In this document: positions 1-49,765 of the stretch, in pieces
Numbering within the stretch: the stretch's first letter is position 1
Layout: the number at the start of each line of letters is the position of its first letter
DNA from: Bacteroidaceae bacterium
GTDB lineage: Bacteria > Bacteroidota > Bacteroidia > Bacteroidales > Bacteroidaceae
DNA length: 49,765 nt
Assembly (NCBI GenBank): GCA_017469685.1
Contig: JAFUFW010000022.1
Coordinates: 1 to 49,765 of the forward strand
Direction: 5' to 3'
The notes under the pieces: model-generated
What the model was told of the DNA's origin: nothing
Databases searched by the model: none
The model's input: only the letters and a program-made list of their open reading frames with translations
Translations under genes and position numbers: made by a program

Positions 1-42
1 CCCTTAAGGGTTCTGAGGAAAACCCTTAAGGGTTCTGAACCG
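1..42. repeat. 22-bp dyad array A (CCCTTAAGGG type), cut by window edge
   Basis: Two copies of the perfect palindrome CCCTTAAGGG (1-10 and 23-32) are followed by the same bases, GGTTCTGA, and have centres exactly 22 bp apart. The array probably continues to the left of the window. The same core at the same 22-bp spacing recurs at 30273-30382 and 43026-43113, and in degraded form at 18086-18195. It lies upstream of the dapB promoter, with no gene between. Function unknown. Confidence 0.8.
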
Positions 43-137
43 GGCATTTCAACCTCCGGCTGCGAGGCTTTAGCCCTCCTTCTCGTAAAGAATGTGAAAA
101 AGTGGGCTTATGTTGGTGCCGCCTCAAAGAAAAGTGC

Positions 138-145
138 TATCTTTG
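138..145 (+). promoter_or_regulatory. Bacteroidetes-type promoter (-7 box) of dapB
   Basis: TATCTTTG fits the Bacteroidetes -7 consensus TAnnTTTG, with a TTG at 113-115 as a possible -33 element. Transcription would start near 150-154, about 15 bases before the dapB ATG at 167. This argues against the in-frame ATG at 110, which lies upstream of the box. Confidence 0.55.
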
Positions 146-166
146 TGGAAATTTTTAACGAGACAC

Positions 167-925
167 ATGAAAATAGCATTGATAGGATACGGCAAGATGG
201 GCCGTATGATTGAGGAGATAGCCCTCAGTCGCGGCCACGTGATAGTGTGCCGCATCGATGTCGACAATAAGGACGACTTCCACAGCGATGCCTTCCGCTC
301 GGCCGACGTGGCCATAGAGTTCACAGCCCCGGCGGTGGCCTATGGCAATGTCCAGCGAGCCTTCGAGGTCGGCGTCAAGGTCGTCTCGGGCAGCACGGGC
401 TGGTACGCGGCCCACGAGCCCGAGCTTCGCCGCCAGTGCGCCGAGGAGGGCCGCACGCTTTTCTGGAGCTCCAACTTCTCTGTCGGAGTCTACATCTGCG
501 GAGCCGTCAACCGCTTCCTCGCCCGCATCATGAACCGCTTCCCGGAGTACGACGTGCGTATGAGCGAAGTGCACCACGTGCATAAGCTCGACCACCCCAG
601 CGGGACGGCCATAACGCTGGCAGAGCAGATCATCGGCGAAGTGGAGCGCAAGGCACATTGGACAATAGGCTCTCTGACAGCCCCCGACGGAAGCGTCGTC
701 GCAGAGCATGAGCCCGCGCCCGATGAACTCGCCATCGACAGCATCCGCCGCGGCGAAGTGCCCGGCATACACAGCATCACATGGGACAGCGAGGCCGACA
801 GCATCACCATCACCCACGATGCCCATTCGCGCCGCGGCTTCGCTCTCGGAGCCGTGCTAGCAGCCGAATTCACCGCCACCCACTCGGGGCTGCTCACGAT
901 GGAACAGCTGTTCAGTTTTGATTGA
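167..925 (+). CDS. dapB: 4-hydroxy-tetrahydrodipicolinate reductase
   Basis: Cytoplasmic NAD(P)H-dependent reductase of the diaminopimelate and lysine pathway, 252 residues. The N-terminal Rossmann motif GYGKMG is at residues 7-12. The substrate and catalytic signature HHVHKLDHPSGTA (about residues 136-148) carries the usual HH, K and SGTA. The family is normally 240-275 residues long. I chose ATG 167 because it gives the standard start MKIALIGYG and lies just after a promoter box. Its product feeds meso-DAP to MurE, encoded near the other end of this window. It is followed 23 bp later by lepB on the same strand. Confidence 0.95.
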   Translation: MKIALIGYGKMGRMIEEIALSRGHVIVCRIDVDNKDDFHSDAFRSADVAIEFTAPAVAYGNVQRAFEVGVKVVSGSTGWYAAHEPELRRQCAEEGRTLFWSSNFSVGVYICGAVNRFLARIMNRFPEYDVRMSEVHHVHKLDHPSGTAITLAEQIIGEVERKAHWTIGSLTAPDGSVVAEHEPAPDELAIDSIRRGEVPGIHSITWDSEADSITITHDAHSRRGFALGAVLAAEFTATHSGLLTMEQLFSFD

Positions 926-948
926 CATTTTGATTAATCCATTGATCT

Positions 949-2403
949 ATGAAAGAAATAGACAAGAAACCAATAACTTGGAAATCGTGGGCCAAGATGC
1001 TCGTCGTCGTCGCCCTATACATTTGCTTCCTCGCCTGGGTGGATGCCTGGTGGGGAATCATTGTGGTGCCCTTCATATTCGATGCCTACATCACTAAGAA
1101 AATACCCTGGACGTGGTGGAAAGAGCTGGAGAACCCCGTCACCCGCACAATCATGTCGTGGGTTGATGCCATAGTCTTCGCGCTCGTGGCAGTGTACTTT
1201 GTCAACATCTACTTCTTCCAGAACTACACCATCCCCTCGTCGTCGCTCGAGAAGAGCCTCCTCGTAGGCGACTACCTCTTCGTCTCGAAGATGAGCTACG
1301 GCCCTCGCGTGCCGCAGACACCGCTGTCGCTGCCGCTCGTGCAGCACACCCTCCCCAATGGCATGAAGAGCTACTCCGAGCTCATACGCTGGGACTATAA
1401 GCGCGTATCGCCCAAACCCGTGCAGCTCAACGACATAGTTGTCTTCAACTACCCTTCGGGTGACAGCGTCGTGGCCAACCCCGTCTATCAGGCTGCCGAC
1501 TACTATGGTCTCTGCTACGGCTATGGCCGGCAGATCATTCAGCAGAACTCGCCACAGATGCCGGTCATCGACAGCCTCACATCAATGCAGAAGCGGCAGC
1601 TTGCCAGCATCTTCTACAGCGTCGGGCGCCAGTACATAGTCGAGAACCGTGCCGAGTTCGGCGAGATCATGAGCCGGCCCGTAGACCGCCGCGAGAACTA
1701 CGTCAAGCGCTGCGTAGGCCTGCCCGGGCAGACGCTTGAGATACGCGACCGCATCATCTACCTCGACGGCGTGGCCAACAAGGAGCCCGACAACGTGCAG
1801 TACAACTACCACGTAAACATGGCCGACGGCCGCCGCGACCTCAGCGAGAGCGTAGCCCAAGAGCTGCGACTGCGCAGTGAGGACCTTCGCGACCTCCATC
1901 AGACTGGCATGATGCCGCTCACCGCTGCCGCGCGCGAGCGCCTGCTCGAGGAGCCATACGTACTGAGCATCGACATCGACACGACAGCCGTAGCCGACGA
2001 CCTCTACCCGCTCAACGGCTTCACGGGCTGGACGCGCGACAACTATGGCCCCGTCTGGATCCCTAAGAAAGGCGAGAGCATAGACCTCACGCTCGAGAAC
2101 CTGCCCGTGTACGAGCGGCCTATCGGCGTCTACGAAGGAAACAAACTGCGCGTCGACGACAACGGTACCATCTTCATCAACGACACCGTGGCTACGAGCT
2201 ACACCTTCCGGCTGGACTACTACTGGATGATGGGCGACAACCGCCACTGCTCTGCCGACTCGCGCTACTGGGGCTTCGTGCCCGAGGACCACGTAGTAGG
2301 CCGCCCGGTAATGATATGGCTCTCTATCGACAAGGACCGCTCGTGGACCGACGGGCGCATGCGCTGGAACCGACTCTTCCGATGGGTCGACGGCATCAAG
2401 TGA
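949..2403 (+). CDS. lepB: Signal peptidase I, large Bacteroidetes form
   Basis: Membrane-bound Ser/Lys protease that removes signal peptides from exported proteins; 484 residues, well above the roughly 300 of proteobacterial enzymes but in line with Bacteroidetes forms. Hydrophobic segments lie at about residues 17-44 and 70-90. The catalytic serine is predicted at S99 in PSSSLEKSL, where Leu replaces the usual Met after the Ser. The general-base lysine is K253 in YVKRCVGLPG. Box E, GDNRHCSADSRYWG, is near the C-terminus. The long stretch between S99 and K253, and another after it, account for the extra length. It sits in a same-strand run between dapB and a DUF2851 gene, with a 9-bp gap to the latter. 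Confidence 0.93.
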   Translation: MKEIDKKPITWKSWAKMLVVVALYICFLAWVDAWWGIIVVPFIFDAYITKKIPWTWWKELENPVTRTIMSWVDAIVFALVAVYFVNIYFFQNYTIPSSSLEKSLLVGDYLFVSKMSYGPRVPQTPLSLPLVQHTLPNGMKSYSELIRWDYKRVSPKPVQLNDIVVFNYPSGDSVVANPVYQAADYYGLCYGYGRQIIQQNSPQMPVIDSLTSMQKRQLASIFYSVGRQYIVENRAEFGEIMSRPVDRRENYVKRCVGLPGQTLEIRDRIIYLDGVANKEPDNVQYNYHVNMADGRRDLSESVAQELRLRSEDLRDLHQTGMMPLTAAARERLLEEPYVLSIDIDTTAVADDLYPLNGFTGWTRDNYGPVWIPKKGESIDLTLENLPVYERPIGVYEGNKLRVDDNGTIFINDTVATSYTFRLDYYWMMGDNRHCSADSRYWGFVPEDHVVGRPVMIWLSIDKDRSWTDGRMRWNRLFRWVDGIK

Positions 2404-2412
2404 CCCTGCGCC

Positions 2413-3717
2413 GTGGAACGACTCTTGCACTACGTCTGGCGCCACCGCCTCTTCCCGCTCGAACAGTTGCACACGACGTCGGGCGAGACCGTGGAGGTGA
2501 TAGATCCCGGACTCAGTAACGCCGATGCCGGCCCTGACTTCTTCAACGCCAAGGTCCGCATCGGCGATACCGTATGGGTGGGTAACGTGGAGATTCACCT
2601 GCGCTCGAGCGACTGGGTGCGCCACGGCCACCACACCGATGCCGCTTATGATAGCATCATACTCCACGTGGCTGAAACCGTCGACGCCGACATCGTAACC
2701 TCCGACGGCAAGCTCCCCCCACAGCTTCAGCTGCCCATCCCCGACAGCCTGCGCGCCGACTACGCCACGCTGTGCCGCACTGAGGACTATCCCCGCTGCT
2801 GGCCTGTCATCAGCAAGCTCTCGCGCCTGACCACTCATTCCTGGCTTTCTGCGCTCCTGGCCGAACGGCTGCTGGCGAGGGCGGCAATGGTCACGGAGCG
2901 TCTGCGCCAGACCAGCGGCGACTGGGAGCGGGCTTTCTTCATCACCCTGGCCCGCAACTTCGGCTTCGGCATCAATGGCGAAGCCTTCGAGTACTGGGCC
3001 CGCCACCTGCCGCTGCCGGCAGCCGCCAAGCACCGCGATGATGCCTTCCAGCTCGAAGCCCTGTTCCTCGGCACGGCAGGTCTGCTGGCCGAAGAGGCAA
3101 TACCGCCATCGGCACGCGAGGCTGCGGCAGGCGATGCCTACCTGCGGCGCCTGCGTTCTGAATGGAGCTTCCTGGCCCATAAGTTCCAGCTGGCTGAGCA
3201 CATGGAGCCGCAGCGCTGGCGCTACCTGCGACTGCGACCGCAGAACTTCCCGCACCTGCGCATCGTTCAGCTCGCACAGCTCTATGCCCGCCGCTCGGCA
3301 GGCCTGCATCAGGTGCTCGAGGCACGCGACCGCGAAGCGCTGCACGCCTGTTTTGCCTCAGGCGTGAGCCCTTACTGGCAGGACCACTACCTCTTCGGCC
3401 TCACCTCAGAGCATAAGGACAAGACGCTCAGCACGGCCAGCCGCGACCTGATTATCATCAACACCGTCGTGCCAACGCTCTATGCCTACGGCCAGGAGCA
3501 CCACGACGAAGCGCTGCAAGAGCGTGCCGTGGAGCTGCTCGAGAGCCTAAAGGCTGAGCGTAATTTCATCATGCGTCAGTGGCAACAGTGCGGCCTGGCC
3601 GTCGCCACGGCAGCCGACAGTCAGGCGCTCATACAGCTCAAGCGCGAGTACTGCGACCGCCTCGACTGCCTGCGATGCCGCTTCGGATATGAATATTTGA
3701 AAGGGATTAGGGGTTAG
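2413..3717 (+). CDS. DUF2851 family protein, function unknown
   Basis: 434 residues, starting with GTG and opening MERLLHYVWRHRLFP, the usual opening of this Bacteroidetes family. The conserved N-terminal block includes DPGLSNADAGPDFFNAKV and GNVEIH, and an acidic residue-rich segment reminiscent of PD-(D/E)XK-like folds; that link is only my inference. The C-terminus has the cysteine pattern DCLRCRFGYEYLKG, which could bind metal. No signal peptide or membrane segment. The stop codon lies inside a 7-bp repeat linker (3702-3722) before dprA, so the last codons are repeat-encoded. Neighbouring lepB and dprA give no clear clue to its role. Confidence 0.85.
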   Translation: MERLLHYVWRHRLFPLEQLHTTSGETVEVIDPGLSNADAGPDFFNAKVRIGDTVWVGNVEIHLRSSDWVRHGHHTDAAYDSIILHVAETVDADIVTSDGKLPPQLQLPIPDSLRADYATLCRTEDYPRCWPVISKLSRLTTHSWLSALLAERLLARAAMVTERLRQTSGDWERAFFITLARNFGFGINGEAFEYWARHLPLPAAAKHRDDAFQLEALFLGTAGLLAEEAIPPSAREAAAGDAYLRRLRSEWSFLAHKFQLAEHMEPQRWRYLRLRPQNFPHLRIVQLAQLYARRSAGLHQVLEARDREALHACFASGVSPYWQDHYLFGLTSEHKDKTLSTASRDLIIINTVVPTLYAYGQEHHDEALQERAVELLESLKAERNFIMRQWQQCGLAVATAADSQALIQLKREYCDRLDCLRCRFGYEYLKGIRG

Positions 3718-3726
3718 AGTAAACCT

Positions 3727-4845
3727 ATGGACGAACAAGAACTCCTGTACACAATGGCGCTGACATTCGCTCTGCGACAGCACAGCAGAGCGCAGCGCAT
3801 ACTGCTCGAGACGCTCGGCAGCGCACGGGCGGTCTACGAACACCGCAGCGATGCCAGCAGCGTATTCGAGAACATCTCGCCGCGAGCTGCTGAGATGCTG
3901 CAGGCGATGCCCAGTGTCATGAAGGCATGCGAGGAGGAACTCTATTACGCGCGCGCACATAATATTAATGTACTTGCCATTCAGGATGAGGCCCACTACC
4001 CGGCGCGCCTGCGCACTTGCGACGATGCGCCGCTGATTCTCTACTTCCTTGGCAATGCCGACCTGAATGCAGAGCACGTCGTGAGCATCGTAGGGACCCG
4101 CCGCTGCAGCGAGCGCGGACGCGACTTCTGCGCCGGCGTGGGGCGCGAGATTGCCGGGCGCGACGGCCGGGCGCTCGTCGTCAGCGGGCTGGCCTACGGC
4201 ATAGATATCGCCGCCCACCGCGCTGCACTCGAGAACGGGCTGCCAACAGTAGCGGTGCTGGCCCACGGACTCGATGAGATATACCCCTCGGCCCACCGCC
4301 AGACGGCCGTGGAGATGCTGGAGCATGGAGGCCTCCTCACGGAATTTACGAGCCACACGCCCATCGACCGCCTCAACTTCCTGCAGCGCAACCGCATCGT
4401 GGCGGGGCTCTCGGATGCCGTAGTGGTAGTGGAAAGTCCCGCACGGGGCGGCTCGCTCAACACCGCACGCCTCGCTGCCGACTACCATCGCGAGGTGTTT
4501 GCCGTGCCGGGGCGCCCGTCGGACAAGCTTTCGGAGGGGTGCAACACGCTCATAAGGCGCAACGCCGCCACTCTGATATGCTCGGCCTCGGAGATGATGG
4601 ACGACCTCGGATGGCCCTCAGCGCCCAAGGCCGAGGAGCTGCAGGGCGAGCTCTTCCCCAGTCTGACTCCCGACGAACAGGGCGTTGTCGCGGCCTTGCG
4701 GGCTTCTGACGCCGACCTCTCGCTCTCCGAACTCAGCGCTGCCACTGGTATTCCCTCGTTCAAGCTCATCCCGATGATGGTGGCCCTGGAAATGAAGGAC
4801 ATTGTGAAGGCCCTCGCCGGCCAGCGCTATCACCTGAGGAGATAG
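3727..4845 (+). CDS. dprA: DNA-processing protein DprA (Smf)
   Basis: 372 residues. DprA loads RecA on incoming single-stranded DNA during natural transformation. The Rossmann-like core begins near residue 118 with SIVGTRRCSERGRDF, followed by VVSGLAYGIDIAAHRAAL and the block FLQRNRIVAGLSDAVVVVE. It ends with a C-terminal winged-helix-like domain (about residues 310-372, LSLSELSAATGIP), common in this family. An N-terminal helical SAM-like region precedes the core. The last gene of the forward run, it faces nhaA, with two hairpins between them. Confidence 0.93.
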   Translation: MDEQELLYTMALTFALRQHSRAQRILLETLGSARAVYEHRSDASSVFENISPRAAEMLQAMPSVMKACEEELYYARAHNINVLAIQDEAHYPARLRTCDDAPLILYFLGNADLNAEHVVSIVGTRRCSERGRDFCAGVGREIAGRDGRALVVSGLAYGIDIAAHRAALENGLPTVAVLAHGLDEIYPSAHRQTAVEMLEHGGLLTEFTSHTPIDRLNFLQRNRIVAGLSDAVVVVESPARGGSLNTARLAADYHREVFAVPGRPSDKLSEGCNTLIRRNAATLICSASEMMDDLGWPSAPKAEELQGELFPSLTPDEQGVVAALRASDADLSLSELSAATGIPSFKLIPMMVALEMKDIVKALAGQRYHLRR

Positions 4846-4882
4846 CACCTGAAACAAAACAGCAACAAAGAACATACAAAAA

Positions 4883-4920
4883 ACACAGCCGGCTGTATCG
4901 TGCGATACGACCGGCTGTGT
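4883..4920 (-). terminator. Hairpin 1, terminator for nhaA (reverse strand)
   Basis: 18-base arms, ACACAGCCGG... paired with ...CCGGCTGTGT, with two adjacent mismatches and a 2-base loop. On the reverse strand the hairpin is followed directly by six T (4878-4883 read as A on the forward strand). It would stop transcripts leaving nhaA. The two arms coincide with units 1 and 2 of the 22-bp array. Confidence 0.7.
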
Positions 4921-4971
4921 TTGCGCTTCCAGCCGGCTTGATCATGCCATCAAGCCGGCTGGCCAGTTTTT
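4884..4971. repeat. 22-bp dyad array B (AGCCGGCT type)
   Basis: Four units with CCGG centres at 4890.5, 4912.5, 4934.5 and 4956.5, exactly 22 bp apart. The cores are CAGCCGGCTG, ACCGGCT, AGCCGGCT and AGCCGGCT. Adjacent units also pair with each other, giving the two terminator hairpins listed separately. It lies between the convergent genes dprA and nhaA. Confidence 0.75.
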
Positions 4972-4972
4972 T
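4929..4972 (+). terminator. Hairpin 2, terminator for dprA (forward strand)
   Basis: A perfect 14-bp stem, CCAGCCGGCTTGAT with ATCAAGCCGGCTGG, and a 6-base loop (4929-4962). It is followed after four bases by six T (4967-4972). It stops the forward run ending in dprA; the T tract overlaps the reverse-strand stop codon of nhaA. Confidence 0.75.
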
Positions 4973-6344
4973 ATGTCCTGCCCTCTTCCTTCGGCAGAGT
5001 GACGTGTAGCATCAGTGAACCCACAAGCGCCGAGGCGAGTGTACCGCAGAGAATGCCGAGCTTGGCCTCGTTGAGCATGTCGGCGCCCTCGGCTCCGAGG
5101 TGGACGGGATAGCTGAGTGCGGCTATGAACATCGACACGGTGAAGCCTATGCCGCACACCATGCACACGCTGGCAAAGCTCTTCCACGAGCCACCCTCGG
5201 GCATCTGGCACCAGCCGAGCTTGATGCTGAGCCACGAGAACGAGAGAACGCCCGTGAACTTGCCTATAAGCAGGCCGAGGAATACGCCCAGCGCCACGCC
5301 GTGGAACAGGCTCATGAACGACATGCCCTCGAAATTGACGCCCGCATTGGCGAAGGCGAAGACGGGAATGACAACGTAGTTGATGGGCATTGCCAGCTGA
5401 TCCTCGATGTCCTGGAGGGGCGAGATGAGGCAGTCGGACGCTTTCTCGATGCGGCGCAGCAGCTGGATGTCGCGCTTCTCGAGCACCATGGCGCGGTTGC
5501 GGTCGGTCTCTGAGAGCTCTATGTCGGGGTACTCTTTAAGGTACTCGCGAATATACTCCATATAATAGCGCGTGCCGCGCGTGAGGTTGGCCGGGATGCA
5601 GAATGCCAGCACTACGCCGGCAATGGTGGCGTGGATGCCTGAGTTGAGCACCATGTACCAGAGCACGAGGCCGAAGCTCATGTAGAATGCCTTCAGGCGC
5701 ACTTCCTTCCAGTTGCCTATGAGCAGTATGGCAACGACGACAGCTGCGCCGATGAGGTAAGGCCAGGCGAGGCCTTGTGAGTAGAAGATGGCGATGACGA
5801 TGATGCCGCCGAGGTCGTCGGCTACAGCCAGCGCTGCAAGGAAAATCTTAAGCCCGAGGGGAACACGCTTGCCGAACATCGACAGCACGCCGAGCGAGAA
5901 GGCTATATCCGTTGCCATCGGGATGGCGCAGCCGCGCTCCATCAGGGGATGGCCCAAACAGACGCAGAAGAACACGATCACAGGCATGAGCATGCCGCCG
6001 CACGCACCTATGATGGGCAGCAGCGCCTTCTGGCGGGTCGACAGCTCGCCGCACAGCACTTCACGCTTGATCTCGAGGCCGACGCTGAGGAAGAAGAAGA
6101 ACATCAGGAAATCGTTGATGAAGTCCATCAGCGTAAGCGAATGGCCGCCGTGGCTGAACACGTTGAAGCCGCCTATGCTCAGCGACATGGGTTGCTGCCA
6201 CAGCCAGGCGTAGAGCTGGCGCGTAGCAGGCAGGTTGGCAAACACGAGGGCCAGCACCGTGGCCACTATGAGCAGGGCGCTGGCACTGACGTAGCGCCGT
6301 ATGAGGCCCGAAAATGATGATTCTAATTTCAGTGTATCATCCAT
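4971..6344 (-). CDS. nhaA: Na+/H+ antiporter NhaA
   Basis: 457 residues; an inner membrane antiporter that expels sodium in exchange for protons. The ion-binding aspartates are visible: MATDIAFSLG (equivalent of E. coli D133) and AVADDLGGIIVIAIFY (equivalents of D163 and D164). About 11-12 hydrophobic segments. It is longer than the 388-residue E. coli protein, mainly because of a charged, helical loop in the second half (around YIREYLKEYPDIELSE to LLRRIEKASD). It starts 20 bp after the GT2 gene, so it is probably the last gene of the GT4-GT2-nhaA transcript, ending at hairpin 1. Confidence 0.95.
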   Translation of the reverse strand: MDDTLKLESSFSGLIRRYVSASALLIVATVLALVFANLPATRQLYAWLWQQPMSLSIGGFNVFSHGGHSLTLMDFINDFLMFFFFLSVGLEIKREVLCGELSTRQKALLPIIGACGGMLMPVIVFFCVCLGHPLMERGCAIPMATDIAFSLGVLSMFGKRVPLGLKIFLAALAVADDLGGIIVIAIFYSQGLAWPYLIGAAVVVAILLIGNWKEVRLKAFYMSFGLVLWYMVLNSGIHATIAGVVLAFCIPANLTRGTRYYMEYIREYLKEYPDIELSETDRNRAMVLEKRDIQLLRRIEKASDCLISPLQDIEDQLAMPINYVVIPVFAFANAGVNFEGMSFMSLFHGVALGVFLGLLIGKFTGVLSFSWLSIKLGWCQMPEGGSWKSFASVCMVCGIGFTVSMFIAALSYPVHLGAEGADMLNEAKLGILCGTLASALVGSLMLHVTLPKEEGRT

Positions 6345-6364
6345 GATTATTATGTTTTTGATTG

Positions 6365-7147
6365 TTACCTTTGAATGACTGCCCTCACCACGAACCAGGA
6401 ATGGGCTGCCAGCGCGCGCAGCCAGCCGTAGTGACGGGCCATGATGCGCAGGCGCTCGATGAGCGAGCGGCGATGGTTACGGGTCGTCATGCCTTCGGCG
6501 AGGTAGTCGGTGAGGATGAGTTGCGCGTTGTGGATGTGCAGCCCGCGGCGCTCGGCCTGGCGGAGGATGCGTACGCACCAGTCGTAGTCGGCCGAGAAGT
6601 GGTAGCGCAGGTCGTAGGGGTGGCGGCGGGCAATGTCGGTGCGGGCATAGAAGCTCTGGTGGCATACGAGCATACCGCTTAGGAAGCTCTTCGAGGTCAG
6701 CTGCTCCGGCGCGCTGAGGCGGCGGTGGCGAAGGAAGCGGCCCTCGTCGTCAACGAGGTCTGTCTCGCCGTAGATGACGGCCGGCAGGCGCGACTGGTTG
6801 TAGCGCCCGAGCTGGGCCGCCACGTCGGCAAGAGTCGTCGGCGTGTGCAGCTTGTCGCCTGCATTTAGGAAGATGATGTAGTCGCCTTTGGCTGCCGCGA
6901 GGGCTTTGTTCATCGCGTCGTAGAGGCCGTCGTCGGGCTCGCGTATGAGCACTATGCTGTGGGGGTGGCGCTCGTCGGTGTTGCGTTCCACGTAGTGCTG
7001 CACTTCGCTTATAGTCGAGTCCGCCGAGCAACCGTCGACGATGATGTGCTCCACCGCGTTGTAGGTCTGGCCTGAGACGCTGTCGAGCGTGCGCCGGATG
7101 GTTTGTCCGGCATTGTAGGTTACGGTGGCAATGGTGAACTTAATCAT
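6365..7147 (-). CDS. Glycosyltransferase family 2
   Basis: 260 residues. The N-terminal GT-A fold starts FTIATVTYNAGQTIRRTLDSV, followed by HIIVDGCSADST, the nucleotide-sugar and metal-binding acidic motifs, and GLYDAMNKALAAAKGDYIIFLNAGD. FSADYDWCVRI in the second half is the usual acceptor-side region. No transmembrane segment is clear. It probably transfers one sugar in surface polysaccharide assembly; donor and acceptor cannot be told from the sequence. Its ATG overlaps the TGA of the GT4 gene by 4 bp (ATGA), suggesting coupled translation. Confidence 0.88.
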   Translation of the reverse strand: MIKFTIATVTYNAGQTIRRTLDSVSGQTYNAVEHIIVDGCSADSTISEVQHYVERNTDERHPHSIVLIREPDDGLYDAMNKALAAAKGDYIIFLNAGDKLHTPTTLADVAAQLGRYNQSRLPAVIYGETDLVDDEGRFLRHRRLSAPEQLTSKSFLSGMLVCHQSFYARTDIARRHPYDLRYHFSADYDWCVRILRQAERRGLHIHNAQLILTDYLAEGMTTRNHRRSLIERLRIMARHYGWLRALAAHSWFVVRAVIQR

Positions 7148-8397
7148 ATCTTGTGAGACAGCGATTCGTAGAGCTCAATGTATCGGCGCACGACGCTCTC
7201 GACGTTCCAGACCGTAGCGGCCTTGTGTGCAGCAGCTTCGGCCAGACGGTCGTGGTTGTTGCCGTCGAGCACGTAGTCTATGCCCTTGGCCAGGTCCTCG
7301 GCATCGCAGAAGCGTGCGACGTAGCCTGTGCGCTCGTGGTCTATCATCTCAGGGACGCCGCCGATGTCAAAGCCCACGCATGGCGTGGCCGTGGCCATGG
7401 CTTCCATGAGCGTGTTGGGAAGGTTATCTTCGAGCGAGGGCGTGACGAAGGCGTCGACAGCTTGGTACAAGGCGGCCATCTCGGCCTCGTCGGTGATATA
7501 TCCTTTCGTGATTACGGGGAAGGGCAGCTCGGCGGCCACATCCTCGGCGTTCTGCCCGACGACGACGAGAGTCAGCAGTCCCTGCCAGCGCTTCAGCGAC
7601 GGTGAGGCAAGGGCGTCGAGCAGATAGGCCAGACCCTTGCGGGGGGTGCTGACCCTCTGGCAGGTGAAAAGCAGCAGACGGCCGGTGGCAGGAAGCGCCA
7701 TGCGCTGGCGGGCAGCTCCCTTCGGAGCGGGGTGGAACACTTCTGAGTCATAGGTGTTGGGGATGGAGACAACACGGTGACCTGCCGTCAGTGCGCTCTG
7801 ACGAGCCTCGCCGGCAATCCATTCGCTGCACCCGACGAACGTGATGTGACCTTTGGCATAGGCTTGCTGCTTGCGGCGGAAGCTGGCGCACGAAAGGTCG
7901 TGGCGCCCGGGGCGCTGAAGCTGCGGGCAGCGCTGGCATTGCGACTGGAAAAGCTCGCACGTGCGGGCATAGTGGCAAATGCCTGTGAAGGGCCACATGT
8001 CGTGCATCGTCCAGACGACGGGCTTGCCGCTGGCGAGTATCTTGCCAATCTGGCGGGTGGAGAGAAGGCCCTGGTTCACCCAGTGGAGATGGACGACGTC
8101 GGCCTCAACGAACTCGGGAAGCGAAGTGATGTCGGCACCGGCCTGCCCGGCATCGACCTCCCACAAGCCCTTGCGGCTGCATCCGTTGGCCACGAACACC
8201 AGCAGGCGTTCCCATAAAAACTTTAGCCTCAGCAGCCACTGGTGTGGCAGGCGCGACGTGGTCACGGCCGAGGTCTGCTTGTCGCGCACAAGCAGGCAGG
8301 CCTTCTCGCCATGGCGGTTGAGGGCGTCGGTCAGCCGACGGGCTGCAATGGCTGCTCCGCCTGCGCATTCAGAGGTGTTTATTAGCAGTACTCTCAT
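7144..8397 (-). CDS. Glycosyltransferase family 4 (GT-B)
   Basis: 417 residues, opening MRVLLINTSECAGGAAIAAR. N-terminal domain motifs are DVVHLHWVNQG and VWTMHDMWPFTG, followed by a cysteine-rich stretch (CHYARTCELFQSQCQRCP) frequent in Bacteroidetes GT4 enzymes. The C-terminal nucleotide-sugar domain has TPSLEDNLPNTLMEAMA, the EX7E motif. Likely a cytoplasmic enzyme of surface glycan synthesis; donor and acceptor unknown. It is first in the GT4-GT2-nhaA run. A promoter box lies at 8445-8438, and a small hairpin sits just before the start codon. Confidence 0.9.
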   Translation of the reverse strand: MRVLLINTSECAGGAAIAARRLTDALNRHGEKACLLVRDKQTSAVTTSRLPHQWLLRLKFLWERLLVFVANGCSRKGLWEVDAGQAGADITSLPEFVEADVVHLHWVNQGLLSTRQIGKILASGKPVVWTMHDMWPFTGICHYARTCELFQSQCQRCPQLQRPGRHDLSCASFRRKQQAYAKGHITFVGCSEWIAGEARQSALTAGHRVVSIPNTYDSEVFHPAPKGAARQRMALPATGRLLLFTCQRVSTPRKGLAYLLDALASPSLKRWQGLLTLVVVGQNAEDVAAELPFPVITKGYITDEAEMAALYQAVDAFVTPSLEDNLPNTLMEAMATATPCVGFDIGGVPEMIDHERTGYVARFCDAEDLAKGIDYVLDGNNHDRLAEAAAHKAATVWNVESVVRRYIELYESLSHKI

Positions 8398-8403
8398 ATC
8401 TCT

Positions 8404-8445
8404 GCCCGCTGTGCGGGCGTTATTTCCAAATCCGTTGCAAAGGTA
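8404..8445 (-). promoter_or_regulatory. Promoter and leader hairpin of the GT4 operon
   Basis: On the reverse strand, TACCTTTG (8445-8438) matches the Bacteroidetes -7 box. Downstream, the leader holds a perfect 6-bp hairpin, GCCCGC-ACA-GCGGGC (8418-8404), ending 6 bases before the ATG at 8397. A stem this close could hinder ribosome access; that is inference. Confidence 0.5.
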
Positions 8446-8450
8446 CGAGT

Positions 8451-8485
8451 TTTAAACTTTAAACTTAAAACTTGGAACTTGAAAA
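8451..8485. repeat. 7-bp repeat stretch (TTTAAAC type)
   Basis: Five consecutive 7-bp units: TTTAAAC, TTTAAAC, TTAAAAC, TTGGAAC and TTGAAAA. They lie upstream of the GT4 promoter, in the divergent region before tRNA-Leu. The rest of 8486-8600 is A-rich with no gene seen. Confidence 0.7.
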
Positions 8486-8604
8486 ATTCAAAAAAGGGAG
8501 AAAAAGATGAAAATAAGTCAATCGAAAGCTGCAAAAGAAGAAAAAAAATGTGCTCTGCATCGTTATTTTTTTACTTTTCACTTTCCTCTTTTCGCTTATT
8601 GTTG

Positions 8605-8612
8605 TACCTTTG
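8605..8612 (+). promoter_or_regulatory. Promoter (-7 box) of the tRNA-Leu transcript
   Basis: TACCTTTG matches TAnnTTTG and lies 15 bp before the tRNA. I see no other promoter before the 49-residue ORF or the GH95 gene, so it may drive all three. Confidence 0.6.
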
Positions 8613-8627
8613 CCGACGCAAGAGCCT

Positions 8628-8713
8628 GCCCAGATGGTGGAATTGGTAGACACGAGGGACTTAAAATCCCTTGGCCAGTGATGGCCGTACGGGTTCGACC
8701 CCCGTTCCGGGCA
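8628..8713 (+). tRNA. tRNA-Leu (anticodon UAA)
   Basis: An 86-base class II tRNA. The anticodon stem AGGGA/TCCCT encloses the loop CTTAAAA, giving anticodon TAA. The long variable arm forms GGCCA-GTGA-TGGCC. The T arm is ACGGG-TTCGACC-CCCGT. Discriminator A at 8713; CCA is not encoded. The acceptor stem GCCCAGA/TCCGGGC has one A-C mismatch at 5:68. The next gene starts only two bases after the discriminator base. Confidence 0.95.
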
Positions 8714-8715
8714 CA

Positions 8716-8865
8716 ATGAATTTCGATAAAACTCATAGCGCCGACGACGACTATCGCCGCGACGAACTAACCCGAAAGATTGAAAAGTCTCTCCAGAACC
8801 TCACGCTCCCTGAGCTTGAGGCTCTTTATTATCAGATCTCTACGCAGACCTTCACTAACGATTAA
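8716..8865 (+). CDS. Small hypothetical protein, 49 residues, abutting tRNA-Leu
   Basis: MNFDKTHSADDDYRRDELT followed by an amphipathic helix ending in ALYYQISTQTFTND. The ATG is two bases after the end of tRNA-Leu, so processing of the tRNA 3' end would leave an almost leaderless message. The gene ends 16 bp before the GH95 start on the same strand. No family recognised; acidic and soluble, with a predicted helical C-terminal half. The reading frame continues upstream into the tRNA, but no start there is plausible. That it is a real gene is inferred from position, intact length and natural-looking composition. Confidence 0.6.
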   Translation: MNFDKTHSADDDYRRDELTRKIEKSLQNLTLPELEALYYQISTQTFTND

Positions 8866-8881
8866 CTAAACCCTTACGAGT

Positions 8882-11800
8882 ATGAAACGCCTACTGACGT
8901 CACTCTGCGTGCTGGCCATCGCTGCGATGCTGGCGCCCACCGTGTCGGCTCAGACTGTGCCCACGTTCAGCACAAGTGAAGCCGAGACATGGTATATCAT
9001 TCAGTTCCGACGCGGAGAAGCCGCTCTTGCCGACCAAGGCGAGGGGGCCGGCTTGAGGACAACGGCCGTCGACAAGACATCGCCCTCGCAGCTTTGGAAA
9101 CTCATTGGCTCGGCCGACAATTGCGAAATCGTAAGCCGCAACGGACGTCACATATATTATAATGGCAGTCGTTACGCCGCTTCAAGCTCTAAGACAGGCA
9201 ACCTGAAGATCGTCAAAACCACTAACACTGAGTTCGCACCGGCTTGGGAGATACAGTCGGCAAGCACATCTGGGCAGTCGATGAACCAGTGGGGCGGCTA
9301 TGGCATTGATCGCGAGCTGGGCTCATGGAGCGCTGGCGACCCTAACAACCCGCTACTCTTCATTGACCCGGCCACTCTGCCCGACACCGACCCGCTGCCG
9401 CAGAAACTTACCGAATGGAGCACTACAGCATACAGCGCATTCCGCCCAGAAGAGCCGCTGACGCTGTGGTACACCGCGCCTGTGACCAAGGCTACCGTCG
9501 ACGACCCATGGATGGAGTACGCCCTGCCGATAGGCAACGGGCAGCTCGGAGCAATGATCTACGGCGGCATTCGCCAAGACCTCGTACAGTTCAACGAGAA
9601 AACACTCTGGACAGGTTCGTCCACGAACTACGACCGGGGCAAAGGATACCAGAATTTTGGCCATCTCTACATAGAAGACACCTCGGAGCGCTTCGGCACC
9701 ACCTCAACCAAAGGAGCTAAGGAATACGTACGCACGCTCGACCTCGCCAAGGCTTTGGCCACAGCCGAATGGAAGAGTTCGGACAAGAGCGTCACCTTCC
9801 GCCGCGAATACATATCTTCATACCCCGACAAGGTCATTGCCGTACACCTCACGGCCAGCGAACCAGGTCAGCTCTCTAACCGAATATATCTTTGGAATGC
9901 GCATGAGATTCGCTCTACATACGCCGATGGCGGCGGCACTTTCAAAGGCAAGCTTGAGACCGTTTCCTACAATGCCCGCATGAAGGTTGTTGCCACCGGA
10001 GGCACCGTTGCTACCGACGATCAGGGCGTGCACGTCGAGGGTGCCGATGAGATTCTTATAGTCCTCTCGGCTGGTACCGACTACGATCCCGTAGCCACAG
10101 GCTTCGTCAGCGGCACCGATGGCCTTGACGCACGCATCGAATCTGATGTGGAAGCTGCTGCAGGGAAAGGCTGGGAAGCACTTCGCGAAGCGCACGTAGC
10201 CGACTATGCAGCGCTCTTTGACCGCTGCCGCCTCGAACTCGACCGTGCTGAGAACAAGAAGACAACCGACAAGCTCGTTGATGCCTATGCCACACTAACC
10301 AGTAAGGCGGCCATCACACGCTCGGCCGACGCACGCATGCTCGAACAGCTATATTTCCACTACGGCCGCTACATGCTCATCGCAAGCTCGAGAGGCATTG
10401 ACCTGCCCAACAACCTGCAAGGCATTTGGAATCATAAGAACAACCCGCCCTGGAACAGCGACATCCACGCCAACATCAACATACAGATGAACTACTGGCC
10501 AGCAGAGACGACAAACCTCTCCGACCTTCACGAGCCATACCTCAACTATCTCTACAATATGGCGGTGGTGCAGCCCGTATGGCAGCAGTACGCCCGCAGC
10601 TGGCTGGGCCAAACCACAGGCTGGGCCTGCTTCACCGAAAACAATATCTTCGGCAACTGTACCGACTGGATGGCCAAGCAGTATCCCGAAGCTGGCGCTT
10701 GGAGTTGCGACCACCTCTGGCAGCACTACCGCTTCACCCTCGACAGCAACTTCCTTAGGGATAAAGCCCTGCCAGTGATGGTGTCTGCCGTGCGCCTATG
10801 GATGGAGCGCCTCAAGAAGGCATCAGACGGCACTTGGGAGTGCCCCAACGAATGGAGCCCGGAGCATGGCCCCACTGAAAATGCCACTGCTCACTCGCAG
10901 CAAATCGTATGGAACCTTTTCGACAAGACTATCAAGGCAATCGAAATTGTCGGCACGGCAGAGGCTGGAGTCACCAAGACCTTCCTCAACCAGCTGAAAG
11001 CTAAGTTCGAAGCCCTCGATAACGGCCTGCACACAGAAACTTACAACGGAACCTACGGCGCTACACGCAACGGCGTTCGCACTGGCGACGAGATCCTGCG
11101 CGAGTGGAAATATACCGACTATGCCACAGGCAACGGTACTGAAAGCGGACATCGCCACCTCTCACACATGATGGCGCTCTACCCATTTGCCAACTTGCCT
11201 GCCTCAAATCCATTCTACGAGCCAGCCGTGCGTAGCCTGAGACTGCGCGGACTGCCATCTACGGGCTGGTCAATGGGCTGGAAGATGAACCTCTGGGCTC
11301 GCGCCCTCGAGCCCGACCAGGTGGTTGAACTTTTCAAAACCGAATTTAAGCACAGCACCAGCTACGGCACTGACCAGTCGAAGGGCGGCGTCTACTACAA
11401 CCTCTTCGACTCACACTCACCTTTCCAAATCGACGGAAACTTCGGAGTGTGCGCCGCTATGGCAGAACTGTTGCTGCAGAGCCACACTGACACACTACAG
11501 CTGTTGCCTGCCTTGCCCTACATTTGGACGAAGGGCTGCGTGCGCGGCCTGCGTGCCGTGGGCGGCTTCGAAGTCGACCAAACGTGGGAAGACAGTCGCC
11601 TCACAGCTGCCACCATCCGAAGCCTGAGCGGTCAACCGCTGATGATTGCCTACGAAGGCATCGAAGAATATGTGCTCACCACCTCCGACGGTCAGCCCGT
11701 AGAGGCGGCATCGCCCGCTCCAGGGCGGCTCGTTGTTGCATCAACCGCTGCGGGCGAAACCTTTGTCCTGAGCCCTCGAGGCGAAGAGGATGCCATCAAG

Positions 11801-11920
11801 TCGCCACGCGCCGACGCATCCACACCCACCGATTTTTTCGACCTTAGCGGCCGCCGTGCTCATAGGGCTGCGGCCGCAGGTGTGTACGTCACTGACGGCA
11901 AGAAGGTGGCTGTTCGCTGA
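8882..11920 (+). CDS. Secreted GH95 glycosidase, alpha-L-fucosidase-like, with N-terminal accessory domain
   Basis: 1012 residues with a signal peptide (about 1-23, ending VSAQ). Residues 25-165 have a beta-trefoil-like character ([22 protein letters not shown]), so possibly a carbohydrate-binding module; this is inference. The GH95 region starts near 193 with [10 protein letters not shown] and [16 protein letters not shown]. The catalytic region has [20 protein letters not shown] (about 509-528) and [11 protein letters not shown], the presumed acid in NEWSPEHG (about 655) and QIDGNFG (about 849), matching the Asn/Asp and Glu sites of characterised family members. GH95 holds 1,2-alpha-L-fucosidases and L-galactosidases. 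The last 30 residues (FFDLSGRR to [10 protein letters not shown]) resemble a Bacteroidales C-terminal sorting-like tail. Probably acts on host or plant glycans at the cell surface. Confidence 0.9.
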
Positions 11921-11985
11921 CAGCAAAGGGGGTGATTAAGGCCAAGTCCGACTCCGACTCATTCTCTCATCCCATCCTGCACAAC

Positions 11986-12038
11986 AAAAAAGAGCATCCA
12001 GTAGAACGGATAAACCGTCTCTGCCGGATGCTCTTTTT
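11986..12038. terminator. Bidirectional terminator between GH95 and the rubredoxin-like fragment
   Basis: Arms AAAAAGAGCATCC and GGATGCTCTTTTT enclose an inner ACGG/CCGT hairpin. A-rich on the left, T-rich on the right, so it can work on both strands. It lies between convergent genes. Confidence 0.85.
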
Positions 12039-12052
12039 AATATTTAAAACCT

Positions 12053-12127
12053 TTATGCCTTGTTAAACTTTTCCTTGGGCTGCTTACAGCGTGGGCAGCG
12101 CCAGCTGTCGGGCAGATCTTCAAACAT
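12053..12127 (-). pseudogene. C-terminal half of a rubredoxin, split off by in-frame stops
   Basis: Reads [20 protein letters not shown] plus four residues (24 in all). This matches the second half of a rubredoxin, with the conserved FEDLPDSW and the second CxxC knuckle (CPRC). The N-terminal CxxC half is missing. The frame is the same as that of the winged-helix gene just upstream; the two are separated by TAA, ATA, TAA and a short linker (TTPTGT). It is either a decayed fusion protein or a 24-residue microprotein. A 4-Cys iron site could form only by dimerising or with a partner. Confidence 0.5.
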
Positions 12128-12160
12128 GGTGCCTGTGGGTGTTGTAGCAAGTATTTATAT

Positions 12161-12334
12161 TTACTCAGCCAGAGCCCACTTGCAGCGGATGGGCGACACA
12201 ATGGCACCCTCCTTCTTCAGTTCGGCGAAAGCCTTATCGACCTCTTTGCGATCGGCGCCCAGCACCTTGGTCACGTCGCCTGCGGAGACGGGCTTGCCAG
12301 CCTCGCGCATAGCCTGTAATACAATCTCTTTCAT
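12161..12334 (-). CDS. Small winged-helix-like protein, 57 residues
   Basis: Opens MKEIVLQAMREAGKPVSAGD, followed by a recognition-helix-like stretch (TKVLGADRKEVDKAFAELKK) and the end GAIVSPIRCKWALAE. This is a one-domain winged-helix pattern I associate with small conserved Bacteroidales proteins; function unproven. No signal peptide. It lies in a reverse-strand series after the ferritin-like and PNPOx-like genes. The 117 bp between it and the PNPOx gene (12335-12451) holds no gene and no clear promoter. A rubredoxin-like half follows in the same frame. Confidence 0.75.
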   Translation of the reverse strand: MKEIVLQAMREAGKPVSAGDVTKVLGADRKEVDKAFAELKKEGAIVSPIRCKWALAE

Positions 12335-12451
12335 ACGAAGACTCTCTTTAATTAATGCAACGAATTACCCAAAAAAGGCCATGATAAAAAGTTCCTCAGA
12401 ACTGAATAATGGCTCATTATGATAATTCGTTCCCGTGCTCAAGTTTGTTTT

Positions 12452-12850
12452 TTAGAATGTTACTGTCTCCACCAACTCCATCATCTTGAAGAAGTCGGCC
12501 TTGGCATCAGCGAGGTAATACATCACGCCGTTCTCGCCATTTTCGCCGAGGGAGGGCTTCAGTATAGGCATTTTGTCGACCAGTGCCTTGCCCACTTCGG
12601 GGCGGTTGTCCTCAACCAACTTGCACTCGATGCGGAGCGTCTGGCCCTTGAAGGCGCAGATCTCAGCCTTCTGGTTGGCGGCAATCTGTCGTGTAGCATT
12701 GGTCTTGCCGAAGGCCATAATGTAGATTCTGTCCTCGAAGTAGAGCATAGCTCCGTAAGGACGTACGCGGGGCTGGTCGCCCTCTACTGTAGCGAGATAG
12801 AATGTTCCTGCTTTCTCCAGGAAATCATAGACTTTCTTTACGTCTTCCAT
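12452..12850 (-). CDS. Pyridoxamine 5'-phosphate oxidase-like flavoprotein
   Basis: 132 residues with a split-barrel flavin-binding fold: FYLATVEGDQPRVRPYGAML is the usual opening, followed by IYIMAFGKTNATRQIAANQK and AEICAF. Proteins of this type bind FMN or F420 and are often reductases of unknown substrate; related families include nitroimidazole resistance proteins. The ending (MPILKPSLGEN, then AKADFFKMME) is typical of the short Bacteroidales versions. It starts 34 bp after the ferritin-like gene, so the two probably share a transcript. A redox or detoxification role is inferred. Confidence 0.8.
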   Translation of the reverse strand: MEDVKKVYDFLEKAGTFYLATVEGDQPRVRPYGAMLYFEDRIYIMAFGKTNATRQIAANQKAEICAFKGQTLRIECKLVEDNRPEVGKALVDKMPILKPSLGENGENGVMYYLADAKADFFKMMELVETVTF

Positions 12851-12884
12851 TTTATTGGTGAATGTTTGTGTTATTATTATAGAA

Positions 12885-13346
12885 TTACATCATGGCGGTG
12901 AGGAATTTCTCGTAGCCGAGCTTGTCAATGTAGTTGAGGTACTGAGCCTCCCATGCCATGTGGTCCTTCTCGCCGTCAATCCACTTCTCGATAAGTTTCT
13001 TGGTGGGATAGTCGTCATTGAATGCCTCGGCCAGCTCGCTCAGCATCTTGATGGCACCGGGCGTGAAATCGCTCTCAATCTGCTGCTTCGGATCGTCGTA
13101 GAAGGGAAACTCCTGAGTCTTCATAGCCTCCTGCAGGTCAGCAGGCTTGCAGCCAAGTTCAACCAAACGTTGCAGCACCTCTTCTGCCTCGTTCCATTCC
13201 TCTTCGGCTTCTTCCTTCCACTTGTCGGCCAGCTTGTTCCAGCCATGCAGACGGCAGTATGCCGAGAATGCAAAATGTTGTTTGCTGTTTCCAAACCATG
13301 CAGCGCCGAGTTCGGCAAACTGCTTCAATGCTTCTTCTTTAGTCAT
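12885..13346 (-). CDS. Ferritin-like helical protein
   Basis: 153 residues, all alpha-helical by composition. Segments QHFAFSAYCRLHGWNKLAD, EEAEEEWNEAEEVLQRLVELG and IDGEKDHMAWEAQYLNYIDK resemble the helices of ferritin or Dps-type diiron proteins (Glu and His spaced as E...E..H). Which residues would bind iron is not certain. First gene of the reverse-strand set leading to the PNPOx-like gene. A weak box CAACTTTG (13395-13388) is its best promoter candidate. The AraC-type gene starts 160 bp away in the opposite direction and may regulate it. Confidence 0.55.
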   Translation of the reverse strand: MTKEEALKQFAELGAAWFGNSKQHFAFSAYCRLHGWNKLADKWKEEAEEEWNEAEEVLQRLVELGCKPADLQEAMKTQEFPFYDDPKQQIESDFTPGAIKMLSELAEAFNDDYPTKKLIEKWIDGEKDHMAWEAQYLNYIDKLGYEKFLTAMM

Positions 13347-13425
13347 AATTTAATAATGTTAAAGTTGCTAATAAATGAATTCGGGTGCAAAGTTGCGAAC
13401 TATGCATAATAATATAGCTGTCCGA

Positions 13426-13454
13426 AACAAACAAAAATTCTACCAGAACAAACA
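13426..13454. promoter_or_regulatory. Direct repeat AACAAACA, possible AraC operator
   Basis: AACAAACA occurs at 13426-13433 and 13447-13454, exactly 21 bp (two helix turns) apart, in the divergent gap between the ferritin-like gene and the AraC gene. Direct repeats on one helix face are typical of AraC binding, but binding is only inferred. Confidence 0.35.
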
Positions 13455-13507
13455 TTTTCGCCTTTTCATTTGGATTTTCACATTAAATATCAAACATTCG
13501 CTACCGA

Positions 13508-14425
13508 ATGTATAAATTGAAAGATTATCTGACATCTGTACTCGGATTGCCGCAAGATGCAGTGGCTTCTGATGAATTGTTTTGCTCTGAGAGCAACACC
13601 CGCCTGACATTTCTCACCAACCAGATGCAAGAGACGCTGGCAGGCTACTCCTATACACTGGTACATGAAGGGTGGTTAGAGCTGCTTTACAATGATCGTC
13701 TGCTGAGACTGCAAAAGGGAGACTTGATGATTTATTCTCCAGGTGTGCAAATCAGGATCATCAGTGGCTCTGTGAATTATCGTTCTGTCTGCCTTATTGT
13801 CAACGAGCAATTAGCACTTGAAATCCCTGCTGTACGCAATGTAGTACGCACTGCCTATCAGCCGATCGCAGAGTTAGGCCGCCCGATCATCCACCTTGAC
13901 GAGCGGCAAGCTGGCCACTTCTGGCAGCACATGCACGAGATTATCCTCTATCAGCACTCCCAACATCGCTATTTGCAAGAGGCTCTGCGCACGCTCTTCA
14001 CTCAGTTTGTCCTCGACTTGATGGATGCTATGGCCACAAATATCGGTCCTGGGCAGGTCAGTGAGCGCACTACAGAGCTGTTCGTCGCTTTTATGCGGTT
14101 ACTTACAACGCACTTTATCGAGCATCACGACATTGGCTTCTATGCAGAAATGCTTCATATCACCCCAATCCACCTTTCGCGTATTGTCAGGCAAGTGACA
14201 GGTCGCACCGTTGCTAATTATATCAACCAGATGCTGTTAATGGAGGCCATGTGGCTACTGCGCTCCTCCGACCTTCCGCTTGCTGACATAGCTGAACGTC
14301 TCCACTTCTCAGATCAGTCGAGCTTTGGGCGTTTCTTTACACGAATGAAGGGCGTCAATCCCAAACGATTCAGGATGGGTAAGCAGCGTATTAAAGAGGC
14401 GGAGATTATTGATTCTCTTCAATAA
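13508..14425 (+). CDS. AraC family transcriptional regulator
   Basis: 305 residues. The N-terminal half has cupin-like features: LVHEGWLELLYNDRLLRLQKGDLMIYSPG. The C-terminal AraC domain (about 195-300) has two helix-turn-helix units: FYAEMLHITPIHLSRIVRQV and LPLADIAERLHFSDQSSFGR, followed by the family signature FTRMKGVNPKRFR. A one-component regulator with an unknown ligand. The divergent neighbour is the ferritin-like gene. Two hairpins follow the stop codon. Confidence 0.92.
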   Translation: MYKLKDYLTSVLGLPQDAVASDELFCSESNTRLTFLTNQMQETLAGYSYTLVHEGWLELLYNDRLLRLQKGDLMIYSPGVQIRIISGSVNYRSVCLIVNEQLALEIPAVRNVVRTAYQPIAELGRPIIHLDERQAGHFWQHMHEIILYQHSQHRYLQEALRTLFTQFVLDLMDAMATNIGPGQVSERTTELFVAFMRLLTTHFIEHHDIGFYAEMLHITPIHLSRIVRQVTGRTVANYINQMLLMEAMWLLRSSDLPLADIAERLHFSDQSSFGRFFTRMKGVNPKRFRMGKQRIKEAEIIDSLQ

Positions 14426-14447
14426 ACAGCGTCATTTCGTCGACCTT

Positions 14448-14485
14448 CAGCTTGGGGTGCCTGACGAGCAAGGCACACCAAGCTG
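14448..14485. other. Hairpin downstream of the AraC gene
   Basis: CAGCTTGG...CCAAGCTG and inside it TGCCT...AGGCA form an interrupted 13-bp stem with an 8-base loop. No T tract follows; it may help the stronger terminator 10 bp further on, or stabilise the mRNA end. Confidence 0.5.
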
Positions 14486-14495
14486 GGCGAAACGG

Positions 14496-14548
14496 ATAAA
14501 GCGTACGGATGGCTCGGCGGTTAACGCCGAGCCATCCGTACGCTTTAT
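14496..14548. terminator. Bidirectional terminator with perfect 24-bp stem
   Basis: Two 24-base arms (14496-14519 and 14525-14548), perfectly complementary, with a 5-base loop (GTTAA). Ends are ATAAAG and CTTTAT. It lies between the convergent AraC gene and the coiled-coil protein gene. An unusually long, mismatch-free stem. Confidence 0.8.
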
Positions 14549-14569
14549 TCTTAAAAGCAGATAGCTTTC

Positions 14570-14881
14570 TTAGCGCTTGTCGGGCACTCCATAGTCGGCC
14601 CAGCGTTCCTGAGGATAGTAGCCTTTTATAGTTTTCTTGGCTTCGACGTATGTTGTCTTGACGGATGCCAGCACGTCATTCATGTGCTTCACCTTTGGCT
14701 GCAGTTGCTCGCGCAGGCTGTCGACCTCTTCATTGGCAACACTAAGCTGGTTAAGCGACTCCTCCATTAGGTCGATTTCGGCGTTGGAGATACCTTTTTC
14801 TCCCATTTCTTTCACGTGTTTGCGCAGGCCTTCCACGAGGCAGCGTCCCTTCTCAATCTGTAGTTCTACGGTCTTTGGCAT
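14570..14881 (-). CDS. Coiled-coil protein of unknown function, 103 residues
   Basis: Opens MPKTVELQIEKGRCLVEGLR and is nearly all charged helix: LMEESLNQLSVANEEVDSLR, then a second helix with VKHMNDVLASVKTTYVEAKK. The C-terminus KGYYPQERWADYGVPDKR looks like a conserved binding tail. I associate this layout with an uncharacterised Bacteroidales family; no function assigned. No signal peptide. Monocistronic, with its own promoter at 14930-14923 and a shared terminator. Confidence 0.75.
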   Translation of the reverse strand: MPKTVELQIEKGRCLVEGLRKHVKEMGEKGISNAEIDLMEESLNQLSVANEEVDSLREQLQPKVKHMNDVLASVKTTYVEAKKTIKGYYPQERWADYGVPDKR

Positions 14882-14922
14882 AATCTTGACTTTTAGGGTT
14901 ATTAATGCTTATTTCAACTATG

Positions 14923-14930
14923 CAAAGTTA
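14923..14930 (-). promoter_or_regulatory. Promoter (-7 box) of the coiled-coil protein gene
   Basis: TAACTTTG on the reverse strand (14930-14923), an exact TAnnTTTG match 41 bp before the start codon. Confidence 0.6.
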
Positions 14931-15048
14931 ACGAAAAAAGTCAAGCCTGTGGATTGTATGCAGATTAAGATTTCGTCTTTTTTAACCAGTCGTAATCTTG
15001 CTGCCTAACATTTTTTAAGATTGTAGGTTTTGCTTTACCTTCCAAACA

Positions 15049-15437
15049 TCATTGGTCTGATCTGTTTTCTGGAGGCAGGCTTTGGAAGGGGCGAGTAGCA
15101 TAGACCAGAACCAAAACCACGGCGCTTATCGGGATGCCAACCTTATAAGGTGCTGCAATGTCGGCTGTGCCAAACATTATTTCAGGGAGAGGCATAACCA
15201 CGAGCGGGGATGTGAACTACCCCGGATAGAGCGCAGCAGAAAGCAACGGCATGACAGTCGTGGCCGAGTTCTTAGCGCCCTTGATGCTGCTGAGAGCCCC
15301 ATAAGCCGAGCCTGCTCCCCGGAAGGGAAATAGAATGCCAGCAGCCCTGTTGAGAGCGGCATGATGAGCCCGACGCTCAATCCGAGCAGAGCCTTTAAAG
15401 CCAGCAGAAGGTATATGGCGTCGACGACGAAGAAGTT
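15049..15437 (-). pseudogene. Degraded MFS-type transporter, 3' portion with two frame breaks
   Basis: Read through three frames on the reverse strand, this gives a continuous membrane protein. First comes VVDAIYLLLALKALLGLSVG, then LIMPLSTGLLAFYF and PSGEQARLMGL. A frame break near 15297 leads to SSIKGAKNSATTVMPLLSAA. A second break, with a stop near 15217, leads to PLVVMPLPEIMFGTADIAA and VGIPISAVVLVLVYATR, ending PENRSDQ and TGA. Hydrophobic pattern and wording resemble the last helices of an MFS permease (moderate confidence). There is no intact start: a stop precedes it at 15438. It follows the sulfatase on the same strand, so it may once have exported or imported a sugar released by that system. 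The rest of 14931-15048 holds nothing recognisable. Confidence 0.6.
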
Positions 15438-15480
15438 TTAAGGCCAAAAAGTGTGTCCTTTCTCTAAAAAAGGGCTGCCG

Positions 15481-17121
15481 TCAGCGCTGTGGGTCGTCAT
15501 ATTGTATCTGCAGTTCTTCGAGGCGCTGGTGAAGCTGGCGCTGCAGGCCTTCCATGCCAGGCTGGCCGTAGAGGTTGCGCATCTCGTGCGGATCGCTTTT
15601 GAGGTCGTAGAGTTCCCATGTGTTGACGTCGTGTCCGTAGAAGTGAATCAGCTTGTAGCGGTCAGTGCGTATGCCGTAGTGGCGGCGCACGTCGTGCTCG
15701 GCAGGGTATTCATAATAGTGGTAATAGATGGCATCGCGCCAGTGCTTCATCTTCTGCTTATCGGCCTTTGTCGCAGCCTTGCCTTTTAGCAGTGGCAGGA
15801 GTGAGATGCCCTGGATGTCGGAGGGCACGGGAGCCCCGGCCAGATCAAGGAACGTGGGGGCATAATCGATGTTTTGCACCATTTCATCAATCAGGCCTCG
15901 CCGTTCAAGACCTTTAGGCAGGTGCATCACCAGGGGCGTCGACAGGCTTTCCTCATACATGAAACGCTTGTCGAACCAGCCGTGCTCGCCCATATAGAAG
16001 CCCTGGTCGGAGGTGTAGACAACGAGTGTGTTGTCCAGCAAACCGTGCGCCTCGAGATAGTCGAGCACGCGGCCTACCTGCACGTCGAGCTCGTGAACCA
16101 CCTTGGCGTAGTCGCGCATATAGCGTTGGTATTTCCATTCGAGCAGGCGGGCATCTGTGCTGCCGCCGACGGCACTCTCCGACTGCCGCGGCAGGAAGTT
16201 GTAGTCGGTGCCCCACTCTTCGTAGAACTTGCGAGACATCGGGACGTAGAAGTCGTCGTAGCGCTGCCGCTCCTCCTTGTTGAGGCGTCCTATCATGTTC
16301 TGGTAGGAGCTTGAGAGGCGTGTGCGTGGCGTTTCTTCTGGCGAGACGAACATCTTGGTGTCGTAGACGATATCCATGTCCTTGCCAATCTCCATCTCCG
16401 TCTTGCCCGCAGCTTCGCGGCCGGCATAGTCGTCGTTGAACTCAGGCGGCAGGGGGAAGGTGCGGTCCTCGTAGAGCTCCAGATCCTCGAGCGCCGGCAG
16501 CCATGCGCGGTGGCATGCTTTGTGATGGATGAAGAGGGCGAAGGGCTTGGCAGGGCGGTGTTCAAGCCACGTGAGGGCTTTGTCTGTGATGAGCCTTGTG
16601 ACGTAGCCGCTGTCGGCCGCACGCGTGCCGTCCATGTGTATGAATACGGGGTTGTAGTAGTCGCCCTGCGCAGGCAGGATCTCCCAATGGTCGAAGCCTG
16701 TGGGCGTGCTTACGAGGTGCCACTTCCCGATGAGGGCTGTTTCGTAGCCGGCGCGTTGCAGCAGCTTTGGCATCGTCTGTTGCGAGCCGTCGAAGATGCC
16801 GTGCTCGTTGTTGGTGAAGCCATTCTTGTGGCTGTGCTTGCCCGTGAGCATGCAGGCACGGCTTGGGCCTGACAGCGAATTGGCGACATAGCTGCGAGTG
16901 AAGCGAACGCCATCGGCTGCTATGCGGTCGAGGTTGGGAGTTTCGATGAAGCGACGGTCGTAGCACGACATCATCTGTGCCGTGTGGTCGTCGGTCATGA
17001 TGTAAACTATGTTGGGGCGTGCGGTCGCAGCTGGCGTTGATGTGGCTTGGCCGGTGGCGGTGGCTGCCTGCGCCAGCAGCGGCGTGGCGGGTAGGGAGAG
17101 CAAAAGTAAACGCTTGTCCAT
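15481..17121 (-). CDS. Secreted S-type arylsulfatase family enzyme
   Basis: 546 residues with a signal peptide (about 1-23). Alkaline-phosphatase-fold sulfatase: metal-binding PNIVYIMTDDH (residues 36-46), the active-site signature SGPSR at 84-88 within NSLSGPSRACMLTG, and later GWFDKRFMYEESLSTPLVMH. The residue converted to formylglycine is Ser84, so it needs an anaerobic radical SAM maturase (anSME), not seen in this window. The C-terminal region carries the usual domain of unknown function 4976-like fold (RTDRYKLIHFYG). The substrate is probably a sulfated host glycan; the layout resembles N-acetylglucosamine-6-sulfatases (low confidence). Downstream lies a ruined transporter gene. Confidence 0.9.
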   Translation of the reverse strand: MDKRLLLLSLPATPLLAQAATATGQATSTPAATARPNIVYIMTDDHTAQMMSCYDRRFIETPNLDRIAADGVRFTRSYVANSLSGPSRACMLTGKHSHKNGFTNNEHGIFDGSQQTMPKLLQRAGYETALIGKWHLVSTPTGFDHWEILPAQGDYYNPVFIHMDGTRAADSGYVTRLITDKALTWLEHRPAKPFALFIHHKACHRAWLPALEDLELYEDRTFPLPPEFNDDYAGREAAGKTEMEIGKDMDIVYDTKMFVSPEETPRTRLSSSYQNMIGRLNKEERQRYDDFYVPMSRKFYEEWGTDYNFLPRQSESAVGGSTDARLLEWKYQRYMRDYAKVVHELDVQVGRVLDYLEAHGLLDNTLVVYTSDQGFYMGEHGWFDKRFMYEESLSTPLVMHLPKGLERRGLIDEMVQNIDYAPTFLDLAGAPVPSDIQGISLLPLLKGKAATKADKQKMKHWRDAIYYHYYEYPAEHDVRRHYGIRTDRYKLIHFYGHDVNTWELYDLKSDPHEMRNLYGQPGMEGLQRQLHQRLEELQIQYDDPQR

Positions 17122-17197
17122 AGTGAAGTCGAAGCGATGAAAAGTTTGAGATTATGAATGGCGAAACGTTGGGCGGTAGTTATGCCTAACTATGCCT

Positions 17198-17205
17198 CAA
17201 AGGTA
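17198..17205 (-). promoter_or_regulatory. Promoter (-7 box) of the sulfatase gene
   Basis: TACCTTTG on the reverse strand (17205-17198), 76 bp before the start codon at 17121. Confidence 0.55.
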
Positions 17206-17321
17206 CAAATTATTTGCGTATGAGGGGACATGAAAACGTAAAAAACTGTTTAAGAGCAATAAAAAAAGCCGACGTGGTACATGTTTTTCTCTTTTCTCTT
17301 TTCTTTTTCAGCAATTTGCAC

Positions 17322-17329
17322 TAACTTTG
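17322..17329 (+). promoter_or_regulatory. Promoter (-7 box) of the NlpC/P60 gene
   Basis: TAACTTTG, an exact TAnnTTTG match 57 bp before the ATG at 17387. It rules out the in-frame ATG-like start at 17327, which lies inside the box. Confidence 0.6.
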
Positions 17330-17386
17330 TCGCCGATTTTAGGATGCATTCGCCCTGCGACAGGGCCAACGAAAACCAAAAAGAAC

Positions 17387-18004
17387 ATGCTTAAGAAAGC
17401 TATTATACTGTTGTTTGGACTCAGTTCCGCTACTTTTGCCAACACTCCTATCCGCCATCGCGTAGCGTTGCCTATGCCTGATCATCTGGCTTCGCCCTCG
17501 GCTATTCAGGAGCGCATGGCAGCTGTTGTTGCGCCCGTGCATCCGGTGCTGCAGGTCAAGGAGCTGGCAAACAGCGCTTCCACCTTCACGTCAGCCATCG
17601 CCAGCGACCTCATTGATGTTGCCAAGCGTCATCTGGGTGCCCGCTACAGACGTGGCAGCAATGGCCCTTCGGCCTTCGATTGCTCGGGTTTCACCAGCTA
17701 TGTTTTCAAGCGTCTGGGCATCACGCTGAAGCGTTCGTCGCGCGAGCAGGTCACTCAGGGCGAGGCTATTATGAGCAAGGGCGAGTTGCAGCCTGGCGAC
17801 CTGGTGTTCTTCGGCCATGGCGGTCGCAGGGGCAAGAACGTCAGCCACGTGGGCATCGTCACCGATGTCGACGCCGAGAACGGCCTCTTCAGTTTCATCC
17901 ATGCCAGCACTTCACGTGGCGTGCGCATTGATTCGAGCGATGACAGCTACTGGGCTCCTCGCTACGTCGCAGCCCGCAGGCTGCTGGGCGTTGATGACCA
18001 GTGA
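17387..18004 (+). CDS. NlpC/P60 family cell wall hydrolase
   Basis: 205 residues with a signal peptide (about 1-18, ending TFA). After a linker, the NlpC/P60 domain (about 85-200) has the catalytic cysteine in FDCSGFTSYVF, the histidine in NVSHVGIV and the third polar residue in FIHAST. These peptidases cut D-Glu-meso-DAP bonds in peptidoglycan stem peptides, which fits the DAP-type wall implied by dapB and murE. Exported to the periplasm. Monocistronic, with a promoter at 17322 and a strong terminator at 18034. Confidence 0.9.
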   Translation: MLKKAIILLFGLSSATFANTPIRHRVALPMPDHLASPSAIQERMAAVVAPVHPVLQVKELANSASTFTSAIASDLIDVAKRHLGARYRRGSNGPSAFDCSGFTSYVFKRLGITLKRSSREQVTQGEAIMSKGELQPGDLVFFGHGGRRGKNVSHVGIVTDVDAENGLFSFIHASTSRGVRIDSSDDSYWAPRYVAARRLLGVDDQ

Positions 18005-18033
18005 CGGGAAAAGCATTCTTCAGGCTAAGTACG

Positions 18034-18080
18034 AAAAAAGCTTCGCCGAGCTGAAATACTCAGCTCGGCGAAGCTTTTTT
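18034..18080. terminator. Bidirectional terminator, perfect 21-bp stem
   Basis: Arms 18034-18054 and 18060-18080 are perfectly complementary (AAAAAAGCTTCGCCGAGCTG and its reverse complement, plus one pair), loop AATAC. A6 on the left and T6 on the right serve both directions. Confidence 0.9.
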
Positions 18081-18085
18081 CGATT

Positions 18086-18195
18086 GGCGGCTGAGGCGTA
18101 TGTCATAGCCGCTAAGGCGGGTGATTTCACACAGCCAAGCCTTATTGCCAGAACCCTAAAGGGTTTTCGCCAAAAGGCTTAAAGGCTTTGTCGAC
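18086..18195. repeat. 22-bp dyad array C (degraded CCCTTAAGGG type)
   Basis: Five units in a 22-bp frame. Their core regions are GGCTGAGGC, CCGCTAAGGCGG (centre 18114.5), GCCAAGCC (weak), CCCTAAAGGG (centre 18158.5) and GGCTTAAAGGC (about 18180.5). Units 4 and 5 start with AA and carry TTT after the core, as in the clean arrays at 30273 and 43026. It lies between the convergent NlpC/P60 gene and cdaA. The rest, to 18272, shows nothing recognisable. Confidence 0.6.
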
Positions 18196-18272
18196 AGCCC
18201 CTTTTTCAGGATTCCAAATGCCCGCCGTGGCGAGCGCATGTAGGGCCCGATTATTTCTGCTGGCAGGCTCTC

Positions 18273-19040
18273 TCAGAAGGAGTCCTCGGTAAGGATGCGC
18301 TCGAGATCCTCTGCGGAGATGCGGAGGCTGAGGTTGCCGCGGAAGGCGACGGAGATGCTGCCTGTCTCTTCACTCACTACGATGGCCAGGGCGTCGGTCT
18401 CCTGCGAGATGCCCATAGCAGCGCGGTGGCGCAGGCCGAGTTCCTTGGGCATACTCATATCGTGCGTCACGGGTAGGATGCAACCGGCTGCGGTGATGCG
18501 CTGGTGCGAGATTATCATGCCGCCGTCGTGCAAGGGCGAATTCTTGAAAAAGATGTTCTCGATGAGGCGTTGCGAGATGCGGGCATCAATGACTTCGCCC
18601 GAGCGGATGAAGTCGTTGAGCGGCAGCGAGCGCTGCATGACTATGAGTGCTCCCACTTTCTGCTTCGACATGGAGAGGCATGCCATGACGATGGGTATGA
18701 TGTCCTCTCTCGTGTGTGTGGTCTTCTTCTCGCCGCTGAAGAAACGAACTACTGAGCGCACGCGCTGGTGAGTGCCTATGGTGTAGAAGAACTTGCGGAT
18801 CTCATCCTGAAAGAGGATGAGCAGGGCGATGGCACCAACGCTGACGATGCGGTCGAGCAGCGTGCCTAAGAGGCGCATCTCGAGCACCTGTGAGATGAAG
18901 AGCCAGAAGACAACGAAGATAAGAACGCCGAAGAAGATGTTGAGCGAGCGCGATTCCTTCATCAGGCGGTAGCAGTAGTAGAGGATGAGAGCTACCAGAA
19001 GGATGTCGAGAATATCTTTTAAGCCTATTGAGAAAAACAC
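18273..19040 (-). CDS. cdaA: Diadenylate cyclase CdaA (c-di-AMP synthase)
   Basis: 255 residues from GTG 19040, which gives the family start MFFSIGLKDILDILLV; a TTG at 19076 directly abutting the folP stop is the alternative. Three hydrophobic N-terminal segments (about 1-90) are followed by the DisA_N cyclase domain. The nucleotide-binding motifs are SPLHDGGMII (about 165-174) and GLRHRAAMG (about 198-206). The first motif is usually DGA; here it is DGG. Makes the second messenger c-di-AMP at the membrane, linked in other bacteria to osmotic and cell wall control. Likely cotranscribed with folP, an arrangement I associate with Bacteroidetes. Confidence 0.9.
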   Translation of the reverse strand: MFFSIGLKDILDILLVALILYYCYRLMKESRSLNIFFGVLIFVVFWLFISQVLEMRLLGTLLDRIVSVGAIALLILFQDEIRKFFYTIGTHQRVRSVVRFFSGEKKTTHTREDIIPIVMACLSMSKQKVGALIVMQRSLPLNDFIRSGEVIDARISQRLIENIFFKNSPLHDGGMIISHQRITAAGCILPVTHDMSMPKELGLRHRAAMGISQETDALAIVVSEETGSISVAFRGNLSLRISAEDLERILTEDSF

Positions 19041-19076
19041 AGCGTCTGGGCACGGACTGCGTCCGTAGTTTATCAA

Positions 19077-19985
19077 TTAATGTTGAATGTCTGATGTTGA
19101 AGCCTGTACTAACTTTACAGCCTCGACGGCCTCGCGGACGTCGTGGACGCGCAGGATGTGGGCGCCTGCCTGCAGGGAAAGCGTGTTGAGCACCGATGTC
19201 CCGTTGAGCGATGCCTCGGGCGAGGTGCCGAGCAGGCGGTAGATCATAGACTTGCGCGAGATGCCTACGAGGAAGGGTGTCTGCGGGAAGAGGCGCACGA
19301 GGCGGGGCAGGGCGGCCATGAGGGCGAAGTTCTCGGCCATCGTCTTCCCGAAGCCGAAGCCGGGATCGAGGATGACGTCGGCCGCGCCGGCATCGTACAT
19401 CTCTTGCAAGCGCCAGGCAAAGAACTGAGCCACCTGCACGTCGACGGGCTTGACGGCAGTCTCGTGGCTGTCGGCATCCAAGCCTTTGGCCGCTGACGTG
19501 AAGGCATTTATCTGCGCAGTGCCGCCAGCGGCAGCCGAAGGATTGTGCGTGAGCACGTAAGGCACCTGGAGCTCTGCCACGGTAGCCAGCATCTCGGGGT
19601 CGACACAGCCGCTGACATCGTTGATGATGGCAGCCCCGAAGTCGCGTACTACGCGGCGGGCCACGCTGGCGCGGAAGGTGTCGACGCTGACTACTGCCTC
19701 GGGCAGCGCCTTGCGCAGCGGTTCGAGGGCGGCAGCGAGGCGGCGCATCTCTTCGTCCTCACTGGCCGGCTCAGAGTCGGGGCGCGTGCTTACGGCCCCG
19801 AGGTCGAGTATAGTGGCGCCCTCGTCGAGCAGCCTGCGTGCTCGCTCCACCAGGGCTTCTGCACCGTCGTCGACGGGCGTGCGGCTCCCCGCGAAGAAGG
19901 AGTCGGGCGTAGCGTTGAGAATACCCATGACGACAGGTTGCTCAAGGCTCATGAGGTGGTCGCCGATGCGAAGTGATGTATCCAT
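19077..19985 (-). CDS. folP: Dihydropteroate synthase
   Basis: 302 residues. Joins p-aminobenzoate to dihydropterin pyrophosphate in folate synthesis; the sulfonamide target. Signature blocks: MGILNATPDSFFAG, GATILDLGAVSTRPDSE, VSVDTFRASVARR, IINDVSGC, ILDPGFGFGKTMAEN and LVGISRKSMI. All the pterin and pABA loop motifs are present. A modest insertion (around INAFTSAAKGLDADSHE) is unlike the E. coli enzyme. The ATG at 19985 is preferred over the TTG at 20018, because the promoter box at 20031-20024 puts the transcript start near 20017. It directly precedes cdaA. Confidence 0.94.
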   Translation of the reverse strand: MDTSLRIGDHLMSLEQPVVMGILNATPDSFFAGSRTPVDDGAEALVERARRLLDEGATILDLGAVSTRPDSEPASEDEEMRRLAAALEPLRKALPEAVVSVDTFRASVARRVVRDFGAAIINDVSGCVDPEMLATVAELQVPYVLTHNPSAAAGGTAQINAFTSAAKGLDADSHETAVKPVDVQVAQFFAWRLQEMYDAGAADVILDPGFGFGKTMAENFALMAALPRLVRLFPQTPFLVGISRKSMIYRLLGTSPEASLNGTSVLNTLSLQAGAHILRVHDVREAVEAVKLVQASTSDIQH

Positions 19986-20023
19986 AGATCCGAAGTTTGG
20001 CACTTTTTCTTTCGCCAACGCGA

Positions 20024-20031
20024 CAAAGGTA
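20024..20031 (-). promoter_or_regulatory. Promoter (-7 box) of folP-cdaA
   Basis: TACCTTTG on the reverse strand (20031-20024), 38 bp before the folP ATG. Confidence 0.6.
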
Positions 20032-20061
20032 ACAAGTTTTTTTCGTTTCTATTAATTTTTC

Positions 20062-20092
20062 TTGCGAGATTTGCAGTTTATGTGTATTTTTG
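20062..20092 (+). promoter_or_regulatory. Promoter of the cyclophilin gene and probable operon
   Basis: TATTTTTG at 20085-20092 with TTG at 20062-20064, a 20-bp spacing; both elements of the Bacteroidetes promoter. It excludes the in-frame ATG at 20082. Confidence 0.6.
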
Positions 20093-20126
20093 TCGCCAAA
20101 TTGTTATGAATGGCAACAAAGAAACG

Positions 20127-20828
20127 ATGCAACGACTGCTCACTCTGAATATATTATTATTGTTCGCGCTCGCGCCTGCGCAAGCTAAGCGCAAGGCCAC
20201 TACAGTGCGCCTCGAGACCACGGCCGGCGTCATCCGCGTGGAGCTCAGCGACGAGACGCCCCGCCATCGCGACAATTTCCTGAAGTTGTGCCGCGAGGGT
20301 TACTACGACGGCACACACTTCCACCGCGTCATCAAGGACTTCATGATCCAAGGGGGCTCATGCGACGCCCGCGTCACCAGCCATGGCGACTCGCTCGTCT
20401 CGCCTACGCGCGAGAAGGTGCTTGGCGACTGCGACCCCGGCTACACCGTCGAGGCTGAGTTCAACCTGCCGTGGCTCTTCCATGAGCGTGGGGCATTAGC
20501 CGCAGCGCGCGAGGGCGACGACGTCAACCCCGAGATGCGCAGCTCCGGCTCGCAGTTCTACATCGTCTACGGACGCTCGTGGGGCGAGAACTCGCTCGGC
20601 AAGGTTCGGGCTGCGCTCGCCGAGAAAGGCATCGACATGGACCGCGAGATGTGGAACGCTTACCTCAGCCGTGGCGGCGCACCCCACCTCGACGGCACCT
20701 ACACGGTCTTCGGCCACGTCGTCGAGGGCATGAAGGTGGTGAAAGAAATCCAGGCCGTAGCCACCGACAAGGACGACCGTCCGCTCAAGGATGTCGTGCT
20801 GCTGCGGGCTATTGTCGAGAAACATTAG
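20127..20828 (+). CDS. Exported cyclophilin-type peptidyl-prolyl isomerase
   Basis: 233 residues from ATG 20127, giving the signal peptide MQRLLTLNILLLFALAPAQA; ATG 20106 is a possible alternative seven codons upstream. Cyclophilin signatures: FHRVIKDFMIQGG, with the catalytic Arg, and GSQFYIVYG; the ending TVFGHVVEGMKVVKEI is typical. Three inserts (around DSLVSPTREKVLGDCDPGY, EGDDVNPEMR, and the long VRAALAEKGIDMDREMW) enlarge it beyond the 164-residue core, as in other Bacteroidales. Probably folds outer membrane and periplasmic proteins. It is followed at 38 bp by a lipoprotein gene. Confidence 0.9.
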   Translation: MQRLLTLNILLLFALAPAQAKRKATTVRLETTAGVIRVELSDETPRHRDNFLKLCREGYYDGTHFHRVIKDFMIQGGSCDARVTSHGDSLVSPTREKVLGDCDPGYTVEAEFNLPWLFHERGALAAAREGDDVNPEMRSSGSQFYIVYGRSWGENSLGKVRAALAEKGIDMDREMWNAYLSRGGAPHLDGTYTVFGHVVEGMKVVKEIQAVATDKDDRPLKDVVLLRAIVEKH

Positions 20829-20866
20829 GATTGGAAATCAAATAACTAAGACATAAACACCAAGAA

Positions 20867-22117
20867 ATGAAATTCTACAAGACCCTACCGCTATTAGCAC
20901 TCACGCTCACAGCTTTGCACTCATGCATCGCCGACGAGCCTGCCAATGCCGAGTGCGATATCGTGAAATGCTGGATTCATCTCGACGAGCCGGAGGCCGT
21001 GTTCTACCACGACTACGACACCTTGGCCGGAGAGCCCATCACCGTTGACCGCCCCAACGACAAGGTTATACCCACGTCGGCTGACAGCGTTGTCTTCTCT
21101 ACCCGCTGGAATGCCACTGTCAGCGAGCCCGTACCCCTCTTCATCGAGGTCACTCCCGGCGCTCAGCTCTTCTTAGTCGAGGGGGGCAGCGAGGTGCCTT
21201 TCGTCAGCGGCACGTCCGTAGACCTCCACGCCACCGCCGTCGGCCAGTATGCTGAGCAGCACTTCGTGGTGCGCTCCGAGGACGGCAAGTGGAGCCGACG
21301 CTATCGCATCAGCATACAGGTGCCGCCGATGCCGTCGTACCCGCCCGAGGGCTTCGAGCTGAAGTTCGACTCCTACGAGCTTAACGCCGCAGGGCAGTAC
21401 TACGTCTGGACGGAGTCCAACCCCTTCCTTACCGATATCCAATGGGCCAATGGCAACCCCGGTTTCCGCATGAGCAAGAGCTCTGCCAAGCCTTACGAAT
21501 ATCCGACCGTGGCTGTCGGCGAAGGCGGCGTGGACGGCGGGCCTTATCTAAAGCTCACGACCTGCGACACAGGTGCGTTCGGACGCATGGTGAACATGCG
21601 CATCGCAGCCGGCAACCACTTCATCGGAAGCTTCGACGTGGGGCAGGCACTCAACGGCCAGTCCGGCGCCTTGGCCGCAACACGCTTCGGGCAGCCCTTT
21701 GCCCACAAGCCCTTGCGCCTGAAAGGTTTCTACCGTTTCAGCCCGGGCTCCACGAAGCAGGACAAGGCTGGCAAGCCCATGGACGAGGCTGACATCTGCG
21801 ACATCTACTGCGTGTTCTATCGCAACACCGATGCTGAGGGCAAGCAGGTGCAGCTCGACGGTGCCAACGTGCTCACGAGCGAGTACATCGTTGGCCTGGC
21901 GCGGCTGAACAGTGACGAGGTCGTCCTTGGCAGCGAAGAATGGCTGCCATTCGACCTGTCCCTGACCTACAGCGAGGATGTCGCTGAGGCCGACGTCAAG
22001 GAGAACCGATATTCGATGACTATATGCTTCTCGTCGAGTATCGACGGTGCCTACTTCTGCGGTGCTGTGGGCTCGGAACTGCACATAGACAACGTGACTC
22101 TGGAGTGTGAGTATTAA
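20867..22117 (+). CDS. PCMD domain surface lipoprotein
   Basis: 416 residues. The N-terminus ends LTALHSC, a lipobox with Cys about residue 20, so it is an anchored lipoprotein. An Ig-like or YDG-type beta region (about 50-150) precedes the C-terminal PCMD domain (putative carbohydrate metabolism domain), recognisable from FIGSFDVGQALNGQSGAL, LRLKGFYRFSPG, DIYCVFYR and GSELHIDNVTL. Family role is poorly known; such proteins often lie near glycan-utilisation or surface genes. Together with the beta-barrel and phosphatase genes downstream it makes an envelope-directed gene set. Confidence 0.82.
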   Translation: MKFYKTLPLLALTLTALHSCIADEPANAECDIVKCWIHLDEPEAVFYHDYDTLAGEPITVDRPNDKVIPTSADSVVFSTRWNATVSEPVPLFIEVTPGAQLFLVEGGSEVPFVSGTSVDLHATAVGQYAEQHFVVRSEDGKWSRRYRISIQVPPMPSYPPEGFELKFDSYELNAAGQYYVWTESNPFLTDIQWANGNPGFRMSKSSAKPYEYPTVAVGEGGVDGGPYLKLTTCDTGAFGRMVNMRIAAGNHFIGSFDVGQALNGQSGALAATRFGQPFAHKPLRLKGFYRFSPGSTKQDKAGKPMDEADICDIYCVFYRNTDAEGKQVQLDGANVLTSEYIVGLARLNSDEVVLGSEEWLPFDLSLTYSEDVAEADVKENRYSMTICFSSSIDGAYFCGAVGSELHIDNVTLECEY

Positions 22118-22160
22118 TTGTATATTGAGATATTGATAATTGATAATTGAAAGATTGATA
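22118..22160. repeat. 7-8 bp repeat linker (TTGATAA type)
   Basis: The whole 43-bp gap between two same-strand genes is built of variants of TTGATAA: TTGTATA, TTGAGATA, TTGATAA, TTGATAA, TTGAAAGA, TTGATAA. No promoter box in it. Confidence 0.65.
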
Positions 22161-22937
22161 ATGAAACTGAAGACTATCATTTCGTGCCTTGCGCTCATGG
22201 CTGCTGCCACAGCCTCCGCTCAGACCGAAGACAAATACGCAGAATGGGGACCGACATGCAGAAAGTCGCAGACAGGAGTCATCGCCAGGGCAGGCTACGT
22301 CATCGGGGGCACCACGCCCCTTCCGCTTCCGGCCGAGATCAGGAGCATCAACGAGTTCAGGCCTCTCGGCGGCATCTCCCTTGGAGCCGACGCCTACCAC
22401 ATGTTCTCGCGCCACTGGGGCCTCCAGCTCGGCTTCCATCTCTTCTATGAAGGTTTCCACACGGGCGCCGACGTGAAGAACTACCGAATGGGCATCACCA
22501 AGGACGGCAACTACCTTGAAGGCAACTTCACCGGAACCGACATCACCGACACGAAGATGTTCGGAGCCACAATACCCCTGACGGCAACCTACCGAATATC
22601 GCCCCGTTGGAACGTCAGCGCCGGCCCATTCGTCTCTTTCCTCTTTTCCAAGAGCTTCGAGGGCGAGGTCTACGACGGATACTTGCGCGAGGGAGACCCC
22701 ACCGGGCAAAAGGTGGAAATGACGCGCGACAACCCCGCAACCTACGATTTTGCCGACAATATGCGTAGCGCTTATTGGGGCGTGGAGCTCATCTTTGACT
22801 GGAAAGCGATGCGTCACATGGACGTCTTCGGCGGCGTCGACTGGTCGTGCAGCAGCATCTTCCCGGCCGACTTCAAGACTGTGGAGTTCGATCTGTTCCC
22901 AATCTACGCTAAGATAGGCCTGGCCTACAGGTATTAA
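22161..22937 (+). CDS. Outer membrane beta-barrel protein
   Basis: 258 residues from ATG 22161, with a signal peptide ending ATASAQ (about residue 21). The rest alternates amphipathic strands ending in aromatics (GLQLGFHLFYEGFH, ISPRWNVSAGPFVSFLF, YAKIGLAYRY) and has a C-terminal Tyr, all features of a small OMP beta-barrel like those of the PorT or OmpW-like groups. Function not identifiable. It sits 35 bp before a phosphatase gene. The strand count looks like 8-10. Confidence 0.75.
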   Translation: MKLKTIISCLALMAAATASAQTEDKYAEWGPTCRKSQTGVIARAGYVIGGTTPLPLPAEIRSINEFRPLGGISLGADAYHMFSRHWGLQLGFHLFYEGFHTGADVKNYRMGITKDGNYLEGNFTGTDITDTKMFGATIPLTATYRISPRWNVSAGPFVSFLFSKSFEGEVYDGYLREGDPTGQKVEMTRDNPATYDFADNMRSAYWGVELIFDWKAMRHMDVFGGVDWSCSSIFPADFKTVEFDLFPIYAKIGLAYRY

Positions 22938-22972
22938 CGGCACACATATTAACTAACATAAAACAAAGAGAA

Positions 22973-24409
22973 ATGAAGAACCGGATTCTTTCGCTGCTTC
23001 TCGCAGCCATGATGGCTCTTACGGCAGCAGCCGAGAGTCAGGTGAAGTATGTATTCTACTTCATCGGCGACGGCATGGGCGTCAATCAAATCAACGTCAC
23101 TGAGACGTACCTTGCAGCCATAAAGGGCAAGATAGGCTTCGAACCCATCTGCATGTCAAGCTTCCCCGTCGTGGGCCTTGTCAACACTTACTCCGCCACC
23201 AACGGCGTCACCGACTCGGCAGCCGGCGGCACGGCCCTCGCCTGCGGCAAGAAGACAAAGAACGGAGCCATAGGAATGCTCGAGGACCTCGAGACGCCAT
23301 GCACCAGCATCGCCGCCTGGGCAAAGAAGGCAGGCAAGGCTGTCGGCGTGGCAACGAACGTCAGCATCACGCACGCTACGCCCGCTTCCTTCTATGGCCA
23401 TCAGCCTACACGCCAGATGTACTACGAAATTGGACAGGACCTCTGCAAGAGCGACGTTGACTTCTTTGCGGCTGCCGACTTCCATAAACCCCACTCGAAA
23501 GACGGCGGTGCCACCCTGCACGAGCAGGCTAAGGCCGCTGGCTACACTATCCTCACGGGCGGATACAAGGAGTATGAGAAGAAAGGCCGCAAGGCCGACA
23601 AGCTCATCCTCTTCCAGAGCGACGCCAAGAACAAGAAGCTCGACAGCGAACAGATTCCATTCGCCCTCGATCAGGACAAGAACGATCTGACGCTTGAGCA
23701 GATCACACGTGCCGGCATCAACTACCTCATGGGCAAACAGACCGACGGCTTCTTCTTCCAGATTGAAGGCGGCATGATCGACTGGGCCTGCCACCGCAAC
23801 GACATCGGCAGCTGCATAAACGAAGTTCTCGATATGGACAAGGCCGTGAAGGTCGCCTACGAGTTCTATCTGCAGCACCCCGACGAGACGATTATCGTAA
23901 TCTCGGCCGACCACGAGACCGGCGGTCTGGTCATGGGCAACGGGCCGTATGAGATTCACACCGACCTCCTCCGCTACCAGCACAAGAGCATTGACGAGCT
24001 AAAGTGGATGCTCAACGAGCAGTACAAGAAGAGTCCCAAGGCCTTCACGTGGAAGGCTGTGGAGAAGGTTCTCCGCACAGAGATGGGCTTCGGCGCAGGC
24101 ATCAAGCTCAGCGACGGCCAGAACGAGCGCCTGCAGCGCCGCTGGACTCGCATCGAGGAGGCTATCAACAACGGCTCTACGACCGACGAGCAGAAGAAAA
24201 CCATCCGCGACCGCATCAACGATCTGGGCGAGACAACGAAGCACATCCTCTCTGAGGTGGCTCGCATCAGCTGGGCAAGCGGCGGCCACAGCAACGGCTA
24301 CGTGCCCGTTTACGCCGTAGGTCCTGGCACTGAAGTCTTCCAGGGCCGCATCGACAATATAGAGATTGCGCCCGCCATGGGCCGCATCGCAGGCTATCCC
24401 GTGGAGTAG
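22973..24409 (+). CDS. Alkaline phosphatase
   Basis: 478 residues with a signal peptide ending near residue 20 (TAAAES). Alkaline phosphatase fold: metal site YFIGDGMG, nucleophile Ser82 in VTDSAAGGTALACGKKTKNG, then FQIEGGMIDWACHRND, SADHETGGL and the C-terminal GGHSNGYVPVYAVG. All metal-binding Asp and His residues appear to be present. A charged helical insert lies around 340-440 (NEQYKKSPKAFTWKAVEKV). Releases phosphate from esters outside the inner membrane. A terminator hairpin begins 30 bp after the stop. Confidence 0.9.
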   Translation: MKNRILSLLLAAMMALTAAAESQVKYVFYFIGDGMGVNQINVTETYLAAIKGKIGFEPICMSSFPVVGLVNTYSATNGVTDSAAGGTALACGKKTKNGAIGMLEDLETPCTSIAAWAKKAGKAVGVATNVSITHATPASFYGHQPTRQMYYEIGQDLCKSDVDFFAAADFHKPHSKDGGATLHEQAKAAGYTILTGGYKEYEKKGRKADKLILFQSDAKNKKLDSEQIPFALDQDKNDLTLEQITRAGINYLMGKQTDGFFFQIEGGMIDWACHRNDIGSCINEVLDMDKAVKVAYEFYLQHPDETIIVISADHETGGLVMGNGPYEIHTDLLRYQHKSIDELKWMLNEQYKKSPKAFTWKAVEKVLRTEMGFGAGIKLSDGQNERLQRRWTRIEEAINNGSTTDEQKKTIRDRINDLGETTKHILSEVARISWASGGHSNGYVPVYAVGPGTEVFQGRIDNIEIAPAMGRIAGYPVE

Positions 24410-24438
24410 GAGCTGGGATTTTACTAAGTACTAAATAC

Positions 24439-24481
24439 AAAACGGCCGGACGTGCGCTCAAACACGTCCGGCCGTTTTTTT
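24439..24481 (+). terminator. Terminator of the alkaline phosphatase transcript
   Basis: 16-bp perfect stem (24439-24454 with 24463-24478; AAAACGGCCGGACGTG type), 8-base loop, followed by T7. Its left end is A-rich, so it could also work in reverse. Confidence 0.88.
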
Positions 24482-24497
24482 GTGCCCATGCGGTCGG

Positions 24498-24516
24498 GCA
24501 GGCCTTCGCGGCCTGC
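24498..24516. other. Short inverted repeat
   Basis: GCAGGCC-TTCGC-GGCCTGC, a perfect 7-bp stem with a 5-base loop, just left of array D. Out of phase with the 22-bp frame; no T tract. Confidence 0.5.
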
Positions 24517-24527
24517 AGCCTCTCCGG

Positions 24528-24616
24528 ATTCAACCGGCTGAATCGGCATGTTCCACCGGTGGAACACGCGAAAACCATTGATGGTACACACGAATTCCAT
24601 TGGTGGAATTTGTTCT
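24528..24616. repeat. 22-bp dyad array D (four different palindromes)
   Basis: Dyad centres at 24535.5, 24557.5, 24579.5 and 24601.5, exactly 22 bp apart. The dyads are ATTCAACCGGCTGAAT (one mismatched pair), TGTTCCACCGGTGGAACA (perfect, 18 bp), ACCATTGATGGT (mismatch only in the middle) and AATTCCATTGGTGGAATT. Sequences differ, yet each is a palindrome in the same register. Between the convergent alkaline phosphatase and NSS transporter genes; the last unit touches the NSS stop codon. Confidence 0.85.
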
Positions 24617-26028
24617 TATGCTAAGAGCTCATTGATGAAGATGAGGGCGATGGCGGCGGGAGCAATCCATCGGATGAGGAAGAAGAACGAGACGAAGAGC
24701 CAGCGAGGGGAGCGGAGGGTGTGGTGGTTGGTCAGCTCCTCGATGACGAGAGCCTTGGGCAGGCGCCAGCCTACGAAGAGGCTGAGGACGATGCCGCTCA
24801 GGGGCATGATCCACAAAGCCGTGACGTCGTTGAACGCATCGAAGAAGCCTCGGCCGAAGAAGGGACGGAAGTCGGACAGCGGACCAAAGGAGAGTGCGCA
24901 CAACGAGCAGAGGACGGCGGTGGTGAGGGTCATGTAGGTGGCAGCACGCCGGCGGGACGTGTGGTAGCGGTCGACGAAGAAAGCCGTCACCTCTTCATGC
25001 ATGGAAATAGTGCTCGTCAAGGCCGCAAGCACCAGAAGGACGTAGAACATAAGCGAGAACACGTAGCCCAGCACCGGGGTGCTGCCGAAGAGGTTGCTGA
25101 AGATGCTCGGCAGCGTGACGAAGACCAGGCCGGGGCCGGCGTCGGGGCTCACGCCTTCGACTGAGAATACGGCCGGGAAGACGATGAAACCGCTCAGGAT
25201 GGCCACCATCGTGTCTATGCCCACGACGTTGGCCGCGGTCTTCATCAGCGGCACGTCGGGCTTGAAGTAGCTGGCGTAGGTGGCCAGGCAACCGATGGCT
25301 ATCGACAGCGAGAAGAAAGCCTGGCCCATGGCTCCGAGCACCACTTTGGAGTCGATCTTCGTGAAGTCTGGCTTGAGCAGGAAGTCCACGCCGCGGGAGG
25401 CTCCGGGCATCGTAAGCGACCCTATGGCCAGGAAGAGCATGAGCAGGAAGAGCAAGGGCATGAGCACCTTGGAGAAACGCTCGATGCCGTTTTGCACGCC
25501 ACGCTCGATGATGATGTGGGTCAGGGCAATAAAGATGAGGGCAAAGAGCAGTGGCGACCACGTGGAGGAGCAGAAGTCGGCGAAATATGCAGAGGCGTCG
25601 GTGACCGAGGCCAGCGAGCCTGCGGCGGCGCTGAGAGCGTACTTCAGCACCCAACCGGCTACGACAGCGTAGTAGCTTAGTATGAGCGTTACGCAGAGCA
25701 TCCCTGCATAACCCGTGAGAGGCCATAGGCTGTTGAGGCGCTTGCGCAGCCAGGCGAGTCGGCCCGGAGCAGATGGATTCTCGCGCACGAGCTGCTCGTA
25801 GGCAGAGGCGATGTCGGTGTGTGTGCGCCGGCCTATGATGAACTCGGCCGTCATCATAGGCAAGCCCAGGAAGATGACGCAGGCGAGATAGAGCAGGATG
25901 AAGGCTGCGCCGCCGTGCTGCCCCGTCTCAACGGGGAAACGCCATATATTGCCCAGGCCTACGGAACTGCCTGCGGCGGCCATGACGATGCCTATGCGTG
26001 TGGCAAAACTGCCTCTGTGCTTGTCCAT
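24616..26028 (-). CDS. Sodium-dependent transporter, NSS/SNF family (copy 2)
   Basis: 470 residues, about 11-12 transmembrane segments. The first helix has the sodium- and substrate-binding signature AAAGSSVGLGNIWRFP, followed by GGAAFILLYLACVIFLGLP. SIAIGCLATYASYF and the later SMHEEVTAFFVD stretch are family-typical. Bacterial NSS members couple sodium to uptake of amino acids or amines; the substrate is unknown. Starts 4 bp after the first NSS gene and is clearly homologous to it along its whole length, so it is probably a tandem duplicate that has since diverged. Confidence 0.9.
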   Translation of the reverse strand: MDKHRGSFATRIGIVMAAAGSSVGLGNIWRFPVETGQHGGAAFILLYLACVIFLGLPMMTAEFIIGRRTHTDIASAYEQLVRENPSAPGRLAWLRKRLNSLWPLTGYAGMLCVTLILSYYAVVAGWVLKYALSAAAGSLASVTDASAYFADFCSSTWSPLLFALIFIALTHIIIERGVQNGIERFSKVLMPLLFLLMLFLAIGSLTMPGASRGVDFLLKPDFTKIDSKVVLGAMGQAFFSLSIAIGCLATYASYFKPDVPLMKTAANVVGIDTMVAILSGFIVFPAVFSVEGVSPDAGPGLVFVTLPSIFSNLFGSTPVLGYVFSLMFYVLLVLAALTSTISMHEEVTAFFVDRYHTSRRRAATYMTLTTAVLCSLCALSFGPLSDFRPFFGRGFFDAFNDVTALWIMPLSGIVLSLFVGWRLPKALVIEELTNHHTLRSPRWLFVSFFFLIRWIAPAAIALIFINELLA

Positions 26029-26032
26029 TACA

Positions 26033-27397
26033 CTATATTATTCCCAGTTCTTTAACGAATATTCCGCCCATAGCCAAGGGGATGAACCAGCGTAGGAGGA
26101 AGACGAAGGCGCTGACAGCCCAGGCGGGGATGCGGATGGTGCCGGCGTTGGTGAGTTGCCCGACGATGATCTTGCGGTCGAGGCGCCAGCCCACAAACAG
26201 CGAGATTATCATACCTCCGAGCGGAAGGAATATCTTGGCCGAGACGAAGTCGAAGAAATCGAAGAACGTGAGGCCGAACAGCGGGCGGCAGTCGGCCAGC
26301 GCCCCGAACGAGAGGCAGCAGAGGGTGCCCACGGCGAGGCAGACCGCGGTGACGATTGTCGTTGCCACGGGGCGGCTCAGCCTGAAGTGCTCTATGAGGA
26401 AAGCCGTGGGCGGCTCGTGGATGCTGACCATGCTTGTGAGCGCCGCCAGCAGAAGGAGCAGATAGAACATCACGGCGAAGAACCAGCCCACGAGCGGCAC
26501 GCTGCCGAAAGCTATGCGGAAGACGTGGGGCAAGGTTATGAACACGAGGCCCGGACCGGCGTCGGGCGTCACGGCTTCAACCGAGAATACGGCGGGAAAC
26601 ATTATGAAGCCTGCCATCACGGCGACGACGGTGTCGATGAGCGCCACGCTGCCTGCCGTCTTCACCAGGCGGGCGTCGTCGGTGAAATAGCTGGCGTAGG
26701 TGCACAGGCAGCCCATGGCTATCGAGAGCGAGAAGAAGGCCTGCCCCATGGCACTGAGAATGACTGACGACGTGAGCTTCGAGAGGTCGGGCTTCAAAAG
26801 GAAGGTCAGCCCCTCGCGCGAGCCGGGCATGGAGAACGAGAAGACCAGCAGTACGGCAATGATCATCAGCAGCAGGGGCATCATGAGCTTAGACGAACGT
26901 TCGATGCCGGCCTGCACGCCACGGATGATGACGAGGTGGCACATGAGCATGACAATGGCCATGTAGGCGAGAGGCTCCCATGTGGCACCGGAGAATGCCT
27001 TGAAGTAAGCGGCGCTGTCGCTGATGCTGCCGAGCCCGCCGCTGAGAGCTTCGACGAGATATTTCAGCGTCCAGCCGGCTACGACGCTATAGTAGCAGAG
27101 GATGAACCACGAGGTGAAGACGCCGATGTAGCCTTGGGCAATCCACCCCGAGCGCGGCGCCAGCTGGCGATAGGCATCGGCGGTGTTCTTATGAGTGTGG
27201 CGCCCGATGATGAATTCGGCCACCATCAGGGGCAGCCCCAGCAGCACGACGCAGAGTATGTAGACAAGGATAAATGCCGCGCCGCCTCCTTCGCCCACTT
27301 CAGTGGGGAAGCGCCAGACGTTGCCGAGGCCCACGGCAGAGCCTGCCGAAGCCAGTACAATTCCGAGTTTACTGCTGAAATTTGTCCTTTTTTCCAT
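26033..27397 (-). CDS. Sodium-dependent transporter, NSS/SNF family (copy 1)
   Basis: 454 residues from ATG 27397 (MEKRTNFSSKLGIV); the upstream in-frame TTG lies in the promoter. TM1 signature LASAGSAVGLGNVWRFP, then GGGAAFILVYILCVVLLGLP and EFIIGRHTHKN; SIAMGCLCTYASYF and the VSIHEPPTAFLIEHF segment align with copy 2. Same fold and likely a related amino acid-type substrate. First gene of the two-gene transcript, with the -7 box at 27414-27407, leaving a leader of only a few bases. It diverges from the VanZ-like gene. Confidence 0.9.
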   Translation of the reverse strand: MEKRTNFSSKLGIVLASAGSAVGLGNVWRFPTEVGEGGGAAFILVYILCVVLLGLPLMVAEFIIGRHTHKNTADAYRQLAPRSGWIAQGYIGVFTSWFILCYYSVVAGWTLKYLVEALSGGLGSISDSAAYFKAFSGATWEPLAYMAIVMLMCHLVIIRGVQAGIERSSKLMMPLLLMIIAVLLVFSFSMPGSREGLTFLLKPDLSKLTSSVILSAMGQAFFSLSIAMGCLCTYASYFTDDARLVKTAGSVALIDTVVAVMAGFIMFPAVFSVEAVTPDAGPGLVFITLPHVFRIAFGSVPLVGWFFAVMFYLLLLLAALTSMVSIHEPPTAFLIEHFRLSRPVATTIVTAVCLAVGTLCCLSFGALADCRPLFGLTFFDFFDFVSAKIFLPLGGMIISLFVGWRLDRKIIVGQLTNAGTIRIPAWAVSAFVFLLRWFIPLAMGGIFVKELGII

Positions 27398-27406
27398 AAT
27401 CGGGTG

Positions 27407-27414
27407 CAAAGTTA
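27407..27414 (-). promoter_or_regulatory. Promoter (-7 box) of the NSS operon
   Basis: TAACTTTG on the reverse strand (27414-27407), 9 bp before the ATG. It interlocks with the forward promoter at 27428-27435. Confidence 0.65.
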
Positions 27415-27427
27415 TGTATAATTATTG

Positions 27428-27435
27428 TACTTTTG
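27428..27435 (+). promoter_or_regulatory. Promoter (-7 box) of the VanZ-like gene
   Basis: TACTTTTG, 49 bp before the ATG at 27485. Only 13 bp separate it from the opposing box, so the -33 regions of the two promoters must overlap the other's -7 region. Confidence 0.6.
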
Positions 27436-27484
27436 CAACAAAATCAAGACAAACTGCAACAATCATTTAATTAATTCGTGTGTA

Positions 27485-27892
27485 ATGCTTTCATTTGTTA
27501 TAAAATACCCCTTTACGCTGCTCACGACGGCAGCAATCGTAGTGCTCTCGCTGATGCCTGTGCCCGAAGTGCCGGTAGACATTGAGGTGCCGCTTGCTGA
27601 CAAGTGGACTCACATGCTTATGTACGCCTCGCTCTGCATAATCCTCTGGACCGAATACTGGCGCTGCCACCGCCACATAAACCTGCTGCGGCACCTTCGC
27701 GATAAGGTCTTGTACGTCACCGCGTTGGCCATTGTCTGCCCTTTGCTCTTAGGAGGCTTGATGGAGCTCCTGCAGGCTTACGCCACCACCTACCGCAGCG
27801 GCGACTGGCTCGACATGGCGGCCAACAGCATCGGCGTAGGCATCGGCACGGTCCTTGGCATAGCTCTGGGACGTTGCATCAAGGCCCGCTAA
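27485..27892 (+). CDS. VanZ-like membrane protein
   Basis: 135 residues from ATG 27485 with four hydrophobic segments: FTLLTTAAIVVLSLMPVP, KWTHMLMYASLCIIL, VTALAIVCPLLLGGLMELLQ and SIGVGIGTVLGIALG. The KWTHMLMY and GLMELLQAYATTYRSGDWLDMAANSIG motifs are the VanZ signature. Best known from teicoplanin resistance in VanA clusters, but stand-alone VanZ-like proteins are common and of unknown role; resistance should not be inferred. No other van genes nearby. Confidence 0.85.
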   Translation: MLSFVIKYPFTLLTTAAIVVLSLMPVPEVPVDIEVPLADKWTHMLMYASLCIILWTEYWRCHRHINLLRHLRDKVLYVTALAIVCPLLLGGLMELLQAYATTYRSGDWLDMAANSIGVGIGTVLGIALGRCIKAR

Positions 27893-27966
27893 GCACTTCA
27901 ATCTACACTCTCAGCCCTTACAAAAAGTAATTAGAAGCGGCACGGTGGTAGAAAAATGCAAAAAAA

Positions 27967-27998
27967 TTTGGCTAAAAGCGCTCAAATGACTAATTTTG
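27967..27998 (+). promoter_or_regulatory. Complete promoter before the small secreted protein and glsA
   Basis: TTTG (27967-27970), a 20-bp spacer and TAATTTTG (27991-27998): both Bacteroidetes elements at the canonical spacing, 22 bp before the ATG at 28021. It excludes the overlapping frame starting at 27996. Confidence 0.75.
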
Positions 27999-28020
27999 CC
28001 CCAAATAAGCCTTAAATTAT

Positions 28021-28413
28021 ATGCACGTAAGCAAAGCTCTCTTAAAGATACATCGCACGCTGCTCGGCACGCTGTGTCTGGTCGTTGCGCTGTGCCTACC
28101 CTCGGTTGTGCAGGCCGACGTGCAGCGCCGCGACAGCACTGCCCAGCGCTCGCTCAACGGCACCATCCGCCTGCAGCCCGAGCGCGAGCTGCCCGACCTG
28201 CGGCACCGCATGCTCACCTCGGCACAGCCTGTGGAGATTCGCCAGCAAGGGCGCTACCTCTGCGTCACCAGCCGCCATGCCCAGTTGCTGCCCGTCTACA
28301 GCGCCAGCGGCACGCTCTACTCGTCGTTCCGCCTGACCAAAGGCACCAACTGGCTCAACGGGCTTCCCCGCGGACAGTACTTCATCAATAACCGTAAGTT
28401 CACAATCAATTAA
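28021..28413 (+). CDS. Small secreted protein with sorting-domain-like C-terminus
   Basis: 130 residues. Signal peptide about 1-33 (hydrophobic GTLCLVVALCLPSVVQA). The mature part is about 97 residues. The last 45 (LLPVYSASGTLYSSFRLTKG, ending LPRGQYFINNRKFTIN) follow the pattern of Bacteroidetes type IX-like C-terminal sorting domains: turn-rich strands, GxY and a basic end. Nothing else recognisable, so cargo and role are unknown. Its TAA overlaps the glsA ATG by one base (TAATG), so translation of glsA is probably coupled to it. Confidence 0.7.
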   Translation: MHVSKALLKIHRTLLGTLCLVVALCLPSVVQADVQRRDSTAQRSLNGTIRLQPERELPDLRHRMLTSAQPVEIRQQGRYLCVTSRHAQLLPVYSASGTLYSSFRLTKGTNWLNGLPRGQYFINNRKFTIN

Positions 28414-29231
28414 TGTCTGCGATGGACGACAGCCTAAAAATCGACCTTGACAAGATTGTGCGTGAGCGGGCAGGCAAGCGTGCGCGCTGGATACCCCGCT
28501 TCGTCACGCGCTGGCTGGAGCGTTTCATCCATCAGGATTTCATCAACTCGTACCTCGTGGAGGGGCGTGAAGGCGTCGACTTCTGCGAGGGGGTGATAGA
28601 ATTCCTCGGCGTGACGCTCACGGTGGAGGGCCTCGAGAACCTGCCCGCCGATGCCCGGCCGATGACTTTCGTGAGCAACCATCCGCTCGGAGCCATCGAC
28701 GGCGTGACGCTCGGCGGCGTGATAGGCCGTCGCTACGGCGGACGTGTGAAGTACTTGGTCAACGACTTGCTGATGAACCTCAAGGGCCTGGCGCCCCTGT
28801 GCATAGGCATCAACAAGTTCGGCGGCCAGGCGCGCAACTTCCCCAAGCAGGTGGCTGAGGCTTTTGCGAGCGACAATCATATCATCATGTTCCCGGCCGG
28901 CTTGTGCTCGCGCCTGATTGACGGCCAGATCCACGACGTGCCTTGGAGCAAGGCCTTCGTGGCGAAGAGCGTGCAGAGCCAGCGCGACATTGTGCCCGTG
29001 CACTTCATCGGCGAGAACTCCGCGCGCTTCTATCGCATCGCACAGTGGTGCAAGCGCCTGCATCTGAAGTTCAACTTCGCCATGCTGACACTCCCCGATG
29101 AGATGTACCGCTCGCAGGGGCGCCACTATACCGTGCGCTTCGGGCGGCCCATTCCCTACCAGACTTTCGACAGCAGCCGCACTCCCGCCGAGTGGGCTCT
29201 GTGGGTCGAGGAGGAAGCGTACAGGCTGTAG
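28413..29231 (+). CDS. glsA: Glycine-lipid O-acyltransferase (PlsC-like)
   Basis: 272 residues. Lysophospholipid acyltransferase fold: acyl-acceptor motif SNHPLGAIDGV (near residue 88; His and Asp five residues apart, as in the GlsA/OlsA-like group), then FPAGLCSRLIDG, the FPEG-like motif, and IVPVHFIGENS. With the adjacent GNAT-type gene it matches the glsA-glsB pair that makes glycine (serine-type) lipids in Bacteroides thetaiotaomicron; GlsA adds the second, ester-linked fatty acid. Start ATG 28413 overlaps the previous stop; ATG 28422 is also possible. A 7-bp repeat linker separates it from glsB. Confidence 0.8.
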   Translation: MSAMDDSLKIDLDKIVRERAGKRARWIPRFVTRWLERFIHQDFINSYLVEGREGVDFCEGVIEFLGVTLTVEGLENLPADARPMTFVSNHPLGAIDGVTLGGVIGRRYGGRVKYLVNDLLMNLKGLAPLCIGINKFGGQARNFPKQVAEAFASDNHIIMFPAGLCSRLIDGQIHDVPWSKAFVAKSVQSQRDIVPVHFIGENSARFYRIAQWCKRLHLKFNFAMLTLPDEMYRSQGRHYTVRFGRPIPYQTFDSSRTPAEWALWVEEEAYRL

Positions 29232-29237
29232 GCTTGT

Positions 29238-29265
29238 AGGATTAGGGATTAGAGAATAGAAGACA
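29238..29265. repeat. 7-bp repeat linker (GGGATTA type)
   Basis: AGGATTA, GGGATTA, GAGAATA, GAAGACA: four 7-bp units between glsA and glsB. Same type as 3702-3722, 32367-32408 and 34255-34333. Confidence 0.7.
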
Positions 29266-29273
29266 ATATATAT

Positions 29274-30260
29274 ATGGAAGAGATTATTTCGCCTGTTCCG
29301 GTTGACATCCTCAAGAGCGAGCTCACTGAGGACCGCCGCCTGCGCCTGACAAACAAGTCGGGCAACGAAGTTTATATCGTCACCTGGCAAGAGGCGCCTA
29401 ACGTATGCCGCGAGATAGGTCGCCTGCGCGAGATCGCCTTCCGTGCCGCTGGGGGCGGCACGGGCAAGGCTCTGGACCTCGACAAATTCGACACTATGGA
29501 GGAACCCTACAAGCAACTGCTCGTTTGGGATCCTGATGCTGAGGCCATCGTAGGGGGCTATCGCTACCTCCTCGGGTCTGAAGTGCGCTACGACGCAGAG
29601 GGGCAGCCCATCCTTGCCACGTCCCACATGTTCCATTTCTCAGAGCGATTCATCCGCGACTACCTGCCTTACACCATTGAGCTCGGGCGTAGTTGGATAT
29701 CGCGTGAGTACCAAAGCACCCGGGCGGGCGCTAAAGCCATCTTCGCGCTCGATAATCTTTGGGACGGACTCGGAGCCTTGACCGTGGTGAAGCCCAACGT
29801 ACGCTATCTCTTCGGCAAGGTGACCATGTACCCGAGCTACGACCGCGTGGCGCGCGACATGATCCTCTTCTTCCTCCAGAAGCATTTTGCCGACCCTGAC
29901 CGCCTCATCCTGCCCATGCACCCCCTCGAGATAGAAGCCAACCGCGACGAGCTTGGCAAGCTCTTCTCGGAGGACGATTTCAAGGCCGACTACCGCATAC
30001 TCAACCGTGAGGTGCGGGCCCGCGGCTACAACATCCCGCCGCTGGTGAATGCATATATGGGCCTCTCACCCACTATGCGCATGTTCGGCACTGCCATCAA
30101 CGACGGCTTCGGCGACGTAGAGGAAACGGGTATCCTCATAGCCGTAGACGAGATCCTCGACGAGAAGCGCATTCGCCACATCGACAGCTTTGCCGCCGAG
30201 CACCCCGAGGCCGTTGCCATGGGACAAGGCATCTCGGGCTCTTCACGCATCATTCGCTGA
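29274..30260 (+). CDS. glsB: Glycine-lipid N-acyltransferase (OlsB-like GNAT)
   Basis: 328 residues. OlsB/hemolysin-like acetyltransferase fold: REIGRLREIAFRAAGGGTG, followed by LDKFDTMEEPYKQLLVWDP and IVGGYRYLLG, then ELGRSWISREYQ and LFGKVTMYPSYDRVARDMI. It puts the first, amide-linked fatty acid on glycine in Bacteroidetes. In B. thetaiotaomicron glycine lipids matter for stress fitness and gut colonisation. Forms a unit with glsA. No membrane segment; likely peripheral. Convergent with dgt, with array E between. Confidence 0.85.
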   Translation: MEEIISPVPVDILKSELTEDRRLRLTNKSGNEVYIVTWQEAPNVCREIGRLREIAFRAAGGGTGKALDLDKFDTMEEPYKQLLVWDPDAEAIVGGYRYLLGSEVRYDAEGQPILATSHMFHFSERFIRDYLPYTIELGRSWISREYQSTRAGAKAIFALDNLWDGLGALTVVKPNVRYLFGKVTMYPSYDRVARDMILFFLQKHFADPDRLILPMHPLEIEANRDELGKLFSEDDFKADYRILNREVRARGYNIPPLVNAYMGLSPTMRMFGTAINDGFGDVEETGILIAVDEILDEKRIRHIDSFAAEHPEAVAMGQGISGSSRIIR

Positions 30261-30272
30261 CAGAAAAAATAA

Positions 30273-30382
30273 AAGCCTCAGGCCTTCCGGAAAAAAGGCT
30301 TAAGGCTTTCGTCAAAAACCCTTAAGGGGTTTGGCTTGAACCCTTGAGGGTTTTGCCGATAACCCTTAAGGGTTTTTTATAC
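30273..30382. repeat. 22-bp dyad array E (AACCCTTAAGGGTT type), five units
   Basis: Five 22-bp units starting at 30273, 30295, 30317, 30339 and 30361, each opening with AA. Cores: GCCTCAGGC, GGCTTAAGGC, CCCTTAAGGGG, CCCTTGAGGG and CCCTTAAGGG; T runs usually follow. It sits between the convergent glsB and dgt genes. The last unit, followed by TTTTTT, could end glsB transcripts. Confidence 0.9.
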
Positions 30383-30418
30383 CCCCCAGGCGGGTGTCGT
30401 GGCACAGGGCCGGGCTTG

Positions 30419-31777
30419 TCAGATTATAGGGAAGCTCATGCCGTTAATTTTGCGGTAGAGGTCGAGGGCGTAGACATCGGTCATGCCCGAGATATAGTCG
30501 AGCACGGCCAGCAGACGATCGTAGAGGCGGGGCGCACGTATCTGGTACTGCCGCGACACGCGGTTGAGCAGCAGCTCGGAGTAGGCCCGCTCGGGGTGCA
30601 TGGCGGCTTCCACCATTATGTCGGTGAGGAATGTCATGACGCGGAAACCGGCAAGCTCGATGTCGACAACGTCCTTCGAGTGGTAGATGTGTCCGTAGCT
30701 CGTTCGCACACACTCGTCGTAGGCTCGGCGCGGAATGTCGGAGATGTGCTCGATGAGCGTGCCGCCGTAGGTGCCGTCGAGGATTTGCTCCTCGGCATCG
30801 ACGAAGGCCCGTACGCACTCCGCCTCGAGGCAGTTGATGACGCAGGAGCGGAGGTAGACGATCTGCTCGTTGACGTCGCGCACGTCGAGGCGTGCCAGGT
30901 GGCGGGCTATCTCGTCGCGCCGCTTGGGCTCGAAGTAGGCCATCAGCAGCTCGCGCGTATCGGCTGTTGAGAGTATACGCAGCTTGTGAGCGTCCTCGAT
31001 GTCCATGATCTCATAGCAGATGTCGTCGGCAGCTTCCACCAGATAGACGAGGGGGAAGCGGGCGAAGCGGAGCGTGCCGGGCGCCGAGGGCAGGCGCTTG
31101 ATGCCGAGCTCGCGGGCTATGCGCTCGTAGTCGGGGCGCTCGGCCTCGAAGAAACCGAATTTCTGGTGCTCGCCGGCGAGGTTGCTCGAGAAGGGGTACT
31201 TAACGATGCTGGCCAGCGTGCTGTAGGTCATCACGAAGCCCCCTGGGCGGCGCCCGTCGAAGTGGTGGGTGAGCAGGCGGAAGGCGTTGGCGTTGCCCTC
31301 GAAATGGGTGAGGTCGTCCCACTGAAGAGGCGTCAGGCGGTCGCCCGTTTCTGGGTCCTCGTAGGTCTGAAGCCAGCGGCCTGCGCCCTCGCTGAAATAA
31401 GTGGCGATGGCCCGCTCGCCCGAGTGGCCGAAGGGAGGATTGCCGAGGTCGTGGGCCAGGCAGGCGGCGCTTACGATGGCTCCGAGCTCGCCAAGGTGGG
31501 TTTCTGCCAGCTCTGGGTGGCGCTCAAGCAGGAGGCGTGAACTGTCGTTGCCCAATGAACGTCCTACGCTCGACACTTCGAGGCTGTGGGTCAGGCGGTT
31601 GTGCACGAAGATGCTGCCGGGCAGGGGGAACACCTGGGTCTTGTTCTGCAACCGGCGGAAAGGGGCGGAGAAGATGAGGCGGTCGTAGTCGCGCTGAAAC
31701 TCGGTGCGGTCGTCGCTATGGCCTTGCTGCCCCTCTAATCCGAGGCGCTGGCTGCTTAAAAGTTGTTTCCAGTTCAT
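30419..31777 (-). CDS. dgt: Deoxyguanosinetriphosphate triphosphohydrolase
   Basis: 452 residues from ATG 31777 (MNWKQLLSSQR); the ATG just before it is also possible. HD-domain dNTPase: FRRLQNKTQVFPL, the metal-binding H in NRLTHSLEVSSVGRSLG, and HD in AACLAHDLGNPPFGHSGE, followed by FEGNANAFRLLT. The second metal Asp is in YLVEAADDICYEIMDIED. Splits dGTP to deoxyguanosine and triphosphate, balancing nucleotide pools; the neighbouring divergent dut works on dUTP. The promoter box at 31795-31788 leaves almost no leader. Confidence 0.93.
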   Translation of the reverse strand: MNWKQLLSSQRLGLEGQQGHSDDRTEFQRDYDRLIFSAPFRRLQNKTQVFPLPGSIFVHNRLTHSLEVSSVGRSLGNDSSRLLLERHPELAETHLGELGAIVSAACLAHDLGNPPFGHSGERAIATYFSEGAGRWLQTYEDPETGDRLTPLQWDDLTHFEGNANAFRLLTHHFDGRRPGGFVMTYSTLASIVKYPFSSNLAGEHQKFGFFEAERPDYERIARELGIKRLPSAPGTLRFARFPLVYLVEAADDICYEIMDIEDAHKLRILSTADTRELLMAYFEPKRRDEIARHLARLDVRDVNEQIVYLRSCVINCLEAECVRAFVDAEEQILDGTYGGTLIEHISDIPRRAYDECVRTSYGHIYHSKDVVDIELAGFRVMTFLTDIMVEAAMHPERAYSELLLNRVSRQYQIRAPRLYDRLLAVLDYISGMTDVYALDLYRKINGMSFPII

Positions 31778-31787
31778 CATAATGACG

Positions 31788-31795
31788 CAAAAGTA
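31788..31795 (-). promoter_or_regulatory. Promoter (-7 box) of dgt
   Basis: TACTTTTG on the reverse strand (31795-31788), 7-10 bp before the two candidate ATGs. Confidence 0.6.
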
Positions 31796-31838
31796 GATAA
31801 AAAAACTTATATCGCGCGCGCGTTCAATAATATTTTTG

Positions 31839-31846
31839 TACATTTG
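31839..31846 (+). promoter_or_regulatory. Promoter (-7 box) of the dut cluster
   Basis: TACATTTG, with a second possible box TATTTTTG directly before it (31831-31838). The leader to the dut ATG at 31935 would be about 80 bases; no riboswitch-like fold is obvious in it. Confidence 0.55.
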
Positions 31847-31934
31847 TGCCGAATTTTGCCGCTGAACGTGCCTGGGCACCGAATATCAGGCTCCGAAGCA
31901 GCTGGCAGAATCAGAAACGAAATATGACGAGACA

Positions 31935-32366
31935 ATGGAAGTAAAGATAATCAACCGCTCCCACCACGCCCTGCCTGCCTACGCCACGCCACTCTCGGCC
32001 GGCATGGATCTACGGGCCAACCTCGCGGAGCCACTCGTGGTGCAACCGCTCGAGCGCGTGCTGGTGCCTACGGGGCTCTTCATGGCTCTGCCCGAAGGCT
32101 TCGAGGCTCAGGTGCGCCCGCGCAGCGGACTGGCGCTGAAGCACGGCCTTACGGTGATGAACTCGCCGGGAACTATCGATGCCGACTATCGCGGCGAAGT
32201 GTGCGTAATACTGGCCAACCTATCCAACGTGCCGTTCACTATCAACGATGGTGAGCGCGTGGCACAGATGGTGGTTGCGCGCCACGAACGGGTAGAATGG
32301 CTGCCTGTGGCCGAACTCGACGATACCGAGCGTGGTGCGGGCGGATTCGGCCATACGGGGGTTTAA
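31935..32366 (+). CDS. dut: dUTP diphosphatase
   Basis: 143 residues with all five motifs of trimeric dUTPases: AGMDLRA (I), [11 protein letters not shown] (II), [13 protein letters not shown] (III), [11 protein letters not shown] (IV) and the glycine-rich end [11 protein letters not shown] (V). Hydrolyses dUTP to dUMP, preventing uracil in DNA and supplying dTMP synthesis. First gene of the dut-TPR-DUF4292-EnvC set, a gene order I associate with Bacteroidales. The stop is followed at once by a 7-bp repeat linker. Confidence 0.95.
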
Positions 32367-32408
32367 AGGATAAGGGATTAGAGATTAGGGAATAGGGATA
32401 AGAGATGG
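32367..32408. repeat. 7-bp repeat linker (GGGATTA type), six units
   Basis: AGGATAA, GGGATTA, GAGATTA, GGGAATA, GGGATAA and GAGATGG fill the gap from the dut stop to the start of the TPR gene; the ATG at 32405 lies in the last unit. Confidence 0.8.
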
Positions 32409-34264
32409 AAGTGAAGAGACTGAATCGGCGGATCCTGGTTGCGCTGGTGGCTGCCCTCATGCTCGCAGCCTGCGGAGCTGTCAGGCAGGAGGACCGAAGC
32501 GACGTGGCCAAAGGCATGAGGCAGAGCCCGTCGGCAGGCACCGTAGGGGCAGCAAACGACGACGGCGTGTCACGCAAGGCCTTAAGCCTCAATGACCGTA
32601 TGCGCCTCAGCTATCTCTTTCAGGAGGCATCAAAGATGAAGCTGCAGGAGCACCACAGCGAGGCTCTCGACCTGCTGCGCCACTGCTATGCCATAGCCCC
32701 CGACGCTCCTGAGGTGCTCTACGAACTGGCACTCTACGAACTCTACTTCCGTCACGACTCGCTCGCCATAGACCTCCTTGAGCAGGCTACGCAGCTCGAT
32801 CCTCGCAACACTTTCTACAAGGAAGCGCTCGCGACGTACTACCTGAACCGCGTACAGACAGAGAAAGCACTGCCTTACCTCGAGGCAATAGCTGAACTGA
32901 GGCCCACCCGAAGCGACGTGCTGGCTCAGCTCACCCGCATATATACTAACCTCGAACGGCAGGAGGATGCCATAAGAGCGCTCGACCGCATAGAACTGCT
33001 CGAGGGGAAGATGCCGAGCGTCAGCTATCAGAAGTTCGCACTCTACAAGCGAATGGGGAAGGAGGAAAAGGGATTCGAAGAACTTGAAAGCCTAAGCCGC
33101 GAATATCCCCACGACATGACTTATCGCCTCGCCATCGCCGACCAACTGCTTGAAGCCGACCGCGAGGCTGAAGCCCTGAAGATATACGACGAGGTGCGGG
33201 CTGCCGAGCCCGACAATGCCGCACTGCATCTGTCCATGCTTCAGTACTATCGCCACACCGGGGCCGACTCGCTGTTCGCCGTAGTCCGCGACTCGCTGCT
33301 CTTTGCACCTAAGAGCGAGGCTGAGGTGCGGGTGGCGCTCATGCGAGATCTCATAGCCCAGGAGGTGAAAGCCGATAGCCTCGGACGGAAACGCATCGTC
33401 GCCACATTCGACAGCCTCGACGCTCGCTTCGGCGACGACCTCGACATCCTGCAGCTGCGCGCGGCATACCTCGCTACCTACGACAAGCAGAACGACAGCG
33501 ACTTCGTGGCCGTCATGGACCGAGTGATAGAGCTCGAGCCGTCCAATACACAAGCCGTATTCTACCTCATACAGTACTACGGCGAACACCGGCAGTTCCA
33601 ACAGCTCGAAGACCTTTGCCGCAGAGCCGTGCTGACACATCCAGAGGAACTCGTTTGCCACTTCTACCTCGGCATTGCGCTCTATCAGCAGGATAAGAAA
33701 ACTGAGGCCATGAAAGCATTCGAGAACGGCATAGTGCAGAAAACAGATGAGAGCAGACCGGCAATGGTGGCTGACCTCTACAGCACTCTCGGCGACCTCT
33801 ACTACGAGGCCGGGCGGGAGCGCGAGGCTTTTGAGGCCTACGACTCGTGCCTCGTATATCAGGATGACAACGTGGGCTGCCTTAACAACTACGCCTACTA
33901 CCTCTCGCTGCTCGGGCGGGACCTCGACAAGGCCGAGGAGATGAGCTACCGCACCATACGACTCGAGCCCAACAACAAAACATACCTCGACACATATGCC
34001 TGGATCCTTTTCATGAAGGAACGCTATGTCGAAGCGGCCCACTATATCGACCGCGTCTGTCCGCCTGACTCCACCGATGAGGCTCTGCTCGCTATGGAAG
34101 GTGTCTCTGGAGTGGTGCTCGAACATGCAGGCGATATCGCGGCTTGCAACGGAAATACCGAACAGGCCATCCGCTTCTGGACGCTCGCTCAGCAAGCCGG
34201 CGGCGATGGCCTTACTGCTACGCTGCCCAAGAAGATCCGGATGAAGAAGTATGTTAAGGATTAG
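32405..34264 (+). CDS. TPR repeat lipoprotein
   Basis: 619 residues with a lipobox (LMLAACG, Cys near residue 23). From about residue 65 to the end it is made of TPR-like helix pairs: APEVLYELALYELYFRHDS, NTFYKEALATYYLNRVQTEK, ELVCHFYLGIALYQQDKKTE, VADLYSTLGDLYYEAGRERE and NVGCLNNYAYYLSLLGRDLD. Probably a periplasmic-side scaffold in envelope assembly; family members in this position are uncharacterised. Lies between dut and the DUF4292 gene. Confidence 0.85.
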   Translation: MEVKRLNRRILVALVAALMLAACGAVRQEDRSDVAKGMRQSPSAGTVGAANDDGVSRKALSLNDRMRLSYLFQEASKMKLQEHHSEALDLLRHCYAIAPDAPEVLYELALYELYFRHDSLAIDLLEQATQLDPRNTFYKEALATYYLNRVQTEKALPYLEAIAELRPTRSDVLAQLTRIYTNLERQEDAIRALDRIELLEGKMPSVSYQKFALYKRMGKEEKGFEELESLSREYPHDMTYRLAIADQLLEADREAEALKIYDEVRAAEPDNAALHLSMLQYYRHTGADSLFAVVRDSLLFAPKSEAEVRVALMRDLIAQEVKADSLGRKRIVATFDSLDARFGDDLDILQLRAAYLATYDKQNDSDFVAVMDRVIELEPSNTQAVFYLIQYYGEHRQFQQLEDLCRRAVLTHPEELVCHFYLGIALYQQDKKTEAMKAFENGIVQKTDESRPAMVADLYSTLGDLYYEAGREREAFEAYDSCLVYQDDNVGCLNNYAYYLSLLGRDLDKAEEMSYRTIRLEPNNKTYLDTYAWILFMKERYVEAAHYIDRVCPPDSTDEALLAMEGVSGVVLEHAGDIAACNGNTEQAIRFWTLAQQAGGDGLTATLPKKIRMKKYVKD

Positions 34265-34366
34265 AGGGGACTTCAGACTCGCTTCGCTCGAAGAAGCGTC
34301 GCAGGCGCTGAGCGCGAGATTAGGAATTAGAGCTGTTAGTAATAAATAAGAATATCACAACATCGT
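34253..34366. repeat. Linker with two 7-bp repeat segments around a GC-rich hairpin
   Basis: AGGATTA GAGGGGA at the end of the TPR gene (its TAG stop is inside) and GAGATTA GGAATTA GAG near 34315-34331. Between them is a GC-rich stretch with CGCTTC-GCTC-GAAG-AAGCG pairing. No promoter box found; the next gene is probably cotranscribed. Confidence 0.5.
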
Positions 34367-35254
34367 ATGAATAAAAAAGTTTTCTCATTATTCTTTCTTC
34401 ACGTTGCATTAATCGTTGCCGCTGCTTTGATAGCCTCGTCATGCGCATCGAAGCGTAAGGTTGTGAAGGAGAGCACAGACACCACAACGTCTGCAACCGC
34501 TGTTGTCAGCCCATCAACAGAACGGCAGCAGGTGGTGGCCCTCGTCAATAAAAACCGGCAGACGGCCCGCGGCCTGCGCTCACGCATGAGCATCAAGCTC
34601 GCCGCAGGCAGCAAGAGCGCTTCGGCAAGCGGCACGCTTAAGATGAAACGCGACGAGGTGATACAACTATCCATTAGCGCGCTCGGCCTCTTTGAGATAG
34701 GGCGCATGGAACTGACGCCCGACTATCTTTTCGTGCAGGACCGTGTCAACAAACAGTACGTGCAGGTGAAGTGGTCGGAGATTGACGCCCTGCGCAGCTC
34801 CGGAGCCGACTTCTATACTTTCCAGGCCCTGTTCTGGAACGAACTCTTCCTGCTCGGCAGCAAAGCGGTGCCTACAGACAACGACTTCAGCGCCGTGAGT
34901 TCGGCAAAGCAAACTACGCTGACACCCAAGAGTCAGCACGTAGCTGTAAGCCAGCAGGCCATGCAGTTCATCGTAAATAGCGCCAAGCACCTGCTTGAGC
35001 AGGCGGTGCTAACGACGACAAGGGGGGGCAATCTCAGCGTCACATGCGACTACTCCGACTTCCATAACCTCGAGGCAAAGAAGTTCCCGTCGCAGATGAA
35101 GCTTGCCATAGCCTCGGGCGCTAAGCGCTACACTGCCGACATTAGCCTCTCCAGCCCGCAGGCCGACGAGAGCCTGGGCAACATCGTCACTAAGCCATCC
35201 TCCAGTTACCGGCGCGTAAGCTTCGATGATATCATACGCCAACTCGTCAAGTAG
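34367..35254 (+). CDS. DUF4292 lipoprotein
   Basis: 295 residues. Hydrophobic N-terminus (about 5-24) with lipobox ASSCASK. The rest resembles the DUF4292 family (LolA/LolB-like beta-sheet half-barrel in overall character): GLRSRMSIKLAAGSKSASAS, LSISALGLFEIGRMELTPDY, VQDRVNKQYVQVKW and LFLLGSKAVPT. Function unproven; a role in lipoprotein or lipid handling at the outer membrane is inference. Between the TPR and EnvC-like genes on the same strand. Confidence 0.82.
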   Translation: MNKKVFSLFFLHVALIVAAALIASSCASKRKVVKESTDTTTSATAVVSPSTERQQVVALVNKNRQTARGLRSRMSIKLAAGSKSASASGTLKMKRDEVIQLSISALGLFEIGRMELTPDYLFVQDRVNKQYVQVKWSEIDALRSSGADFYTFQALFWNELFLLGSKAVPTDNDFSAVSSAKQTTLTPKSQHVAVSQQAMQFIVNSAKHLLEQAVLTTTRGGNLSVTCDYSDFHNLEAKKFPSQMKLAIASGAKRYTADISLSSPQADESLGNIVTKPSSSYRRVSFDDIIRQLVK

Positions 35255-35341
35255 CTTGATGTGAAGATTCCCTAAAACAGAGAAAAGGTCAGAGCTTATT
35301 GCTTTTAGCGCAAACTGTTTTCTTCAATTCTCAACGAACCC

Positions 35342-36697
35342 ATGCCTGCCATGCGTTGCAAAGATTCATTATTAATTATTACTTGTCTGTTGTTTCTGTC
35401 CGCCTACGCCTCGGCGCAGACGAAGAAGATTAATGCGCTGAAGAGCGAGAAAACAAAGATTGAGCAGGGCATAAAGAAGGCTAAGACACAGCTGGGCGTC
35501 ACGCGCCATGAAGCTGTCAAGAAAGAGCAGACTGCCGACTTCCTCGAAGAGCAGATAGAGGGGCGACTGCGATATATACATCAACTCGAGACTGACATAG
35601 ACAGCATGCAGAACAAAATTGACCGTCTCGAGGACGAACTCAAGACGCTCAACATGCAAGTGCAGGACAAACGGGGCAAATACGTCCAGAGCCTCCGGAC
35701 AGCACGCAACTCTCAGAACCTGCGCAATCCGGTCCTCTTCCTCTTCTCTGCCAAGACCTTCCCGCAGGTCTACCGGCGTATGCGCTACGCCAAGGAGTTC
35801 GCTGCACTGCAGAAGAACCTCGGCCTGCAGCTTATGGCTAAGCAAAACGAGGCGCGCGACAAGCAAAACCAACTGCTTGAGACCAAGCAGCAGATGAGCG
35901 TCGCCGTGCAGGAGGTCATAAAAGAGCGGAGGCAACTTTCTGCTCAGCACTCTGTAGTACAGGCCAACGCTCGTGAGTTGCGTAAGAAGGAGAAAGAGAT
36001 TGAGAAACAGGTGGCCGAGCAGCAGAAACAGCTTGCCGCACTCAACAAGAAAATCGATGAGCTCGTGGCATACGAAATAGAGCAGGCACGAAAACGCGCT
36101 GAAGCCGAAGCTAAGCGTAAACGTGAAGCCGAAGCTGCAGCAAAAGCCAAACAACAGGCTGCGAAAGACAGCAAGGCAAAGAAAGGCGGCAAAGCCTCCA
36201 ATACTGACAAGGCTAAGAGCTCAACCACCACAGATAAAACCCAGAAATCATCGGCCCCAACCCGATGGCTCACAGCCGAGGACCGTCAGCTCAACGGCAG
36301 CCTCGAGCAAAACAAAGGACGCTTGCCGGTGCCCATAACAGGCCCTTACAGGATTGAGCGCCGCTTCGGGTTGAACCGCCTCTCGGCAACGGTCGTCCTC
36401 GACAATAAGGGTGTCAACTATATGGGGCAGGCTGGGGCCCACGCCCGCGCCATCTATGACGGTGAAGTGTCGGCTGTCTTCCAGCTTGGCTCGCTTAAGA
36501 ATGTCCTCGTGCGCCACGGCTCCTACATCTCCGTCTATTGCAACCTCTCTTCTACAATCGTTGCCCGTGGGCAGAAAGTGAAGGCCCGCGACATACTCGG
36601 CACCGTGGCCGCAGATGAGAACGGCAACCACATTCTCCACTTCCAGCTACGTAAGGAGACTGCCAAACTCAACCCAGAGGCTTGGATAGGGAGATGA
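35342..36697 (+). CDS. EnvC-like murein hydrolase activator (inactive M23 domain)
   Basis: 451 residues. Signal peptide about 1-25 (ending YASAQ), then long coiled coil (about 30-250: IHQLETDIDSMQNKIDRLE and similar), a Lys/Ala/Glu-rich linker (about 250-315) and a C-terminal M23/LytM domain (about 330-451). The zinc ligands of active M23 peptidases are missing: NYMGQAGAHARAIYDGEV has no HxxxD, and HILHFQLR lacks the HxH pair. This fits an EnvC-type protein that activates amidases at the division site rather than cutting peptidoglycan. Last gene of the dut cluster, facing array F. Confidence 0.88.
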   Translation: MPAMRCKDSLLIITCLLFLSAYASAQTKKINALKSEKTKIEQGIKKAKTQLGVTRHEAVKKEQTADFLEEQIEGRLRYIHQLETDIDSMQNKIDRLEDELKTLNMQVQDKRGKYVQSLRTARNSQNLRNPVLFLFSAKTFPQVYRRMRYAKEFAALQKNLGLQLMAKQNEARDKQNQLLETKQQMSVAVQEVIKERRQLSAQHSVVQANARELRKKEKEIEKQVAEQQKQLAALNKKIDELVAYEIEQARKRAEAEAKRKREAEAAAKAKQQAAKDSKAKKGGKASNTDKAKSSTTTDKTQKSSAPTRWLTAEDRQLNGSLEQNKGRLPVPITGPYRIERRFGLNRLSATVVLDNKGVNYMGQAGAHARAIYDGEVSAVFQLGSLKNVLVRHGSYISVYCNLSSTIVARGQKVKARDILGTVAADENGNHILHFQLRKETAKLNPEAWIGR

Positions 36698-36742
36698 CAC
36701 ACTGACTTTACGGCGGACACTAACAGGTCCCGAGTTTTAATA

Positions 36743-36918
36743 GTCCACCATAAACGATTCGTCAGTTAGCCATAAGGGATTTGTCCGTCCGGACTAAATG
36801 AGTTACCGGCCCTTTCAAAAGGACTCGTCCGCCCCTTCCCAAGTATTCAACAGTCCTTTCAACAGAAATTGGCAGTCCTTTTGAAAAAAGTTGCCCGCCT
36901 TTTTGAAAGGAGCTGTAT
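36743..36918. repeat. 22-bp array F (GTCCTTTTGAAAAGGA type), eight units
   Basis: Units start at 36743, 36765, 36787, 36809, 36831, 36853, 36875 and 36897, every 22 bp, mostly with GTCC or GCCC. The approximate consensus of the first 16 bases is GTCCTTTCAAAAGGAT, itself a dyad. The clearest palindromes are CCTTTCAAAAGG in unit 4 and CCTTTTTGAAAGG in unit 8; units 2, 3 and 5 are poor. Lies between the convergent EnvC-like and M20 genes, left of a terminator. Confidence 0.75.
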
Positions 36919-36951
36919 GGTCTATTATAGTATTGAATTGACGTGAAAAAC

Positions 36952-36993
36952 AAAACCCCGCCGACAGTCATGGTCACTGAAGGCGGGGTTTTT
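36952..36993 (+). terminator. Terminator after array F
   Basis: AAAACCCCGCC pairs with GGCGGGGTTTT over 11 bp with a 20-base loop, followed by T. The left side is A-rich, so it can act on both strands. It lies 255 bp past the EnvC-like stop, so the array would be transcribed. Confidence 0.8.
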
Positions 36994-37002
36994 GTGTTTA
37001 AT

Positions 37003-37228
37003 TCGATGGAATCGGGCTTTTTTGAATTAATCGTCTGATAAAAGTGAATTATTGGTGAATTTTTAGCGAATAATAGGTTAAAGATGGAGAGTATTAGTGC
37101 AATGGTGGTGAAAAAAGGTGAAGTGGCGGTGAATTTAGGTGAAGTTTTATCAGTTTGCTCGATGAAATGGGGCTTTTTTATAGCATTTAATGTATTATAG
37201 GTGTATCTTAAGGGTGAAAAAAGGTGAA
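37003..37228. repeat. AT-rich intergenic stretch with GGTGAA repeats and a 21-bp direct repeat
   Basis: TCGATGGAATCGGGCTTTTT (37003) and TCGATGAAATGGGGCTTTTT (37159) are near-identical, 156 bp apart. GGTGAA/AGTGAA occurs at least eight times, including two copies of GGTGAAAAAAGGTGAA (37107-37122 and 37213-37228). CTGATAAAA at 37035 and TTTTATCAG at 37145 form an inverted pair. No open frame with coding character. Confidence 0.6.
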
Positions 37229-37234
37229 ACGAAA

Positions 37235-38317
37235 TCAGTCGAGGCGGAGGCCGTCGAGCATGGCGATGTACTCGTCAATGCCCTGACCGAGCTCAGACAC
37301 GAGGATATATTCGTCGGCTGTGTGGCTACGGGCGCTGTCGCCGGGACCCATCTTGAGCGAGGGGCAGGAGAGAAGAGCCTGGTCGGAAAGGGTCGGGGAG
37401 CCGAAGGGTGTGCGCGGCAAGCCATTGGGTAGAGGCCCAAGGGCAAGGGCGCTGCGCACGAGAGGGTGGTCAATGTCGATGCGCGAGGAGCAGAGGCGGA
37501 AAGAACGAGCTTGCACATCGCTCTTCACGCACGCGCGTACCTTATTATATATGTCCACGTTGCTGTAGAATTCGTTTGAGCGTACGTCGACGGTGAAGGT
37601 GCAGGTGTCGGGGATGACGTTGTGCTGAGTGCCGGCATTGATGATTGTAGTGGTCATCTTGACCGGGCCTAAGAGTGGTGAAACCTTTTCGAACGAGTAG
37701 CTTCTGAACCATTCAATGTCTTTCATCGCCAGGTGGATGGCGTTGATGCCCTCGTTGCGTGCGGCATGTCCGGCAAGGCCATGGGCTGTGCAGTCCAGTA
37801 CCATAAGTCCGCGCTCTGCGACTGCGGGCTGCATTCCTGTGGGCTCGCCAATGAGAGCCACGTCGATGTGCGGCAGCAATGGCATTAGGCGCGAGAGTCC
37901 GTTGGCTCCCGAAATCTCTTCCTCAGCCGTGCAGGCGAGCACGATATTGTAGGCTTGAGGGCGGGTGCATAGGTAGCGGAACGCCTGAATTAAACAGACC
38001 AGGGAAGCTCCGTCGTCGTTCGCTCCGATGCCGTAGAGACGGTCGCCCACGAGGATGGGCTCATTGGGGTCGCGCGTCCAAGCATCCGTTGGGCGAACGG
38101 TGTCTATGTGAGCACACAGGAGAAGTGTGGGGCGGGAGCTGTCGAAATCGGGCGCTACAGCCCATACGTTGTTGGCTTCGCGTTGTGTGGCTATGCCTTG
38201 TTTTTTGAGGACGCGTTGCAAGAGATCGGCGGCGGTGGCTTCGGAGCGGCTGACGCGAGGATTGGCAATAAGCCAGCGGAGGAGCTTTAAGGCCTCGGAG
38301 TGGAAGGATTGTGACAT
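37235..38317 (-). CDS. M20 family metallopeptidase, possible N-acyl-ornithine/citrulline deacylase
   Basis: 360 residues from ATG 38317; ATG 38332 would be almost leaderless. M20 zinc motifs: LLLCAHIDTVRPTDAW, YGIGANDDGASLVCLI, TAEEEISGANGLSRL and ALIGEPTG, and a dimerisation domain with THCT-like VIPDTCTFTVDVRSNE. The last zinc His lies in ARSHTADEYI. Family members include ArgE, DapE and peptidases. Bacteroidales carry one such enzyme for arginine synthesis, and the length fits, but no arg genes are nearby, so the substrate is uncertain. Confidence 0.8.
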   Translation of the reverse strand: MSQSFHSEALKLLRWLIANPRVSRSEATAADLLQRVLKKQGIATQREANNVWAVAPDFDSSRPTLLLCAHIDTVRPTDAWTRDPNEPILVGDRLYGIGANDDGASLVCLIQAFRYLCTRPQAYNIVLACTAEEEISGANGLSRLMPLLPHIDVALIGEPTGMQPAVAERGLMVLDCTAHGLAGHAARNEGINAIHLAMKDIEWFRSYSFEKVSPLLGPVKMTTTIINAGTQHNVIPDTCTFTVDVRSNEFYSNVDIYNKVRACVKSDVQARSFRLCSSRIDIDHPLVRSALALGPLPNGLPRTPFGSPTLSDQALLSCPSLKMGPGDSARSHTADEYILVSELGQGIDEYIAMLDGLRLD

Positions 38318-38340
38318 AGAGACTTGATACATTAACCCTA

Positions 38341-38348
38341 CAAATGTA
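38341..38348 (-). promoter_or_regulatory. Promoter (-7 box) of the M20 gene
   Basis: TACATTTG on the reverse strand (38348-38341), 23 bp before ATG 38317. Confidence 0.6.
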
Positions 38349-38453
38349 TGTAAAATCTTTTATTTTTGAGGTCGTGTGAGGTTTTTTTGCATGATTTAAG
38401 CGTGCGAACATAAAAAAGTTGGCGCTTGAAAGCCCAAAATTCAAAGTTTTAGT

Positions 38454-38461
38454 TATCTTTG
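38454..38461 (+). promoter_or_regulatory. Promoter (-7 box) of the acyl-CoA ligase gene
   Basis: TATCTTTG, 60 bp before the ATG at 38522. The leader contains CTCATTC twice in tandem and related 7-mers (about 38474-38507). Confidence 0.6.
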
Positions 38462-38521
38462 CGGTCGAAAGGTGGAGTCTATCATTCACTTCAACTCATT
38501 CCTCATTCATAGTTACATCTT

Positions 38522-40333
38522 ATGTTGAATAAAGCATCATTGGCAGTCCTGATTCACGAGCAGGCTAAGGTCTACGGCACAGGAAAGACGGCTCTGAGTT
38601 ACCGTGACTATGACTCTGCGACGTGGAAGGAAATCTCTTGGCAACAGTTTTCGGATACCGTGGCCCAGGTGTCGAATGCCTTATTGGAACTGGGCGTCGG
38701 CGAGCAGGAGAACATAGGCGTATTCACTCAGAATAAGCCGGAAGGCGTGTGCGTGGATTTTGGTACATACGGCATTCGTGCAGTCTCTATCCCGTTCTAT
38801 GCCACGAGCAGCGAGGCTCAGATACAATATATGATCAACGATGCGTCGGTGCGCTTCGTTTTCGTCGGTGAGCAATACCAGTATGACACTGCCTTCCGTG
38901 TGCTTAAGATGTGCCCTACGCTCGAGCGTCTCGTGATCTTCGATCCGAAGGTGGAGAAGAACCCGCAGGATCAGGTATCCATGTACTGGGATGAGTTTCT
39001 TGCTTTGGGCTCAAAACTGCAGCATGCCGAGGAGGTGGCACGCCGCGCCTCGGCCGTGGAGCTGGATGACTTGGTGAACATACTTTACACCAGCGGCACT
39101 ACGGGCGTTTCAAAAGGCGTCACTCTGACTTATCGCATGTATGCAGCGGCCATTCCGGCCAACGATAAGGTCATGGACCTTACGGAGCACGACGTGGTGA
39201 TGTGTTTCCTTCCGTTCACCCACGTCTTCGAGCGTGCGTGGAGCTATTGGTGTCTCTCTCGTGGCTGCCAGCTGGCTATCAACCTGAGGCCTCAGGATAT
39301 TCAGATGACGCTGCGCGAGGTGCATCCTACATGTATGGCTGCTGTGCCTCGTTTCTGGGAGAAAGTGTATGCCGGGGTGCAGGAGAAGATAGCCTCGAGC
39401 GGAGCTGTTCAGCGCAAGCTTATGCTTGATGCACTTGCCGTGGGCAAGAAGTACAACGTGGAATATAAGATCCGTGGCCTGGAGCCCCCGTTGCCTCTTA
39501 AGCTTCGCTATAAGTTCTACGAAAAGACCATCATAGCGCTTCTTAAGAAGACGTTAGGTCTCGAGAATGCCAACTTCTTCCCCACGGCAGGTTCGTTCAT
39601 ACCCCCTGCCATTGAGGAGTTTGTCCATGCGTGCGGCATAAAGATGACCGCCGGCTATGGTATGACGGAGACCACGGCTACTGTGTCGTGTGACTGGCAT
39701 CATTCGCCAGTGAGCATAGGCTCCGTGGGCCGTGTGCTCGATGGCATAGAAATAAGTTTTGGCGAGCAGAATGAGATATTGTTGCGGGGCGACACCATTA
39801 CGAAACAGTACTATCGCAAGGCAGAGATTACGGCTGCATCCTATGATGATGAGGGCTGGTTCCACACTGGCGACTGCGGTTACCTCAAGGATAGCGAACT
39901 GTACCTTACAGACCGTATCAAGGATCTCTTTAAGACCTCTAATGGCAAATATATCTCTCCGCAGGCGTTAGAGTCGAAATTCGTCGTCGACCGCTTTATC
40001 GACGAGGTCGCCATAATTGCCGACGAGCGGAAATTTGTCTCGGCTCTGGTCATCCCCGACTACAACCTGCTTGAGAAGTGGGCTCGCGACAATGCCATAG
40101 CCTTCGAAAGCCGTGAGCAGCTTTGCGCCAACGTCATCGTCAACAAGATGGTGATGGATCGCATAGCCACGCTGCAGCAGGAGTTTGCTCACTATGAGCA
40201 GGTGAAGCGCATAACTCTCCTTCCGCAGCCATTCTCCATGGAACGTGGGGAGCTTACTAATACGCTGAAGATCAAACGCCCCGTGATAGCCCAGAACTAC
40301 AAGGCACAAATCGATGCCATGTACGAGGAATAA
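38522..40333 (+). CDS. Long-chain fatty acid-CoA ligase (AMP-binding)
   Basis: 603 residues. ANL superfamily: P-loop LVNILYTSGTTGVSKGVTLT (A3 core), FLPFTHVFERAW, the A5 motif GYGMTETTATVSC, the A7 motif GWFHTGDCGYL, DRIKDLFKTSNGKYISPQAL (A8) and the catalytic lysine region near TLKIKRP. Activates fatty acids to acyl-AMP and then acyl-CoA; the long FadD form typical of Bacteroidales. Cytoplasmic or membrane-associated. Own promoter; prfB follows after 93 bp. Confidence 0.92.
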   Translation: MLNKASLAVLIHEQAKVYGTGKTALSYRDYDSATWKEISWQQFSDTVAQVSNALLELGVGEQENIGVFTQNKPEGVCVDFGTYGIRAVSIPFYATSSEAQIQYMINDASVRFVFVGEQYQYDTAFRVLKMCPTLERLVIFDPKVEKNPQDQVSMYWDEFLALGSKLQHAEEVARRASAVELDDLVNILYTSGTTGVSKGVTLTYRMYAAAIPANDKVMDLTEHDVVMCFLPFTHVFERAWSYWCLSRGCQLAINLRPQDIQMTLREVHPTCMAAVPRFWEKVYAGVQEKIASSGAVQRKLMLDALAVGKKYNVEYKIRGLEPPLPLKLRYKFYEKTIIALLKKTLGLENANFFPTAGSFIPPAIEEFVHACGIKMTAGYGMTETTATVSCDWHHSPVSIGSVGRVLDGIEISFGEQNEILLRGDTITKQYYRKAEITAASYDDEGWFHTGDCGYLKDSELYLTDRIKDLFKTSNGKYISPQALESKFVVDRFIDEVAIIADERKFVSALVIPDYNLLEKWARDNAIAFESREQLCANVIVNKMVMDRIATLQQEFAHYEQVKRITLLPQPFSMERGELTNTLKIKRPVIAQNYKAQIDAMYEE

Positions 40334-40394
40334 TTTCATTTATGAATTGCGATTGATGGTTGATGAATACTGGGTGGAAGCTGTTGGTGTTCTA

Positions 40395-40415
40395 AGATCA
40401 TAGATCATAAATCAT
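40395..40415. repeat. 7-bp repeat linker (AGATCAT type)
   Basis: AGATCAT, AGATCAT, AAATCAT in tandem, 12 bp before the prfB start. TTGATGG TTGATGA (near 40354) is a second short 7-bp run in the same gap. Confidence 0.65.
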
Positions 40416-40426
40416 CGAAAAGGAAA

Positions 40427-41542
40427 GTGATAACACAGGATCAACTGAAAGAGATACAGGAGCGCACGGAGGCGCTCTACAAATACCTTGACATACCCCG
40501 CAAGCAGATGGAGTATGAGGAGGAGCAGCTGCGCACCCAGGCGCCCGACTTCTGGGAGGATGCCAAGCGGGCCGAGGAGCAGATGAAACTGGTGAAAGGC
40601 CTTGAGAAATGGATAAAAGGCTATGGTGAGGTGCGCACGCTGACAGATGAACTCTCCACTGCCTTTGACTTCTACAAGGAGGATCTCGTGACGGAGCAGG
40701 AAGTTGACGAGCTGTACGCCAAGGCCACCGAGGCTATCGAGGCCTTGGAACTCCGTAACATGCTTCAGCAGGAGGAGGATCCGATGGATGCCGTGCTCAA
40801 GATAAACTCCGGGGCCGGTGGCACCGAGGCTCAGGACTGGGCACAGATGCTCATGCGTATGTACATGCGCTGGGCCGAGCAGAACGGTTACAAGCTTACT
40901 ATCGCCAACCTGCAGGACGGCGATGAGGCAGGCATCAAGACAGTGACAATGCAGATTGAGGGCGAATATGCCTACGGCTACCTCAAGAGCGAGAGCGGCG
41001 TGCACCGCCTGGTGCGCGTGTCGCCCTATAATGCCCAAGGCAAGCGCATGACGTCGTTTGCAAGTGTTTTCGTTACGCCGCTCGTCGATGACACCATTGA
41101 GGTGTACGTAGATCCTGCGCGCGTCTCGTGGGACACCTTCCGCAGCAGCGGTGCCGGCGGCCAGAATGTCAACAAGGTGGAGACGGGCGTCCGCCTTCGC
41201 TATATGTATAAAGACCCCGACACGGGCGAAGAGGAGGAAATCCTCATCGAGAACACAGAGAGCCGCAAGCAGCTCGAGAACCGTGAGAACGCCATGCGTC
41301 TGCTCAAGTCGCAGCTCTACGACCGTGCCATGCAGAAGCGTCGTGAGGCGCAGGCAAAGATAGAGGCCGGCAAGAAGAAGATAGAGTGGGGCTCGCAGAT
41401 CCGCTCCTATGTCTTCGATGACCGCCGCGTAAAAGACCACCGCACAGGATTCCAAACCTCAGACGTAGGCGCCGTGATGGACGGCAAGATTGACGGCTTC
41501 ATCAAAGCCTACCTCATGGAATTTGGCGGCGAGGAAAGCTGA
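40427..41542 (+). CDS. prfB: Peptide chain release factor 2
   Basis: 371 residues, starting with GTG after a good Shine-Dalgarno-like AAAAGGAAA, rare in this window. Class I release factor: GGQ at 244-246 in GAGGQNVNKVETGV, and the stop-recognition tripeptide SPY at 199-201 where E. coli RF2 has SPF. The N-terminal region EALYKYLDIPRKQ spans the site of the +1 programmed frameshift of many prfB genes; here the frame is continuous through CTTGAC (40487-40492), so that control is absent. Reads UGA and UAA codons. A small membrane protein gene and a CYTH gene follow. Confidence 0.94.
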   Translation: MITQDQLKEIQERTEALYKYLDIPRKQMEYEEEQLRTQAPDFWEDAKRAEEQMKLVKGLEKWIKGYGEVRTLTDELSTAFDFYKEDLVTEQEVDELYAKATEAIEALELRNMLQQEEDPMDAVLKINSGAGGTEAQDWAQMLMRMYMRWAEQNGYKLTIANLQDGDEAGIKTVTMQIEGEYAYGYLKSESGVHRLVRVSPYNAQGKRMTSFASVFVTPLVDDTIEVYVDPARVSWDTFRSSGAGGQNVNKVETGVRLRYMYKDPDTGEEEEILIENTESRKQLENRENAMRLLKSQLYDRAMQKRREAQAKIEAGKKKIEWGSQIRSYVFDDRRVKDHRTGFQTSDVGAVMDGKIDGFIKAYLMEFGGEES

Positions 41543-41578
41543 CAGAGAAGAACAGTAAACTCCTAAATAATAATCATT

Positions 41579-41722
41579 ATGAGCAAAGCAAAAAAAGAAC
41601 TTCGTGCAAAGAAGAAGGCTGAGCGCGAAGCCCGCCAGGCCAAGCGCGTAATCCAGTGGATTATCTGTGGTCTTGTTGTCCTGTTTATCGTTTGTTTCAT
41701 TGGTTGGGCCTTCATCCGCTAA
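41579..41722 (+). CDS. Small single-pass membrane protein, 47 residues
   Basis: MSKAKKELRAKKKAEREAR is strongly basic; residues about 26-46 (QWIICGLVVLFIVCFIGWAF) form one transmembrane helix. By the positive-inside rule the basic end faces the cytoplasm. Lies 36 bp after prfB and 33 bp before the CYTH gene on the same strand. No family recognised; the basic arm might touch ribosomes or nucleic acids, but that is speculation. Confidence 0.75.
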   Translation: MSKAKKELRAKKKAEREARQAKRVIQWIICGLVVLFIVCFIGWAFIR

Positions 41723-41755
41723 GCGGCCGGACTCAACACAAAAAACGGGACAGCC

Positions 41756-42259
41756 ATGGCACTTGAGATTGAACGTAAGTTCCTCGTAAAAGGCGACGCC
41801 TATAAAGACGTCGCCTTTAATCATTCCAAGATAGTTCAAGGCTACATCTGCAGCCGCCCCACCGTGCGCATTCGCATTCGTGGCGACAAAGGCTATCTCA
41901 CTGTAAAGGGAGGCAGCAACGATGGCGGCCTCACACGCTACGAGTTCGAGACCGAGGTGCCCCTCGCAGATGCCCTCTCTATGCTGCGCCTCTGCGCCGA
42001 AGGCTTTGTCGAGAAGACGCGCTGGCTCGTGGATGCCGGCGATGGCCACACTGTTGAGGTCGACGAGTTTCATGGCTCCAACGAGGGCCTCGTCATTGCA
42101 GAGGTGGAGCTGCATAGTACCTCCGACAGCTTCTGCAGCCCGGAATTCCTCGGCCGGGAGGTCACAGGCATCCGCCGCTATTACAACTCACATCTGCGCA
42201 AACATCCCTATTCAGCCTGGAGTAAGGAAGAGAAGGAATGTCTTGATCTTCCCGCTTGA
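41756..42259 (+). CDS. CYTH domain protein (putative triphosphatase)
   Basis: 167 residues. Starts ALEIERKFLVKGD, the ExExK signature of CYTH enzymes, followed by IRIRGDKGYLTVKGG, RYEFETEVPLADAL, KTRWLVDAG, TVEVDEFHGSNEGLVIAEVE and ITxIRRYYNSHL-like ends. Family members hydrolyse inorganic triphosphate or make cAMP; triphosphatase is the commoner role in bacteria and is the guess here. Complete single-domain form. Its end is 37 bp from the convergent phosphopantetheinyl transferase gene. Confidence 0.88.
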   Translation: MALEIERKFLVKGDAYKDVAFNHSKIVQGYICSRPTVRIRIRGDKGYLTVKGGSNDGGLTRYEFETEVPLADALSMLRLCAEGFVEKTRWLVDAGDGHTVEVDEFHGSNEGLVIAEVELHSTSDSFCSPEFLGREVTGIRRYYNSHLRKHPYSAWSKEEKECLDLPA

Positions 42260-42296
42260 ATGAGCTTTACGCTCAGGCATCGCTCGGCGTAGACAG

Positions 42297-42881
42297 TCAG
42301 GGGCGGTGCTTAAGACACAGGCTATAGACGTAGCGACGGTCGGGACTGTCGGTGGTCTCGAAGACACAGCCCGAGGCCTTTGCCTCATCCAGCACGCTGT
42401 GCAACTCGTCTACGAGCCCTGTTCCCGTCAGTTTCAGATAGGCTTCCTTCTGAGTCCACAGGCGTATGAAGGCGCGCTGCGGTTCGTTGGCCGTCCTAAC
42501 AGTGGCTGCTTCGCCGGCGTTCATTGTTCGTTTGAGCAGTGCTGGCGAGAAAGGGCGTATGCTCTCTATGTCGATTCCTACAGGTTCCGTGGCGATGGCG
42601 CAGCAAGCCGCCTCACGGCAGTGGCTGAGGCTGAAGAAGATATCCTCGTGGCCAATGATGCCTGGCTTGCCATGAATGCCGAAGGTGAATGTCGGGGGCT
42701 CGGCAATGTCGAAGAGCTCGCGAAGGCCTTGGCACAGCAATAGATATGCAGCTGCGCCTGCACGCTGCGCACGTTCGTTGCTGAAGCGCTGCAGGTATGA
42801 GCGTCTCTGAGCGCTCATCTGTTCGAAGGCCTCGTTGAGGTCGAGAGCTTCAAGATGGTCGTTGATGTAAACCTTTGCCAT
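42297..42881 (-). CDS. 4'-phosphopantetheinyl transferase superfamily protein
   Basis: 194 residues. Sfp/AcpT-type signature: FSLSHCREAACCAI, then VGIDIESIRPF with the Mg-binding Asp and Glu, and WTQKEAYLKLTGTGL. Moves phosphopantetheine from CoA to acyl or peptidyl carrier proteins. No carrier protein gene is nearby, so the partner is unknown. Monocistronic; the upstream gap of 480 bp before rsmH contains array G and no other gene. Confidence 0.88.
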   Translation of the reverse strand: MAKVYINDHLEALDLNEAFEQMSAQRRSYLQRFSNERAQRAGAAAYLLLCQGLRELFDIAEPPTFTFGIHGKPGIIGHEDIFFSLSHCREAACCAIATEPVGIDIESIRPFSPALLKRTMNAGEAATVRTANEPQRAFIRLWTQKEAYLKLTGTGLVDELHSVLDEAKASGCVFETTDSPDRRYVYSLCLKHRP

Positions 42882-43025
42882 TGCGGTGATTGCCGTGGTT
42901 GCGTCTGCAAAGATACTTATTTTTTGATTATCTCATCTTCTTACGGCCTAAAATAACGTGTGGCTCAGGCTTTTTGTGCACATCCTGTGCTCGCGCATCC
43001 GCACACTGTTAATTACTTTTAAAAT

Positions 43026-43113
43026 AACCCTTAAGGGTTTTCGCCTGAACCCTTAAGGGTTTTGCCCATAACCCTTAAGGGTTTTGCGTGAAACCCTTGG
43101 GCTTGTTTTCTGC
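43026..43113. repeat. 22-bp dyad array G (CCCTTAAGGG type), four units
   Basis: Units start at 43026, 43048, 43070 and 43092, each opening AACCCTT. The first three share AACCCTTAAGGGTTTT; the fourth is decayed (CCCTTGGGC). The only array here that lies between divergent genes, upstream of the division cluster. The rest of 42882-43325 is free of genes and known sites, apart from AT-rich DNA near 43260-43325. Confidence 0.9.
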
Positions 43114-43325
43114 ATCCCTCTGCTTCGTGTTCTCTCCTGGGTGATTTCTGCTCGCTTTTTGGCTGTGCCCGCCTCTCGCTTTACTTGCGTGAGGCGTGCT
43201 TTCATGTTGTGCGGATATGAAGAAAAGGCCCTGTTAGGTCACGTTAAAGTTAAAGTATTACTTTAAGTGCTAACTGTCGGTGTTTCCAATAATTTACAAC
43301 TTTTTTAAAATTATTTTCAAAAATA

Positions 43326-43357
43326 TTTGCACGGATGAGGAAAAGAATATATCTTTG
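43326..43357 (+). promoter_or_regulatory. Complete promoter at the head of the division cluster
   Basis: TTTG at 43326-43329, 20-bp spacer, TATCTTTG at 43350-43357: a textbook Bacteroidetes promoter. It ends only 4 bp before the rsmH ATG (43362), implying a leaderless or nearly leaderless transcript. Confidence 0.75.
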
Positions 43358-43361
43358 CGGC

Positions 43362-44297
43362 ATGGAAACGGAACATTACCACATCCCCGTGCTGCTAAGC
43401 GCCTCAGTGGAGGGCTTGAAAATCCGGCAAGATGGCACGTATGTGGACGTGACGTTAGGCGGCGGAGGCCACAGCAGGCAAATTCTGAATATGTTGGGCC
43501 CTCACGGACGTCTCTACAGCTTCGACCAGGATGCTGACGCTATCGCCCGTTGCGCCCGAGAGCGCGACGACGTCAGTCAGGGAGAGCGCTGGACGCTTAT
43601 CCGTTCTAACTTCCGTTATCTTAAGAACTGGATGCGCTACTACGGCATCGAGGCTATTGATGGTTTACTTGCAGACTTGGGTGTTTCGAGCCATCACTTC
43701 GACGACGGTAGTCGCGGTTTCAGCTTTCGCAGCGACGCGCCTCTGGACATGCGAATGAACCAGCAGGGCGGGCCTACGGCGGCAGATGTGCTGCAAACGT
43801 ATGGAGTAGAACAGCTCACAAGCCTTTTTCGTCTGTATGGCGAGCTCCGGCAAGCTCGGCGTCTGGCGGAAGCCGTGGTCAAGACTCGCGAGAGACATGC
43901 TATCACCACTACAGGTCAGCTTGCCGAGCTACTCTGTCCTATCTTGGGCCGGGAGCACGAGAAGAAAGACCTCGCGCGGGCGTTTCAGGCTCTGCGCATA
44001 GAGGTGAACCACGAGATGGATGCCCTGCGCGACATGCTACAGGCGGCAGTAGAACTGCTGCGTCCCGGAGGCAGGTTGGTGGTCATAAGCTACCATTCGC
44101 TTGAGGACCGTCTGGTGAAGAATGTGATGAAGGCCGGTTCTGTTGATGGCACAGCGACTCAGGATGCCATCTTCGGCCACACTCTCGCACCCCTCAGGCC
44201 CATAGGCAAGGCCATCACCCCCGACAGCGAGGAGCTGGAACGTAATCCACGAAGCAGAAGCGCTAAGCTAAGAGTAGCTGAGCGCCAGAAGGTCTGA
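43362..44297 (+). CDS. rsmH: 16S rRNA (cytosine(1402)-N4)-methyltransferase
   Basis: 311 residues from ATG 43362 (METEHYHIPVLLSASVEGL); the in-frame ATG at 43335 is within the promoter. SAM-binding DVTLGGGGHSRQIL, LADLGVSSHHFDD, RGFSFRSDAPLDMRMN, ARAFQALRIEVNHE and GRLVVISYHSLEDRLVK are the family blocks. Methylates C1402 in the ribosomal decoding centre. First gene of the division and cell wall cluster; the usual upstream mraZ is not present. 122 bp without a gene separate it from the ftsL-like gene. Confidence 0.94.
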   Translation: METEHYHIPVLLSASVEGLKIRQDGTYVDVTLGGGGHSRQILNMLGPHGRLYSFDQDADAIARCARERDDVSQGERWTLIRSNFRYLKNWMRYYGIEAIDGLLADLGVSSHHFDDGSRGFSFRSDAPLDMRMNQQGGPTAADVLQTYGVEQLTSLFRLYGELRQARRLAEAVVKTRERHAITTTGQLAELLCPILGREHEKKDLARAFQALRIEVNHEMDALRDMLQAAVELLRPGGRLVVISYHSLEDRLVKNVMKAGSVDGTATQDAIFGHTLAPLRPIGKAITPDSEELERNPRSRSAKLRVAERQKV

Positions 44298-44419
44298 GCA
44301 GCCAGCGACAGACGGCTGACAGGCATAGCGTGACAAGCGCGGAAAGGTGTAGGTACAAAGAAAGGAGTAGAAAGCACCTGATCCTCGCCAATGACTAATT
44401 ATGGCAAAAGTGACATCCC

Positions 44420-44983
44420 ATGAACAAAGACCGCAACGATCAAGCTGGCGGCCCTGAACTCGTTTTTGACGAGGCCGGCGGCGCCGATGCTACCCTCGGG
44501 GCAGGCATGGACAATGCCTCTGCCGGGGCGGGTGGCTCTGAGGCTTTAAGCTTCGAGCTGCCTGTCGATGAAGTGCCTATGGCCACGGTCGACGAGGCCT
44601 CTGGCGAGGCAGGGGCCGACGAGCCCCGCTCAGGCTGGCGCCTCTTCTCGGCTGAAGACCTGCCGCAGGTGACGCTGCGCGAGATTCTGGGCGGCGACTA
44701 CCTCATCGGGAGCTTTCTCCGCCGCCAGATATGGTTCATCCTGTTCCTGGTGTTCCTCGCCGTGCTGTACATCACCAACCGCTACGCTTCGCAGCAAGAA
44801 ATCCTCGAAGAAGAAGCCCTGCGCAAGGAGCTGATAGAAAAGAAGAACTATGCCCTCACGCAGTATGCCGAACTTACCATGCGCACCCGCCAGAGTAGCC
44901 TGGAGCGAATGCTCAAGAACTTCGGCGACAGTACGCTCCTTTCAGCAAAAGAAGCACCCTTCATCATCTACAAACAACACTGA
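44420..44983 (+). CDS. FtsL-like cell division protein with long acidic N-terminus
   Basis: 187 residues. One transmembrane helix (about 103-119: QIWFILFLVFLAVLYITN) is followed by a short coiled coil (ILEEEALRKELIEKKNYAL), the FtsL layout. Position between rsmH and ftsI is where ftsL lies. Unusual: the cytoplasmic N-terminus is about 100 residues, with the first 70 rich in Ala, Gly, Asp and Glu and looking disordered; FtsL cytoplasmic parts are normally much shorter. FtsL links FtsQ/FtsB to the septal wall synthase. Identification rests on position and topology. Confidence 0.75.
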   Translation: MNKDRNDQAGGPELVFDEAGGADATLGAGMDNASAGAGGSEALSFELPVDEVPMATVDEASGEAGADEPRSGWRLFSAEDLPQVTLREILGGDYLIGSFLRRQIWFILFLVFLAVLYITNRYASQQEILEEEALRKELIEKKNYALTQYAELTMRTRQSSLERMLKNFGDSTLLSAKEAPFIIYKQH

Positions 44984-45013
44984 CCCACTTTGACGTCTCA
45001 CCCCACGTAGGCA

Positions 45014-47062
45014 ATGAATTTCGACAGCAAACACACCATACCTCGCTATCTCTTCGTGATCATTCTGATGACGCTCGCAGGCCTTGCGGTTATCGGGATG
45101 GCAGCCTACGAGATGTTCGGCCGCAAGAGCTACTGGCGCACCGTGCGCGAGCGCATGGCTACGCAGCAGAAAGACGTGCCGGCCGTCAGAGGCAACATCT
45201 ACTCTGCCGACGGGCAACTCATGGTGGGCTCCATGCCAGTCTACACACTGCGCATGGATTTCGTCGTCAAAGACCCCAACGACAGCATTGCCGAGCGCAA
45301 GCTACAGGTGTGGCGCGACAGCACTTTCGCTGCCGACCTCGACAGCTTCTGCATCGGGCTCAACCACCTGTTCCCCGAGACCAGCGTGGCCGAGTTCCGC
45401 TCCCGACTGCTCGACGGCAAGCGCCGCGGACGTCGCAACCTGGCCATCAAGCACAACGTCTCCTACATTAAATATAAAGAGAGTCTGCGCCTGCCCTATG
45501 CGCGCCACGGACGCATCAAGACCGGTTTCTATGCCGAGGAGATACCTCAGCGGCAGAAGCCCTACGGCAACATGGCTACTCGTACGCTCGGTTCGCTAAT
45601 GACAACTAACGACTCCGCACGCAATGGTCTGGAGCTGGCCTACGACAGCATACTCCGCGGCATCAACGGAAAGATGCACCGCGAGAAAGTGCGCCGCCAG
45701 TGGCTCGACAAGACCGATGTGGAGCCCATCAACGGACTGGACCTCATCACTACCATCGACGTGGGGATGCAGGATGCCGCCGAGAAGATCCTTGAGCGCA
45801 AGCTGAAGGAAATCAATGCCGAGATAGGCGTCGTGGTGCTTATGGAGGTGCAGACGGGCGATGTCAAAGCCATCGTCAACCTCACACGCTTGGCTCCCGG
45901 CGTATATGCTGAGGTCAAGAACGACGCTATTACCGACCTCTGGGAGCCCGGCTCCACATTCAAGACCGCCTCGATGATGGTCGCACTCGAGGACGGCATG
46001 GTCAAACGCGGCGATATGGTAGACGTGGGCAACGGACAGTGGCCCATGCACGGCCGCGTCATGAAGGACCACAACTGGCGCAAGGGGGGCTATGGCCGCC
46101 CCATCTCTGTTGATGAGTGCCTCATGTTCTCGTCGAACGTCGGCGTAAGCCGGATCATCGACGAGCACTACCACGACCACCCCGAACGCTACGTCGACGG
46201 CCTCTACCGCGAAGGCGTGGGCGTTCCCTTCGATCTGCCCTTCCCGGGTGCCGGAAAGCCATTCGTGCGCCGTCCCAAGTCCGACGGCTCCAACTGGAGT
46301 AAGACGGCGCTGCCCTGGATGAGCATTGGTTACGAAACTCAGATACCCCCGATATATACCGTGGCGTTCTACAACGCCATAGCCAACAACGGCCGTATGG
46401 TGCAACCGCGTTTCGTGCGCGAGATACGCCGCGACGGCCAGACTCTCAAGGAGTTCCCTGTCGTCACCGTCAAGGAACGCATCTGCAAACCCAGCACACT
46501 GCGCGACATTCACGCCATCCTGGAGCGCGTCGTCAACGACCCCTTAGGGCTCGGAAAGAAGGCAGGCTGCAAGCAGTTCAAGGTGTGCGGCAAGACGGGC
46601 ACTGCGCAAGTGGCCGACGAGCATGGCAGCTACCATGGCTCGCCCGCCCGCTACATGGTGAGCTTTGCCGGTTTCTACCCCAGCGAGGCTCCAAAATACT
46701 CCTGCGTCGTCTGCATAAAGAAGAGCGGACTGCCCGCCTCGGGCGGTACACAGGCTGGCCCGGTGTTCAGCGAACTCGCACAGTTCGTAATGGCGAAAGG
46801 CGTGTTCCGCGAGCCCTCCGAGGCAGCCGACAGCATGTCGGTCTTCGAGAAGCCCAAAGCCGCTCCGCTGCCGAAGGCTGAGAAAGGGGCAGTGCCCGAC
46901 GTGCGTGGTCTGGGACTTCGCGATGCCGTACGCCTGCTTGAGGCCGAGGGCCTGAAGGTGCGCGTCAGCGGTCAAGGCAATGTAAAGAACCAGAGCATTG
47001 CCCCAGGCAACAAGGCAGTGGAAGGGCAGACAATAAGCCTGCAGCTCTCAACCACTGACTGA
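45014..47062 (+). CDS. ftsI: Septal penicillin-binding protein (FtsI/PBP3) with PASTA domain
   Basis: 682 residues. N-terminal helix (about 13-34), dimerisation domain ([18 protein letters not shown]), then the transpeptidase domain: nucleophile S314 and K317 in [14 protein letters not shown] at 373-375 and KTGTAQ from 527. One PASTA domain closes it (about 622-682: [20 protein letters not shown]), as in SpoVD and many Bacteroidetes FtsI proteins. Crosslinks peptidoglycan at the division septum; a beta-lactam target. Between the ftsL-like gene (30-bp gap) and murE (37-bp gap). Confidence 0.93.
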
Positions 47063-47099
47063 TCACGCGCCTTCAATAACTGAAAAAACGAAACACACT

Positions 47100-48554
47100 A
47101 TGATACTCTCAGAAATCCTCACTGCCGTCAAGACCATCAAGGTCGTAGGCCCGGTTGACATAGACATCGCCGACATACAGATTGATTCGCGTAAAGTCAG
47201 CGCTGGCGCAATGTTTGTTGCCGTGGCGGGCACGCAGGTCGACGGCCACACGTTCATACCCAAGGCCATAGAGCTCGGCGCCTCAGCCGTCCTCTGCCAG
47301 GAGCTGCCTGCAGAAGTGGCCGACGCCGTTACCTACGTTCAAGTGGCCGACAGCGAAGCGGCCGTAGGACCATTGGCCCATGCCTTCTTCGGCAGCCCGA
47401 CAACAAAGCTCGACCTCATAGGCGTCACCGGCACTAATGGCAAGACAACCATTGCCACACTGCTCTATAAACTTTTCCGCCGCTTTGGCTACAAATGCGG
47501 ACTTGTCTCCACTGTGTGCAACTATATCGACGACGAGGCCATGCCAACAAGCCATACGACGCCCGACCCGATCACGCTCAACCGCCTGCTCGGCCGCATG
47601 GCCGACGAGGGATGCCGCTATGCCTTCATGGAGGTGAGCTCCCACAGCGTAGCCCAGCATCGCATCGAAGGCCTTATCTTCAAAGGCGGGATCTTCACTA
47701 ACCTCACGCGCGACCACCTCGACTACCATAAGACCGTGGAGGCCTATCGCGATGCCAAGAAAGGTTTCTTCGACCTCCTCCCCAAAGGCGCATTTGCCGT
47801 GACGAATGCCGACGATAAGAATGGCCTGTTCATGACGCAGAATACTCTTGCCAGCGTACGTACATATTCGTTGCGCGGCGTCGCCGACTTCCATGCACGC
47901 ATCCTCGAAGAAGGCTTTGAGGGCATGACCCTCGACGTATGCGGCCGCGAAGTGTGCGTTCAGTTCATTGGGCGTTTCAACGTTTCGAACCTACTCGCTG
48001 TCTACGGAGCCGCCGTCTGCTTGGGCAAGAACCCCGAGGATGTGCTCGTAGGATTAAGCACATTGAAGCCCGTCAACGGCCGTTTCGAGACAATCCGCTC
48101 ACGCGAGGGCGTAACAGCCATCGTAGATTATGCCCACACCCCCGACGCCCTCGACAATGTGCTCTCGACCGTCAACGAAATACTTCGCAAGCCCGGGCAG
48201 TGCATCACCGTCTGCGGCGCTGGTGGCAACCGCGACAAGGGCAAACGGCCGCTGATGGCACAGTCGGCCGTCCGCGCTTCTGACCGCGTCATCATAACCT
48301 CAGACAATCCCCGCTTTGAAGATCCGCAAGCTATCATCGACGACATGCTTGCAGGCATCACGACAGCCGAGGATAAGCGTAAGGTCGTCAGCATTGTTGA
48401 CCGCCGTGAAGCCATCCGGACTGCCTGTATGCTCGCACAGCCCGGCGACGTCATCCTCATCGCCGGCAAAGGCCACGAGGATTATCAGGAAGTGCAGGGC
48501 GTGAAACACCATTTCGACGACCATGAGGTCGTTCGCGAAGCCTTCGGCCTTTAA
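47100..48554 (+). CDS. murE: UDP-MurNAc-tripeptide synthetase
   Basis: 484 residues. Mur ligase layout: ATP P-loop [15 protein letters not shown] (about 108-122), central [20 protein letters not shown] and [22 protein letters not shown], and the C-terminal DNPR motif at about 402-405 ([11 protein letters not shown]). DNPR marks meso-diaminopimelate as the amino acid added, in agreement with dapB at the start of the window. Cytoplasmic; makes the third peptide bond of the stem. mraY follows after 61 bp with no promoter box seen. Confidence 0.95.
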
Positions 48555-48615
48555 TTCACCCTCTTCAATCATCCTATCCCATTCGTCATTCATAATCTGA
48601 ACTCCCTCATTCTAT

Positions 48616-49765
48616 ATGCTGTACTATCTTTTCCGTTACCTCAACGAGTTTGGTATTCCAGGTTCACACATGTGGAGCTATATCTCGTTCCGCGCTATTC
48701 TCACGCTTGTGCTCTCACTTATGATCTCCGCTTGGTTCGGCGAGTGGTTCATCAAGTTTATGAAGCGCCGCAACCTTAGCGAACAGCAGCGCGACGCCAG
48801 CATTGATCCTTATGGAGTGGAGAAGAAGGGCGTGCCCACGATGGGCGGTATCATCATCATCGTCGCCACCATAGTGCCGGCACTGCTGTTTGGCCGTCTG
48901 CGAAATATATATATGTTGCTGATGCTCGGCACGACAATGTGGCTTGGGCTGCTCGGTTTCCTCGACGACTACACTAAGATGACGCGCAGCAAGGACGGCA
49001 TACGGCCAATAGTGAAGCTGGCCGGACAGGCCGTTCTGGGCCTCGTCGTAGGCTTGGTGCTATGGCATAGTCCGGATGCGGTCATACGCGAGAACGTCAG
49101 AATTCAACAGCAAGACGGAGTGGAGGTAGTGCACAAGAGCGAACCAGTAAAGAGCACGCTGACAACAATTCCCTTCGTGAAGAACAACAACCTCAGCTAC
49201 ACCGAGGCTTGCTCGTGGATGGGGAAATATAAGAATGCCGGGGGATGGGTGTTCTTCGTGCTGGTTACAATCTTCATCGTCATGGCCGTCAGCAACGGAG
49301 CAAACATGAACGATGGCATGGACGGCATGTGCGCAGGCAACTCGGCAATAATGTGTTTTGCCTTGGCGATACTGGCCTACGTCTCATCCCACACAGAGTT
49401 TGCTGCCTACCTCAACATCATGTATATCCCAGGTTCTGAGGAACTGGTTGTGTTCATGATGGCTTTCGTGGGCGCATTGATAGGCTTCCTCTGGTACAAC
49501 GCCTATCCCGCTCAGGTGTTTATGGGCGATACTGGCTCGCTGGCCATAGGCGGCATCATCGCCGTGACCGCTATTATAATACATAAAGAACTGTTGTTGC
49601 CGCTCATCTGCTTCGTGTTCTTCATCGAGAGCGTGAGCGTGCTGGCGCAGACCAACTATGCCCGCTATGGCAACAAGCGGGGGCTGAAGCTGCGCGTGTT
49701 CAAGCGCGCACCTATCCACGATGCTTTCCGCGTGCGCCCAGAGCAAATCACTTCGGATTTCAGGA
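48616..49765 (+). CDS. mraY: Phospho-MurNAc-pentapeptide transferase, 3' end cut by window
   Basis: 383 codons are visible from ATG 48616 (MLYYLFRYLNEFG), without a stop. Multi-span membrane enzyme making lipid I. Signatures: KKGVPTMGGIIIIVATIV, LGFLDDYTKMTRSKDG with the catalytic DD pair, VSNGANMNDGMDGMCAGNSA (NxxDGxDGL-type motif, here with Met for Leu) and FMGDTGSLAIGG, followed by RAPIHDAF, whose His is conserved. A Bacteroidetes-type insert (about 155-195: ENVRIQQQDGVEVVHKSE) follows the fifth helix. The family is about 420 residues here, so some 35-40 are missing. Confidence 0.94.
   Translation, partial: MLYYLFRYLNEFGIPGSHMWSYISFRAILTLVLSLMISAWFGEWFIKFMKRRNLSEQQRDASIDPYGVEKKGVPTMGGIIIIVATIVPALLFGRLRNIYMLLMLGTTMWLGLLGFLDDYTKMTRSKDGIRPIVKLAGQAVLGLVVGLVLWHSPDAVIRENVRIQQQDGVEVVHKSEPVKSTLTTIPFVKNNNLSYTEACSWMGKYKNAGGWVFFVLVTIFIVMAVSNGANMNDGMDGMCAGNSAIMCFALAILAYVSSHTEFAAYLNIMYIPGSEELVVFMMAFVGALIGFLWYNAYPAQVFMGDTGSLAIGGIIAVTAIIIHKELLLPLICFVFFIESVSVLAQTNYARYGNKRGLKLRVFKRAPIHDAFRVRPEQITSDFR

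What the first reader, a model, noticed from the sequence alone, without database searches (positions are those of the whole stretch)
4884..43113. Seven intergenic arrays share a 22-bp period and unit dyads but not sequence
Arrays at 1-42, 4884-4971, 18086-18195, 24528-24616, 30273-30382, 36743-36918 and 43026-43113 each repeat every 22 bp, with a palindrome at about the same place in each unit (centre near base 7). Three loci use CCCTTAAGGG and one a degraded form of it; the others use AGCCGGCT, mixed CCGGT-type or ATTGATGG-type palindromes, and CCTTTTGAAAGG. Period and symmetry are kept while bases change, which suggests selection on structure (small hairpins in RNA, or dimers bound on one helix face, 22 bp being about two turns) or a copying process that makes new arrays. 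Five of the seven lie between convergent genes. I do not recognise a named repeat family with these properties.
Basis: seen in the sequence. Interest (0 to 1): 0.8.

Follow-up and report, generated by a model that had tools for sequence, protein, structure and literature searches.

The report
Fixed-pitch 22-bp arrays between genes
Some gut and rumen bacteria related to Prevotella carry, near the ends of many genes, short runs of DNA repeats spaced exactly 22 base pairs apart; the spacing is shared while the repeated sequence differs between species, which points to an unidentified DNA-binding system rather than an ordinary repeat family.

Summary
All seven window arrays show the 22-bp lag. In about 3.0 Mb from this genome and relatives, a tandem-repeat scan blind to palindromes found 118 intergenic arrays at period 22 against 23 at the 27 other periods from 13 to 40; order-level relatives gave 1 in 273 kb, E. 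coli 0 in 150 kb. Genomes have their own motifs: AACCCTTAAGGGTT here (76 pairs, 0 exact in 60 relatives), CAACGTGTTG in three others (262, 160, 136 pairs), another in cultured Paraprevotella. One gene gap can carry different motifs in different species. About 40 of 127 period-22 calls are significantly dyadic: 16 of 20 in this genome, 24 of 107 elsewhere. Arrays sit near stop codons (median 47 bp). RNA hairpins are disfavoured: no G.U bias. Best reading, about 50%: operator-like arrays for a fast-evolving protein packing every two helical turns. Protein and function are unidentified. Nine paper searches found no description; no RAYT hit.

The parts
1..42 (.). CCCTTAAGGG array at the contig start (truncated)
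   Evidence: sequence; lag-22 identity 0.80, dyad not significant
4884..4971 (.). four-unit AGCCGGCT-type array between convergent dprA-like and nhaA genes
18086..18195 (.). degenerate five-unit array (one AACCCTAAAGGGTT unit) between convergent NlpC/P60 and cdaA-like genes
   Evidence: weakest lag-22 signal of the seven (0.41)
24528..24616 (.). four different palindromic units (one TTCCACCGGTGGAA) between convergent phosphatase-like and sodium-dependent transporter genes
   Evidence: same palindrome family at L110:2755
30273..30382 (.). five-unit AACCCTTAAGGGTT-family array between convergent GNAT-domain and dGTPase genes
   Evidence: no array in the G016 orthologue, an array with another motif in L052
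36743..36918 (.). eight-unit, mostly non-palindromic array between convergent M23 peptidase and ArgE/DapE-like genes
   Evidence: the orthologous gap has arrays with other motifs in L045 and L058
43026..43113 (.). three perfect AACCCTTAAGGGTT units plus a half unit, between divergent phosphopantetheinyl transferase-like and mraW genes

Best explanation
The arrays are operator-like DNA: runs of sites for a DNA-binding protein that packs along the double helix once per two turns (22 bp). Shown: the exact pitch across many genomes of the clade, near-exclusion from coding DNA, 3'-end bias, a dominant motif in G000, in the trio G078/G080/G009 and in Paraprevotella, even dyads where dyads exist, and orthologous gene gaps holding arrays with different motifs. 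Inferred: that a protein (probably a dimer) makes the lattice, that its specificity drifts between species and the sites follow, and that bound arrays act as boundaries at gene ends (against read-through or supercoil spread). The protein was not found.
For: Period 22: 118 intergenic arrays against 23 at the 27 other periods together; coding DNA 3 against 32. Even loops 0, 2, 4, 6, 8 give 24, 22, 11, 10, 17 arrays at period 22 (one array can count under several loops), odd loops 2 each. In the 15 dyad arrays with CCCTTAAGGG, core columns of adjacent units agree at 0.80-0.97 and the eight spacer columns at 0.30-0.57. CAACNNGTTG neighbours up to 70 bp apart in the G078 and G080 samples: 67 at 22 bp, 3 at 44, 1 at 66, none other. 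In G078, 7 of 20 adjacent units flip the asymmetric centre, as a dyad-symmetric binder would allow. In 35 dyad arrays outside G000, A/T is preferred at +-8 from the dyad (GC 0.25) and G/C at +-11 (0.63). Distance to stop codons median 47 bp (n=69), to start codons 177 bp (n=51), p=2.7e-9; convergent gaps 3-fold enriched, p=0.001. Array positions recur in orthologous gaps: 15 observed, 9.6 expected, p=0.0025.
Against: No binding protein was identified. Of 10 proteins beside 9 arrays, 1 had no Pfam family and none carried a helix-turn-helix regulator or transposase family; one (L096:598-1314) has a Schlafen AlbA_2 domain, sometimes annotated as DNA-binding (recalled), and was not followed up. 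Outside G000 most period-22 calls are not significantly palindromic. Some arrays mix unlike palindromes (window 24528, L027:4926), which one specific protein would not explain. In G078/G080 arrays the centre is AC or GT in 96 of 99 sites, odd for a simple homodimer. Arrays lie in longer gaps (median 344.5 against 173 bp), which distance statistics do not correct for; divergent gaps are not significantly depleted (6 of 60 against 150 of 867, p=0.16). Terminator-like inverted repeats lie beside the arrays at 18086 and 24528, so arrays are not the only end signal there.
Confidence: 0.5

Rival explanations
1. Copying or mutational process: replication or recombination makes tandem duplications with a built-in 22-bp step, and arrays are neutral. 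Coding copies are purged because 22 is not a multiple of 3.
For: Near-perfect intergenic tandem duplications: 39 hits at 22 bp (several in one array), at most 1 at each of 13-21 and 23-44, 2 at 45. Whole units including spacers are conserved in some species (L031, L042). Coding arrays at 22 are almost absent.
Against: Only 2 of the 39 are isolated two-unit duplications. In G000 the core is kept and the spacer is not, unlike plain duplication. The same motif recurs at many separate gaps of one genome and array position recurs in orthologous gaps.
Confidence: 0.2
2. RNA-level element: tandem hairpins in 3' UTRs that terminate transcription or protect messages.
For: Arrays lie near stop codons and between convergent genes. 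Terminator-like calls at gene ends: with arrays 19 of 69, without 92 of 802, p=0.0005, 13 of the 19 inside the array. Some G000 arrays begin with A runs and end with T runs. The G016 orthologue of the 30273 gap has a terminator-like hairpin instead of an array (read by eye).
Against: No wobble bias on the sense strand: 33 G.T, 45 A.C, p=0.21. Odd loops not enriched. A strict pitch is not needed for hairpins. Outside G000 most arrays are not dyadic. 50 of 69 gene ends with arrays have no terminator-like call. Rfam finds only tRNAs in the five sources searched.
Confidence: 0.15
3. Recombination sites: arrays are where a recombinase, or homologous recombination between dispersed arrays, exchanges gene blocks.
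For: Between G078 and G080 an 8.3-kb block at 97% identity starts inside one array, where synteny breaks, and ends about 57 bp before another; the other aligned blocks of at least 300 bp are 81-93% identical. Symmetric arms with an asymmetric central dinucleotide resemble recombinase crossover sites (recalled).
Against: One locus only. The array near the right end is collinear in both genomes and has three units in each. Asymmetric centres are not general: the G000 core is a full palindrome. No recombinase was sought.
Confidence: 0.1

Closest known systems
REP / BIME elements
   Same: dispersed, intergenic, many copies per genome, palindromic
   Different: no RAYT family hit (PF01797) in this 87%-complete assembly; no GTAG/CGTC tag in the consensus; fixed 22-bp tandem pitch; outside G000 most arrays are not significantly palindromic; sequence changes by species while pitch stays
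Plasmid iterons, and ParR/parC or MetJ-type operator arrays (recalled, not tested here)
   Same: tandem sites at a pitch near whole helical turns that nucleate protein lattices; 22-bp tandem or direct repeats are reported on plasmids (search listing only)
   Different: in many gene gaps of the assembly, among ordinary chromosomal genes; not one replication or partition locus
ArcA-type direct-repeat sites
   Same: 11- or 22-bp centre-to-centre spacing, multiple sites bound together (PMC3798270, passages seen)
   Different: those regulate promoters with one motif; these are mostly near gene ends, with species-specific motifs
CRISPR arrays
   Same: in G000, conserved 14-bp repeat plus variable 8-bp spacer
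   Different: repeat and spacer far too short, many loci, spacers recur between loci; cas genes were not searched
Neisseria dRS3/NIME (recalled)
   Same: inverted arms around an 8-bp variable centre, dispersed
   Different: not tandem at fixed pitch; the motif is fixed

Membership tests
REP/RAYT | RAYT/Y1 transposase in the genome | tested here: not met
   PF01797: 0 matches in G000 (87% complete), found in 5 of 14 control genomes; relatives not tested
REP/RAYT | GTAG or CGTC tag at the palindrome foot | tested here: not met
   the consensus AACCCTTAAGGGTT with its spacers has neither; CGTC occurs in single units, e.g. near window 30310; tags as described in PMC3733652 passages
CRISPR | repeats of 24-48 bp separated by spacers | tested here: not met
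   14-bp core, 8-bp spacer; size range from a PMC3733652 passage
CRISPR | cas genes | not tested
   no search made
Iterons | tandem repeats at one replication origin beside a rep gene | tested here: inconclusive
   arrays are spread over many contigs and gaps, against one origin; no rep gene search was made
Intrinsic terminators | stem-loop followed by a T run at the gene end | tested here: inconclusive
   19 of 69 gene ends with arrays have one, 13 inside the array; 50 of 69 have none
RNA hairpin element | G.U tolerated on the transcribed strand | tested here: not met
   33 G.T against 45 A.C mismatches, p=0.21
Rfam families | covariance-model match at gathering score | tested here: not met
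   only three tRNAs in the window, L096, L101, L105 and L106; other loci not searched
Operator array bound by a protein lattice | cognate protein binding demonstrated | not testable with these tools
   no candidate protein established

The most novel reading that the evidence does not exclude
A clade of gut and rumen Bacteroidales has a chromosome-wide DNA-protein lattice at gene ends, built on a fixed 22-bp pitch, whose recognition sequence turns over between species while the pitch and some of the places are kept: a bacterial counterpart of satellite or boundary DNA, with a rapidly co-evolving binding protein still to be found.
Probability: 0.35. Interest if true: 0.9.

Novelty: categorically new. 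Interest (0 to 1): 0.78.

Why it matters
Bacterial intergenic repeats are normally recognised by shared sequence. Here the shared property is a length, 22 bp, and sequence is the free variable, so a repeat finder sees many unrelated small families. If a protein makes the lattice, its specificity has changed repeatedly within one clade while its many sites followed, a natural series for studying how a DNA-binding protein and its sites co-evolve. Cultured Paraprevotella genomes carry such arrays, so it can be tested at the bench.

Tried and rejected
The first pattern search used a wrong gap and found nothing; corrected. A genome-contig scan with a three-unit pattern found nothing. Compensated changes between neighbouring units (65 of 101 both-sided differences paired in arrays without CCCTTAAGGG) were dropped as evidence because arrays were picked for dyads. 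Inner symmetry as proof of DNA recognition was dropped: when the two inner pairs are ignored in detection, the innermost pair is complementary in 18 of 57 units and the next in 38 of 57 (arrays without CCCTTAAGGG). A stop-codon role for TTAA was dropped because other motifs have no stop (by reading). Recurrent neighbour genes were sought without a lead, since the loci were chosen around one gene. Motif orientation against the upstream gene was mixed: Paraprevotella 6 same and 21 opposite units, G078 20 same and 11 opposite. My notebook says that array 2 of G078 and G080 differs in length; one search shows three units in both, so that note is wrong.

Limits: gene calls come from a home-made hexamer caller, so gap borders are approximate. 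Relatives include near-duplicate species (L063/L084, L036/L038), so counts are not fully independent, and one search does not model relatedness. The loci are the best 80 of 585.

Papers: nine searches listed no description of such arrays. Passages of PMC3733652 and PMC3798270 were seen; other papers were seen in listings only. Subscription papers and preprints are mostly outside the library.
Full report
What is in the window. All seven arrays exist at the stated coordinates. Lag-22 identity runs from 0.41 to 0.80 and beats the best of lags 18-26 in dinucleotide shuffles at all seven (p<=0.003). Dyad symmetry is significant at five, weak at 36743 (p=0.031) and not significant at the truncated 1-42. 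Five lie between convergent genes, one (43026) between divergent genes, one at the contig start. The flanking genes that were scanned look like ordinary enzymes, transporters and cell-wall genes. Terminator-like inverted repeats lie beside two arrays, at 18045-18064 (7 pairs) and 24439-24478 (17 pairs).

Own genome. The window is contig C69 of a 2.83-Mb, 94-contig assembly. The pair CCCTTAAGGGTT-N9..11-CCCTTAAGGG occurs 76 times in it and has no exact match in 60 relatives. The motif is not wholly private: G016 has one CCTTAAGGGTT array (L151:5345) and L020 a weaker one (L020:1250). In a 448-kb sample (window plus 20 stretches) there are 46 exact AACCCTTAAGGGTT, against 0 for each of 30 control palindromes of equal composition; with up to 2 mismatches there are 59 sites, whose neighbours lie 22 bp apart in 34 cases, 44 bp in 2 and 200 bp or more in 3. 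17 of 224 intergenic regions carry a three-unit dyad array at period 22, none at 14-21 or 23-25. In 15 arrays with CCCTTAAGGG, core columns of adjacent units agree at 0.80-0.97, spacer columns at 0.30-0.57. Some spacers recur between loci (ATTGGCAA, CGGCGCAT, TTGCCGAT).

Relatives. A protein search with the dGTPase beside one array brought the best 80 of 585 loci, mostly from uncultured rumen and gut Bacteroidaceae/Prevotellaceae, with Paraprevotella the closest cultured genus in the list. Matching contig lengths suggest that G016 is isolate Tb.RUG.375, G003 is RGIG2663 and G080 is RGIG8159. Palindromic arrays with other sequences but the same pitch are present in relatives. In a dyad scan by group, even dyads at period 22 against the mean of other periods were 24 against 1.06 in G000, 4 against 0.72 in G016, 6 against 0.61 in G003, 3 against 0.11 in G067, 4 against 0.28 in G078, 17 against 1.67 in L016-32 and L035-71, 7 against 0.94 in L072-95, 2 against 1.28 in order-level relatives and 1 against 0.28 in E. 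coli; the last two are no clear excess.

The main result. I then looked for tandem repeats without asking for palindromes: three units, at least 68% identity, no shorter period, periods 13-40. Intergenic arrays at period 22 were 20 in the own sample, 11 in G016, 10 in G003, 4 in G067, 9 in G078, 42 in L016-32 and L035-71, 3 in the two Paraprevotella loci and 19 in L072-95: 118 in all. The 27 other periods gave 23 together. Coding DNA gave 3 at period 22 and 32 at other periods. Order-level relatives gave 1 at 22 and 3 at other periods in 273 kb, E. coli none in 150 kb. Small samples of Segatella albensis (41 kb), Xylanibacter ruminicola (43 kb), a Bacteroides MAG (21 kb) and an Alloprevotella MAG (14 kb) gave none at 22; one Prevotella locus (21 kb) gave 1 and Paraprevotella (63 kb) 4. 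So the spread among cultured genera is not settled. In the same kind of scan 41 of 127 period-22 calls were dyadic at p<=0.05, 37 even and 4 odd; a repeat with more shuffles gave 40, being 16 of 20 in G000 and 24 of 107 elsewhere. So the pitch is the general property and dyads belong to a subset, largest in this genome.

Species-specific motifs. CAACNNGTTG pairs at about 22 bp number 262 in G078, 160 in G080 and 136 in G009; 1 each in G000 and G067; 0 in the other 56 of 61 genomes. The pattern read backwards gives 0 in those three but 1-16 matches in nine other genomes, which may be a motif of their own. In arrays of the G078 and G080 samples the centre is AC or GT in 96 of 99 sites. Paraprevotella clara and P. 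xylaniphila hold 117 and 86 matches (both strands, up to two mismatches) to CCGAAYGATTTTTCAATC, control 0; in 20 fetched loci, 15 clusters of two or more units (one array counted twice) have 18 of 24 spacings at 22 bp, the rest at 20, 41, 42 or 52.

Place kept, sequence changed. Among gene gaps shared by at least three of the syntenic loci (36 gap types, 256 members, 24 with an array), repeat occurrences in the same gap number 15 against 9.6 expected (p=0.0025, length-weighted permutation). In one gap five of five species have an array, with at least three clearly different motifs. The 36743 gap of the window has arrays in 3 of 7 loci (window, L045, L058) and the 30273 gap in 2 of 7 (window, L052). 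In G016, the nearest relative found, the 30273 gap has a terminator-like hairpin and no array. Relatedness among species was not modelled.

Where arrays sit. None of 56 dyadic arrays lies inside a called gene. Arrays lie closer to stop codons (median 47 bp, n=69) than to start codons (median 177 bp, n=51; p=2.7e-9) and are 3-fold enriched between convergent genes (15 of 60 gaps with arrays against 85 of 867 without, p=0.001); divergent gaps are not significantly depleted (p=0.16), and gaps with arrays are longer (median 344.5 against 173 bp). In same-direction gaps of G000, 11 of 17 arrays are nearer the upstream stop than the downstream start.

DNA or RNA. Even loops are strongly enriched at period 22, odd loops are not. 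On the sense strand of codirectional arrays mismatched dyad pairs are 33 G.T and 45 A.C; an RNA hairpin would tolerate G.U. The asymmetric centre of G078 units flips between neighbours in 7 of 20 cases. These favour recognition of double-stranded DNA. Terminator-like calls are more common at gene ends with arrays (19 of 69) than without (92 of 802), mostly inside the array, but 50 of 69 have none, so a termination role remains possible for some.

How arrays change. Near-perfect 22-bp duplications give 39 hits, with at most 1 at each period 13-21 and 23-44, but only 2 are isolated two-unit cases: units multiply within arrays, while lone duplications are rare. Between G078 and G080 an 8.3-kb block at 97% identity is bounded on the left inside an array, where synteny breaks, and on the right about 57 bp before another; other aligned blocks are 81-93%. 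This is one case.

Known families. PF01797 gives no hit in this assembly, Rfam finds only tRNAs in five sources, and nine paper searches listed no description. ArcA sites show that 11- or 22-bp spacing is natural for cooperating DNA-binding proteins (PMC3798270 passages). My judgement: a repeat class defined by pitch and not by sequence, probably an operator array for an unknown, fast-evolving protein. The pitch, the spread and the turnover are shown; the protein and the function are inferred.

Noticed in passing
L028 and L031, within 250 bp after the dGTPase gene (ends 11356 and 11347): Intergenic tandem repeats of shorter period (CTATAG about every 9 bp); L026 and L028 also have period-7 AAGGATT-like runs.
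   Followed up: no
L199:1339-9668 (G078 C4) against G080 C37:34168-42494: 8.3-kb block at 97% identity with arrays at or near both ends, while other aligned blocks of the two genomes are 81-93% identical; possible recent exchange of a gene block.
   Followed up: partly
G000 contigs C2, C15, C35, C42, C52, C69, near an end: Six contigs begin or end within about 350 bases of a CCCTTAAGGG array (places; the list is cut), as if assembly broke there.
   Followed up: no
L236, L239, L242, L243 (Paraprevotella): Some clusters contain units facing each other at 20 or 42 bp, besides same-direction units at 22 bp.
   Followed up: no
window 24439-24478 and 18045-18064: Terminator-like inverted repeats between the left-hand stop codon and the arrays at 24528 and 18086.
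   Followed up: partly
G000 C57:16116-16147: A single CAACCGGTTG pair at 22 bp in the own genome, close to the motif that dominates G078, G080 and G009.
   Followed up: no
nine genus members, most in G076 (16 matches): The backwards control GTTGNNCAAC at about 22 bp also matches, perhaps another array motif.
   Followed up: no
L096:598-1314 (minus strand), start about 91 bp from the array at L096:1406: Schlafen AlbA_2-domain protein with an array upstream of its start; a weak lead for the binding protein.
   Followed up: no
L118 and L022 (G003): Another inverted repeat, GTGGAGGCTAT...ATAGCCTCCAC, at two places of that species.
   Followed up: no
intergenic scan of the clade loci: Period 21 is the only other period with several calls (7 against 127 at 22); whether these are slipped 22-bp arrays was not examined.
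   Followed up: no
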